DNA of 64,000 nucleotides from assembly GCA_037043015.1 (NCBI GenBank), contig CM073324.1:17450597-17514596 (forward strand), read 5' to 3'. Shown here one piece after another: positions 1 through 64,000 of the stretch. Position 1 is the first letter of the stretch. The number at the start of each line of letters is the position of its first letter. A model generated the notes under the pieces. It did no database searches and was not told the origin of the DNA. It worked only from the letters and a program-made list of their open reading frames with translations. Source of the stretch: Bryum argenteum. Its lineage: Eukaryota > Streptophyta > Bryopsida > Bryales > Bryaceae. Both the position numbers and the translations under genes were made by a program.

Positions 1-72
1 CAAGCGCGAAGCCCCACTGCGCTTCATAAACGGATCTTTCACTTTGACCAGCGAGACAGAATGCCGCACCAT
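1..72 (-). CDS. possible 5' end of a CDS running off the left edge
   Basis: On the minus strand an ATG at 72-70 opens a frame (M-V-R-H-S-V-S-L-V-K...) that stays open for 24 codons to the window edge. Just upstream (minus sense) is a pyrimidine-rich stretch ending in TTTTACAG, which could be a splice acceptor ahead of the start. The product cannot be identified from so short a piece, and chance openness is quite possible. Confidence 0.25.
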   Translation of the reverse strand, partial: MVRHSVSLVKVKDPFMKRSGASRL

Positions 73-394
73 GTTTTCACCTGTAAAATTGTGAAATCCA
101 TGTTTGCATAAGCATGATGATACACTATGCGATGGCTAACCACTCCCATTTCTATTCAGAAAGCTCAGATTGTCTTTTCATTCCCAGAGATTATGAAAGT
201 ATGAACATACCCATCATGGGCGCCACGTTCATGCCGATGTACGTCAACATTGCAAGTACTAGTCCTTTCACAACCCAATTCCCTGGCATCTCCGTGGCTT
301 CTTCATGAGGCTCTGGCACGCCTTCTTGCTGCAAGCCTTTCACAGCAGAGCTGGAATACATCCTGCGAAGCTCAGCTCAAAGTAAAATCAGATC

Positions 395-1000
395 CGGTCC
401 AAGCCATGTATTGACACTTGGCCTTAAAATCGCAATGCCTCTAAATACCAGTTTTTGCAATAATGAGCACGTAATCACAAAGGGAAAACAGAAAATCCTA
501 GCTTCTTAAACGACAATTCTTTCTCAGCATACGCACTCCAATTTCTCACATTGGATTGATAGGTTCTGGCCAAATAGAATGTGTGATACCGAAGACTGAT
601 GATTACTACCGATTATTCTACATAAGGATTGCAAACGGAGTGTGCTATTAGGGTTTACAGAAGCTACAATCTCTTCTAAAATCGGCTCCAACCAAGACAT
701 GTACTGAAACTTTGACCTAAGAATCGCAATGCCTTCTGAAAACGAATTTCTGCAACAATGAACATGCAATCACAAATGGAAAGTAGAAAATTCTAGCTTC
801 TTAAACTTCGACTCCAATTTCTGACGTTTGTTCAAAAGGTTCTCGCCAATTGAGATGTGTGATACTCGAATGACGCTAATGATTACACATCACTGTCGAT
901 TAATCCATAGAAAGATTGAAAATGGAGTGTGTTATTAGGGTTACAGAAGCCACAAGCTCATGCCACGATGATCCTGGATCGTCTAAAATGACATCTAAAT
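395..1000. repeat. ~290-bp tandem duplication, about two copies
   Basis: Blocks such as the context of GTTTTTGCAATAATGAGCA, CTTCTTAAAC and GTGTGCTATTAGGGTTTACA recur about 280-300 bases later with roughly 80-90 percent identity (for example near 640 and near 928). The copies carry scattered small indels. Short opposed ORFs across this stretch (for example 999-1241 on plus and 900-1238 on minus) overlap each other and look like chance frames. Confidence 0.6.
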
Positions 1001-1379
1001 GCGCGCAAATGCAATTGTGGCGGAGATTCAAAACTCCACACTGGAAGCTCGTGGTAAGGACAAACCTGTTGTGGAAGAGGGCCTGGCAATGCTGCACAAC
1101 ACGGGGTTCATTGTGCACATTCTCCTCCAGAAGCAGCTGTCTGTAAAAAGCAGTGCCGTGTCGATGATGTTGATGATGCTTGATGGCGATGTCCGCCGCT
1201 TTGCGCAGGAACATGTAGCCATGACGCACGGACGCCATTGATTGGAAACCCTAAAGCAGCTGAATCCAAGTTTCAGAGGAACTGAAACGAAGGCACAATT
1301 CTGTCCTGATTCAGAACCTAAAATTGCGACCACGCCTCATCGATTGCAACTAGTGCATAGAATATTGCCACTCACTCGG

Positions 1380-2880
1380 TGATTTTGATGGATCCCTCCG
1401 TCACGTCCGCATGATTCTTCCTCATTCCACAAAACCCAAATGATCGAAAATTCATAAATCCCTCGTGTATCCTACTTGCGGAATTTAATCACATTCCGGC
1501 CAATGCCATAAAATTCCATATAGTGTTCTACGAAACCGCGGGGCTATGTGGAATCCACTAGTTGATGTAATGTACTAGTTGAAGGGATGATGCAATCTAA
1601 GGACCGCTGTTGGTGCAATCAAGCCATTGACGAGGACAATTCAAGCGGAAAACCTAGGGCTTTACATGGGAAGTAGAGGTCAATTTTCTGAAATTATATT
1701 ATAATGGGTGTAGGACAAGTCATGACAGGGCCCGAGGTCCAAAACTTGGGAGATACAAGAATGGAAGACCAATTCATGGCCTGAAGATCTTCTCTAGATT
1801 TCATGACAAAATTATTACTTCACTAGAATATTTTATTGTGAACAAGAGTATGGAGTGTAGCTAATAATCCAAATTGGTTCCACGGGCTTGTTCTTCCTTC
1901 TACAAGTCGGTCCCAAGGGCTCGTTTTTCCTTCTCCTAGTCACCTCCGAAGGCTTTATATATGGGGGAATTGGCCCCTACTTTATTAATTGTTTAATGTG
2001 TTGTACAAGTGGCCCATGAAGGCAATTGTGAGTGGATTAAGATTTGTTGGCCTTGAATCCCCATGTAAAGCTTACCTAAGGTAACATGCTCTATAATCAC
2101 AAATTTCAAGTTGGTCATTCAAGAGTGGGGAGGAAATTTATTTTCTTAAAACTGTGCAAAGTATGTAAGAGATTGGAATCATGTAATTATCTTGACTTAT
2201 TTATGAATCTTGGAAGTGGGAGTCATTAGGTATACTTAAAATCAAACAACCTACACTCCACTCAAAATGTACCTAATGAGAACATTTGAATCTAAAGATG
2301 GAAGCAAATGTCTTCCTCTGAATTGTTTGCATAGACTACTTCTATGCCCTTGCAACATTGCCATGCCCACATAAATAATTTTATCATGTATCTTTGCCAT
2401 GCCCACATAAATAATTTTATCATGCATCTCTTGTGATTTTCTACTAGATCTATAATTAGGTCATTTTTGTAATTTTTGGTGATTTGGGGAGCATAATATT
2501 TGAAAATTCAATAACTCAGGATCCGTCGATGACGTTTGCAATCTAGTCGTTTCCACAACTAACAAAAAAACGTGCCTCCAATGACACCTCATGCGACCCG
2601 CTCCAACCGGCGGTAATCAATATCATAATGTCACAAAACTAAACAAAATAAACTACATGCCTTAAATAATAAATTGGGCATCTCGTCCTTTCAATTTTTA
2701 ACACTGTTACATTTGTTATAGAATGTGTCATTTGAAAATATAAAGTGAGGAACATCCATTCGTACTTATTTTACATGTAAACTTTACAAAACGGGAGAAA
2801 AATTTAAGATCTCAAATTTTGGTGAATTTTTAAGGTTTTTACATGCTTAACTTTTTGGGCTAGATTTTGATTGGTTCTAA
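1380..2880. other. intergenic, no gene seen
   Basis: AT-rich sequence without a convincing frame. It holds one 36-bp tandem duplication at about 2362-2432 (repeat beginning GCCATGCCCACATAAATA). No splice-linked exons, RNA gene or complete transposon were recognised. Confidence 0.6.
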
Positions 2881-2916
2881 GGCATTAACCTCTAAAGTGG
2901 ACCCACTTAGGGCGAG

Positions 2917-3301
2917 TCTCCATGCTCGAAACCGACCCGTCATATTTCAAGGTTCGTCCTGTAGCAAACCTTCTTTTAAAATTAGGGAGGAGAAATGATG
3001 GGTTGTCCTCATGTGAGGACTGTGCCGTGATAATCCTCCATTCGATTTAGATAAATGACAGAAACAACTATTGCAAGCTCCTCAAACAAAGGAATTCCAT
3101 TAGCATCCTAAATTGAGGGAAGAATAATCCAAGATAAGAATGAGGGTCACCCGTATTATCAAGAGGGCTTGCCAAGCCTTCTTGGTAGACCCCTCATCTA
3201 AAAAAACGAACAGCTTTTATTGATACGGGTCGGGTGTCTCCAAATTACATGCAAGCCACTCTCACCTTCAAATAAATACGGGTCGGTTCAAGCATGGGGA
3301 C
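2917..3301. repeat. imperfect inverted-repeat element
   Basis: Arms at 2917-2940 (TCTCCATGCTCGAAACCGAC...) and 3278-3301 (...GTCGGTTCAAGCATGGGGA) are near-perfect reverse complements with about 340 bases between them. Weaker complementarity continues on both sides, with TTTT/AAAA-rich flanks. This looks like an old TIR/MITE-type element, but no clean target duplication was found. Confidence 0.45.
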
Positions 3302-5400
3302 AAGCTCTTAAAACTCCCAAAAAGTCTAAAAACTACCAAAATCTACCCTTTTTTTATGCAAGGTAAAAATTTTTGTATTCATGACTTATATTTGGGTATG
3401 TAACCATAGGATCTAGTACCTAACTTGTATTTATATATATATATATATATATAAAACAAATTTTGGATTGTTTTGGGCACATTTCAAATAGTGTCCTCAA
3501 ACTTTGACCATAAATATCTCCTAGAGCATGAAAAATTCTGAAGCGTAATATGGCTTTCAGAAAATATATAGAAAAACACTACAACTTGCAAAAGGTTTCA
3601 ACTTCATGCGATCTACGAAAAGTAACTCAGAAGCTGCCCAAACGACCACAATCGTTAGTCCATGTTAGGGGTTAAATGAGAAAATTCATGTCAAATCAAA
3701 CAGACATCAAATTAGACTTCCTCCAGATATCAATTATCAGTGAAATGGGGTTAATCAAATAAGCTACTATTGATCATTCTTCGATTAGAGTGACTTCAGA
3801 AACGTACAGGCGGTAATGGGAGCAGGCTTCCGAAAATGCAGCAATCACCAACACCTAAAGTCGTTGAGTAGGACAATATCAAAACTAATCGCTTCTGCCT
3901 TTGATTATGATGCATGCCCTGCAGCATACTGATTTCTATCATGAATCCCTTGCTCAATGCTCGTTAAACTAGCTCCCTCTCTGTAAGGATTATTTTCTTT
4001 CAGTTTAGAAGTATCAATCATTTATGTTTATCAATCATCTTGCATCTGATGCGTAAACTTCTCTAAGTCACTTTGCGATTGCTTGTTGTGGAGTTTGCAC
4101 TTTTAACAAGAATGCTTTCCATGCAGCCAAGGCATGAGTACCTTAATCACAGTGAGTATCATATTGCTTGCTCTTGGCAATTGCAGTCCATGTCTGCATG
4201 GGCCTTGCCGAGTTCAAATCTGCAATTAATACCAGGGCCAGCCATTCCAGCTTGCAATGATCTTTCAATTCCAAAAGTAGAAAAAGAATTTCCACTCTGT
4301 ACTTGCAATAAATACCCGGCCTCCACTGTAAGATACTCAATGGTCACTTTTTGTGCTGTAACTGAGTTGAGCTTGTGTAAGCCCTTCCATAGCTACGTAG
4401 TAAGCCCTTCCGTAGCTACGTAGAACTCGACCGAAGTTGTATGATGCCCAAGTCAGTTGATTGTGTCATTCTATATCATTGTTGGTAGGTTCTTCAAGTT
4501 TACTATAAAAAAATATATACATCAAAATAATGAACAACTAAAACAAGTACTCGTACGCTCATGCGGCCTTGCCACACTCATACAAATAATTTTTTATATT
4601 TTTAGGACCATAAATACTTTGAAACTTATAAACTTGAGATCCATGTGCCTAATCCACAATCTCATCGTTGCCCACACCCCTACGTAAATGTCTGCTTTTA
4701 ACAACACCATCCGCGGCCTGATCCAACAAGCAATCTCAAGATAATAAAGTTAGTCACTGACAAAACTAACTATAATAGATTCATTTATATAATAGATTCA
4801 TTTACATTAGTGTAAACATAGTGCTAAATGTATCTCTAGTTTTGTGAACCACAATCACTTCATTAATAAGTTTGTTTAGATGATACCAAAATCATGGGCT
4901 AAGAGGTTTAAACTAATGTTGTCGCATAAGGTAAATGGAAAGGTCCCACTAGAGGGATTTTCGACTTGGGAGGAACTTGACGCGAGAAGGACGTAAACCC
5001 ACAAGCAAGTCATGAGTTCTTGCATGCGGGCCTCACCTTGGAGTTACAACCTCCTTGGTGCAAGCAAGCGGGTGCAACTACAGGCGACAACTCCAATCTG
5101 TACGGCTTACATAAAACTCCTTGTGAGATTTTCTTGCATGGAATCTTTTGTAAGCCATTGAGCGGAGAGGTTGATTGTGCACGGGGAGGGATCGCCTATG
5201 AAAAGACAATTTTTCCGAGGAGGTGTTAGAATATTGTGAACTTCACCTTTGAGATATCCTTATCAAGGACATCGATCACACATTTAGTACAGTATTGTAC
5301 ATGTTGGTATCCTTGATCAATACCACTAAACATCATGAGAATTTGTCATTCTTCTACAACTTCTTCAATACAAAAGTACTCAATTTGAACCAATGAAATA
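3300..5400. other. intergenic, small repeats only
   Basis: Contains a (TA)n run at about 3431-3453 and a 24-bp tandem duplication at about 4376-4424 (GTAAGCCCTTCCNTAGCTAC). Several short opposed frames exist, but none has codon structure, splice context or a recognisable motif. Confidence 0.55.
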
Positions 5401-5717
5401 GAAAATGGAATCATGTGGACATATCATCAAGGGCAGGGGCAGGTGAAACAGATATTTTATTCATACCAACCCCCGGAAAGGGGTTGAATGTTCTTACTTC
5501 AGAAATCAAATCCTCTAATTTGGACGTACAAACAGAGCGCACTGACCAACCTCCTCCGGAAGGGGAAACAAACAACTCAATTGAAAAATCCCAAAATTGC
5601 ACTTTCGGAACAAGAGGCCAGAAACCTCTCGAAGTTGAGCAAATCATCGCCACTTGGCAACCTGAGTTCATCCTTTTACCACTTTCATTTATCACTCTCA
5701 CATCGAAAATTTGCAGA

Positions 5718-5961
5718 TTAACCCCTAGGTAAAGGTCTGAGCGTGCCGTGGCGACCAGTAGAATACGGTGTATTTTGGTTGTATTTGGAGTGAATGCACA
5801 CCTTTAATGAGTTTGAGTTCAAAGAAGAAGTTGACATTTGAATTAATGCGGTTCTAGTGAGCTACTACAATTCCAGTTTAGAGTTTCTTGTTGGTAGCAA
5901 ATCCTAATTATACGACAACGTACATACTATCCCCAAGGGACTTTTAAGGGTTAAGGGTTAA
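5718..5961 (+). repeat. TTAACCC-end TIR element, copy 1 (left end missing)
   Basis: This stretch is closely similar, in the same orientation, to the longer copy at 34534-34824. It shares an internal block (GAGCGTGCCGTGGCGACCAG...) and the right terminus (CCCCAAGGGACTTTTAAGGG then TTAA). It starts at an internal TTAACCCCTA and lacks the first ~58 bases of the other copy, so it has no complete left terminal repeat. Confidence 0.7.
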
Positions 5962-8900
5962 TGCAAATACAATATGATAATCTTTGCAAAACAAGGAGCT
6001 ACAACACTGATTACCGTATGTCATAAGCCGGTTCCACACCTTGCTATCAAATAATTATTACTTTTTGAGGTCTTCAATTCAATTGTGCCAATTCACGTTC
6101 TTTTGAGTATCGTACCACCACAGCAGGTTCGGTCTTCAACGAACTTCTTTTCTTTTTTCTTTTCTTTTTCTTTTCTTTTTTTTTAACAAAAAAAATTGGG
6201 TTTGTCTGTCAGACATAGATTTTTTGAAATTCGTTCTTTTGTTATTTTGGAAAATCCTATGCAAAGGAGAGAGATGAACTGGAGGCTTTGACTGTTGCAG
6301 TAACTCATAATTTCCTAGCTTTTCGTTCCTCTTGGCTTAGAATTTCTAATTTTTTACGTTTTTTAGAAATATAGTTATTTATGAACAAACCTGCTATGGT
6401 GGTACGGTACCAATACCATTTTTCATAAAAATAGAATTTTTTGAATATTTTGGCTATTTTGATCTTAATTTAATTTCCATCAAACTGGACTATGCCGGTA
6501 TATACTGTGGAGTGTACCAGCTTGAACATACTGTACAATACACAAGCTTTTGTTTCAAGTTGATTGTAAAGTACAGTAAATGGTTGAGCAACCAAGGAAA
6601 ACATCTGTCACCAAAAGAGTCAAAAAAGTCTGAGCCACCATGTTCAGTGTTGGCCGGCCATTGTTTTTTGTACCAATATCTTTTTGTCTCTTGGGTCACT
6701 GCCAATTTGATGAGTGATTGAGCTTACTGTGAATAAGTATAAAATAATTGTTTTTGAGTCCTAGATTACCAAGGTGATATGTCTTGAAATTTATAAGAAG
6801 AAGCACCGACCTGTAAGCAAACATCTACCTTCTACCCCTTGTGTTTTTTCCAAAGTTTGAAAATCTGATTCTGCCTCTATACCATTGCCTCTCCTAGAAT
6901 TTGCTTTGTGAAACGTAATAATTATTATTTTTTACATATAGATCACATCGTCATATTTTTCCAAGTTTATTGTAAGTTATGAACACTTACAACAAAAATT
7001 CTCTACCCAACTTGGGCTCCAAATCTAAGATGATTTATGGTTCTTAAGTCCTAACTCTCTTTGACCTTTTTCCTTTAAAATCGCATTATTCCATGTGCCA
7101 TTTCGGTATAGATTTTGGAGGCATGTCCGGTTATGCCCTTAAAGGGCACATTTCTCTAATATCACTCATATTTTCCTTATACTCTGCACCATTCATCATC
7201 ACACGTTGGGTACACAAATTCCATGTGATAACAAAGAGAAAATTAGTGTAAACTCAGATATGTGATTGTAACGAATCAATTGGAAATGTGACATAAAGGA
7301 AGCGAAAAGTGCAAGTTACACAGCAAGGCCACTTGACCACCCTCAAAAGGTTCTATGTGTACTTGTCTTCGTGTCTTAGCATTATCGACTACAATAAACA
7401 TACATGGGTATGTTACGGAGAGGACTAGCTTCATTAGAATTGGATTCAGAATGCAAATTTCTAGATACATGACATAAGAGAAAGTAATATATAAAGTGTG
7501 AACATCAATTTTTTAATTCTTTTGAATGATATCGCTTTTTTTTTTTTATTAATGCCACAAAATTCTTATCATCAAATACTCTCGACGTTTTTGTCTCTCA
7601 AATGTTTCTCAATGACCATCAAGAAGCATTTCAAAATCCATCAAAATCCCAACCATTTTTGACCTTCCAATGTTTCTCAACAAGTGGTGAGAACATTGTA
7701 AGGACAAAAACTCTAAAAAACAATATAAGTTTAGTAAGGTTTTGTACCCCAAAATGAGTTTTTTGAGAATACATTTCTTTCACCAGAATTGGGATTTTTT
7801 ATTATTATAATTTGTTATCCACAAAAATCTTCGGAATCTTCAAACATAGGAAGTTACAGTAAAACTTAATTATCATTTCATAAGAGAAAGCCCTTTTCAA
7901 GAAGATTATTGAATAAACACAAAATACAAAATCAAATAACGGACTTTCTATGCATATTTGTAACGGAAGTACAAAACAAATACTATGCAAAAGTTACCTA
8001 CTAAGGTGATTCCCTCTATATAAAGTATTTGGAGAAACCTTACAAGCATTTAATTTTAGAAGGGCTCTGGTGTTCACTATCATAAAATTTGGTGCTTGGG
8101 CATACAATTCCATGTCTTCAACAGTTATTCGCACATTGTTCCACTTGCTTCTTTCATTCATAGATATCAAGCAAAACACGTTACTTTCCTCATTATACCC
8201 AATACTTACAACATCATGGATTTTATCTGGCAACTCGACATAAGAGTCTAACCTTCAAGAAGTTTAGGTGAAGTTACAACATTGTTTTGACCAAAGTAGA
8301 AGCACCTCAGGTTTTTGGTTTCTTCTGATCTTTCTTGATACCCTCCTTAAATATCATAGATAGAAGGAGGGAGTAATGCGTAAACCACTACTCAGAGGTA
8401 AAGCAACACTTGTCTCATGTAAGGAGACACCAAGTCATGCATATCACAACAAACGCTCAAACGGATTCGAGGACAGTTTGGAATCCGGACATCCTTTCAA
8501 ATCAATCTAGAATCATGACTTGGCGACCACCATGAGACTGTAACACCAATTATACCTCCACAAATGAAAGAACCAAGGGTACTAGTATATTTGTTGTTTA
8601 GTTCTTATCATGGTTATTATAGTGTCTATTTTGTCTTGTGAACACCGACTCATTGTAAAGTCGAACAGACACTTCATTTTATTCACGCCATCCTAGTAAT
8701 AGGACCGGAGTTCCTATCTATCTATCTCCTCTTTCTAAACTTATGACATTTGTTACCATGCTCGTTGATAATCTCCAATGCTTCACTATGATCGTTGTAA
8801 AAAATGTGAAGTTTTACGCGCAAATTCAACTATAAGAATGATTCAAGTGTGTTGAATGCCTTAGCAATCACTTGAGATGTTTTGACTTAAAACATAGATA

Positions 8901-9943
8901 TTTTTACAATCTTTGATTCTCAATATTTGTGTAGTTAGATTAATTTAGACTTTATAGGTGAAACAAATTACATGTATAAACAAGATCCTATAATTGAGAT
9001 TCTTATAGGTCAACTATAAAAAGATTACCAAAAGATTAGAAATGATGTTCTACAGGTTGTTTTAGGCCACTTGAATTTAGAAGTCGACATGCTCCTTTAA
9101 CAATTATCAAAGGAAATATGCAGTAATTTTGTTAAATGAACCTTCACATTTTTCTGAGAAGTTTCCTTGACTTCCTTTAGAATGACCTTTTCATTTTTTG
9201 AAGAAGGAACCTTCGTAATTTATAAAAGGAAACCTTTGAAAGTTTTCACAAAAAACCTTCTATAATTTTAGAAAGAATTTTGAAATGTTTCATTGAGATT
9301 TTTCATATCTTTTTCATAATGAGCCTACATAAATTTTGAGAATGAATCTTCAACTATAGAACTTTTAATAAATTTTTATTATTATTGTTCTATTTTCTTT
9401 AACCAATCAATCATGAACCTAAGTAGCTAAACTACACTCATAATAAAATATAGTGTTGCCAGACTATATGATTAGGGTTTGAAATAACTGTTTACTCTTT
9501 ACTAAAACCACAACAACACCTACTATTTTCATGGTTGGTAAATGACTTTACGAAGAATAAAAAATTATAGCATTAATTAGTTAATTAGTGCAGTTAACAC
9601 TAACTTTTTTTGTTAGAGTACTTGATGGGAGTTTCTTGCATTTTTTGGTACTTTTACTATATGACCTCTTGCATCACACCCTCAATGGCTGAACATTCAA
9701 TATTTTTTAGAAAACCTCCAAATGTTTTGGAAAGGAACTTTCAACAATCTTCAAACAACCCTACCGTTAGGAAAAAAAGTGTCATCAATTTAAGAAATAC
9801 TACCCTTAACTCAACTTTATGATTCAATATAAAAAAAAATAGTGTCCTTAGTTTAATTTTAAAAATAGTGTTTTTTATTCAACATTTAAGAATAATGCCC
9901 ATGATTTGATTCAAAACAATAGTGTTCTTGATTCAAATATAAG
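5962..9943. other. intergenic, repeat-derived, no gene supported
   Basis: AT-rich DNA with a (TTTTC)n tract at about 6148-6182. The 3' part of a SINE-like sequence lies at about 8600-8735, ending GGACCGGAGTTCC then (TATC)n. A minus-strand frame at 8233-7994 vaguely resembles F-box-associated domains but has no conserved anchor I can defend. Nothing else is supported. Confidence 0.5.
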
Positions 9944-9953
9944 TAGGAACCAT

Positions 9954-10328
9954 GAGAGGCACCACAAGCCTTAGCTTGGTGGTTAGGGTTTAGTACTCCA
10001 GTGAGGAGATCGTGAGTTTTAATCCTCATGCCGGCGTAGTGCTCGCCACTATAGTCCACCCAACTGTTGTGGGGTCCTTGGACCTTGTTGTATGGGTATT
10101 TCAAAGCCATTTGGGGATACTATATCAAGTATCTTCGAGGCACTAGTAACTAGCTAGAAACTAACTTAGTTATAGTGTCCACCCTCAAAAGGGGGAAGTA
10201 GTATTGTTCCAATTTCCCCTTGTCTGGAATATTAGCATTACGAACGGACTCTTCATTCATGCCGGCCCCTTAAAAAGAGACCGGAGTTTCTATTAATTTA
10301 TTTCTATTAATTGATTTCTATTAATTAT
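9954..10328 (+). mobile_element. tRNA-derived SINE, full length with TSD
   Basis: The element is flanked by a 10-bp direct repeat TAGGAACCAT (9944-9953 and 10329-10338), which supports retrotransposition by target-primed reverse transcription. Near the 5' end a tRNA-like promoter is visible: an A-box-like TTAGCTTGGTGGTTAGGG at about 9972-9989, then a B-box-like GTGAGTTTTAATCC at about 10010-10024. The 3' end is a low-complexity (TTTCTATTAAT)n tail. Related, truncated copies lie at about 8600-8735 (plus), 17290-17540 (minus) and 53976-54190 (minus). It encodes no protein and depends on LINE machinery elsewhere. Confidence 0.8.
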
Positions 10329-10338
10329 TAGGAACCAT

Positions 10339-10902
10339 CAACAATAGTTACCCACGAAGGAGTGAATCTAACGCGTGGTTTGGAAATGACGAGGGTAATG
10401 CTGCTACGAAGGTACACACTACGGTGCCAGGCAGGCCGCTGATAAGCGGATTTCACTGATAAGCCCCTCGTTCCCAGCTGGTCATTAGCAAGCGCGTACC
10501 AACCAACCCCAACCAACGAGCCAACGAACGAAAATCTCCCCCGGGAACGGACGAAAAACTCCGGGGAACATGCGCCGGGAACGGACAGAAAACTCCGGGG
10601 AACATGCGCCGGGAACGTGATTGGTTCAGGCGGCTGGACTGACAGCCCAGAACTAGAGAGACGACGACGACGAAACAGCTGCACGCAAAGCAAGCAAGCT
10701 CCACAACAAAAACAAGCGCCACCGTCTCACTCTCTTCCGTGTTGCTGCCCCTTCTCTCTTGGCTATGGCAGTTCGCTGGCGAAATTCCTACCGGTGTTCT
10801 CATTAGCACCACTCTTCTAGCTCCCTCACATTCTTCTTAACAAGCTTTATTCAAGCTAGCGCTTTCTTTCTTACGATCATTGTCTTGAGCACATTCTGAG
10901 CG
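10339..10902 (+). promoter_or_regulatory. upstream/5'UTR region of the GDPDL gene
   Basis: About 560 bases between the SINE and the start codon. It is more GC-rich than the flanks, contains two copies of a GGGAACGGACNGAAAACTCC repeat near 10542-10600, and becomes pyrimidine-rich (CTCACTCTCTTCC, CTTCTCTC) toward the gene. No clear TATA box was found. ORFs here on the minus strand are probably incidental. Confidence 0.45.
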
Positions 10903-13900
10903 ATGATGAAGATCTCGCTTTTGTTGCTGCTTGTTACACTCCCCTCCTGCTTCGCCTACTACAATGCCACTACCGGATGGCAAACCTTAACCAGTAAGGC
11001 TCCTCTTCCTCCTGCTCAGGTTTTGGTTTGAAATGAGCGGGAAAACGGGAATGGCTCACCGATCTTCCCGCTCGTCCTTCTTTCTGTGCGGATTCTGTTT
11101 CCAGCTTCAGTTTTCGGCAATGTAGGTTGATGCTGTCCTTTCGGTCGCTCCTTCTCAATCGTAGCTTCCCGGCGCTAGAATTAGCAGAAATTTCACTTGA
11201 AATAGTGTGGAGTTTCGCTAGAATACGTAGGGATTCTGATTGAAACGGTGTGGAGGACGAGTGTGTGAGTCGAGCGAATTCTGTCCGATCTCGGTATTTC
11301 GAATGGTGACCAGGTTCGGTGAATGTTGTTGTTGGCGTGATTATGGCTTTTGGAGGAGCCTGACATTCAGATCGTGTGATTTGGATAGATTTGGACCGAT
11401 GTGTTGGCCTGTCAGCGTCATTACTATTCGCATGTCCTTAAAACATGAGTGAATTAGATGTCGCCATTCAGCTACCTCTAGCCTCTCTGTGTGATCGTGT
11501 GATTTTTCTTCTGGCTTAGTAGTTCAAAGATACACTCTGAAACTCACTGGAATTAGTTCGTGGTCCGCTTGACCTAATCTCCGTCTTTTGGCACGATACT
11601 AATGTGGAGGAATGAGTGCGGTTATTTCCTACAAATGGTGTTGAATTGTTCTCTTCGTCCAAGAATCAGAACGGAAAATGCTTGTGATTAGATAGGATCG
11701 AAATTTCTGTTTCTTTCAACTCCTAGAGTTGTCCGTGTGCAGGGGTATGAATTAGATTGCGTTCTAGCCATCGTCGTTCTTCTTCGTTTCACTAAATGGG
11801 CTAGCTTTTCACGAAATTGTGTAGGAGTGAGGTTTTCTTTCTTACGAGAGACACTGTCTTTCTATCTCTTACAAAATGTGTTAGTCATGAACTTGTTAGG
11901 TTCCTGTTCTAGTATTTTCGTAGTTTTAGTATTCTAGTTCCGTTGTGCTCTAACTACCGTAGTTCCTGTTAGTTTACTAAATGGGCTAGCCGTACATGAG
12001 AATGTTACGAGAGTGAGATTTTTTTGGTCAGGTCAGGCTGCCATTCTACTTGCAGATTGCATCGATCACATTGATCACGAATCTGTTATTAGTATCCCGG
12101 TTTAGTATTCATGGTTTAGTAGTGTTCGCTTATCTCCTTGGATTGAATCTAACGGTAATTGATTTATTCTATTTTGGTGTTGTCGCAGCGGGTCCTCCGT
12201 TGGTGATCGCAAATGGTGGTTCTTCGGGCATTCTCCCTGGCCAAACAGACCCTGCTTACTTGGATGCTGCCGATAGCACCAAGTTTCCTGTTGCTTTTCT
12301 ATGCGATTTACAGTTGACAAAAGATAACATGGGGGTTTGTCGCACTGGTTGGAATCTGAGTGTATCAACCAACTTGACAAATATCTTGACGAATTCATCT
12401 GTTCCGAGTACCTATGTAATTCAAGGAGTGCCACGGACAGGGTACTTCTCAGTTGACTTCAATCTCACACAACTCAATTACACAACAGGTAAAGCCAGTT
12501 CAAGCCTTCTTGGTTTGGCATCTCACATGTCATTTTGTATGAAATAATCGGTTTTACTGCTGTATTTGTTACTCAGGAACTGTTTGGCTGTGCAGCAATC
12601 CAGCCAAGTATCGCACGCTCACCAGATTACGATGGTCAATTCCCCATCTTGACACCTGAGCACATTGCATTTGGAATTGGACCTACTCCTGGACTTAACT
12701 TTTGGTTAAACATTGAGGTACTCAACTTTCACAGAGCATTTGAAACTATACACAACATTTAGATCTTCACTAATTCATATGTATGTGTTTTTGCAGTATC
12801 CCTCGTTTTACCAGCAGCACCCTGGGAAGAATAGTCTAGCTAGTTACCTGACGACGTTTCTCAAGACATATCAGCCATTTTACATGTCAGCTACTGAAGT
12901 TGGCATATTGAAACTACTTGCACCAACAGCTGCGAGAACTAGGACATATTTGTGTCTTAAAGTCCGTGGCATGGATGATATTGAGGAGAGCACCAATACC
13001 ACTTATGGAGCAATTCTTGCTAACCTTACAGACATTGCAACCTATGCACAAGGAATTCTAGTTCCTAGAGACCTAGTTTACCCAAGGATTAATGCATATA
13101 ACGACTCTACCCTTGGTTATTACACTGGACCGGCCACCAACTTTGTACAACAGGCACACGGTGCAAATTTGGAGGTTTATGTTTATGGTTTTGCCAACGA
13201 CAATTTTCCCTCGAGCTATAATTACAGTTTCGACCCTGTTCTTGAAGTCGAGAACTATGTTGGAAAGAACTTTCAAGTGGATGGAGTCCTCACAGACTTC
13301 CCAACTACTGCATCAGAAGCAATTAGTAAGTTCATCCCGGGATACACTGAGTAGTAGAATCATATCAGCTCGTATTTTTGGTGGTATCTGGTGTTGAGTT
13401 CTTTCTGATCTCTAACTAATGGAACCTCATATGTTATGCAGATTGTTATTTGGATGGTTACGTGGATGCACCGCTTTCTAAGAGAGGTATACAGTCTCCC
13501 ATTCTCACCACTTTCACTTTGTATTGAAGATGCATTATTGTGCTTGTTTATTCTCATTGAGTATTCTTGATGATTGCGCTTCAATCTGGTATTTTAAGCT
13601 AAGTTTGGGGGTTTGCAAACCTACAAGATTTCAAAAGTTGTAGATTGAGGTCATTGTAGATTGAGGCCAAAATTGTTTAAGAAATGTGGTCTTTGTGTTC
13701 GTGGACTAGTAGTTTAGATAACTGTATTGAGAGTCGTCTTTCACTTTTTTGCAGATACATCCAAATCAGTGACAAATCCACTTATTATTTCACATAATGG
13801 TGCCAGTGGAGATTTCCCGGGATGCACTCTTTCTTCCTACGCAGCTGCCATTAACGATGGTGCTGACTACATCGACTGCACAGTACAGATTTCTAGTGAT

Positions 13901-15772
13901 GGAGTTCCTTTCTGCCGAGAAGATGTGGATCTGCTCAAGAGCACTAACATAATTGGCAATCAGGTTCTTTACCAACAGTATTATGATAGCCAGCCTGAAC
14001 TTCAGCCAAGCCCAGGTGTTTTTGCCTTTAACCTCACATGGTCAGAAGTCCTTACTCTGAAAGGTAAGCCCATCTCCTGCAGAAGTTCCAGGTATTCAGG
14101 TTTCCTTCGTTGGTTCTTTACTGGTAGTAGCAACATATTTGGATAAGCTAATGTGGGTGTATTTAGTCTTGCCCAATGGCTACAGTGTAAATCTGCTTAT
14201 ATGATTGAATTCAACTCGGTATTTTCATAGTTACGAACAATGTGAGCTTAAAGCACTTGTGTATTGAGTCACATCTGTCAATGTAAATAGTCATACGACC
14301 TTTTGGTAACGTTAATACTCATACGACCTTTTGGTAACGCAGCTACTATGTACAGTCCATGGGGAAAGTACAATGTCAGACGTGACATTGGGAATGATGG
14401 CAAGGAAGGCATAGTCTCATTGGAGGACTTTCTGTCGTATGCCAAGAACAATTCTGGCATAGGAGCATACGTGAATATTCAGGTGAGCTCTATCGTCAAG
14501 TCAAACTGGCTACCCTCAATTTGCAATTTTCGCATGCTCTATTTCTTGCGTAAAACTGACAAACGGTAGGATGTTTTTTAAATCCAGAATGCTTATTTTT
14601 TGCGTACCAAGTTCAACTTTGATCTGGTGGATGCGGTTGTGACCGCTCTCACTAAAGCAAACCTCACGAATGCCAACGACAAAATCATGGTAGCTTCAGA
14701 AGACAGTTCGGCTTTGGCTGCTATCAAGAACTTAATACCCTCCACCAAGCTCGTTTATAATGTCCCCTACAACCCTAACAACCCAATTTCAGTCACGTCA
14801 CCGGTATTGCAGGTACGTATACTACAAGCAGATGAGTTTCCGTTGTTTTTTGGCTTAGAAGAGCAGACTTTCAGGGATTTAATCTCTCGTCTAAGTTCCA
14901 ATCTGATTGATCCTACGAAGCTCAATCTTGGCCGTTCGAGGTCATTAATTTCAACAATGGAATAATTTCTTGTTCTGATTGTTGGACATGTTCATTTATT
15001 TATTTTCAGGAAATTAAGAAGTACGCAAACATCGTAGCTCTAGATCGGCGGCTAGTTGATCCCATTGACCCGAACGGATCTTTCCTCCGCTCGAAGACAA
15101 GTGTGGTCAGCGCTGCCCAGGCGTTGAATATGACAGTTTTCTACGTGTCTCTGTCCAACGAATTCAACAGTTTCGCTATGGATTATAGATCCGACCCCAT
15201 CCTTCAGATCAATTCCATCATCCAGGAATATAAAATGAATGGCTTCCTCACCGATCACCCCAAGACGCTCTACAACTTCCTGAACAGTACGTCCACATTC
15301 TGGTTCCGTTTATTATTAGTTGCTCACGTCTTTGATCTGTACATTATTTCTTATTTTATATTATATTATATTATATGTTGGATCAAGAGGCTCCTCAAAC
15401 CAGAGAGATTCACTCAATCATACCATCAGTTTTGCATCTGTTGAAAGGTCTAAGCTCCGTTTGACATTATATTACGATTGTTTTGCAGAGAATTACTGCT
15501 ACCAACCATTGGCAGGAAAAACTGTGAATATGTCAACGAATCAATACCCGCTGCTTCCTGTCACACCGATGCCAGGAGCTAGCTCAATTGCTCCGAGTCC
15601 AGCTTTGGATGTAGCTGATCCTCCAGTGAACTATCTTGTTCCGGAAGGAAGCCCAGGTTCAGGTGGTGCCAAGCCTCCAGCACCCTCATCTAACCCCAGT
15701 TCAGCTACAAAGCTAGTAGCCAGCCTCTTTTCGGCGGTGGCTGTTGCCATCACTCTACTCTTCACCCTGTAA
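10903..15772 (+). CDS. GDPDL: glycerophosphodiester phosphodiesterase-like protein (SHV3/GDPDL type), 10 exons
   Basis: Predicted 773-aa GPI-anchored protein with two tandem GDPD domains. In known plants this family acts at the cell surface in wall organisation. The exons 10903-10993, 12189-12488, 12596-12717, 12797-13325, 13442-13486, 13755-14063, 14343-14482, 14588-14812, 15010-15286 and 15489-15772 all join in phase across GT-AG introns and total 2322 nt, the usual family length. Residues 1-18 form a signal peptide (M-M-K-I-S-L5...). The domain openings are ANGGSSG (about 38-44) and HNGASG (about 376-381), typical of the GDPDL subfamily. Many N-x-S/T sites occur. The Pro/Ser-rich C-terminus ends in a ~20-residue hydrophobic tail, the GPI signal. 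Domain 1 lacks the His of the GDPD HR motif, as often in this subfamily. Intron 1 is longest (1195 bp). The ATG at 10903 is followed by a second in-frame ATG, so either could initiate. Confidence 0.93.
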
Positions 15773-16518
15773 ACGGGCTCGGTATTTTATTTTTTGTTGG
15801 TTTTTTTTCTTCTTAGGTATAGGTAGATTAGTTCAGTCTCTAAAATTGCAGAGATTGTGTGAAATTTTTTCAGGACATCAGTGTCATGATTTGTCGGTTT
15901 GTGTCCACCCTAACTATATTACTAGGTGGTCTGTACCTTGTTCATAAGTGTAATGCAGCGAATCTCACATTGAGTTTTGAATCTGAATACTGTAACTGTG
16001 AGAATCGGTTACAATGGAAATGCACGAAAAGCTTCAACAGGTATCATGGTTTCCGTCTATTAAAATCTCCATCAACAGGTATCGTGGTTTGCGTTTATTG
16101 GAATCTTAATCTATGTGTGATCTTAATCGACGTTCTTGAGCGGTTCCTCTTTGAATCAGTATTTTTGGCATACATGCGCCTCTCGGTATTTGCATCAAAT
16201 ACTCCTGACAATGTGATGCCCAATGCAGAGCTTTTGTTTGTACTTGTCAAGTTTGAAGAATATGACTTTTTCGTAATTTTTGATAAGTAACCTATATCCT
16301 TCTTTAGATGTAGTATGGTGCTCAATAATGGTTCAATTCTGAACATCGAAAGTCTGTAGGGATATTATTATTGCAAGTAATTTTTGTGCATAGGGTAAAT
16401 TATTAGAAAAATAGAGGAACTGGAATCATCATTTCTGGAATCTTCTACAATGGGTTATGAATATTTGAAGTTGGAAAACTGTGTATTAAGAAATGTCCCC
16501 TTTCGTGTGTATGAAGTA

Positions 16519-16620
16519 CTCCCTCCGTCCCATTCTTATTGTCTAATAGGTTCTCTCAAATCTACCTTGGGAGGTACATTTGAAAGAAGAGACTGTACAA
16601 TAAGAATGGGACAGAGGGGG
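16519..16620. mobile_element. Stowaway-type MITE
   Basis: A 102-bp element with terminal inverted repeats CTCCCTCCGTCCCATTCTTA (left) and, reverse-complemented, CCCCCTCTGTCCCATTCTTA (right), flanked by TA dinucleotides at 16517-16518 and 16621-16622. The CTCCCTCCGTCCC terminus with TA duplication is the hallmark of Stowaway (Tc1/mariner) MITEs in plants. It lies about 0.75 kb past the GDPDL stop codon. Confidence 0.88.
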
Positions 16621-18200
16621 TACTTCCTTAGACATTTAGAGAGAAGTTCTATTTACCGGTATGAAATATGAAGTTATGATGCAAGGTCGAATTTAGTTGT
16701 TGTAAAGTTTCTTTTAATGCCCATTTCCCACCAAATGCATGGATCTTCAAATCGTTCAGAATAACAAAATAAATTGGTTTGTTTTTGTGAAATATCTCAT
16801 ACTTGTACTTCACAACATCCTATCATAACAATCATTTAGAACTTCGTATAAAAGACTCCAAAATTTATACATTGACTCGCTCATTTTGGGCAAGAGTTGA
16901 TACTTCCTATCCCCAAGTCTTTAGAAGTGATCTCGCTACCATTAGGATTTTCAACCGAATAGATTTCCATTTGAAAGTGTGAGTATTTAAGCTTGTCTCT
17001 AGGTTTTATATGTATTGTGGTACATAAATGTCAACACCTCCGTGTTTGGGTAGAATGTGAGATGGGGTGATTCTAGAGTGTATGTTTGTTTGACACATAA
17101 AGTATTTACATATTATTGACATGTCCAGTTTTGAATTAATTATGTACAAAAATGAGGACCACATGGGGTATAAGGTGAAATAATTATATATAGATATGAG
17201 GACCACGTGGGGTATAAGGTGAAATAATTATATACAGATATGAGGACCACATGGGGTATAAGGTGGTGTGAGTGTTTATTTGTTGTCCTTGGATGTTTTG
17301 TAGAGGTAGTTCCTAGCTATGCTTGTTTCTAACTAGTCACTAGTGCCTTAGAGATATCCAACATGTTTTACCCCAAATTACTTTGAGATATGATGTAAGT
17401 CATCAAAGTCGAAGACCGACCATAGTTGAATGGACTATGGTGGTGAGCACTATGCCTACATCGATATCGGTGATGAAACCCGCAACCTCCTCATTGGAAA
17501 CTACTAGCCCCAATCACCATATTAAGGCTTGTGCTTATTGTTATGTTCTCAACTACATATACAAACGTGATATTTATCACAAGAATTGTAATTTTAATGT
17601 CTTATAAGGGTAAAAAATTATGTATACAACTTAGTTAAAAGTAAAAAATTGAGGATGCATGATTTATATCCACTTGAGAAAATGGCTTTCGTTATATATA
17701 TAAAACAAATGAAAAGACGTTTGCAACAACTCTGCCTTGTCCATTTGAAAGTTCACATTGCAATTTAGACATGGTAATTTGACAAAGTAATTTGATATCA
17801 TGTACAAATTGAGTAGTACTTCAAAAATTATTGCATGTAATTCGAGTTATTAATCATCATTCCACAATTACTTATGGTGAAAAAACTACTTCAAGCAAAC
17901 CTACAAGCTATACATAGGATCAGGTGTTCTCACATCATTTCAAAACTGTATTTCCATATTAAGTTGCATCAAATAAATAACATCATATGATAAATGACCT
18001 ATTCAAATTGTATTAGGAAATAAGACAAGGGATTCTTATATATAAGAATGAAACATGGGCCGGATAATCATGTAGAGCAAAACAAGTCATACATGAACTT
18101 GGATTTGTACAAAGTATTGTATAGGAAAATATACAAATACTTCTCCAAATCCAAGTGGAAATCAAAACAAAAACCCAATCAAGTATATCTGGGTCAAGTA
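16621..18200. other. intergenic with a 44-bp tandem repeat and SINE fragment
   Basis: At 17152-17268 a 44-bp unit (core GAGGACCACRTGGGGTATAA) occurs about 2.7 times. At about 17540-17290 on the minus strand is the 5' part of a SINE (A-box-like TATGGTGATTGGGG, B-box-like GCGGGTTTCATCACC). The rest, including the AT-rich 3' flank of the F-box gene (17.9-18.2 kb), has no supported gene. That flank recurs, diverged, at 49.2-49.6 kb. Confidence 0.6.
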
Positions 18201-18204
18201 TATC

Positions 18205-20264
18205 TCAATGTGGATATAGACGCATGCGTAAGCTAGGTGTGTAAGACACGTCTGTAGGACATATAATCCTAGAATTTGTAAGAACTTCTGTTGTTGTTAA
18301 ACCACTCATAACATCGTATTGTAAGAGATAACGCCCAAAGAAAATGCTTATGACACTTCCCCATCCCCTTGTATAGTACCAATTTGAAGGATTTTGTGTC
18401 GCATGAGGATTGGACTCCATTCTCTCTATGAAAGTAAAATTCTCAATATCCTCCTCATTTAGTGGATATTCATCCTCAAGATCATCCTCATCCATTGAAT
18501 CTTCATCCTCCTTAGGATCCTCCTCATCCATTGAATCTTCATCCTCAGGATCCTCCTCATCCATTGAATCTTCATCCTTAGGATCATCCTCATCCATTGA
18601 ATATTCATCCTTAGGACCCTCCTCATCCATCAAATGGTCCTCATATTCATCATCATCTGCCGTGCCTGGCAGAAGTCGAGCAAGTGCTTGTCCAAATGGC
18701 AACCCGCCACCCTTCAGTTGGAGAACATAGAACCGAAAATTCAAGAAACCAAAATCCTCGTAGCTTACATTCCTCCACGGTGAATTGAGAGCGGCATTTT
18801 TCTCGTCATCTAACTCATACAATTGCTTTATATTCTCCCCAACCGCCATCCACACATCAAGCTTCGCGGGAATGAGGATGTATACACCACCCATGCAGTT
18901 TACCATTTCGATTGCGTAGCTTCCTTGTCTGAACCCAAAGCCCAACATAGAAGCATCGTGCAGATTTGCGGGGATGAAATCCTTCAGAGCATATCTGGAT
19001 AGTACCCATGTACCTCGTTCTTCGTCCACTTCGAACACCGTCACTCCACCCTTGGTTAGCATCATCGTATCTATATTGTCATTAGGATCGCCATCTTCAT
19101 ACGCATGTGTAGCCGGATTGTGGTCTCCATCAACGTGGAGCTCCGCATACCACAGCTTTCCTCTCCAGATTGCCCATGGAACATCGTAACAGTAACTGAC
19201 GTCGAGAAACTCGTCATCAACGTCGTCTTCGGACTTGAGGCCCCACGGATATATTGGAGAATACATAGATGAACTCCAACACCCGGTCGTGGACTTGTAA
19301 ACGTAAAGGCTGTCTCTGAACACTAGAAGGATTTTGTAAGCGTTGGCCCACTCATCTTCCACAAGGTGCACTCGAGCGCCCTCGTAGTCCCACGAACGGG
19401 AGCCTGCATCGGCAGGTGCAGGGAGCAGCCTAGATTCCTGTGTTACAGGGTTGCTCACAAGAAGTTGCATCCAATGGCCACGCCAGTTTTCATCAGTTGA
19501 AAACTTGAGGTTCCTATTGTTCCAGGCTCCTTCGCCCTTCTGGTTTTCGGCTGCCGTAAAAAATAACAACAATGATCCTGAAGTTGGAAGGATCCATTGC
19601 ACATGAGCGGCAAGTTCCTGTTCTCCCACCTCCATATTCATGAAGTATGCAAGAGACGGAAGGGTGTGGGTCTTTCGTGTGGGATGATGGACGCCATACC
19701 ACTCACAAAAGCTCGTCACCCGTGCATCCCGTGACGGGTAATAGAAGCGCTGGATGATGTTCAACGGGAAGTAACAGTCCACGAAGGCATCGTTGATACG
19801 AGCCATAGCTGGAAAGATGGTGTTTTCGTCTATCAATGGTGCAATACATTTGCAGACGCGCTTCAGCCGCACAAGGTCATGAGCAGAGAAGGTCCGAGCG
19901 AGGTACACGAACACTGGATCCGTGAATGCTCTAGACTCAAAGATGTTGGTGACCGACTCATCTGAACGCCACACACAGAAAGCACTTTAGAATCCAAAAG
20001 CACTTCCAACGTTAGGTTATTGGCTGTTCCGTGTTACCGGATCACATAAGACGAGTTTGAAACTAGGTTGGGATTAAATTCATGCTCACCAGTAATACGG
20101 AGATGTCAACACACCGAAATCTTAAACATGATACGTAAAGGTTGAGGACTATGGATGGAAGTACCTGTCGGTGTTGCATAGGGTGAGACATCGAGAGGGG
20201 ATTCCTCCGAAGAATCCCACCCTTCTTCCTCCGATGAACTCCACCCTTCTTGGCGATTTGTCAT
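18205..20264 (-). CDS. F-box-like protein with acidic C-terminal repeats, 2 exons
   Basis: Predicted 618-aa protein, probably a substrate receptor of an SCF ubiquitin ligase (inference). Exon 1 runs 20264-20165 and exon 2 19961-18205. The junction completes a T-D-E-S-V-T frame in phase and the sum is 1857 nt. The N-terminus is Ser/Glu-rich (two EEEGW-type repeats). An F-box-like segment (FVYLARTFSAHDLVRLKRVC) lies at about residues 55-75. A long beta-rich F-box-associated region follows (TKGGVTVFEVDEERGTWVLS). A low-complexity acidic block of repeated D-S-M-D-E-E-D-P units is encoded at about 18460-18640. The family is locally expanded: decayed relatives occur at 44.85-47.68 kb and 49.62-50.69 kb. 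The F-box match is by eye and weak in places. The ATG at 20264 is chosen because the frame upstream has no better start. Confidence 0.75.
18460..18640 (-). repeat. in-frame acidic tandem repeat of the F-box gene
   Basis: Units of about 30-33 bases (plus strand TCCTCATCCATTGAATCTTC) occur roughly six times inside the reading frame and encode D/E-rich decapeptides. The repeat length is a multiple of three, so copy-number changes keep the frame. Confidence 0.8.
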
Positions 20265-23125
20265 GTTGATGGCGAGACAAGGCTGAATCCTGCATTCATG
20301 AATACACAACCCTTTCTTTAGTCTTGCTTTTTAACTTGCATATCAACCTCTCATCAACTTTACAGTGTAACTTTAGGTTAACTTTAGGGTAATTCCAAAA
20401 GCTGATACATGAAATCGTGGTAGTTGGTTTTCCTTGTGAATTTTTGCAAACTTGTTTTGGTTTAACACACTTTGTACCGCTTAGTACTACTTCGATAATT
20501 AGATTTGTTCATAACATGCATTATCAAGAAATACCAATGAACTAAAGCCCATAATGAATCATCGAGCATAGAACAAGAATACCTAATTGAAAAGATGATT
20601 TCTTTTACGAGATTGATCTAGTAAGCGGATAAGTCTAAGAAACTTACACGAAGGTTCGAAAAGTGGAGACTTGGAGCTTGAGCAGGAATGCAAGACTTAA
20701 GACCAAGCCATGAAAGTCTTGCTGTAAGAACTTGGCTTACAAGAGAGAGTGAGAGAGCCAGCCCACGAGAGAGCCGCAAAAAGCGGAAGAGAGAGTAAGA
20801 GAGTTAGTCCACCAGAGAGCCGCAAAGAGCGGAAGAGAGAGTGAGCACGACAAAGTGCGCGGCATTTATAATGCTCCAAGGGTCCTACTTGCAAGGCTTG
20901 TGTTTTTCACGGGCAGATAGTAGTGGGGGTAAACAATCTAAGCAAGCAAAAACTTAGTGTAGGCAGAAAATAAAAGCGGACATGAATAAAAGTAGGGCAG
21001 GCAATTAGAGCGGGCCGCAAGGTTGTCTATTGTCTTCGAAAGGATAATTATTGTTATGGAAATGTTAAGAAGTTTTTTTTTTTTTTTTTTTTTTTTTTTT
21101 AGCTTGATTCCTTGGACCCCACGCAATCACATTTTGAGACACTTTGAGACCTTAAGACAACGTCACTTGACGGACTTTCCCCCAAAAATTACACTTATAT
21201 ATCTTATTCAAGTAAATTACTATATGCAATAATAGTTATTTCGAGTAGAATGAATATTTTCAAATAATAATATTTAACTTTGATTCACAATTTATCAACA
21301 ATTGATTGGTGGCAATAAAGAAAATTAGGGATTGTTACCCTTTTGAAGACAACAGACAACCTTACAGTCCGCTCCACTTTTTTTGTTGTGCTTTGATTTT
21401 TTTGCCCCCTTAGATTGTTTGCTTGCTCTAATATTCAGCCCGTGAAAAACACCTTGCAGGTACGGCCCTTGGTGCGTTGTAAATGCGACACACTTTGTCT
21501 CACTCGCTCTCTTTTCTGCTCTTTGCGGCTCTCTAGTGGGCTGACTCTCTCACTCTCTCTTTCGCTCTTTGTGGCTCTCTCGTGGGTTGGCTCTCTCACT
21601 CTCTCTTGTAAGCCAAGTTCTTACAGCAAGACTTTATAGCTTGGCCTTAAGTTTTGCGTTCCCTCTCAAGCTCCAAGTCTCCACTTTTCGAACCTTCATG
21701 TAAGTTTCTTAGACTTATCCGCTTACTAGATTGATCTTGTATAAGAAATGATCTTTTCAATAAGGTTTCCTTGTTCTATGTTCGATGATTCATGATGGGC
21801 TTTAGTTGACTAGTATTTCTTGATAATGCATGTTATGGAAAAATCTAATTATCAAAGTAGTACTAAGCAATATAAAGTGTGTTCAGTTGAAATAAGTTTG
21901 CAAAAATTCACAAGGAAAACCAACTACCACAACTTCATATATCAGCTTTTGGAATTACCCTAACGTTACCCTAAAGTTACACAAAGTTGATGAGAGGTTG
22001 ATTTGCAAGTTACAAAGGAAAATCAAGTAGTAGTTAATAACTTAATATAAGCAAAGCTAAACTTAATTGTAACTAAGCTAAGTTGCTTATAAGCTAATTA
22101 AACGAATCATAAGCATTCAAAAGTCTTACGACTGAAATTGTTAAAGGTAAGGAACTCCAATTCAACATTTTTAGTTTTTGTACTTACTAAGTTGAAACAA
22201 GAACAAAAGAATGCAACTAAAATCATTTACTGTGATTTTCGAGCTATATTGATCACTCTACTCAGTCTACTGGAACTTTATTTGTCATTGTATTCAGTCA
22301 AAGTGATACCAACATGAGTTTAAGCTTAGTCACTAAAAACCTTGGTACCTTGAAATACACCAATATCATAACCAAGTAAATCAACTGATTTGAATGATTG
22401 ATGACTTGCGTCAAAACTTTAAAGTATCTTTGAACAAGGGAGTTTTGTAAAACATAATACTTCAACTCCATGGTTCCGTATTTCTACCAAAACTGAGAAA
22501 ATGGTTGTATATGTTGCGCTTTTGAGCACCAATCGCCATCGACATGACAAGTTGCCAAGAAGGTTAGGATTCTTCGGAGGAAGAAGGGTGGGATTCTTTG
22601 GAGGTATCCCCTGTCAATGCCTCACCTCATCCAACAACAACAAATACTTCTAAATCCATAGTCTTCAACTTTCACAATACATGTATGACATATGGGCTTT
22701 CTCAACATTTTCATATTACCAATATGTATAACTTTGGTTATAAGTAACTAGTCCCGAACTCGTCTTATATAAGTTATCCTGACAATATTCCAATAAGGAA
22801 CAATCGATAACCTACCGTTGGAAGCACTACTAAAAAAGAGGGGTCTTTGCAACATCATAGACATTGCTTTTGTGAAAACGTTGCTCGAGTCTAGCAACAT
22901 TTTGGAACTTGCTTGAGCAACGTTCTCAAAAAATAAAACAACGTTTTTAGCTAACTTACAAATAACGTTGTTTGGTGGTCGGATAACATTGCTTATATTC
23001 TTGAAAACGTTGCTCAAGCAAAATCCAAAATGTTACTAAACTTGAGCAGCGTTTGAAAAGGAAAAGAAAACGTTGCAAACCCCCTCAAATTGTAGTAGTG
23101 AAGTGCTTCTTGGGTGCTTAAAATG
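19985..23125. repeat. long imperfect inverted repeat around the F-box gene 5' end
   Basis: Left arm (~19985-21055) and right arm (~21329-23125) are diverged reverse complements around a ~270-bp spacer with a T-tract (21074-21103). Matching landmarks are CGAAGACAATAGACAAC near the spacer, the GAGAGCC/CTCTCTC-rich block (20740-20850 versus 21490-21620), exon 1 of the F-box gene (20264-20165 versus ~22540-22660), and its intron (AACGTTGGAAGTGCTTTTGG, near 20000, versus 22815-23110). The right arm carries ~500 extra bases (about 22030-22530) and a CACTA MITE. Its exon-1 copy starts ATGACAAGTTGCC but soon meets a TAG, so it is not functional. Confidence 0.8.
22825..23100. mobile_element. small non-autonomous CACTA element (MITE)
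   Basis: A 276-bp element starting CACTACTAAAAAAGAGGGG and ending CCCCTCAAATTGTAGTAGTG, flanked by the 3-bp duplication AAG (22822-22824, 23101-23103). The termini and 3-bp duplication are diagnostic of the CACTA (EnSpm) superfamily. The interior is rich in AACGTTGC motifs in both orientations. The unoccupied site GTTGGAAGTGCTT is preserved in the opposite arm of the inverted repeat (~19996-20010). Confidence 0.9.
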
Positions 23126-23760
23126 AAAAAATAACGTTGGTTTTGTCAATTTTTGACATGATAGGGTAAATATTTCTAACCGCATTTCAAAAACAACAAT
23201 GTTTTTGAAAGGCCGTTCAGAAATATTCTCCTTTGACTATGTCCAAAGGTCAAAATCCATAAAGAATGTGTGATATTATGGAAATTTTGGTAATATTACA
23301 GAAATTATTTGATATCACACAATACATGTGTGATATTAATACACATGCCATTTTGCAGGCAGGTAATATGACACGTTTAGAATGCCTGCAAAATGCCTCA
23401 TAGGGGATTTGGCAAAATGGCACCAATGCAGTATTTAACTAAATATGGACTTTGGCGTCAATTCTGGACTGAAACATGGTAAGTGGGATGGGGCGATCTC
23501 CCGATTTCTTCCAATAAATAGGACTAATGACATGAAAATTCACGAGATCAAACTGAAAATACAATCCATACCAAGAAATAGTGGAGGAAAAGAAATAGTG
23601 GAGGAAAAGAAATAGTGGAGGTACATAGGAATGATACCAATGTGACACAGAGTGGCCTTAAACTATTATCTTAGCGGTTTCGTCTTAAGATTAATAAGAA
23701 CAAATATGTTTCCACAAAATCTAATCAGGTTGTACTAAGTATTGAACAAAAATAAAGCTT
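23101..23760. repeat. dispersed ATATCAC-rich repeat plus 20-bp tandem
   Basis: The segment from ~23120 to ~23440 (GTGTGATATTATGGAAATTTT, CATTTTGCAGG) is a diverged copy of sequence at ~49770-50070 and, inverted, ~59240-59460. At 23574-23622 a 20-bp unit AAGAAATAGTGGAGGAA occurs about three times. No gene is seen. Confidence 0.55.
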
Positions 23761-23779
23761 GACAACATTCGAAGGGAAG

Positions 23780-26110
23780 ATCAGTGGCCACATGAATCGG
23801 GGTCGACCATAGAATCGGGGATCGCCCCATCGCGCCCGTGTCCATTCTAATCAAGTTCTAAAGATAAAAGATTCAAAGGCAAGTAACGTTTTGAAAATTA
23901 GAAAAGTAACCTTCCATTTTCTCAAACCTTTGGACCAACAAAGGATGAATATTCTTTGTGATGGTATGGTGAACAACCTAAGAAGTGTAATTAGCGTATT
24001 ACGAACTAATAAAATGTCACACGAACTTCATAGCAAATTCCAAGAAGAACTCGAGAATGCGCGATAGCCATACAATCGGGGATCGCCCCATCGCCGTCCG
24101 TGTCCATTGTAATAGAAGTTGTAGAGTTAAAGATATCAAAGGCAAGTAACGAATCTAGGTTAAGGTATTGAGCAAAAGGTGCATCAAGTAAGAATCTCTA
24201 TTTCTTCCCCGAATTTCAAGCAATAAATTATACAAAGGATCCCCACGTGAAGCCGTCAAAAGCTACATATTGTTAGAATGACTGCCATGAGAGTCAAGTA
24301 CACCTATACAAAAGAACTCAAGTGCGGCATAGCCTCTCACAAGAGTCGGCGACGGAATTTTCCATCCATCTCAGAGTTCAAGAGGAATTGACTAACACTA
24401 TCATAAGAACGAAGAGGCATAATAAAGGGAAGCAACGCTTTGTAGAAATATTTGGAATGACGTTCCGAGAATTTGGAAACTCGAGCTCCCCCAACCAGGA
24501 CCTTGGAAAATAGCAGCATGAATCACCATTCCGCCTATTCCTCCATTGGCAGTCATCCACCATCAATATACGATCCGGACGACAAACTTTCCAAGTCCTG
24601 GAACCTTTCATTAGCCGCTTCATGAACTTCTCGCAGTAGGGGTACCAGTCTGGATTATGGCATTTATTTCGTCCATAAACAAATAATAGCTGCGAGGAAA
24701 TTTCCTGCGGCAGCAAAAATTCAATAACATGTCGAAGTCGACCAGCAGGCATCGATGACCAAATGCCAACATAAAAATGCTTCATGAGATTCCGGAGAAA
24801 ACCATGCAATCCGGGTCGCCGACGGATTCTCGTTGCGTCAAACTCCGCAGGGTTGATGCCCATGTAATCCTCAAAGCAAAGTACACCGTTGACAGAAAAC
24901 ACAATCACGTTCTGCAATAGCCGATACAAGCGTTAACGTGATATCCAACTCATGGTAAAGAGTTACAATAGCATATCGGGAGATCGCCCGATCCGCTGTG
25001 ACGAAATAGTTCATAGCAACTTATTTCTTAACTTCAGTAATAAAAAAAAGAATAGTTGTGCTGGTGATATGTGAAGCGTCAACATAAAAGTAATTCATGA
25101 AAATCCCCTTCCACTACTGTAACCAAATACTAATACCTTTTCAGTAAGCAATGAATGATAATCAATGTTATGGTATGGTCGACAACCTAGCAAGAGAAAT
25201 TAAAAGAAACATACTTATAAAATGTCACACGAACTTGATAGCGAAGTCCGAGTTAGAATCAGCCTGAATGACCAATAGCCATACCTATCGGGGGATCGCC
25301 CTATCGACGTCCATGTCCAATCTAACTACTGTTGAAGAGCATAATGAATAAAAGGCAAGTAAAAATGTCAACATTAGAAAAGGATCCTTTCATTTACTAA
25401 TACGTTTGCGATAGTCTTTGGACAAAAATTAATGTTATAGTATTGTCATCAACCTCACGGAGTGTAATTAGAAGAAACATAATTATTAAGTATGACAGGG
25501 CGAGTTGATAGCGAAGTCGAAGGAGGAATCAGTTGAACGACCAATAGCCATACCAATCGGGGATCGCCCCATCGACGTCCATGTCCATTCTAACTATCAT
25601 TGAAAAGTTTAATGAGTCAAAGGCAAGTAACGTATCCAAAATTAGAAAAGAATCCATTCATTTACTAATACGTATGTACTAGGTCATGGACAAAAATTAA
25701 TGTTATGGAACGGTCGTCAACCTAAGAAGTGTAATTAGAAGAAACATACTTATTAAGTATCACACGCAGTTTGATAGCCAAGTCCAAGGAGAAATCAGGA
25801 TGAACGACCAATAGCCATACCTATCGGAGGATCGCCCTATCGGGGGATCGCCCCATGTCCATGTCCATTCTAACTACTGATCAAACGTTTAATGAATCAG
25901 AGGCTAGTATTGAATCACAAAACTACAAAAGTATTCATTCATTTACTAAAACCTTCGCACTAGGCAGTGGATGAAAATTAATGTTATGGTATGGTCAACC
26001 TACGAAGTGTAATGATAAGAAACATACTAATTAACAATTACAACAACTTATACAAGTACTGGTCCACGAGAGAGAGCAGTGATCATATCGGGGGATCGCC
26101 CGATGGCCGT
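23780..26110 (+). repeat. ~270-bp satellite, one palindrome per unit
   Basis: The marker AATGTTATGG recurs near 25165, 25430, 25698 and 25979 (spacing about 267-280), with less complete units near 23.8-24.2 kb. Unit order is AATGTTATGG, a CAACCTAAGAAGTGTAATTAG block, CACACGAACTTGATAGC, GACCAATAGCCATACC, the GATC palindrome, then CGTCCATGTCCATTCTAAC and CAAAGGCAAGTAACG. The array is interrupted by the exon at 24378-24911. A rearranged inverted copy lies at 44190-44440. Confidence 0.85.
24378..24911 (-). pseudogene. FCP1/NIF-like HAD domain exon lacking the catalytic Asp
   Basis: After a good acceptor (CTATTGCAG, exon from 24911) the frame reads NVIVFSVNGVLCFEDY. This aligns with the DLNGVLCY motif of the neighbouring copy at 26225-26881, but the nucleophile Asp is Ser. 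Later parts of the fold persist: RPGLHGFLRNLM, VGIWSSMPAGRL (motif II region) and RILMVDDCQW (Asp-rich motif III). In HAD/FCP1 enzymes the first Asp forms the phospho-intermediate, so this copy should be catalytically dead. The frame runs to a stop at 24378, possibly beyond the original exon end. It may be a 3' exon of a dead duplicate or a binding-only relative. No upstream exons were found; the flanks are satellite units. Confidence 0.6.
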
Positions 26111-26224
26111 AGTTCAAAAGATTCTAAGTTCATTGGTCAAAATACGAAAAAACACATTCTAAAACATAAAAATGAAAAAGAAAGATAAGAGGCCGTAGAG
26201 ACTTTAATCACTCCATCGCACTAC

Positions 26225-26881
26225 CTACGTCGTCTGCACTCCAAAATCCTCACTTGAACATTCTTGTCTCGATGGCATCTCCTGCCACCGGAAGCGGATT
26301 GTTTGGTGACATAATCTTGAACAGATAGACTGAGTCAAAAAGGCCTTGTAGCCAAGGCCGTAAACGGAGTCTAAGAAGATATCGACTTGATCACCATGCC
26401 AAGATGGTGGGTGGATCATGGTATGATTGGCGTTGAGCGAAGACTTCAACGGAGAATCATCCACTAATACAATACGATCGGGAGTATTTAAAGACAAACG
26501 CCACCGCACAACGGTTAGATCCTTGAGATACAACGTCTTGTTATTATCGAGCACGTTTTTTGAATAACGAACAATCGGCTTGAGAAAGTGACGGCTCTGT
26601 GCGTTGAAGGAGCAACCCTTCGTGACCACATTCACCATATTGGCGACATTCTTCGAGGTAGCGGAACTCCATATCACAATTTGAGCCCGGCTTCTTACAA
26701 AATTCAACAACTCCGCACAACCAGGTCGAGGATAAACAATCCTCTGCTTACCCTGTTCGAAAGGGCTTCTATAACAGAGGACCCCATTCAAGTCAAACAC
26801 TACAATGTATCGTGGTGGCGGTACCTTTGTTTTTTCTTTTGGGAGGCTCGGCCCGATAACTCCTTTCGGGAGTCTCTCTGC
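26225..26881 (-). CDS. FCP1/NIF-like HAD phosphatase domain (3' exon)
   Basis: An exon after acceptor TTGATTTCTGCAG encodes about 218 residues ending at a TGA (26225-26227). The frame reads YIVVFDLNGVLCYRSP (HAD motif I; Asp nucleophile present, second Asp replaced by Asn as in some plant relatives), RPGCAELLNFVRSRAQIVIWSSAT (motif II) and DRIVLVDDSPLKS (motif III), then PPSWHGDQVD. Such domains dephosphorylate phosphoserine/threonine proteins, and the parent family includes RNA polymerase II CTD phosphatases; the substrate here is unknown. It lies downstream of, and on the same strand as, the exons at 27.2-30.4 kb. It could be the last exon of that gene or a separate gene. Splice phase across 27.2-26.9 kb could not be resolved. 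Confidence 0.65.
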   Translation of the reverse strand, partial: AERLPKGVIGPSLPKEKTKVPPPRYIVVFDLNGVLCYRSPFEQGKQRIVYPRPGCAELLNFVRSRAQIVIWSSATSKNVANMVNVVTKGCSFNAQSRHFLKPIVRYSKNVLDNNKTLYLKDLTVVRWRLSLNTPDRIVLVDDSPLKSSLNANHTMIHPPSWHGDQVDIFLDSVYGLGYKAFLTQSICSRLCHQTIRFRWQEMPSRQECSSEDFGVQTT

Positions 26882-27194
26882 AGAAATCAATATTGGAATC
26901 GCGATTAATCGGTATGGTAAAGGAAGAAGTCAAACCATGAGCAAGAACGATGAGGAAATTAACTACGTACCCTTGGGATCATTACACTGTACCACCTGTT
27001 CCACAGGACTAACCGCACTTGGTGCAGCACCTGAGATCGGGCGACCGCCCGATAAGGTGTTTACATCGACTAAGTGCTCCCCCTGGGAACCAATAATTAT
27101 CAATACCAAATTAACATTGAAACTTGGAATTCAAAGAGTAGGCATAAAGTTAAACACCATGTGCAAGAAATTGCAAGGACTTGCTCAAAAATAC

Positions 27195-27534
27195 CTCGAA
27201 ATTAGTGGTAAAGTGTCATGTCGGGACTTAATGGACTTTTCGTTGTGTCGCGAGGCTTTTGATACCGGAATATTTTTCACCTTCGTCCTCCCTCCTTCCT
27301 CCCGCCCCTCAGCTGTCAACAAGTCCCTGACATTCGCCTTCCGCTTATTTGAAGGCTCTAACTCCTGCGTTACTAACAAAGCTTTCCCGCGAGGTTCTTC
27401 ACGAATAGCCAAGGCGTCGAAAACAATCTCCGTTGAACGCTCCACCGCCTCAACTCCCGCAGATGACTCCTCCATTGCAGTATCTTCAACTTCCGCGGAA
27501 ACGGCCTTGTCCCTAGGTACTATCTGAAACGCCC
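27195..27534 (-). CDS. charged linker exon (putative)
   Basis: The frame from I-V-P-R-D-K-A at 27534, after acceptor GGGCGTTTCAG, to a donor AG|GTATTT near 27195 encodes about 110 Glu/Lys-rich residues (EDTAMEESSAGVEAVER...). It lies between the Ser/Ala-rich exon at 27520-28239 and the FCP1-like exon. Its reading phase differs from the preceding exon's terminal frame, so either a donor inside that exon is used or a frameshift separates them. No domain recognised. Confidence 0.4.
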
Positions 27535-28239
27535 GCTAAAGGAATGTCCCCGAGTACGAACTCCGTCAGGATGCTCACTTGCACGATCGCGAGCTGGACT
27601 CATTCTCTCGAGATCAGTCATGGAGTCCACCATGCATGAGTCCAGAGGTTCTACTTCGCCGGCACCCGCATTTGCAGCATCAATGATGGGGCGATCGCCC
27701 GATAGCCCAATTAAAGCTAGTGCTGTGTCTGGAACTGATCCATCCAATGAATTCTCTTGAATGGACGCCTCAACGTCCGCATTAGCTTCGTTAAGGGGTG
27801 ACTCTGCCATCGCATCTTCTTGCGACTGTGAAGCATCCTGTCTGCTTGATGATACAACTTGGTTAGAACCGATGCCGGGGATAGCTTCCGATCGCAGCGG
27901 AGTAGAACGATCGATGGGATTCTCAGCTCTTTGGGGTTCGTCAGTGTCGGACTTCTGAGGTGAAGAATTCCGTCGCTGTTCAACTCGAGTCACCTGTATT
28001 AAGGTCGATGTAGTGGGGTTAGCTACCATGTCACGGACTGGATGCACTTGTTGCATGTCATATGCAAGAGTACGCAACGGCAGGTGCCTTGTATGAACTC
28101 GCTCCGCATACTTTCTAGCTATAGAGATAGAATCCCTATAGCCTGATCCAGGCAACTGAGCCCACGAATTTTCATCAGTGAGATCAGCGTTAGACATAGA
28201 AAGTTTCCCGACATACATATTAGCATGGAACAGTACTTC
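27520..28239 (-). CDS. exon of methyltransferase-like gene, disordered region
   Basis: Starts after acceptor CCATGCAG (28240-28247) in phase 0 with the exon at 28344-28775 (frame E-V-L-F-H-A-N-M-Y-V-G-K-L-S) and stays open for about 239 codons to a TAG at 27520. The first ~75 residues look ordered; the rest is Ser/Asp/Glu/Ala-rich and probably disordered. A GATC palindrome (27686-27703) lies inside the frame and is translated as part of L-S-G-D-R-P-I. Function unknown. Confidence 0.55.
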   Translation of the reverse strand, partial: EVLFHANMYVGKLSMSNADLTDENSWAQLPGSGYRDSISIARKYAERVHTRHLPLRTLAYDMQQVHPVRDMVANPTTSTLIQVTRVEQRRNSSPQKSDTDEPQRAENPIDRSTPLRSEAIPGIGSNQVVSSSRQDASQSQEDAMAESPLNEANADVEASIQENSLDGSVPDTALALIGLSGDRPIIDAANAGAGEVEPLDSCMVDSMTDLERMSPARDRASEHPDGVRTRGHSFSGRFR

Positions 28240-28343
28240 CTGCATGGGTCACAGAACAAGTAGAGTCGGCAAAAGTTAATTAAGGATGAATTGATAGAGT
28301 GCCATATATCTCTTTACAAAAAGCTTAGAAATGTTTATCATAC

Positions 28344-28775
28344 CAGGCTCGAATCCTCGGCAGCATGAGTTCGAGCTTCGTCATTGCCTAGTTGAAACAG
28401 TGCCCTGGCCGCAGATGTAGTTGTTCCCGCACTGGACTGTGCATGGGGTGCGAGGGATGCAGAATCAACGTCCATAGCGGCGTTGCGTATGCTATCGTCA
28501 GCCCCGTCAATGCTATCGCCAGTGTTGGGGCTTACAAGATCGACATCGATGTTGCGACGGGAAGCTGATCTAGTGTTATGCATCGAAGTTGTGGAAGGGT
28601 CCGTTGAACGCGAAGAAGAACTACACGATGATTTGTCGAAAGAAGAGATGACGGCGCGCAGATTCTCGAAATTGACATCTTTGGTGATGACAGCCCACAT
28701 TCGTTCGGTTCGACTTTTGGCATCGTCCAGCTTAGAATCGTTCTCAACGAATTCCAAGACCGTGGCGTTGTTCCT
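28344..28775 (-). CDS. exon of methyltransferase-like gene, end of motif I and linker
   Basis: Bounded by acceptor CATGCGCAG and donor CTG|GTATGA, 144 codons, phase 0 at both ends. Joined to the upstream exon it completes a segment in which F-T-N-V-G-L is followed by R-N-N-A-T-V-L-E-F-V-E-N-D. This spacing resembles the AdoMet-binding motif I (FxGxGN...A...V..E.D) of beta-type DNA N4/N6 methyltransferases. The remainder is Ser/Thr/Asp-rich linker. Ser-rich low complexity makes homology calls hard here. Confidence 0.55.
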
Positions 28776-28828
28776 CTGCGCATGACAGAGAGCGTGACAT
28801 AAGAAGATTAGTGAAATCCTCTACAAGG

Positions 28829-28979
28829 ATGGGGCGATCCCCGATGCGCACGACGTAGAGTGATAGAAGAAGGTTAGTGAAATTCACTACACGATGGGGC
28901 GATCCCCGATGTGGATGACGAGTAGAGAGACAAAATAGAGGTAGTGAAATCCTCTGAACGGATGGGGCGATCCCCCGAT
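28829..28979. repeat. ~66-bp tandem triplicate with palindromes in an intron
   Basis: Three adjacent units (marker TAGTGAAATYCWCT followed by GATGGGGCGATCCCC) at 28810-28980 each end in a shortened form of the GATC palindrome (28829-28845, 28894-28910, 28962-28979). They fall in the intron between exons 28344-28775 and 29038-30417. Confidence 0.8.
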
Positions 28980-29037
28980 AAACTACCAGGTTTACATCAC
29001 AGAGACACTACTGCCACTGAAGAACTTGATAACTTAC

Positions 29038-30417
29038 CAGTCCGACGTTAGTAAAATTTGGTCCTCCGTGCAGATTGACAAGAAGTATATCCTGCCTAAG
29101 AAAGGAGCTGAACATTGCCAAGGCAGTGCTCAAATTCAAAGATGCAGTTCCTTGAATTCGCCATTCGCGGTCGACGGTGTCATCGGCAAACTGAACTGCT
29201 GAGTAGAGGGCCGACAGCCTCTCCCGAGATCCCCTCTCCCGCTCGAAGTAGAAATCAAAGTCTGAACGTCTTCCACGAGTGGTTCTTCCAAAGATGAAAA
29301 CGATATATACGAGAACCTGGGAACCGATGTCACATGGAGGAAATTCATCATCAGGTTGTGGAAGGTAGTGAACCACATGATAATCCCATGGTGATGAGCT
29401 CGATCTTCTCTTCCGCACCTCTATCTCCTTAGCAATTTGTGACATTCCGTGCACGTCCGTAATAATGATTGCAGGTGACTGAATATCGATTTTTGCGTTT
29501 TCCTTCACCTCGCATGCGTCGAAAATGCCTGAAAGTCTTCTGTCTTCAAGCAATCTTGGCTTCGACTTTCCATTCTCTGCAGTTGTGAAGCAGAAACAGA
29601 GGAAGAGGAATTTTACTTCCTCGTTGTTGTCCATTATCCAGTCAAGAACCTCGCCATTCTCTTTCATCGTGGCACTGAGGTTCCCTTTAAACCAGTCAAA
29701 TGTGGCGCATTTGTACTTCTTGGAAAACGAATCATCGACTTCGAGTTCGAGTCGGTCAGTTGCCCCCTCGCCATAGGACTCGTAGACGCTCTTGATATGT
29801 TCGGGGAGGTCGCCTTCCTTGGGATTCTTCACTAAGTTGTCGAGTCGGCGATTAAAGTAGAGCTCACCCTCCGGGAGTTTCGACCGCGAAAGTAGTGCCA
29901 TCATAGTGTCGCGAGTATAACCCCGTTCCCTAGCGAGATCATCCCATTCAAGCGCTGTATAAGGAACGTATTCTGCCTTCTTGCTAGGAAGCGGCTTATC
30001 CTTAAAGAGATTCATAAGCTCGTCCTTCATGACTCGGATCCTCTTCTCCTGGTTACAAAAATCCACCATCGACATCAAAGTTGGAGGTACGCTTTTCGAG
30101 TGTGTACTCTTGACGCAGATTTTCTTCTCCTGGATATAAGTGGCAACAACCGCGACATCCTCATTCCGCATATTGTGCAGAATCTTTAAGTCGTTTTCAA
30201 CAAAATTCTTCCTGCCGCTAAACCCTTGCTCATGCGGAGGTACTACCTTTCCCCATTGGTCAGGAAGTCTTCCTGCTAACCACTCGTTCTCAATCGAAAC
30301 CCACTTGTCGAAATGATCGTTCTCGAGGTAAAGCAACGGAAGCCTACCGTCACCTGCATTCTTGGATTTCACTGTTTTTCCTGCGAATATCAGCTTCACC
30401 TTTGGAAGAAACTCATT
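29038..30417 (-). CDS. large exon, DNA N4/N6-methyltransferase-like protein
   Basis: 460 codons open between acceptor TTTCTTTTGTGCAG and donor CTG|GTAAGT, beginning N-E-F-L-P-K-V-K-L-I-F. The C-terminal third resembles a permuted (motif IV before motif I) beta-class DNA methyltransferase. SPAIIITDVHG stands where a DPPY motif is expected. HYLPQ, FGRTTRGRRSDFDF and SALYSAVQFADD follow, and the exon closes with ILLVNLHGGPNFTNVG, a motif-I-like loop continued by the next exon. If so, the catalytic DPPY tetrad is absent, and activity is doubtful. The N-terminal 250 residues are unrecognised. An ATG exists upstream at 30477 inside a GATC palindrome, but it precedes the acceptor and is probably intronic. 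The family call is an inference from motif spacing only. Confidence 0.55.
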
Positions 30418-30679
30418 CTGCACAAAAGAAACAAATCGTTGTGAGCAAGCCTGTTTGGCATGGGTGGGTCGCCCCATGCAATACCCTACACACCAGGGTA
30501 CTCAGAAATCACATGGGGCGATCGCCCGATGAGTTCATCAAAGTCAAATAAATATTCTCAGATACCATTTTGAATCCTCTAATCAATTTGTACATCGGGC
30601 GATCGCCCGATGGTCTATATGAAAACCGAAGCTCAGATCTACCACCTTCGAATATGAACATAATAAGGTCATCTCACCT

Positions 30680-31977
30680 TAAATTGAGAGGAATGCACGC
30701 GTCCACATAAAGCGGCATCGGCTTTCCCATATCGTTCCACGCTACTCGGCGTTCGCGAGTGTTGCGCGAAAACGTTTGTTCCGTTCGCTCGCCCGCAACA
30801 TCTTGATTTAAAACACGGGAGAGGTAAAGTAGCTTCGAATCGACTCTCGGGGCACCAGGTGGGATGATGCTAAACTTTTCCAAAGAATCCTCTCTTATAG
30901 TCGAAAGTCGCTCCTTATTCGCGAGAACCTTCGGTGTGAGTCGCTCATCGTGTCTTTGCCACCAATGATATAGTAGTGAGTAGCGACTTGAATGCCCCTT
31001 CTTCTCGGGCTTCGTTGTGAAGTATATCGGCTTGTTGTTCGGAATCCCTTAAGTGGCAAAACGATCACCGAGCTCTAACCATGCTCATGTCCGCACGATT
31101 TCTACCGCCATCGCAATGCGATCAACCCCGTCTTGAACCAGGCCTCGGTACACAATCTTCCCGGGAGGAGCGCGGTGAAGGTGGTCGTAGTGCACATGGA
31201 GCTCCTTGCCGTCTGCACCCTTCCATGATTCCATCCCGACAAGATCGTCTGAATGATGAATATACGAGGGGAGAACTCGGTATCGTATAACTTTCGATTT
31301 CTTCCCTCAACTCGGGAGTTAACCGCTTACTATCTTCGGTAGAAATTCACCGCATCTGCGAGTGATAGTTTTTTGCCGCTTTCTACTTTGTCCGTTGTAC
31401 CCTTTTTTTGGACGTTTCGGCTTTATCGGTGACTTCCGCTTCTTGCTCGCGGATGCCGTTGCCGGCGGGTCCTCCCAACAACAAAGCAGATTCGTCTAGG
31501 GCATCGATGAGAAGCTCCCACGACTTCTCAATATCCTCCACCGTAAGTCGTGGGTCGTCGTATATTTCAAACCCCCTCTCGATGTGATGCCGATAACGCC
31601 GAGTCTAACTTCCCAGCGTCAACACTCGACCCATATCGTCGGTTATTCTTCTCCTTCCCGAGTGGCGGCTCTTCAATTATTAGTACAACTCTGCAGACCC
31701 ATTATTTCGTGGCACCTTCATTCCAAGAACTTGGACACCTCTTTTTGTACTCTTAAACTTCCCCCTCCCGCCTAATACCGGGACGATACGGGCTCGCTCG
31801 TCTGGTTTCTTTTGCCAAATCAACCCCCAGGCTTCTAGTTTAGGATCAGCTGTGAAAGTCATTCCGACAACGGTTCCGTCATCCAACTCGTAGAATTCTT
31901 CACGAAGCCAGGTATTGACATATCGGGATAGGCGTTTTGGCTGAAGTTCCGCAGGTGCCTCTGTATAATTTGGATGA
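30680..31977 (-). pseudogene. decayed 5' exons of the methyltransferase-like gene
   Basis: From acceptor GATTCCTGCAG (exon from 31977) the frames read coherently, but in pieces. The first is HPNYTEAPAELQPKRLSRYV...TVVGMTFTADPKLEAWGLIW, ending at a TAA at ~31680. A shifted frame holds DDPRLTVEDIEKSWELLIDA, and another holds LPSYIHHSDDLVGMESWKG (~31260). It continues through VHYDHLHRAPPGKIVYRGLV, a TGA (~31083), a TAA (~31050), then IPNNKPIYFTTKPEKKGHSS and LYLSRVLNQDVAGERTEQTF to donor AAG|GTGAGA at ~30679. At least three frameshifts and two in-frame stops make this part non-functional. The junction to the 30417 exon is also out of phase by one base. Confidence 0.7.
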
Positions 31978-32061
31978 CTGCAGGAATCAACTTGAGCTGT
32001 CAGTTTCTCACAGTGGACATTCTGATATACTCTAACAAACTGACTGCAACTAACACTTATG

Positions 32062-32168
32062 ATGGGGGGATCGCCCCATCCAATAGGACATATCGGGCGA
32101 TCGCCCCATTGGCATATCAGCATCGTGTGGGCCCCCATCAACAAGGACACATCGGGCGATCGCCCCAT
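32062..32168. repeat. cluster of GATC palindromes in an intron or flank
   Basis: Palindromes at 32062-32079, 32092-32109 and 32151-32168, with a degenerate copy at 32122-32138, spaced about 30 bases apart. This is the same spacing as the array that begins at 32323. Confidence 0.85.
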
Positions 32169-32322
32169 CTGATCACCACTTCTATGATTCGAAGGGCTGT
32201 GCGTATAATACACAACGATTATTAAGTCTTCCTACTTAACTACAAGCATAATCTAACGAAATGAATATTGAGATACGCCATTTTTGGAACTAAGTTCTTA
32301 GTCCTCGTTAGAACTAAGCATC

Positions 32323-32660
32323 ATCGAGCGATCGCTCCATCTACTGACCAGCATCGGGCGATCGCCCCATCCACTTACCAGCATCAGGTTAGAGCCTCAT
32401 GCTACCAACGGGTTAGGAGCATGGGGCGATCGCCCCATCTGCTTAGCAGCATGGGGCGATCGCCCCATCTACTCAGCAGCATGGGGCGATCGCCCCATCT
32501 GCTTAGCAGCATCGGGCGATCGCCCCATCTGCTCAGCAGATCGGGCGATGGCCCCATCTCGCCAAAGCAAGACGGCGATCGCCCCATCTGCCAAAGCAGA
32601 CATGGGGCGATCGCCCCATCTGCTTAGCAGCATCGGGCGATCGCCCCATCTGCTTGGCAT
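32323..32660. repeat. 30-bp minisatellite of alternating palindromes
   Basis: Eleven to twelve units of about 30 bp. Each joins the 18-bp palindrome ATSGGGCGATCGCCCCAT to a 12-bp spacer CTGCTTAGCAGC, itself an inverted repeat (CTGCT-T-AGCAG). Starts are 32323, 32353, 32383, 32421, 32451, 32481, 32511, 32540, 32571, 32602 and 32632. The array has a stop-free frame on both strands, so the predicted ORFs across it (MGRSPD/GDRPM repeats) are simply translations of the repeat. Confidence 0.92.
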
Positions 32661-33265
32661 CAATCACATTGTATTCCTTGCAATCAATCACGAGAAAATT
32701 TCTCTATAAGTTGTACGGACAACGCATCTACGGATCCCCGGTGCATCAAATCAACTCGTAAATCAACGTGTTTGATTATCGAAATTCTATGCCTTCTTCC
32801 AACTTACTTCATTTCGGTATGATCGGCTTCTTCGATTGAGTCCGATGCGTCGGTTACTAATCGTTGCCGCCGCTCAAACACCGCCTGCACTTTGTCGGGC
32901 TGTCCTAATTATCCGTGCGGTGCTCTTAGTTCGCGCCACGCTTGATTACTGGTAGTCGAACAATCCTAGAATTCACAGGGTATACATGAGTCCTACTTGA
33001 AGAACAGGAATCAATCTCTCAGTCGGATGTATGTTGACGACATTTGCATTGGGATTATAAGACATTGCATTTTTTGAGAAGCCAGATTGAGAAGTTTCAG
33101 AAGCCAGATTCAGTCTGAGTAGCAAGATCCTAAGCTTAAGAACAGTTTAACTGATCGAATCACAGACAGAGGCAAAAACAGAAATTAGGTTTTCATTTGG
33201 GTTCTAGAAATTACAGAAGAAGGCCCAAATTAGGTTTTCTAAAACCCTCAGACTACACAATTTAC

Positions 33266-33343
33266 CTTGATGACGCAAAAGGCTGCCTTCAAAATGCTGC
33301 ACCAAGCGTCGAACTCCGATTGCACCGAGATGTTCGCCGCCAC
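33266..33343 (-). pseudogene. possible first exon with lost start codon
   Basis: On the minus strand GTG at 33343-33341 begins 26 codons (V-A-A-N-I-S-V-Q-S-E-F-D-A-W-C-S...) up to a donor ATCAAG|GTAAAT. The context suggests a former ATG-GCG start of the decayed gene downstream at 31.98 kb. This is an inference; no expression signal is visible, and no phase-compatible second exon was identified. Confidence 0.3.
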
Positions 33344-33419
33344 AACGCACCTAATGACAAAAATGAACAAAGCACTCACTACGAGGATCAGTTCTCGCTA
33401 CGATTCGGAGCTCCAGTAG

Positions 33420-34000
33420 CTTAGACGGGCAGCGATCTCACTCGGACTATCAAAAATCTCAACAATCCAAAAAATTAGAATCGCAACACTCTGAAATGTC
33501 ACTAATACCTTTCAAGTAGCAGAATTGCGCCTTCGACAGCACGCGCAGAAGTCGCTCACGCTGAAAAAGTCCAAAATTTACTCGTAATACTCGCGAATCT
33601 TCCAAAGCACTCGCAAAACTCTGCTTTCAACTTCAATACTCGCAATACTCGCTCAACTTCCAAAGCACTCGAACTGATCCTCGCTCAACTCATTCGTTTC
33701 ATTCGTTGCGAGAACTGATCCTCGCAAAGCACTCGACTGGGAGAACTGATCCTCGCTTTAGAACTGGCTAAAGTCGCAGGAGAACGCGCGCGCATTAAAA
33801 CTCAACAGAAGTCGCTCAATTCTCACAGGATTGCAGCAAACACGCGCTAAACGAATAGAATGGAAGAGAAAACAAAATGAAAGTGAGGGAGCGCGGGAAG
33901 TGACGAACGCCTCTTCATCATTATTCTCATCACTCTTCATCAATCCATCATTACCGTCCTCTTCTCAGCCGCCAAATCTCACCAACGGCAACCTGCCACG
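33420..34000. other. no gene seen; short CTCGC-rich repeats
   Basis: Short imperfect repeats of ACTCGCAATACTCGC and GAACTGATCCTCGC (three copies, 33670-33760) occupy much of this stretch. Two small ORFs overlap in opposite directions. Position upstream of the minus-strand gene could make it a former promoter, but no element is recognised. Confidence 0.5.
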
Positions 34001-34400
34001 TGTACTTACTTTTACTGTACTCATTATTTACTGCTTCCGTATTTACTATTTACTGTATTTACTGTATTGCCTTTAACTTTTACTGTATTAACTTTTATTG
34101 TATTTACTTTTATTTATTTACTTTTACCTATTTACGTTTACTGTGTTTACTTTAACTGTACTTTTACTTTACTTTTTCTGTACTTTTGCTTTACTATACT
34201 TTTACTTTAATTTTACTGTACTTTTACTTTACTTTTACTGTTCTTTTACATTACTGTACTTTTACTTTACTTTTACTGTTCTTTTACATTACTGTACTTT
34301 TACTTTACTTTTACTGTTCTTTTACTTTACTGTACTTTTACTTTAATTTTAGTGTACTGTTACTTTACTTTTACTGTTCAGTTACTTTACTTTTCTGTAC
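34000..34400. repeat. TTTACTGTACTTTTACTTTA low-complexity repeat
   Basis: About 400 bases of T-rich sequence built from ACTGT/ACTTT/TTTAC words. In its middle is a ~39-bp higher-order unit (TTTTACTGTTCTTTTACATT near 34236, 34276 and 34314). The resulting Leu/Phe/Tyr-rich frames are artefacts. Confidence 0.85.
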
Positions 34401-34533
34401 TTAGTAATTACAGACTAATTACACAATTTAGTGTAAGTTTATTTTATTTTCAAAAATTGAACTACTTTGTTATTAGTATTCTTAAAATTACAATGTCACA
34501 TTTTTTGCTTAAAATACGAGACAAAATCTAAAT

Positions 34534-34824
34534 TTAACCCTTAAAAGTCCCTTGGGGATAGTACGTACCTTGTCGTATAATAAGAAATTCGTTAACCCCT
34601 AAAGGTTTGAGCGTGCCGTGGCGACCAGTAGAATACGGTGTATTTTGGTTGTATTTGGAGTGAATGCACACCTTTAATGGGTTTGAGTTCAAAGAAGAAG
34701 TTGACATTTGAATCAATACGGTTCTAGTGAGCTATTACGATTCCAGTTTAGAGTTTCTTGTTGGTAGCAAAACCATATTATACGACAGCAGACATACTAT
34801 CCCCAAGGGACTTTTAAGGGTTAA
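34534..34824 (+). mobile_element. TTAACCC-end TIR element, complete copy
   Basis: 291 bp bounded by TTAACCCTTAAAAGTCCCTT (left) and its reverse complement at the right end (AAGGGACTTTTAAGGGTTAA). The inverted repeats extend for about 45 bases, including GGGGATAGTACGT and CGTATAAT. The same interior occurs at 5718-5961, and a second element with related ends lies at 61135-61506. This is a non-autonomous DNA-transposon structure; the superfamily is not assignable without a clear target duplication. Confidence 0.75.
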
Positions 34825-35129
34825 AGGTGTTCATTCTTTCGAATACACCCAAAATACACCATATTCTACTAGCCGCTGAGAACAAGCGCTTAGACCTCTA
34901 GGGCTAAACATTCCTACATGGATAAGATAATTACCATGTTCAAAACTTGTGTATTGATACATGAGGGAATAGTGTAATTTGTTTATGAGAATACTCCACC
35001 TCAAAGGCAACAACATGATTCATGACAATGCTCTTATATATTCTTGTACGGATTCCAAGCGTTGTGAGCAAATTGGTATTTGCAACTTCTAGATTCTATT
35101 TTTACCGTAAATCTCGATTTAAATATGTA

Positions 35130-37130
35130 GGACTCACGTAATAACTCGTACTAGTTACTAGTATTTACCTCGAAAATTGTATTAATCATGCAGTGTGCCA
35201 CTATTTACCTAGAAATTCGTATTAATCATCATGAGAATATACCGGGTAACTTGTATATATCATGCAAAGATTTACCTAGTAACTCGTTTTAATCATGCAC
35301 TATTTACCTAGTTGTTCGTATTATTTAGTCATAGTGTATAACCAATCGAAAACATTATCATGCTAGAATTCATGAGAATATTCTCATATATTTTTGTACT
35401 GATTGCATGCATTGTCACCAAATTAGTATTTGCAACTTGTAGATTCTAATTATACTTTGTAACTTGTTTTAAATAATTATGCACGATTCACCTAGTAACT
35501 CGTACTAGTTATGCGATTTACCTAGGAACTCGTATTAATCATTCCGTATGCCACTATTTACCTAGTTATCGTATTTATCATGTAGTATATACCTCGTTAC
35601 TCGTATAAATCATGCAATATATACCCGTAATTCGTATAAATGATGCACTAATGAATCGCTAGTAACTTGCGAAAAGATTTGCAACTTGTAGATTCTATAT
35701 GAAATGTGTAACTCGAACGTTAAAATATGTACGATTTACGTTACAATTCATACTAGTCATAGAGATTTACCTAGTACCGCGTATTAATTTTGCAATTTGC
35801 CACTATTTACCTAGTAACTCGTATTTATCGAGCACTATATACCTGGTAAGTCGTATTAATCATGGAGTATATACATGGTCACTCGTACATATCATGCAAG
35901 ATTTACCTAGCAACTCGTACTAGGCATGCGGTATTGACCTAATAACTCGTATTAATCATGCACTATATACCGGTAACTCGTATATATCATGCAAAGATTT
36001 ACCTAGTAACGCGTTATAATCATGCTCTATGTACCTAGTTGTTCGTATAAGTCATCTTTGTATAACCAATCGAGAACATTATGCTAGAATTCATGAGAAT
36101 ATTCTCATATATTTTTGTACGGATTGAATGCGTTTTACAAAAAAATTAGTATTTGCAACTTGTAGATTCTAATTTCATCACAGAACTCGTTTTAAATATG
36201 CACGATTTACGTTACAATTCATACTAGTCATGGAGTATTTACCTAGTACCGCGTATTAATCGTGCAATTTGCCACTATTTACCTAGTAACTCGTATTTAT
36301 CGAGCAGTATATACCTGGTAAGTCGTATTAATCATGGAGTATATACCTGGTCACTCGTACATATCATGCAGTATTTACCTAGCAACTCGTACTAGGCATG
36401 CAGTATTGACCTAATAACTCTTATTAATCATGCACTTTATACCTGGTAACTCGTATATATCATGCAGTATTTACCTAGTTACGCGTTCTAATCATGCTCT
36501 ATGTACCTAGTTGTTCGTATAAGTCATGCTGTATAACGAATCGAGAACATTATACTAGAATTCATGAGAATATTCTCATATATTTTTGTACGGATTGCAT
36601 GCGTTGTCAGCAAATTAGTATTTGCAACTATTAGATTCTAATTTCACTGTGTAACTCGTTTTAAATATGCACGATTTACGTAATAATTCATACTAGTCAT
36701 GGAGTATTTACCTAGTACCGCGTATTAATCGTGCAATCTGCCACTATTTACCTAGTAACTCGTATTTATCGAGCAGTATATACCTGGTAAGTCGTATTAA
36801 TCATGGAGTATATACCTGGTCACTCGTACATATCATGCAGTATTTAACTATTTACCTAGTAACTCGTACTAGGCATGCAGTATTGACCTAATAACTCGTA
36901 TTAATCATGCACTTTATACATGGTAACTCGTATATATCATGCAGTATAAAAATAGAATTTACAAGTTGCTAATACCAATTATCTTAAGTTACAGTCATGG
37001 AGTATTTTCCTAGTAACTTGTATTAATCATGCACTTTATACTTGGTTACTCGTGCATTTAATGCAGTATTTACCTAGTAACTCGTATTAATTATGCATTA
37101 TGATCTTGTATTTTTATCCGGTATCTTTGT
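35130..37130. repeat. higher-order minisatellite array (AACTCGTATTAATCATGCA)
   Basis: About 2 kb of ~32-36 bp units with core ACCTAGTAACTCGTATTAAT and variable CATGCA/GTATTTACC linkers. They are organised into larger ~460-700 bp repeats marked by ATTCATGAGAATATTCTCAT at about 35370, 36085 and 36560. The larger units share order and variants, showing duplication of blocks. No coding potential. Confidence 0.88.
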
Positions 37131-38300
37131 ATAACTAAATGAAAACATCATCTTATGATTCTTGGCAATTATACTCTTATATATTTTTGCACGTTAATAT
37201 TTGTTTTATTAGGTAACCATTGAAACATAATTTTAGGTGGAATTTTGAAGCATAAACGGTATTTCAAAAATTCATATTCAAGTTCGATTGTTAGATTTGT
37301 TTCGTGACATACTTAGCTAAATGAATTACTTCTACTAGTACCTAGGTGAACTACTAGTACCTAGGTGCAATGAATTTGAGGAGTTGACATATGAGTCATG
37401 GTACTAGACGTACTCGTGCATGACACTCATGAGGTGAACCGAAGTGCGTTTGACCGCGACCGCCATGTTTGGTAAATATGCTTTTTATTGTATCTCCCAA
37501 TGTCCTAGCCAATAACAACGGCTCCCTCCTTTTCTAAAGACATCCTCCCTCCCGCTAGAATTCGCATCACTCTTTCAAAACTTCAACTTCTCTTCTTCAT
37601 GCTCTTCTTCTTCATTCAAGTTTCTAGTGCTAGTTTCTAGTGCTCTTGCTGCTCGTGTTGGTGCTCTTGCTGCTCGTGTTGGTGCTCTTGCTGCTCGTGT
37701 TGGTGCTCTTTCTAGTGATAGTTTCTAGTGCTCTTCTTTGCTCGTGGTGCTCTTTCTAGTGATAGTTTCTAGTGCTCTTCTTTGCTCGTGGTGTTTGGTG
37801 CGCTTGCTACTCGTGTTGTTCTTCACGGTGCTACTCGTGCTCTTTTTCCTCACGGTCTTCTTTGGACGTTAGTTCCTCTTCCTCCTCGCCTCCCGCAATC
37901 CACGACCTATTGTTGCCGCTGAGTTTCGACATTCATATACAATAAGGTGTGAATTACTCCTTCATCCCATTAAATCGGTTTCAAATTCTTGAATACTTTG
38001 CAATGAAATTAACACTGCTTCTAGCCGCACCGCTAAATGAATTTGATAGCTTCCTAAAGTATTGCAAATCTGGATTTGGAGCGCTAGTAGTAGTCCAATT
38101 GTATTCAACTTATTATAGGCCTCCTAATCCAACAAAATTTCAATTATCATGGTAGGATTTATCGATTTATAATACATCCTCCTCGGTATGGGAATAGTCA
38201 ATCAACAACACATTGTAATGCAAATCGCATGTTTTCATATATAGAGTGTTATAACGTCAACGGTAGAGAGGGGTGATGACGTGTGCTTGTACGAATCCGT
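37131..38300. other. intergenic with CT-rich tandem repeats
   Basis: At ~37640-37710 a 21-bp unit (TGCTCGTGTTGGTGCTCTTGC) is repeated about three times, and at ~37700-37790 a 44-bp unit (CTTTCTAGTGATAGTTTCTA...) twice. The CT-rich stretch 37540-37900 resembles plant 5'UTR sequence and could have belonged to the decayed gene downstream, but no intact promoter element or ORF is supported. Confidence 0.5.
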
Positions 38301-38817
38301 ACTATAGTACACGTCATCGGGCGATCGCCCGATAGTACTTCTCTAAGTTCTTAAGATATTGAACATTATGAGAAAGCCTCTAAGGCATGGGGCGGTCGCC
38401 CCATGCGGTGTCCTAGTCTTTAAAAACTCTAAATTGGCATGGGGCGATCGCTTAGATGAACTAATCGAATCAAATAATCATTAAATGATTCCTTGCGAGA
38501 CTATTGAATCAATGGAGGCTTATAATTGTGTATGTTCAATATAAGATATCGTGGGACCCGTCTATTCAAATTGTGCGGGAAGAGAGAAGGTCGGAGAACT
38601 AGCACATCGGGCGACCCCCCGATGCTCGTATAAAATAAAGCTTGCGGCCGAGGATCGGGCGATCGCCCCATGATCGCCTCGGTTTGCATCGAGGCGGCGT
38701 TCGTCGGCTATTTCTTCTTCGTCGTGGTTCCGACTTGCAAGAGCAGCGTCGGGCGATCGCCCGATAAGTTGAGTTCTAAATCATGGCTTCGGGAGTGGCT
38801 CGACCACGACTCGGCTT

Positions 38818-41450
38818 TTGACATTCCCTGCGGTGAAGTCCAGGCTCCGCAATGGTATGGAGGTCACACTTCTATATCCTGGTATTGGTGCGGTCGGTTC
38901 CGGCGTTCTCATCGGCCTTTCAGCCCGGGGGGGATATGGGAAGGAGTTTGTTTCCCGCATGATGATCGAAGACTATGTTCTTCTTCGCCTATCACGGATA
39001 TCTTGCCGGGCTTCGATGATCTGCCATTACAACCTCGGCAGACTTGGGATTCACGTGGTCGGCCATGCCTTGAATAAGACCGTTCTTTGGAAAGCTCTTG
39101 ACTTGGTAATATCATCGGGCGATCCCCGATCGATGAGGATGTCCCGGACGGGGATTACCGCTTCCGTCCAAGATCGGAGTGGGTCGGGCATGAAATTCGA
39201 AGAAGGGCGAGAATGGTCGGGTTGATGCGTCGGAAGAATAATTTGTTGCTTTCCTTCGGATCATTTCCGGACACTACTTTAGGCGAAGGCTTCATAGGGG
39301 TCACTTTGCTCGCAAGTTATGCGCGGTGACGTGATGACGATTATGACGCATCGGTGGCCCATTTCAGATTGCTTTTTTGCTTTCGGTGGGCCGGACTCGG
39401 ATGACACTCTGCTGCACTTTGCTTCAATTCCTGAAGTTGTCGACCCTGACGCGTATCTAGGAGGAGTTCAGAAAGCTCCGTATCGATTCGTCAACAGAAA
39501 GCGCTGTGAAGATCCAAAGGTATCTCTGTATACTAAGAAGACAGAAGACTCGAGATTCGCCAGTCGGTGCTTAGAAGTGTTGCGGTTTTAGATGCCGCCG
39601 ATGTTCCCCTGGGCGATACTCGGGTGTCGGGGCGGTTGTTTTATCTGAAGAGTTATGAGGATCGTCGTGAGTATGCCATTGCGGCTGGAGGACATATGCA
39701 TGCAATGGAGGGGAGCATGAGAGTGAAGTATATGACGCTTATGGGATATGAGTGCCGTGCTACCGCTTGGTATAAAATTCATGGTATTGCCAAGTCTACA
39801 TTCCATACGTACATGGAGAAGTACAATGAAGGCGTCCTTTCAGGACAGCATGGAAATAAAGGATGCAAGCGGCCCCGGATCGGGACAATCCAAGCCATGG
39901 GCACAATTGCTGCTATTGTGGCAGAGAACGCGGATCAAATGCCTAACCAGATGCGTGGAACTGGAAAGCACGGGCGGATGGATACTTTGAAGTATCTGCC
40001 GTCTGGAAACAATTGGACTCGAGTGCATGCTGATGCAAATGAGGTACGATTTGCAGTGTAGTTGTGTATTGCGGTGTTTATTGTTGTGTCAGCTTTTGCA
40101 TATGGGTATCGGGCGGTCCCCCGATGCTTGTATTGAAGTGCGTCCATTCCTTTCACTTCGTTCGTATATAAACTTACTTATGCACTTTGATTACTAGACA
40201 AATGCGTCTTACGGCCTTCCTTTGTCGGCCCGATCTGCTATAAGCCGGATCAAGAAAGGCATGTTCAACAACGTTGCCATCAAACCAAAAGGGAAGCGGT
40301 TTAGCCAAATGTACCGAATGCGACACTCTGCAGCAGTTTCTTCTCAGGTGTCATAAGGGCAGCCCCGAGTATGTGTCGTTTCTGAAGCAACGAACTTCGC
40401 ATTTGAATCATCAAGCGTCATGCCGTCGACTCTACGCATCTTGGCGAGAAGAATCAAAGCGAAATCCGCAAGAATATCTTTGCGTTATTCACGACAAAAT
40501 GGATACAAAAAGACAGACTCTTCCAAGGATGCGGACTACAACGAAGGCGACCTCGGGTTTGGGACGACTTCCCATGAACGTTTCTTCGGATGGTTGCTCA
40601 TGGCCATTGCGATGGCGCGTATGCGCATTACTCCCGGATTGCTGGCCGTGCGATTCCAACGCCACCATTTCTTCTCTTGCGAGATTATTCAGCGACTTTT
40701 GGAGCCACCGCTCCGAGAGTCACGGGAGCTTTTTCCCCATCCCCAAAGAAACTCCCCTGTTGAAGCTTTGCTACGGAAAGTCCAGTGCATTGATGCTTTG
40801 ACGGTGATGGAACCAAACAAATGTCTTGGCCGTTCTCCGCTACCCCCAACTTGTATCTTCAATTGGATAATTCCGCGAAGGACAACAAGAACCGATTCTG
40901 ATGGCCTTCCTATCTTTGCTTACGGCAAAGGGGTGTTCAAGGAAATCCAGGTGGGATTTCTTCTTGTGGGACATACTCATGAGGATATCGATCGTATTTC
41001 AGCCATCTATCAAAGGCACTCAAGAACAGGAATACTTTCAAATCTTGGCGGACTGATGAAGGCATTTATGCGATCCCAGGAATTGTCTTTCATGCCGAGT
41101 TTGTGCGGAGATTGCGGACTTCAAGTCCTACATCAAGGGCTACCAATGCGATGGGGCAACTCGATTAATTGGCCTTGGGGAAATGCACCTCTTCAAGTTC
41201 TTTGTTGACTCGATGGTTGGCGGTCATGAGATGGAAGAAATCGGTGGATACGGAGTGGCAACCGCAAAACAAGCCAAAGAATTCGACTTTGGAAAGAGGA
41301 CGAATACGGGCGTCCATCACTACCGACCGTCCGTTAAATCCGGTCCCTTTCAAGCATATGTGGGGCGGCGAAGTTCCATCCGCAACGGGAATCGGGAGAA
41401 GGCAAGAGAGTCTGCGGCAAAAAAGCTACGGAAAGGCGGACTTTCATGAT
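38818..41450 (+). pseudogene. DUF7869-like gene, decayed
   Basis: Fragments in several frames match, in order, a family I recognise from non-seed plants and animals (DUF7869-like, function unknown, possibly transposon-related). They are an unidentified 5' exon (38818-39225), then CRATAWYKIHGIAKSTFH and NKGCKRPRIGTIQAMGTIAA (39567-40041). Donor GAG|GTACGA and acceptor TACTAG (~40196) follow, then CTECDTLQQ, NHQASCRRLYASWREESK, EYLCVIHDKMD (40274-40520), LYLQLDNSAKDNKNRF followed by TGA (40851-40901), VGFLLVGHTHEDID (~40960) and GLGEMHLFKFFVDS (~41180). Adjacent motifs lie in different frames and are broken by stops, so the gene is dead. A GATC palindrome (40108) sits in its intron. Confidence 0.75.
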
Positions 41451-41985
41451 ACTCGGAATCCGTAAGTACATTGAGTCTTCGGAGAGTGGTCGTAGAAGGT
41501 GCTCGACGTTTCTTTCTTTGCATTCGAACCGTATGTGGAATACTGGTCTCGAGTTCTCCATGAGCTTGGATGCCTCTTCCTCCAACACCGTCTCGTCTTG
41601 TGGAGGGCTTTTGGCCCCTACATGATTGGCGCGGGCCGTTGGTCACCATCCCACGCTTGACTCTAGTACCATTCGACTCAACTCAAAGACGAAGAACCCG
41701 AGGCATCTGCGGGGCCAAAGAAACGAACGGCCCGAAGAGCGATTTAATCCTTGGCGGCGATTGCCCCTCTCTCGTGGTACTTCTCGGACACTGAAAACCC
41801 TATAGTATGTCCGGTATGGGTGGGGAAGGGTCATGTCTTCGATGTGTAGGGATGAAGAGGATGAGAACTATGGAAAGTTCCTTATCCAAAGATTGGGAGC
41901 CCCCGAATGCTTTGCACGAGACATGGCTAAGAAGTATGAGAATTGTTGGTCACTAAGTGGGTTGTCGAGAACCGCCGTCCCGAAT
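41450..41985. other. no gene assigned; 3' remnants of the DUF7869-like locus
   Basis: Higher GC than the surrounding repeats, with several overlapping short frames on both strands and no motif. Possibly decayed coding sequence continuing from the DUF7869-like pseudogene. Confidence 0.35.
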
Positions 41986-42890
41986 GGATCGATGTTGGTC
42001 TTTGTTTTGTGCGCTTCGTTTTCAAGGATCGCCAATCCGAAGTCACGTACTATTCCCATAAGGGATAAAGCGCGGCGTTGGTCAACTTGACGAGCGAATA
42101 TTGCGATCCGTAAAGCGGATTTGCATGACAGGCAAGTGACCGGTGCATCATCGGGGATCGCCCGATGGGCATTTTTCAATCTTAGTACGACCTTAGATGT
42201 CGAGATGTTGTGGACTTCGGTTCACTTTGGGAGGTTCCTAGTGGTTTTAGTTCGGATTTTGCCGCTGCGTAAAGAAGATGTTTAGGGTCCTCTACTTTGT
42301 CATCTTACCTTATTACATTTTTTGGAGAATGTAAATTTTCATGAGATTTTATTTTATGAAATATTATATGTCTCACTCGTGACGTCTTTGAGGTGTGCAT
42401 GTGTCGCTAGGAAATGTTCTCTGAGATGTTATAGACGGAATGAATTTTCTTTGAGGTGCTTCTATTTCTAGGATAGCAAATCCAAATGTCACGTTCTCTG
42501 CTTGGAAAGCGATAATGCTCGTTCGTTGATTAACTTGACGACTACGATCATTGTTCATCCGTATATCGGATTCTCCATGACAAGATGCAAGTGAGTGGTG
42601 CATCATCGGGGATCGCCCGATGGGCGCTTTTTTATTTTTACAACGACTTGAGACCCAACATGTTGTGGACTTTGGTTCATTCTTGGAGGTTCATATTGGT
42701 TTAGGTTTGGGTTTTTCCAATTTGCTTAAACAAGATGTTCGGTGTCCTCATCTTTTTGGCGATCGATATTACATACTTTGGGGCATGTAAATTTATCCTT
42801 TAACGATTTATTGATGAAATTTTATATTATTCATTTCAATGTTCTCTAGCTTGTTCGAGCTCATGTGTAATTGTTTTCGCTTTAAAATGT
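41985..42890 (+). repeat. ~455-bp tandem duplication
   Basis: Two diverged units share GCATCATCGGGGATCGCCCG (palindromes at 42150 and 42605, spacing 455), TGTTGTGGACTTYGGTTCA, GGATNGCNAATCCRAAGTCAC-type text and TCAACTTGACGA. The palindrome occupies the same place in both units, so it pre-dates the duplication. Confidence 0.8.
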
Positions 42891-42928
42891 AATGTGAGAT
42901 GTCTTAGACAAATGGAGTTTTCTTCGAG

Positions 42929-43825
42929 GTGTTGCGGCTGGATCAAAGTGTGCGATACTACACGATGCTGGGATATAAATTGGGCCATAGGATCGGGCGG
43001 TCGCCCGATTATAATTGGATCGATGCAAGAATGTTTTCTCTGCGCAAAGGCTTGAGAGCGGCGCTACGGTCTCACAAGAGACCTAAAGTGCTCTTGGATC
43101 GGTCGATCGCCCGATATTTCTTCTTGCTGCTCGATCTAATAATCCTGATAGTTTACTTCCAATTGACAAATGATGAAGTTATAGGACAATTTCCCCATGA
43201 GCACGTAGTGCCTGCGAGATGTAGCATTTAGTCAGTCCTCCTCTTTCTACTATGAGTTCACTCAACTAAATGTTTAACTTTGTTTTGTTTTGACTTTGAC
43301 AGGAGTTCGTTCTTGGATCTCTCCTGGGCCTTCCCGTTTGTGGATTTCGTTTTGCAACCAGTGTACATAGATTGTGCCTGGGATGAGGGGTTCGTATCGG
43401 ACCTCAACTTTGACTCGTTGCAGCTCATCATGAATGTTGCCAAGGCATGCTCCCATCTTCGGTGGTACCTACACAGCCGAGTGGAATATTTCGCTGTGAA
43501 GTTGGCATTCTGGCATGGAGCACAATTGCCGCCGAACTCGTGGGTTTTGCCATCAGAGGAAGTCGTCACACAACTGCGACCCATATGGTGTGACATGAAG
43601 AAGCTGCAGTGTGGGCCACACGCAGCTTTTCATCGATATTTATACCTTTACAAGCCGTTGAGGGAGATGACCCCACATGAGCTCATGTGTCTCCGGAGAA
43701 GTTCTGGCGTCGAGTTCGATTCTTGTGGTTTATTGAATCATCTTAAGTTACAGTTATTTTGTCGTGCATCTCATCTTTCAACCAGTATCGGTAGATCGCC
43801 CGATGTTAATTGCTTACTGCACTAA
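42929..43825 (+). pseudogene. unrecognised coding remnant with in-frame palindromes
   Basis: A frame at 43303-43825 follows acceptor TTTGACTTTGACAG and encodes about 174 residues (RSSFLDLSWAFPFVDFVLQP, then ...VEYFAVKLAFWHGAQLPPNSW). It reads directly through a GATC palindrome as S-I-G-R-S-P-D before a TAA. The preceding frame at 42929-43231 contains two more palindromes, one read as H-R-I-G-R-S-P-D. The composition looks protein-like, but no family is recognised. It may be the 3' part of the DUF7869-like locus or a separate gene; intactness is unknown. Confidence 0.4.
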
Positions 43826-44440
43826 TGTATCGATAATGGACTAAATTTTCATTTCGGGTCGGATGATTGAATCATGATGGGATTTTCTGATTTCCTGTAG
43901 CGGTTGTTTTATGAATTTCGTATTGTTATACATAGTTAATATTTCGTATAATATCGGTTCTCTTGATCGGGGCATCGCCCCATGTTTAAGCTGAACGTTT
44001 CGTTCTTAGTCTGAGCAATTTTTTTATGTTCCTCTATCTGATCCTCTGGAAAGGCTGAGTGGATGCCCCCATGTTAAATTTTGTCTTCTTTGCTCTAGGT
44101 ATCCCGTGATGTTTTGTTGGCGACGTGGAGCTCCACAGATGTTTTGAGGCATTTATTCCTGAATCCCGCTATTAGAATCGACTCTTTGCAGTAAGCATTA
44201 AGTGAAAATTAATGTTATGGTATCGTCAACAACCGAACAAGTGAAATATTAAGCATTATATAGGTAACTACGTGTCTGCTTATATAAGGATGCTTTTATA
44301 AATTTAAGTAACGTTACTTGCCTTTGAATCTTCAAACTTTAGAACCTAAGTTAGAATGGTAACGGACGTCGATGGGGCGATCCCCCGATGGGAATGGGTA
44401 TTGGTCAGTCGCTATGAAGTTCGTACGTGAAATAAGCATA
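43826..44440. other. palindrome-bearing flank and inverted satellite copy
   Basis: Palindromes at 43966 and 44372. From ~44190 a rearranged copy of the 23.8-26.1 kb satellite: ATTAATGTTATGGTATCGTC in direct sense, then CGTTACTTGCCTTTGAATC and CTATGAAGTTCGTACGTGA in reverse sense. No gene is seen. Confidence 0.65.
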
Positions 44441-44579
44441 TGTGGCCTCGCCTCATTCTCGTTAAGTGGCGGCTGCGGCTCAGGCTTTGTTAATTGTGCA
44501 TAGTCATAATAAGGAGACTAAAACATAAATCAATAACTGCAAAAGAGGCCAATGACTGTAAAAGAAACCACAACACTAC

Positions 44580-44765
44580 CTACTTACAGATTTTAAAATC
44601 CTCATAATATCCTTGTCTGATGGCATCTCCTGGCAAAGAAAAGTCACGTACTAAGTTATTTTCCACTTTCACACGAACGATAAGCAACCTCACTTCATTA
44701 CCGTCTCGCTCTTTTAGACTATCATTCTCTTCTCCGCGACACTGTCTCCCCGTAGCATCAATCAT
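44580..44765 (-). pseudogene. fragment related to the 3' end of the FCP1-like locus
   Basis: A short minus-strand frame ends with P-G-D-A-I-R-Q-G-Y-Y-E-D-F. Its DNA (GATGGCATCTCCTGG, AAAATCCTCA) matches the last ~50 bases of the FCP1-like exon near 26235-26290 with small differences. The rest is unrelated, so this is a shared fragment, not a gene copy. Confidence 0.4.
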
Positions 44766-46387
44766 CGGTGGATCAACCCATGAGTCTCACAATGTGCTCT
44801 TCGTTATTCCTGGACTTTGGATTGTCCATATTTAGTTAAATAACGCATACCAAGAATACCACCATTTTAACGGAATTGAGGTGAACTCTCTTCCAACTTC
44901 AGGATAAGTGTTGTTGTTAATCCTCAAGGCCCAAGGCCATAACCGCAAAGGCGATGGAGCCTGGAACAACACCAACTTTAAGTGGTCAGGTAATAAAAAT
45001 TGGCGTGGCCATTTGATTCCACTTCTTGTGACCGACCATGTCACAAATGCATTTAGAGTGCTAATTTAGACTCAACTTCGTGGAGCTACAAGGGCGCCCT
45101 AGAGCACCTTGTGGAAGATGAGTCACTACTACAATTTGAAGGGGTTTACAACGTTTAATTACAAAATGTTGCTCAAGTAGTCAAGTCTAGCAACGTTCTC
45201 AAAAACTAAGCAACATTATTGGATCACCAAGCAACATTATTTATAATTTAGTTTAAAACATTGCTTATTTTCACTACTAGAATCCATCACTACTAGCTAC
45301 GCCAAAAACGTAGCTATTAACACTATATATTAACATTGTCGGCGTCCATAAATCATAGTAATAGTTTTAGCCAAAAGTAAATAAAATTTAGCTACGTTGG
45401 GGTGTAGGTGAAGCTACATACGAAATTCAAATTGGAAACGCTAAGTTCCGTTGATCTTCACGTTCCCTCTAAAACTCAACAACATTGAGGCCCACCATGT
45501 GAATACTCATTTATACTTACTATCGCGCAAGTCATGGGGTGGTTTTGGATAATTCACCTTGCCGTAAAATTCAATCTTAAGATAGATAAAAGTGACCTAA
45601 TATGTTATTTCTATTTTTGGGTTTCACCTCCTAACAACCATATTCATAATTATTTACTTCGGATAAAGAACGCATTAAGTTTGGATTTATTTATTATCTC
45701 GGTCATTTACTTTTTATAGTGGAGTTTATCGAAGGCTGATACAATAAAAAGTGGCACGTGTAACATTGAAACTCACATACATGCACATTAAGTTATAAGT
45801 GCCACATGAGGTATTTGAATTTTTTAATTGAAAGTTTCTACATCGATTGAGTGAATGCATTTCTTATTTTTTAGTAGTGCAATCCTTATGTTGCCATTAA
45901 AGCTACTTTCTATTTTGTTCATGCCTTCTAACAACGATAGTATCCGTGTTTGATGTTCAGCTGTTTAGCTGCTCCAATCAATGTGAGAGGATGGCCGATG
46001 GCCGACCATGTCGCATATCATAACAAAGATTTCCCCATTTGGACCATGGTAATAATGCGTCGAATAGAGATTCCGATTGAAGACAACTGCTTTTTTCACG
46101 AACGCTGGAGTGTGCTTCCTCGGTCACTTTCGAATATCGGCGCCTTGTGACGTTCTTCGTGTTCGTAGGAGACTTGATCAATAAGTTGATCACCTTATCT
46201 TCGGGCCGAAGGTACATCGTGATTGTGTCCTCCACCTGTCCTGCGATTCTCTTCTTCTATACTGTTTGTTTCTCCCTCCATGCTTTCTTCTCTTCTTCGT
46301 CGTCCTTCTCAACAAGGTCAAAAGCCTTCCGAGCCTTTCCTCGATAAGAGTTGTCTACCTACTTGATGAGCAGTATAGCGATATCAT

Positions 46388-46978
46388 ATGCATACACCAC
46401 CTCTGTTTCCCCTTCTTCTTCGGTCTACTCGACCGCCCCTTACTATTACTCGGCATTGCAATCGACTAAACTCCCAAACCCTGAATCCCGCAACTAAATC
46501 CTGTGTGGATTTTCTTAACCAGGAGATACCCAAGCAATTTATGGTAGCTCACGGTGACAGCATCGACAAGGTGATCCGCTTGACAGGGCCAAACGGCCAC
46601 ACACGAACTATATCGTATACAAGGCGAATTACTGTCTCTCGACCCCGTGAGGGTCCCCGATTCTTCCTCAGTCAAGGATGGAAACCTTTTGCTATCGAGA
46701 ACGGATTTCAAACAGGTGATGAGGTCAAATTCTGTCTCGTTGGAAGCTCAGAGTTTCATGTTCTCCACTGTGCCATAGGGCCTCGTCGAGTCCCAACTGC
46801 TCCACCACGAGTACGTAAAGCCTCATCATCGCCACGCTCGCCATATCAGCGGCATTGTAGTCATGTTTGTGAGGAGGAGTATAGCAACTACCGGAGGCTG
46901 GAGTCTGCGACCATTCCAAATTCCAAGTTTCCACAGTTCGTGAAGAAGCTGATTATCAACCGCAAAATTCCTTGGTAA
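46388..46978 (+). CDS. B3 DNA-binding domain protein (captured fragment)
   Basis: 196-codon ORF. Residues ~47-133 read as a plant B3 domain of the REM type: IPKQFMVAHGDS, VIRLTGPNGHTRTISYTRRI, FFLSQGWKPFAIENGFQTGDEVKF and SEFHVLHC, including the conserved GW..F...N....GD core. B3 domains bind DNA in the major groove in plant transcription factors. The C-terminal 60 residues are Arg/Ser-rich and end at a second, incomplete B3-like start (F-V-K-K-L). The first 40 residues may not be native. It lies inside a CACTA element, so it is probably a transduplicated piece; expression is unknown. The start at 46388 is simply the first ATG. Confidence 0.6.
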   Translation: MHTPPLFPLLLRSTRPPLTITRHCNRLNSQTLNPATKSCVDFLNQEIPKQFMVAHGDSIDKVIRLTGPNGHTRTISYTRRITVSRPREGPRFFLSQGWKPFAIENGFQTGDEVKFCLVGSSEFHVLHCAIGPRRVPTAPPRVRKASSSPRSPYQRHCSHVCEEEYSNYRRLESATIPNSKFPQFVKKLIINRKIPW

Positions 46979-47008
46979 GATATATCCTCGCCGATTACAT
47001 GTTCTTTG

Positions 47009-47243
47009 TCACTTTTTACAGTTCGCGAAGTTCGCGAAGAAGCTGATTTTCAATTGCAAGAATTCCCTGGTAAGATATTGCATGTGGTTTGCTGTGAGTG
47101 CTGAATTGGTGCAATGTGACGGTGGCAGGGGTGAGTTGACAGAGCATGTCTCATTGCTGGGAGCGAATGGGCATTTGCGTGTGCTGAAGCTGAAAACTAT
47201 GGCGTTTGACGGACAAGGCACGGTGCATCTGCGAGCCCCCTAA
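47009..47243 (+). pseudogene. partial second B3 repeat
   Basis: About 55 bases near 47025-47080 repeat the end of the B3 ORF (ACAGTTCGNGAAGAAGCTGA, AATTCCNTGGTAAGATAT). A frame S-L-L-G-A-N-G-H-L-R-V-L-K-L-K follows, reminiscent of the B3 V.L.GPNG strand, then a stop. No complete domain remains. Confidence 0.45.
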
Positions 47244-47699
47244 ACATTCTAGTAGTGTTTCTAGAGAATGTTGCTCAAGAAAGTTCCAAAACGTTAATAT
47301 ATTTTAGCAATGGTTCCACAAAAGCAACGTTTCTAATATTGCAAAACCCATCTCTCTTCTAGTAGTGAGTGTGCAAGCACTTACAAAGTCCTTCTAGTGT
47401 TGTAAAAGCCATTATATTTACTGTATGTTTATAATGTGATAAGCATTTTTATTTAAGATGACGTCTTACAATATGATGTTATGAGTGGTATATCAACAAC
47501 TAAAGTCCTTGGTATTATGCAAAGGGATGGGGAAGTGTGATAAGCATTTCATTTTAAAGATAACCTCTTACAATTTGATGTCATGAGTCCTATATCAACA
47601 ACTAAAGTCCTTACTAATTGTGGAATTGCATCTAATGCAAGCGTGTCATACATGCCTAGTTTATGTATAAGTCCATAGTGAGGTTGTGATATACTTGAC

Positions 47700-49200
47700 C
47701 CATATATAGTTGACTAGGTCTTTGTTCTAGTCAGATTTAAAAAAGTACTATTTTGTGTATTGTCATATAGAATCTCACGTACAAATCGAAGTTCATATAT
47801 GAATTGAGTTGCACTACATGATTATCTCACGTGTGATCTTATACTTTATATTACTTCTCAAGTATTCTATTTATACAAATTGTATAGGTTGTTTTTCTAT
47901 GATAATATCAATTTTATACAACGTATAAAATCATAGACTTGAAAGAATGTGCAAAAACTTGTTCTATGATTAATGCTTTGGAGGGTTGATGTAGAGTGTT
48001 CCTTGTTCAAAATATACTTTTCACCATAAGTAACTTCAAAATGATGAATGATCTTTCAAGTTCTACTTAATAATTTTTGCTTCATTATGAAGTCAACTTT
48101 CTTACAACATCTAAGTAAGTACTTTTATTAACGATACTAAAATATAGTAATATAGTATCTTTTTAAAAAAATTCTTTCTTTTCTTTTTCTTCCGTCTTGT
48201 AAAAGAGATGTGGAGGTGTGTTAATTTATCCACCATTTAAATGTTCAATCTTGTCTACATATCTTTTCTATTAACTGAAAAATACCTTTTTATTCAAAAA
48301 TATGTATGTGATATTCTTACTTTAAGCTTATTATTTATTTTAAGATTTTTATTATAAGCCTTGTACATATCATATGGATAAAAGTTTTGTGACTAACTTC
48401 AAATGTAAACTTTACATACAATATCACATAATTGCATTATTGAACGTTTTCAAAATGTGACATCTTGGCTAGGATTTAAAGTCCGTTCAAAGATTGCCAG
48501 CACTCATAGATCTTGTCAGCACTCATAGATCGAACTATGGTGGAATTTATGGATGTACAAGGAGTCCGTCGTGTCGATACTCGTGCCTAAGTATCGCGTC
48601 TACGATGGAGACGGCATGATATTTTAGATTGCAATTTGGATGGATTCGGAGACTTTTCAATGCATAAATCCTCTACTTGTGAATACCAAAGAATAAATTC
48701 AAATATTACGTTTTGGACCAATTTTCTTATTTTAACCTCAAAACTAAGATTAAGTTATTCATGGTAAAACTAGGGCGTTTCAAAATTTTGGGATGTTCCT
48801 AAACATTTCAAAATTTTGAAAAACCGAAATGGAAATGGAAGTTGCACCTATAAGGGTTTCATGAGGGTTATAATTTTGTATGTCATAAGGATGAAGTTTA
48901 GTTGTTTAGGTACTTAACTCAATCATGTCCAAGAAGTTGAAGAGGCACAATACATATCTACTTTTAAAAATGTCTTGTTGTCTTCTATATAATCATATGA
49001 AATCAGGATCATAACAATTTTGTTTGTTTAGAATTTCTCAGCTTGCAAATCAAATAAAGAGATTTGCCATCATGTATAATATGAGTAGATTGCATCAAAT
49101 GTATAACCACTTTATAACCTGGTACTCAAATGTTGTAACAATGCTCATAATTAAGCAGAAGCAATGTATAGAATTTTAGTAAGTAATCAATATATTGAAA
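47700..49200. other. AT-rich intergenic, nothing recognised
   Basis: Roughly 1.5 kb with no open frame of note, no terminal repeats and no tandem array. Its first part continues the 3' flank of the F-box paralogue (similar in feel to 18.0-18.2 kb). Confidence 0.5.
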
Positions 49201-49619
49201 AAATCAATTCAAACAAAGAACACTTCATATCCAACTTCCAAGCTATATATAAACTCACATTTCTTTCACATCATTTCAAATCCATTATGTCATACGTTAC
49301 ATGGAATTGACAATATTATAGTAAAGGCAACCCATTTAAATTATATATATAAATACAACTTGAGAAACTCCAAACCTACAAGAATAAAACATGGGATAAC
49401 TATGTAGGATCATGAACTGAATTTCTATATAAACTTGTATTTGTACATAGTGGTGCATGAAAAAATATACAATTTTTCTCATCTCTAAAATCAACTCAAT
49501 CCGATTTAAGTACATCATAACCTCCCTATGGATTTATATATAAGCTAGACTTGTACGCACATCATTAGTAAATATAGTCCTCTAAATTACAAGGATTTCA
49601 GTTCTTTACATACCGCTGA

Positions 49620-50690
49620 GAATGTCACATCGTAGGTAATGCTCAAAGATGATGCATTGCATGTCCCCATACTCTCATATAATAGCAATTTGAAAGATTA
49701 TGTGTTAAGTGAGGATTTCAATTCAACGTATCGGTTGAATACTAGCATGTTGATGAAATTTCTCTTAACAGCACTTCTAAAACAACAATGTTTTTAAACG
49801 ACCGGTCAAGAAATAATGCCCTGTGACTCGTTCAAAGGTTAAAAAAATAAAAATGTTGATATTATGAAAATTTTGGTGATATGACAAAAATTGGTTGATA
49901 TTATATAGAACCGGCATAATAATAGAGATTGTGCCATTTTACAAGCATAAATATTTACAACCTAGAGTTGAAAATTATGCTTATAAAATGGCGTGTTTTA
50001 GAACACGGCCAAAATGACACGTTTTAGGACATGGCCAAAAGAGCACATCATTAGCTTTGGCAAAATGGCACAAGGAATACCAACATTTTTAAGGGAACTG
50101 AGGTTAGTTGCTTCATTTGAGCTATCATGTATATACAACCTAAGTAGTCCACTATTTCAATCTCATAACTTCCATGTGCAAATCCAAACTCCGACATATT
50201 AACATCATGGAGATATGCGAAATCCCTTGGAGCATATTTGGCTAATTTCCATGTACCTCATCTTGTTTCACTTTGTACACCCTCACTCCTCCCTTGGTTA
50301 GTATGATTATATTTAAATCCTCATGACCATAGCGATCGTCATCATACAGTTCATACACATGTTTAGTCGGATTGGTGTCTCTATCACCTTCTACGTGAGC
50401 ATCCGTGAGCATATTATAGTTAACTTCTCTCTCTACATTGCACACGGAAAGTCATTTGAGAAAGTAATGTTGCTAAAGTGCATGAGGACTTTGTGGGATT
50501 TATTGCCCCATGGAAAATCTTTCTGGAACATCGATAAACTCTACTCTTGGTGGTGAACGTGTGAATTAAAAGTACTCTTGAAACACTGAAAGGACTCTAT
50601 AAGTGGTGGCACACTCACATCCACACGGTGCGTATGGCCACATTTGAGTTATTTTATTTCCACAAATAGAGATTCTCTTCTTGGTATCAA
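49620..50690 (-). pseudogene. second decayed F-box paralogue
   Basis: Minus-strand remnants in the gene's order: C-E-C-A-T-T-Y-R-V-L-S-V-F (~50600), the D-V-P region (~50530), HVEGDRDTNPTKHVYELYDD and LNIIILTKGGVRVYKVKQDE (50445-50242), then N-P-H-L-T-H-N-L-S-N-C-Y-Y-M-R-V-W-G (~49730-49660). They parallel the intact gene's HVDGDHNPATHAYEDGD, TMMLTKGGVTVFEVDEE and NPHATQNPSNWYYTRGWG. Frameshifts, stops and an inserted dispersed repeat (~49770-50070) interrupt it. Its 3' flank at 49.2-49.6 kb resembles the flank of the intact gene, so the whole gene was duplicated. Confidence 0.8.
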
Positions 50691-50699
50691 TGAGTTGTG

Positions 50700-53600
50700 T
50701 CCCCAGTGTCTTTAATGAAAGTGTAGTGTTGAGCTCAAATAGTCAAATCCCTATTCTTTACAATGTTGTTACTTTAAGGAAGCTTGTTCAAAGCAATGAA
50801 GTCTACAAAAGCTAACAACTATATTGTATAGAAGTTTAGAGTCAAGCATATTATGTAGGAGGATTTGTCTCTTCTCACCCACCAAGTTGAGATAGCTTAG
50901 CTAGAAATTTGATATACCGTCAAGAGTTATTTTTGTTTGCAGAACTTACAAGGCTTATGTTGGATGATGTTGCAGAGCTTTGTCAAAAGATTCGTGACCA
51001 ACAACAAGTTAAGCAATTTGCCTACATGATTGGGATTGGAACAAGGGTCCAACCACAAATGTACAATCGTCAAGAACAAATCAACAATAGTATTACACCA
51101 AATGTTTGGGATTGAGGACATTGCTCTCAGTGTGGCCGATGCCACCAGAACTTCTTTTCTCAGAAAGTCTATCAAGGTACTCAGGTTGTCAACCTTTAGT
51201 CCACATGGTGTTTTTCTAACAAACATTCTATGCCCTTAACTCACTACTGGGCCCAAGCATCGCCTAGATGCTAGTAACTCCAACGTCTTAATCTAATCTT
51301 GCAGAGGAAGACCTTCCCAATGAGTTGACCATTGGAAGTAAACACTATCCGAACAAGTTGGCTACAGACACAATAGAGAGGAACTTTATTGACAATGACG
51401 AACTCATAATCAAACATCTCCTCAAGCTCCCAAGCCAATTACATAGCAAGCACACACTACAACAACTTAGGGGGGGAGGTTGCTATATTATTTTGTCAAA
51501 CGTTGCTAAAATGAACTAATGGTTTGGAACTTGTTTTAGCAATGTTTTTAATAAAATAAGTACTGGTGCCTAGTCACCAAACAACATTAGTTTCAATTTT
51601 ATAAATTGGAGGTTGAAATTGTTGTTGAAGGAAGTACGAGCAGATTGCTTTGAGCAATGTCCAGAAGAAAGCAACACAATAAACATTGTGGATTTGGTCT
51701 TTGCTTGTAGTGAGAAACCAAGTGGATTTTGGACTCACGAGTATTGGCACATGTTATTGGACACACACATTAGATATCCAACCTCAAGCCTCCATGTCAC
51801 GCATGACTCTTGACCGGGAATATTGTACTTGATGTTAATGCACCAATAGTAAACTATGATTTCCACGTGCTTGGTGTAAAGTGTAATCTTCTTTGTCATG
51901 ACATATGCTAAAGTGACATTGGTTCATTCACCTTCTTTTACCTTGAAGCATACTTATTTATGTTTATTTTTTTATAGCCACTTTCAGATTGTTGGAAGGG
52001 ACCTTGTCGTCAACATAATGGCTTATATTTATTGCATATTTGATTGCTGTGGCAGCTTGTTCCTCATCAATATACCCATACTTCAGAGAATGACTCCACC
52101 AAAAGGCAATGTTGATTGTGATCAAGTCAATAACATCCCTCTTGAAATCAAAGATTGTTCATGACCTGTGGCACCAATGTCTTGGCCATATTCATTCTCA
52201 GACTTCAATGTTTCTCTTTCAAAACTAATTAGTGATTGGTTTGCCCTAAGTTGTAAATGACAAAGATGCAAATGTGCATATTGTACCATAGACAAATTAG
52301 AATACGCGCTTAAAAGCGCTATAGCAAAGGCTTAATCCTGCTTTGATGTGATTGGCACTTATGTATTGTGAGTGTAAGAGTAAGAACAAGCTCAAAAGAA
52401 AGGGCAAGCGCTAGAGACCATGATGAAAACGACAATTGTACAAGAGTTTAAGAATAAGGGTAAGTGCAAGAGAGTATGAGAGAAAGGGTGAGTGCAAGAT
52501 ATCTTCAATTTTCTCAAAATTCCTATCACTAAAAGTAGACTCTAATTTGATTACATCCCAACAAAAAAAAATCAAAATCTAACGGTGGATGAAGGAGATA
52601 TAGCACCTCAAAAATCATCCATATTTTCACTTTCTTTCAAGTTAGAAACATCTTTGCAAATCCAATACCAAATTTTTTTGGATCAAAAGTCTTCCTACTA
52701 GATACTTGTTATGCAAATTCAATACCAAAAATATTTGGATCAAAAGTCTTCCTACTAGATACTCGTTAATCTACATCTTGATCACGATTATGTAAAAAAA
52801 GTTCATGAAAATATCTATTTAATTTCCCATGATTGCCTCCCAATGGCAAAACATGCCCCATGTTTGTAAACTCAAAAACAAGAGCTGCCTTCATTAAAAT
52901 GCACGCCATTTATTCATACTTCATTGTATGACTCTACAAATTTTATCACTCTAAGAAGACTTGATTTTGGATGCAGTCCAAGTGATTTCATCCAAAAAGG
53001 ACTGTGGATGAAGAAGCTTTTGCTCTTCAAAATTGCTGCAGTCATCCAAATTGTCGATTTTCAACATTTGGCCCGGTTAAGGTTTAAGCCCTCTTTTGAC
53101 TCAATAGTTTCATACTCATGCCTTCTCGTGTAAATCATCGCTTAGTTGTCAGTGAATGTATCACCTCCTCGTTTGCCTAAGTTTGGATAATACGTAATAA
53201 TCATAGTGCTTAGTGTGAGGAAAAATACAACAATGGGATAAGGAGCTTATGGAACAGGTGAACAAAGAAACGAAAGACCAAGAGACGAGAGCTTGTGAAT
53301 ATGGGACATGTGAGAATGCGGAAAATGGGATGAGAGAATGAGTGAACAAGGTGATGAGGGAAAGAGGGATGAAGGAAACAAGGAAATATTATATACAACG
53401 AAGCACTTAACTTCAACTTGAACTTTTACCAATAAGTACTACGGATGCGTCAACACTAATATTACATAAGAATCTTAAAATTCAGACCCAAAATCAAGCA
53501 ATTCTTGCAATGGTAGTTTAAAGGGCTAGCTGATTACTTTGTATAATTTGTGAGGCGGGGAGGAACTCAGCTCCTAAAGCCAAAATCTGTATTGCTAAGT

Positions 53601-53970
53601 AAAAAAAATCTCTACAAAATTTTCACAAAGCATAGAATCAAGAAACGTGGCTCGATGGCTGTAGCTAAATAATACAAATATTGTTGATCATGAGTCAAAT
53701 CTTTCTCACTAAAAGTCAAAATCTTCCTACAATGGCCACAAGCTAAATACCATTTATTACTTTAATCTCTCAAAATTAAAAGTTTCAAGATTTAAAGATT
53801 TATCTTGGTTGCAAGTACGAAGCTTCTCCTTTCACTTTCTAAAATAAGGTTCTTCTTTAACCCCTAATTGTCCTTTGGGTATCTTTAGCCAAAAACTCAT
53901 TTTTGAACAAAACTTATGCTCTACTTTAAACAATATGGTCTCGTAGTAGATAAAATGACAAATTCACCCA
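50700..53970. other. decayed repeats and possible exon remnants
   Basis: Short frames after plausible acceptors (ELTRLMLDDVAELCQKI near 50940; EEDLPNELTIGSKHYPNKL near 51304; DCFEQCPEESN near 51640) look protein-like but match nothing I recognise. A CACTA-like start CACTACAACAACTTAGGGGG at 51455 and an end CTTGTAGTG at 51712 may mark another ~258-bp MITE (flanks ACA/AGA do not match exactly). A 58-bp tandem duplication lies at ~52656-52769. Sequence at 52.87-53.1 kb recurs, diverged, near 59.9-60.15 kb. Confidence 0.4.
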
Positions 53971-53975
53971 AGATC

Positions 53976-54190
53976 TCAGATAGATAGAAACTACGGTCCC
54001 TTCCTAAGGAGCCGGCGTGAATGAAGTGTCCGTTCGTAATGCTAACATCCCGATGGCCACCGGACAAGGGGAAATTAGAACAATACTACTTCCCCCTCTC
54101 GAGGGTGGACACTATAACTAGGCTAGTTTCTAGCCTAGTTACTAATGCGTTGAACTAATGCCTTGAAGATACTTGACATAACCCACGATC
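53976..54190 (-). mobile_element. SINE fragment, 3' part
   Basis: Reverse complement of the 3' half of the SINE at 9954-10328: TATCAAGTATCTTCRAGGCA, ATAGTGTCCACCCTC, CCAATTTCCCCTTGTC-type block, ATTACGAACGGAC, and a (TTTCTATCTATC) tail. The promoter half is missing. Confidence 0.75.
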
Positions 54191-54199
54191 TCACATATT

Positions 54200-55700
54200 A
54201 CCCTCAATAGTAGTTAGGTACAATCATGATCTTATGGTTGAGAGTGCAAAGAACATAGAGTAAATAATTTGTACATCATGCATGTAATATTTTGACAATT
54301 TAGGACTTTGGAAGTTCAAAAACAACACAGACTTTAGGGGTAAATTGGCCTATTATGAATCTAATACATTGATTGGTTGAAAGAAAAAAACAACATTTAA
54401 TCGAAGAGTATGGACCTATAATCAGTTGTAGGTCATAAATACCATAGATCCCAAGGTACAATACTAGATTCACGGTCATGACAAAATCGTAAAGTGGTTC
54501 GAAAGATTACTGTTGCCATTACAGTGTCGGTTCAAGAGAGTAAATCAGTTGGGGGAGGATGGCCCGGTGTCAACTTGTCACTAAACCTGGCAACAGTAGC
54601 ATGCCGTCGTGAAGCCAAGAATACACCCGAACATGTAAATATGTTCCAAATATGCACGGAAGCGAGAAGCAGAACGGCAGATATTGCTATAGAAAGTGAA
54701 TAAAGGCAGAGCCCCCTCGCCCTGCTCGTCCTGCCCTCTTTGCTATTTGGTGGCAAAGCAGGAATCTGAGGACTCGGCGGCGCTGAAGCTGAGCCATTAA
54801 CAGCGCCGCTGCCAGGCCGGCACACTGCCTTTCCTGCTTTTGCCCGTGGGCCCTCCTCCCATGAGCATGACCTCCCGGGGGCTCCGACTTCGGACACCCC
54901 CCATCGGCGCAGCATCGCAACAACTCCCCCTTCCTTCAAGAGAATCTTCCTCATTCCACCCACTCTACTCAGGCTATCTCAGTGAACAATACCTCTCAAT
55001 CCTCCAATTCGATTCCGCATTGTGTCTTTCTCTACATCGGCTCTATCTAGCACTTCGGCAATTCTGCATCGCAATGTGTGTAGTAATCGAACCCAGCTAG
55101 TCTTTGTTCGGGACTTGTATCAAGAATATCCAGAATTATCAAGGAGGGACGTACATGAGTTTTGAATCCGAAGCCGCGGACTGTCTCATCATGTATCGAT
55201 ATAAGGCATTGTAATTCTATTCCTGCCACTTAAACCAAGCAAATTCATCGATGGAGTTTCTCAGGTATGTCTCTTCGATCGAAAGCTGATCGCATTGTCT
55301 TATGAGGTCGATAAATAAGTACGATGAACGTCCTGCGATCTAGCTTCCAGTTCTAACTGCAAAAATATTGAAGTAGTCACAGGCAACAATAAACTGAATG
55401 TAAGAGTATCAGCTAAAACTGCATTGTTTGTCGTAATACGCTCCAGGAGTATTCGAGCAGCGGCTTGCATCTGTGTTAGTCAGCAAAGAACTAGATTCGG
55501 AAGCATTTGAACTTTGGTGTAGATCCGAGGTTTCAGCTGGGTGTCTGCAAATTCATGAGGCTAGTCTTTGTGATTCAGCGTAGAAGCGTAGTGTACCGAG
55601 TTGGAACTCTGAGAGAACGCATGCGATTCTGGAGCCATCGTAGCACGGAGTGATAATTAGGGTGCTGGTAATGATGGTGGTGCAGGAGGAGACCAGCGGC
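54200..55700. other. upstream region of membrane-protein gene, no clear gene
   Basis: A minus-strand frame at 54963-54532 is Pro/Arg/Gly-rich and GC-biased, without a recognisable motif; it could be chance or an untranslated exon region. The last 400 bases before 55705 become GC-richer and G-rich (GGTGGTGCAGGAGGAGACC) like a plant 5'UTR. No TATA box is obvious. Confidence 0.4.
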
Positions 55701-55704
55701 AGCG

Positions 55705-57665
55705 ATGATGAGGGGAGGTCGGGGGTTGTGGAGGTGGGAGAATGTGTTCATGGTGCTAGTGTTGGTGGTGAGTTACGGAGCGGAGAGGGTGACGGGGTAC
55801 ACGTATGGTGTAGGATTCGTGAAGCCGCTGTGCGATGACGCGCACACGTGCTACCAGACGCGAGAGATTGCACCCAACATGTGGGGGTTCATCGTAACGC
55901 TCCTGTGTCTGACAACAGACGCGTGGGGGTTCGCTTCCTCGTCGCAGTTCGCATGGCGCTTGGTGCTGGTGTTCGTCGCCGGCCCGATCATGCCCGTGTG
56001 GAGTCTGATCGAAGTGCTGGGCAAAGCCTTTGTCGGCATGGCCCTCACAACCAAGCTCGGCAAATCCACCATGACTGTCGCCAAGAGCAACTCCGCTAAC
56101 ATCATCGCGCAGTGCGACGTGCTGTTGGGCATGAGCGAAGACGCCGCCACCCGCTTCCCCGTCATGCACACGGAACAGAACTACAGGTCCGTCCATCTTA
56201 CTACCCTCATTTATCCAAACTCATCCAACCTACGTTGTAATCCGAGCTTCATAATGAGGGGGTCCCATCTCCAATGTAGCAACGTGAGCTGCAGTCCTTG
56301 CAGTAAAGAAGTGTCCGAAGAACCACTGCAGACACGCGAGGGACCTGTACCATCTAGTTCAGTACAGTGCTGCCGATTGAACAGTTCATAGAATAGGAAT
56401 CTTCCGGGTTTCCAAATGTTTTGTAACGGTCATCAGATAACATGCACACTCCCCGGGTTGCTAATATTCAATTTCTAATTCGAGATCAATCACTCATCTG
56501 TGCTAAACATCATTAAAACGGAATCTCATTGCATGTGAAGCTTAGGTTGGACTGGCAAACTCCAAATCATGAAAGATGGAGATTTGGTTACGAGGATCAT
56601 GCCGTAGAAGTGATTCGGTAACCAATGATATTCAGTGAGGTTGATTCGAAATTCAGGAAGTTAAACACATTGCATTACAGTCAGAATCCTGGCTTAGCAA
56701 TAGGACAGTATTGAATTGTGAGAACAGGTCGACTTTCTGAATGTGCGGAATTTATGACTTGAATGTTACTCCGAAGGGTATTAAAGTTTGTATACACTGT
56801 TACTCTTTATACAGCTTTCCTCGTCATTGAATGGTTTTGCTCTCTGGATTGGGTGTAGTTTAGTTGAATGTGCTGCTGATATGGATGGTGGGTGTATAAC
56901 AGTATCGACGTATTGCTGACGCCGCTGGAGGTGGGGAATCGGAGGGAGAGCGAGGCGCTGGTGCTTCTGAACGACCGCGGCAAGGAAGCGCTGCTGCGAG
57001 CGAATGTGCTGCCCAAGTACGAGCAGCTGCGATTCCTGCAGGGGTACAGTGGGCTGGCCATCACGGTGTCCGCGGCGCAAGCAGTCGGGTACATCTTCGG
57101 GGTGATCTCGCGTGCCAGTCAGACACTGAACGTGACGCCCATCGAGCGCATCTGCATGGACTTAAGCTTCATCGTGCTGGTGAAGGCGGGTCTGTACACC
57201 ATCGCCAGCAGCTGCCATCACCCGCTCCTGCTCCACGTCTCCGCAGAGCACGAGGAGAGCATCCTGGAGGCTTGCAAGGACACCAAGTACAGTGAGAGTG
57301 ACGAGTTCGCCGTTGAGATAAAGACGCTCTTGTGCACGGAGCTCGTGCTGGCGATCTTGCTCGGGATCAGCTGCGTCGGCATTTGGCACGTCATCCAATT
57401 TACGCCGTTCGATGCCATTCCCAGCATTTTGTTCGCCTGCGGGCTGGGCTTGCAGATGATCATCGCGCTGCTCATGTTTGGGAAGTCCATTCACATCCCC
57501 AGCATGTTGCGCACCAAATTCTGCTCAATTTTCATCGTCGCCATCTGCTCGCTGGTGAATGTTGCCGCCTACACCATGGCCATCGTCGCCACCTTCCGGA
57601 ATTGGCACACTAGCGGCTTCAGCTTCAAAGGGTACCTCTCCAACTCGTTGCCACATATCGGCTGA
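55705..57665 (+). CDS. multi-pass membrane protein of unknown function, 2 exons
   Basis: Predicted 414-aa protein. Exon 1 55705-56186 and exon 2 56903-57665 join in phase (N-Y-S-I-D-V; donor ACAG|GTCCGT, acceptor TATAACAG), total 1245 nt. Hydrophobic segments: residues ~11-27 (signal anchor), ~52-70 (MWGFIVTLLCLTTDAWGF), ~82-102 (LVLVFVAGPIMPVWSLIEVL). A charged loop follows (LEVGNRRESEALVLLNDRGK...), then five more in exon 2 (LAITVSAAQAVGYIFGV; FIVLVKAGLYTIA; ELVLAILLGISCVGIW; IPSILFACGLGLQMIIALLM; FIVAICSLVNVAAYTMAIVA). Cys pairs follow the first segment (LCDDAHTCY). The exons are clearly GC-richer than their surroundings, indicating purifying selection or codon bias. No transporter or enzyme signature is recognised. 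Confidence 0.85.
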
Positions 57666-57699
57666 TCGTTGTCGATCTACATTCTAAGCCAGGGTTCAT

Positions 57700-60600
57700 A
57701 GTGCATGTGGAAACAAGGGAACTTTCTGCTGCTGCGAAGCACAAAGTAGAAATAGTGAAGTCCACAGCAGAGTTTCACTTGCTTTCTTAGCCGTTTTCTT
57801 TCTTTTTCCTCACGAAACGAGCATGAGCAAGATTTGTATCATTCTTTCTGTCAAGAAACCAACAAGGTTGTATTGTACCAGTACGTGTCTACACCCGACT
57901 GAGTACCTTGCACTTCTTATGGTATTGTGGCTCGTTGCTGCATTCAGTGAACTATCTTCATTAAGAAGAGAATTGACGTCCGAGGAGTGCCCAGCAAGAT
58001 CTCTGAATCCTCTGCAGTTTCGTAAGAGGGTTTGAAATTCCCAAGATGTGTCCATGTGCTTCAAGCATGAGTTCCGCCCACTAAATGTAAACAAGGTTTG
58101 GCCTGTCAGACCTAAAAATGCACTCGCTGCAATCTGCACATGTTCGCGCCGTGCTCAGCAGCTTGCCTTTTTCTTATTCCTTATATTATCGGTTTCACCA
58201 GCCCCGTTATTTCATGTTCCATACACTTCGAAACCAACAAATGATACGAGTACAATATTAGAGGCCCAAAATAAGGATATACACGAGGCTGTACGTTTCG
58301 AACAACCACATTTGATGACAGGGACAAGCCGTCAATAATCTCAACTTTTAAATTTCTGGGTTTATATTTAGTTTAGAAAAAAAAGCTTTAAGGTGTCATT
58401 AATGGGGATGAACGTTATACAATCTTTGAAATAGATTTAGGGCAAACCTCCATGTACCCAACCCAACTATTTTCTTGTAACCTCTTCATTGAAAATTATG
58501 GAGTACTTACTTTCTCATGATATACATGAAGAACCACTTTCACGTAAACCTAAGAAACTCTAATTTAATGAGAAATAGTGTCCACTCTTGTAACAAAATA
58601 CTAATCTTCTCCAAATAGAATCTTGGCAAGTCTTAAAACCTCACTTCATCAACATAATATATGTTTAAAAAGACAAGTCTCCGATTTGTAAGTCTCCACG
58701 AGGATCACCAGTGCGATGAAATGAAACACATGTGGGAAAATCCTGGTGGTGATCTTAGTAAAAACTCGCTTACTTTCTAGTAGAGAAGCTTATATTAGAT
58801 TTTTGGAAGTCATCAAAGTGGTGACCGAGTTGGTAAACATGCTTTGAAATAGCCTAATAGTGATAAAACCAATCAATAATCACAAACCACCGATTGGATA
58901 TTATCTGGAATCTTGCTATTAATTTAGACGATGTGGATCAATTTTGGAGGCTTAAAGCTCCATAGAGTGCAACATTGAAATATTGCAATATATTTGAGCT
59001 TCATTTTGTTGTCTAAAATAGAAATCATTTTCCTTCATAGTGGAAATGCTACTAGCCTACTACTACGCCTATTGTAACTCAGATACTTTCGACTTGAAAG
59101 TTGTTTTGTCCCAACAACACACTTCTATTATAACACTTTCTCGACTCAAAGAATAGTTTTGCAATGGTAAAAAACTAATCCAAATATACAAAGAACCTCA
59201 ATTCCATCAGAATGGTGGTCTCTCACGTGCCATTTCGGTAAATGAGATGGGTTATTTTGGACGGTGTCACTAAAATGTCATATTATTCTTATACCATGCA
59301 CATCCTATATTATATCCATTGGTTTCTGTTATATCACCAATATATTCACTAATATCACACATATTGACAGTTTTTGACCTCTATAGAACAATTAAAGGAC
59401 AAATCTTTCTCAACGGGTGCTTAAAATCATTATTGTCTCTGAAAAGCTTTTGAAATTTTTTTACTTTTCAAGGCCTCCAGGGTCAAAAACCTACAAAACT
59501 ATGTTTTGTAATGTTTTGAACACCTCAAACGTTCCATTTTCACGGAATTAAGGAAAAGAGTCCATATCTAGACTCCTTGCACTTAGATGCATGTTTTATC
59601 TTTATCACACATTGTTTTTAGTTAAGACATTGATTACAAAAACTAGATCCAAGTTGGAATGCAACCTAGCAAATCAAATTAGAATTGAATAGAGGATGAA
59701 GGAGAAATAGCTCTCCAAGGACCATGTGTGTTTTTTTTCTTTAGTTTTTTTTGTATAATTCAAACATCATAGCAAATCTATTATCAAATTTATTCCAGTC
59801 AAAAAACTTCCAAATAGATAGTTTTAGATTTCTCCCACAAAACATCAATAGACTAATAAGTTTCTTGAATCCCAAAGTTGATGTAAGTAGTTCCGTGCAA
59901 TGGAAGACTATATCCCATGTTAAAAACTCCTAAAACTAAAGGTGCTTGCCAAAAAAATGCATTCTTTAAATTCATAATATGTTTCATTGATGAGCTATTT
60001 GTATCACAAAAACTTGACATGAGATACCAACTCATCAAAAATGGACGTCAATAAAGAATTTTGGCTCTTCGAAGTTTCATGTTGCTATCCAATATGTTGA
60101 ATTTCAACATTTGGTGCATTTAAGGATCAAGGTCTAGTCATGCCTGTGTAAGGTCTAGTCATGTCTTTGTTATATTTGAGTCACATCAAAGTAATAGATA
60201 AAAGACATAGGGTCTGACATAGTGTGCTGGAGAAGTAGTGATGAACTTGAAGGATCATGTGGGGTGGGTGTTTCTTTTGAAAAATTTAGAGTCAAGGGTC
60301 ATGCTAAACCTCAAAGGTTGTTTCTGTGTTTTTGAAGGAGCTCACAATTTAGGAGTAAATTTTGATATTGTGGATGTTGCTCATATAGGTACAATGGTGA
60401 TATATAAAGAGATGATATATGCTTGCAAAAAACACTTCTCAACACAAAGTGCCTCTTATACTAAAAATGCTCTTAGAGAGGGAGGTTGTTATAGAGGGAG
60501 GTGATTGTATATGCAGATACATGTTTTTTTTATTACGTGATAGAAAAAATTAATTAGATATTAAGAAAAAAAATTGAACCAATGAGAAAAAGTACATCAA

Positions 60601-61130
60601 ATCACTTAAAGGGCTGTTTTGACCTATTTATTGCTTCAATATGTATACGAGTTTAATTTATATTCGCTTACAAGAGCCATAAAATTTGATGTGTGCATCT
60701 TGCCTCCCTCAAGGCTTCCCAAGAAGTCAACACCAAGCATGCCTTCATTGGAGCCATGAGTGCCTAGATTCAAAGATCAACGGCTTCAAAATTGAGGTCT
60801 CTATTATTGATAAATTTCTTAACGTCCTTAGGACGTAATTCTTGTTAGACCAAGTTTATCTCATCTTCTGAATCCTTTTGAACTTGGATCATTCTTTGAG
60901 GTTTTCGCTATTCTCAGAACATAAATGCTTTGAAATTCAAGAACCGTTGCAAGAAGACTTAGTGTGTTACTGTGTTTAACATGAGGATAAAGACCAAACT
61001 TCCATGGTGTCTAAACTATGTTGAAGGGCCAACTTTAAAGCTCAAAAAGAACAATTATAATTTAATTTTTAAAAAATTTTTTTTGGTCTCTCCGGAAAAA
61101 TTTGGTTTTGTAATAATATTCAACCCAAAC
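57700..61130. other. AT-rich intergenic, dispersed repeats
   Basis: Includes an inverted copy of the ATATCAC-rich repeat (~59240-59460) and relics related to 52.8-53.1 kb (59.78-60.15 kb, TTGAATTTCAACATTTGG). Short frames at 60238-60504 and 58048-58338 lack motifs. No gene is supported. Confidence 0.5.
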
Positions 61131-61134
61131 ATTT

Positions 61135-61506
61135 GTTAACCCTTAAACGCCCATGGGGTCTAAAATAGGCAGCCCAAAATTGGATCACAACATCTTTTGG
61201 ACTTGGGCATCATGAATAGTGCACTATTTGAACTTGGGCATCATGAATGGACCAATCAATGATGAGCTTGCAACCTCCTACAAGGTTATGTACAACCCCA
61301 ACCTACCTACCACAATCCTTTTAAAGCACAAAATCACTCGTACAAATTGTGATTTGAATTGTAAAATTTCACTTTTTGAATGCATCTTAAGGAGGTGACC
61401 AGTTTGACATCAAAATATATGTGAAAAGTTGAGCACAATGAGAGCTACAGGGAAGATTTTGTTGGAATCAAGCCCCTCGGGCTTGCTTGGGCGTTTAAGG
61501 GTTAAC
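61135..61506. mobile_element. TIR element with GTTAACCCTTAAACGCCC ends
   Basis: 372 bp with perfect 18-bp inverted ends, GTTAACCCTTAAACGCCC at 61135-61152 and its complement at 61489-61506. The terminus is related to that of the 34534-34824 element (TTAACCCTTAA...). The interior differs, so the two share ends but not body, as in non-autonomous families. No coding capacity. Confidence 0.75.
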
Positions 61507-61925
61507 CCCTAAAAATTCACAAAAACCAAAATCGCTTTTTGAGATTTTGGGCAGCTCATTTGAAGGGGTTAAAATTGATATTTTTGCATAAGACTTTTAC
61601 TGGGTGCTCCCCATACTATAATGTGTATGTGGTAAAATTTGCAAAGCCAAATTTTAATTATAAAACCTTCATCTAGAAATTTTAGGTTTCAAGTCCAAAA
61701 CGGGCAATTTAAATTTAGCTTTTGAAGTATTCTTTTTTGGAAATATGTTCGATACCAAATTACTATTCAAATTCCAAACTGACCGAAGTCAAAAAGTTTA
61801 CCAATTTTACTAGGGCAACCTCCAAAACTTTCGGAAACAATCTTCACAATTTCCAGTAATTTTACAATTTTTTCTTTCAAAAATTGCCAAAATATGAGAT
61901 TTTGGATTTTTTCCAAGATTTTTTT

Positions 61926-61964
<39 letters not shown>

Positions 61965-62415
61965 ATTTTATTTTTTTTTTTTCAAAATTCACCTATTCAT
62001 AAAGGCACCTACTCACCATCCAAATTTTTCTTAAACTAAAGATGTTATATGTGGTGCTTGTTTTACTATATTGTTATTTTTAGACCTATTTTCATAAAAT
62101 AATTTACATGAAGGTCAAAAAACGTGGTATGAGTCTCTAAAATTATGCATGAGCGTACCCAAGTAACTTGATTACCTACATGAAAAAAAATGAGGAACAA
62201 ATGTTTGGAGTAACAATCATCAAGTTGCCCTTGGCACCATTGAGACAATGCCTCTCAAGCAGCGGCAAAAAAATTGTTGGACAATCTTTTATCGTTATGA
62301 TCTCACAAATGACAAACATGCAAGAGTGAAGCTAGGTCATGAGCCATGAGCAATGAGCATTGAGTGGTTAGCAGAAACTCTTGAGCGGTGAGCTTAGTAT
62401 GAGGTTTTTGTTCTC
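61507..62415. other. AT-rich sequence with (TA)n
   Basis: A (TA)n run lies at ~61927-61960, followed by a T-rich tract to ~61982. No gene is seen before the acceptor at 62417. Confidence 0.6.
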
Positions 62416-62417
62416 AG

Positions 62418-62656
62418 GAGCCTCGGTACGTGCTTGTTACAATATTGGACATCACATTGCAGCCTTTGAAGGTGACGCCAACATATTTGAGGCTCTCCTC
62501 GCACCATTAAGCAACCCTCCTCCACCACAACAGAAAGTCCAGGGACTTCGTGTATCTCACAAACCTAAAGAGCCTCCTCAAAAGCGACTTCGTTCCATTC
62601 GCTTTTGTGCGTAAGTTGTATACTTGTAAATTTTATGCATTTATGTATATGATGTC

Positions 62657-62687
<31 letters not shown>

Positions 62688-62983
62688 AATTTCTTTGTTT
62701 TTCATTTGTACATAACTAACTTTATACTACATTGTGTTTGAGAGCTTCATCGGAGGCCCTCTCGGAGGCCCTTTTAACCAGTCCCCTTGATACCTTTACT
62801 TTACCTTGTTATGCACAAGATATGGCTATGGCTTTAGCAGAAGCCCCCTCACCTTCTTTAGTTTGGAAGCGACGTACTTATAATCCTAAAGTGCATAATT
62901 ACATAGACATACAGGCTGAGGAGGACAATACCTTCACTACCTCTTCAGTTGAGGGTAGTTCTGACTCCAACATATTTATGTAG
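62418..62983 (+). pseudogene. DNA-methyltransferase-like C-terminal fragment
   Basis: After a strong acceptor (TTTTTGTTCTCAG) a frame reads GASVRACYNIGHHIAAFEGD then ANIFEALLAPLSN, with Pro/Lys-rich sequence to a TAA at ~62613. The layout G-x-S-x-x-x-x-C-x-x-x-G-[RH]-H-x-x-x-F-E-x-D-x-x-x-F resembles the second half of AdoMet-binding motif I in permuted DNA N4/N6 methyltransferases. A second frame, 62732-62983 (YNPKVHNYIDIQAEEDN...), may be the following exon beyond a 27-base T-tract. No upstream exons exist in the preceding kilobase, so it is a fragment. Homology is inferred from the motif alone. Confidence 0.4.
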
Positions 62984-62989
62984 TATTAC

Positions 62990-64000
62990 ATATGTGCACA
63001 TTTTGCTTTAATTTCTTATTGATTTCAGTATATGTTTATGTTGATCACGATTATCATAGATATATGATTGCGTATATACACAGTGGTACTAATGTATGTA
63101 AATTCTAATTTTGATCAATCTTATTCAAAAATTGAACCCATATACCAAACCACGGTTATAGGCTACCTTCTCAAATAATGACTCTCTTGAATGTAGTTCT
63201 ATATGAAATTTTTGGCTCTTACACTTGGACATCATCTTGTAATATAATCATTTAACACGGTCATAGGTCCATAGTTGGTTACAATACTATGCGTTACTGC
63301 TAAGAGTTTATTGCTCATTGCTCATTGCTTAAGACTTAGCACCCCTCGACTCTGGACCACTAAAATGCTCCTTCTGTGAAACGCCCCTTGGAAGCAACTC
63401 AAGCAAGTACATTGCTTCTGTTCATTTTGTATTGATTGCTCAATTGATCAACCCCTAAAGTCCAAATGAGCCCTAATAGGGTCGATATGACTCTTGTCAC
63501 GCTCTCAATTCCTAAATATAAATCATATGAAGTTGAAATTTTTTGCAGATTCTAGATTCTAGATTGTAGGTTATTTTTCCATACCTTTCTTAATAGTTAT
63601 ATCGAGCTTCGCAATTCCTTACACTTTGAATGATACTCATGGTCAAAGTTCGAAAACACTATTCAAAATGTGCCCAAACTCCCGACTATGGTATATGCTC
63701 ATTTATTTAAGGTCTCCCCAAAGTCAATCATATTGCAATAACTTCAAAAATTCACCAAAAATTGACATGTTATTTTTTTCAAGTTTTGTTTTCTGTACAT
63801 GTAGACGAGGTACTGATGCCGTTTAAGTTTCCAATTCAAGAATTTTCCACATGCCTTTATTATTGTCAAAGCTCCGCCTTTGTATTTGCATTTCAACGTA
63901 CCTCCATGTGAATAATCAAGCATTTCTATAGATGGCACAGGTCCAATAAGGGTAAACATTATATAGGCATAATCGTAACTTGCTTAGGAACAAGGATTTG
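62990..64000. other. intergenic to window end, nothing recognised
   Basis: AT-rich sequence with short chance frames only. An overlapping pair of frames near 63626-63959 lies on opposite strands and has no motif. Confidence 0.55.

Follow-up and report, generated by a model that had tools for sequence, protein, structure and literature searches.

A terminal-inverted-repeat transposon in the window

The 64-kb window, by which we mean the whole stretch of DNA that was analysed, contains a 21-kb block of palindromes, and this block is a single DNA transposon (W hereafter). It has inverted ends of the form ATGC...GCAT and is flanked by a target-site duplication, the two features by which a terminal-inverted-repeat DNA transposon is recognized (Table 1). 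Target duplications of 4 bp were found in all three copies in which both ends were read, namely ACCA in W, AAGT in the further copy C7, and ACAT in D1, an element with a second type of palindrome (type B, see below). C11, C1a, C1b, and C1c are further copies, S1 and S2 form a sister subfamily, and L031 is a locus with palindromes of a third type (type C). Besides two ORFs with phosphatase domains and a 497-aa ORF, the element carries a gene for a DUF7869 transposase, a domain which may be linked to Sola-type transposases (4-bp duplications). The transposase ORFs comprise 646 aa in S1 and 645 aa in D1. In the sister subfamily a 72-bp array occupies the place matching W 30460..30611, and palindromes upstream of the S1 transposase gene are paired at 48 bp.

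Table 1. Features of the window transposon (positions in the window).
Feature	Position	Strand	Evidence or remark
Complete terminal-inverted-repeat DNA transposon (21,423 bp), holding every palindrome of the window	23426..44848		BLAST alignment to C7 and C11 begins at 23426; ends ATGCAGTATTTAAC...GTTAAATAACGCAT
Target-site duplication ACCA (4 bp), left copy	23422..23425		ACCA flanks both ends
Target-site duplication ACCA (4 bp), right copy	44849..44852		ACCA flanks both ends
Left terminal inverted repeat ATGCAGTATTTAACTAAATATGGAC	23426..23450	+	Related termini in S1/S2 and D1
Right terminal inverted repeat	44824..44848	-	Paired with left inverted repeat
Terminal palindrome, 62 nt from left end; equal offset in S1/S2	23488..23505		Palindrome scan
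ORF, NIF/FCP1-like phosphatase domain (NIF2)	24378..24932	-	PF03031 E 3.3e-7; 53% identical to D1 NIF2
Left subterminal 268-bp tandem repeat, palindromes at 25287, 25555, 25823, 25839	25160..26034		
ORF, NIF/FCP1-like phosphatase domain (NIF1)	26225..26929	-	PF03031 E 3.7e-16
497-aa ORF, without significant Pfam or PDB match	29008..30501	-	
Three palindromes, two between 497-aa ORF and upstream coding part (probable intron)	30460..30611		
"IIGG" region, coding, upstream of the 497-aa ORF and probably in one gene with it; several broken frames in W	30713..31973	-	Conserved interval
Palindrome cluster, mostly 30-bp units, upstream of leftward gene	32062..32649		C7 and C11 differ in unit number
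Palindrome cluster upstream of rightward (transposase) gene	38316..38765		Palindrome scan
Transposase gene region (DUF7869), frame broken in W	38848..42105	+	Conserved intervals; PF25273 E 4.8e-8 for ORF 40357-41205
Right subterminal palindromes; last one (3 mismatches) ends 67 nt from right end	42992..44781		

Palindromes in the window and in the genome

Scanning the window for the 18-letter palindrome gave 40 matches with at most 3 mismatches, 19 of them exact, where dinucleotide shuffles lead one to expect 0.03. All lie between 23,488 and 44,781 and none elsewhere in the window, which bears out the original prediction of a repeated 18-bp palindrome restricted to one block of about 21 kb. 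Its figure of about 45 copies is also reached once the one-base-short palindromes missed by the ungapped scan (about 28829, 28894, 39114, 42150, and 42605) are added. Two further points have to be amended. The spacing, described as roughly every 450 bases, is uneven, with 13 of the 40 matches crowded into 32,062-32,649, most of them belonging to a 30-bp tandem array, and no palindrome at all from 32,650 to 38,315. The central base was thought to be optional; since seven of the eight one-base-short palindromes are full length in C7 and/or C11, its absence is a one-base loss in a run of G or C (decay or sequencing error) and no variant form. The short palindrome at 23813 is one base short in W, C7, and C11 alike.

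Three palindrome types were counted genome-wide, as had been suggested for the first of them. Type A, ATSGGGSGATCSCCCSAT, occurs at 625 places in its gapped form and type C, TRTCGGCYGSCRGCCGAYA, at 1,360, both against 0 for the reversed-pattern control; type B, ATMGRHAGATCTDYCKAT, occurs at 19 places against 2. All 19 type B places belong to a single element of 25,978 bp with terminal repeats at its ends, and 10 of them fall outside the stretch from which the motif was derived. Among the elements read, none combines exact sites of different types: eight type A copies, D1, and six type C loci each contain exact sites of their own type only. Both type A and type B include a DUF7869 gene, the type C locus L031 has a fragment of a homologous transposase, and one DUF7869 locus carries neither palindromes nor any other element gene within the 5.5 kb read.

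Among the matches listed, the first 62 distinct type A places are all on C1 below 7.2 Mb. Fifty-six of them are within about 34 kb of a match to the 497-aa ORF, including six that sit 22-33 kb off and so exceed one uninterrupted element length. The other six are found 0.6-5.3 kb inward of C1:1596053, where a string matches the right end of W exactly and probably marks an element end, although the terminal-repeat pattern is so short that searches with it stay at chance level (254 and 265 matches vs 312 and 253 in the control) and single matches are weak evidence. A dispersal independent of mobile elements, as is known for HIP1, the cyanobacterial octamer GCGATCGC found genome-wide, is thus not what these places display. 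The same octamer forms the centre of some type A sites, a likeness that, according to the original prediction, might be chance. It does look coincidental, because the sites are tied to a single plant transposon family whose relatives have palindromes with other centres, lacking GCGATCGC.

Placement of the sites

The palindromes avoid exons. Of 220 sites, only 6 are located in coding DNA that is conserved across motif types, against 56.0 expected by circular shift, a total that leaves out C7 and S2 as near-duplicates of W and S1; these two have 0 of 39 (6.2 expected) and 0 of 27 (4.8 expected) sites in coding DNA. Taken element by element, four of the eight tests gave p above 0.03, two of these above 0.15. 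This cross-motif-type test replaced a first one based on stop-to-stop ORFs of near relatives, which run through introns and which gave 5/35 for W (13.3 expected), 1/36 for S1 (14.6), and 0/25 for D1 (8.2), with the opposite direction at L029 (31/40, 21.4 expected) and L030 (9/17, 6.9 expected).

Short transposase-binding sites are repeated subterminally near both ends in CACTA (TnpA), Mutator, and Hermes elements, and the present palindromes might similarly be bound only by the DUF7869 transposase, at subterminal and internal positions of a transposition complex, the remainder being overflow. The sites do occur near both ends, and the distance from the left end to the outermost one is exactly 62 nt in seven type A copies (W, C7, C11, C1a, C1c, S1, and S2), thus in two subfamilies whose 497-aa proteins are 53% identical; the last one in W is 67 nt from the right end. 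The transposase itself, or a fragment of it, accompanies all three types. However, most palindromes are far from the element ends, in introns and promoters, and together they occupy non-coding DNA along the entire element; the transposase is well conserved (61%) whereas the site changes. The DUF7869 locus devoid of palindromes also speaks against this explanation, which we regard as rather unlikely. The 62-nt offset is not shared by type B: D1 has its outermost left site at 100 nt, a departure that counts against the self-recognition reading given below.

It is less probable still that host regulatory factors acting at an enhancer, silencer, insulator, or replication origin bind sites which the element has recruited. 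Such factors would suit sites that are non-coding and lie in probable introns or upstream of genes, but every group of elements has a site of its own, the type A and type C controls are 0, and the first 62 type A places among the matches listed are in or near element copies.

Arrays, arms, and substitution

Tandem arrays of palindromes, with spacings of 29, 30, 69, 72, and 268 bp, have been built independently. The unit number of the 30-bp array differs among W, C7, and C11, S1 has spacings of 72 and 48 bp, and W and S1 share the palindrome motif despite their differing array units and a 497-aa protein that has diverged as noted above.

Substitutions were compared between sites and other non-coding DNA with the 30-bp array and AT-rich repeats dropped and C1b excluded. 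Counting only W sites with at most 2 mismatches, which favours conservation, sites hold fewer substitutions in the youngest pairs: 2 of 412 site positions differ between W and C7 vs 232 of 9,107 elsewhere (binomial 0.002), and 0 of 212 vs 98 of 4,735 between W and C11 (binomial 0.012); the low W-C7 figure may in part be ascertainment. Older copies preserve their sites hardly better than the rest of the non-coding DNA (C1a, 12/202 vs 283/3,803, binomial 0.26; C1c, 9/202 vs 298/3,804, binomial 0.04). Indels, counted apart, amount to 0 to 6% in sites, like the remainder. The coding DNA of W and C7 is without constraint (215/8,051 substitutions, 2.7%), which sits badly with selection sustained since their split. 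The fading of constraint in old copies, its absence from W-C7 coding DNA, and the many sites in arrays would all be expected of functionless tandem repeats that drift passively and happen to include a palindrome. Nevertheless diverged subfamilies have amplified the same motif in unrelated units, single dispersed sites persist, and exons are avoided, and we therefore consider passive drift very improbable.

The two arms of type A sites vary independently. Across 183 sites, which come from six related copies, the arms are complementary in 70 at positions 3/16 (79.8 by chance) and in 89 at positions 7/12 (104.6 by chance), and in W alone in 18 of 40 (16.2) and 22 of 40 (24.1), respectively. This fits two half-sites that are read separately, as for a dimeric protein. 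A role as RNA hairpins or DNA cruciforms would agree with the near-perfect inverted repeats and with the covariation seen at the GATC/TATA centre of type B (22/27 vs 15.7), but the remaining variable arm positions lack covariation and several pairs are complementary below chance, leaving this role hardly credible.

The original prediction offered two interpretations, of which the protein or methylation site survives and the self-multiplying palindrome finds no support. In an alignment of W, C7, and C11, where C11 is truncated and the right half compares W with C7 only, no palindrome was cleanly gained or lost outside the 30-bp array; the copies differ only by point changes, by one base in runs, and in array units. 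Yeast mitochondrial GC clusters and bacterial palindromic elements are likewise short, dispersed, and palindromic, yet with no sign of independent mobility in these three copies and with other palindromes in related elements, a self-inserting unit of that kind is the least plausible explanation of all.

A candidate binding protein

The most likely binder of the palindromes is the protein encoded by the fast-evolving 497-aa ORF together with its upstream IIGG part. Between S1 and D1 the 497 part is 27% identical and the IIGG part 31%, against 61% for the transposase, and the S1 homologue of the 497-aa protein is 24% identical to that of L031. NIF1 diverges about as fast (32% identity between W and D1), thus divergence speed alone cannot single out the binder. 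Pfam, PDB sequence, and fold searches found no known DNA-binding domain in the candidate; both AlphaFold models, built on shallow alignments, are poor (mean pLDDT 43.9 and 34.1), and Foldseek with the 497 model returned no match at E<=0.001. A ParB-like reading of the IIGGQHT region, conceived by eye, was dropped, with no support from Pfam, from a genome search with the ParB N-terminal domain PF02195 (a single match at C4:16718650, which is outside the window, with E 1.49; control matches in 11 of 14 genomes), or from comparison with KorB, the sole ParB protein compared (probability 0.2 and 0.4 percent).

Self-recognition by transposons

The closest parallel is found in the VANDAL elements of Arabidopsis, which have a Mutator-like (MURA) transposase and a Mutator target duplication. 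VANDAL family motifs are short, lie in introns, intergenic, and terminal non-coding parts, are tandem-amplified, and differ between related families; a separate protein of the element serves them, and the motif of VANC21 is 9 nt long (YAGTATTAY) and arrayed in a single orientation (PMC5735166, PMC10398659). Similarly, the present element has a family-specific short motif enriched in its non-coding parts, tandem-amplified motifs that differ between related copies, and a candidate for a separate protein devoted to the motifs. It differs in the two-fold palindrome of 18-19 bp, compared with the one-orientation 9-nt motif reported there for VANC21, in having a DUF7869 transposase and 4-bp target duplication in place of MURA, and in its two NIF phosphatases. 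VANC-type proteins bind their motif and remove DNA methylation, and the candidate protein of the present element may do likewise. Among the literature searched, VANDAL/VANC is the one known transposon self-defence that works through sequence-specific sites throughout its own non-coding DNA. Judged by titles and the starts of abstracts, none of the matches listed describes the present elements or concerns DUF7869, and none, by title, treats NIF together with a transposase.

It looks as if each element uses its palindromes to recognize its own DNA. With a probability of roughly 0.5, they are dispersed binding sites of a dimeric DNA-binding protein which the transposon encodes and which marks its own element, most likely against silencing; we infer the binding, the identity of the binder, and the anti-silencing role from the patterns described above. 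The protein would bind palindromes across the element and coat only the non-coding DNA of its own kind, at ends, promoters, and introns, and the element so marked would most likely be kept free of silencing, by analogy with VANC and VANDAL. The end-proximal site may also aid assembly of the transposase complex, and site and protein would change together as families diverge. With sites masked, palindrome-bearing elements have whole-element CpG observed/expected ratios of 0.80-1.06 and TpG/CpA of 1.02-1.12. The corresponding values are 0.67-0.69 and 1.16-1.19 for the flanks of the element in the window, and 0.62 and 1.28 for the DUF7869 locus without palindromes. Escape of active lineages from methylation would lead one to expect the higher CpG; young age may also account for it.

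We tentatively propose, at somewhat less than even odds, that a DUF7869 clade has a second, independently evolved anti-silencing system of self-recognition in plant transposons, in which its own dimeric protein and the dispersed 18-19-bp palindrome evolve as lock and key, with at least three mutually distinct specificities in this one genome, possibly together with CTD-type phosphatases of the element acting on host transcription. If true, such self-defence would be known from two kinds of transposon, here with palindromic sites and three specificities in one genome, which would suggest a general strategy. It would also offer natural pairs of protein and site in which to follow how a DNA-binding protein evolves in step with dozens of target sites.

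The palindrome block is a transposon

The block that carries the palindromes is a transposon (W, Table). The alignments of its young copies on contigs C7 and C11 to the window begin at its left end, and 4-bp duplications were found in all three copies with both ends read (W ACCA, C7 AAGT, and ACAT in D1, a distant relative). W contains several broken reading frames. Its 497-aa ORF has 98 genome matches (each fragment counted separately), 61 of them by hand count on contig C1 (44.1 Mb, 17% of the genome), which may, as a guess, be a TE-rich sex chromosome. At least 151 matches to DUF7869 (PF25273) were found in the host genome, with 150 of 1,798 candidates scored, and PF25273 was detected in none of 14 control genomes.

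Features of the element (window coordinates unless a locus is named)
Feature	Position	Strand	Remark
W element	23,426-44,848		ATGC...GCAT inverted ends
Two NIF/FCP1-type phosphatases (NIF1, NIF2)		minus	PF03031
497-aa ORF	29008-30501	minus	
DUF7869 transposase region		plus	
IIGGQHT segment (IIGG)	30713-31973; L020:7842-9182; L026:4904-6316		with homologues

The original prediction of about 45 copies in a single block is borne out: ATSGGGSGATCSCCCSAT has 40 window matches at ≤3 mismatches, all within 23,488-44,781 and 19 of them exact (shuffles: 0.03), and one-base-short copies bring the number to about 45. The even spacing of ~450 bases was not recovered; the sites are clustered instead, with 13 of 40 at 32,062-32,649 and none from 32,650 to 38,315. 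In W, C7, C11, the older C1 copies C1a and C1c, and the sister subfamily S1 and S2, 62 nt separate the left end from the start of the first site (1-3 mismatches); in D1 the distance is 100 nt. AT-rich tandem arrays (33579-37101; units include 16, 22, 32, 38, 60, 96 and 472 bp) occupy the element centre between the divergent genes.

An ORF with a B3 DNA-binding domain (46379-46978; PF02362, E 2.9e-10) lies directly right of the element, a large inverted repeat (350-nt arms, 89%) lies at 20365-21982, and GDPD-like ORFs were recognised by eye (Pfam E 0.13). The B3 domain and these ORFs both point to a land-plant genome.

Each element group has its own palindrome

S1 and S2 (53% identity) share the type A site of W, with variants such as ATCGGTCGATCGCCCCAT and site spacings of 72, 48 and 39/45 bp. 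D1 (27-29% identity) has a distinct 18-bp site, type B (e.g., ATAGGAAGATCTTTCGAT); over the genome (258.8 Mb in 25 contigs) it has 19 exact sites vs. 2 in the reversed control, all 19 at C1:24290827-24316007 within the D1 element (C1:24290235-24316212) and 10 outside the stretch used for motif discovery. Type C, a 19-bp palindrome (TRTCGGCYGSCRGCCGAYA; 1,360 genome-wide vs. 0 in the control), marks loci L029-L033, plus L025 with 5 sites, at 17-41 sites per 10 kb (≤3 mismatches; shuffled mean ≤0.05). All three patterns were counted in W, C7, C11, C1a-c, S1, S2, D1, L025, L028-L034 and the rest of the window. Among these, exact type A sites occur only in W, C7, C11, C1a-c, S1, S2 and L028, type B only in D1, and type C only in L025 and L029-L033, while L034 and the window outside W have no exact site of any type; at 3 mismatches, pattern B is also passed by 0-5 type A sites per locus. 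A 21-bp satellite inside the D1 span (L026:1-2630; C1:24304000-24306630) contains a near-palindrome, AAGTTCGTACTT, unlike the 18-bp site of D1.

The groups, at loci chosen non-randomly from hit lists, have genes in common. Homologues of both NIFs are present in D1, together with the IIGG and 497 ORFs and a transposase ORF of 645 aa. Among type C loci, 497 was aligned from L029-L032 and IIGG from L029 and L031-L033; L033 has two Pfam matches to NIF (one above and one below cut-off), and L031 has a transposase fragment of 111 aa (53% to S1). One DUF7869 locus without the other element genes was read, over 5.5 kb. A DUF4218 protein of CACTA type (L025:270-1172; PF13960, E 7.4e-31) lies beside a type C locus.

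Placement and conservation of the sites

Only 6 of 220 sites fall in coding DNA, defined as stretches conserved between motif types, vs. 56.0 expected from circular shifts (W, S1, D1, L029-L033; per-element p 0.0065 to 0.34), and 4 of the 6 are L029 sites in one long merged match. Pooled half-sites are ATSGGGSGA (A), ATMGRAAGA (B) and TRTCGGCYG (C). Variable arm positions showed no covariation between arms, except the type B central GATC/TATA step (22/27 vs. 15.7).

Substitutions between W and C7 number 2/412 in sites, 232/9,107 in other non-coding and 215/8,051 in coding DNA; the same classes give 0/212, 98/4,735 and 94/4,969 for C11, 12/202, 283/3,803 and 331/4,839 for C1a, and 9/202, 298/3,804 and 340/4,967 for C1c. 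The young copies thus show sparing of the sites, the old ones less of it; coding DNA, however, is hardly spared in any of these comparisons, a warning that the evidence for selection is weak.

Once the sites are masked, the elements that bear palindromes show CpG observed/expected of 0.80-1.06 and TpG/CpA of 1.02-1.12; the values are 0.67-0.69 and 1.16-1.19 in the window flanks, 0.78 and 1.22 in an LTR element adjoining D1, and 0.62 and 1.28 in the DUF7869 locus without palindromes. These values are compatible either with active lineages being less methylated or with the elements being young.

Candidate proteins and likeness to VANDAL/VANC

Between S1 and D1, identity is 61% for the transposase (646 aligned columns), 31% for IIGG and 27% for 497; between W and D1 it is 53% for NIF2 and 32% for NIF1. 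In these comparisons the palindrome changes together with a fast gene. IIGG/497 is the best likeness to the VANC pattern, but NIF1 diverges about as fast and the argument is indirect. A ParB/sulfiredoxin-box likeness of the IIGGQHT segment, seen by eye, found no support in profile tests.

VANC21 is reported to occupy YAGTATTAY motifs located in introns, between genes and in terminal regions, VANC6 has motifs different from those of VANC21, and motif turnover proceeds via tandem repeats (Hosaka et al., 2017, PMC5735166; 2023 paper, PMC10398659). The moss elements resemble VANDAL/VANC in motif placement and turnover; their transposase, their target duplication and the symmetry of their sites set them apart. 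By analogy, we infer that the palindrome elements would work like VANDAL/VANC, but are not members of it.
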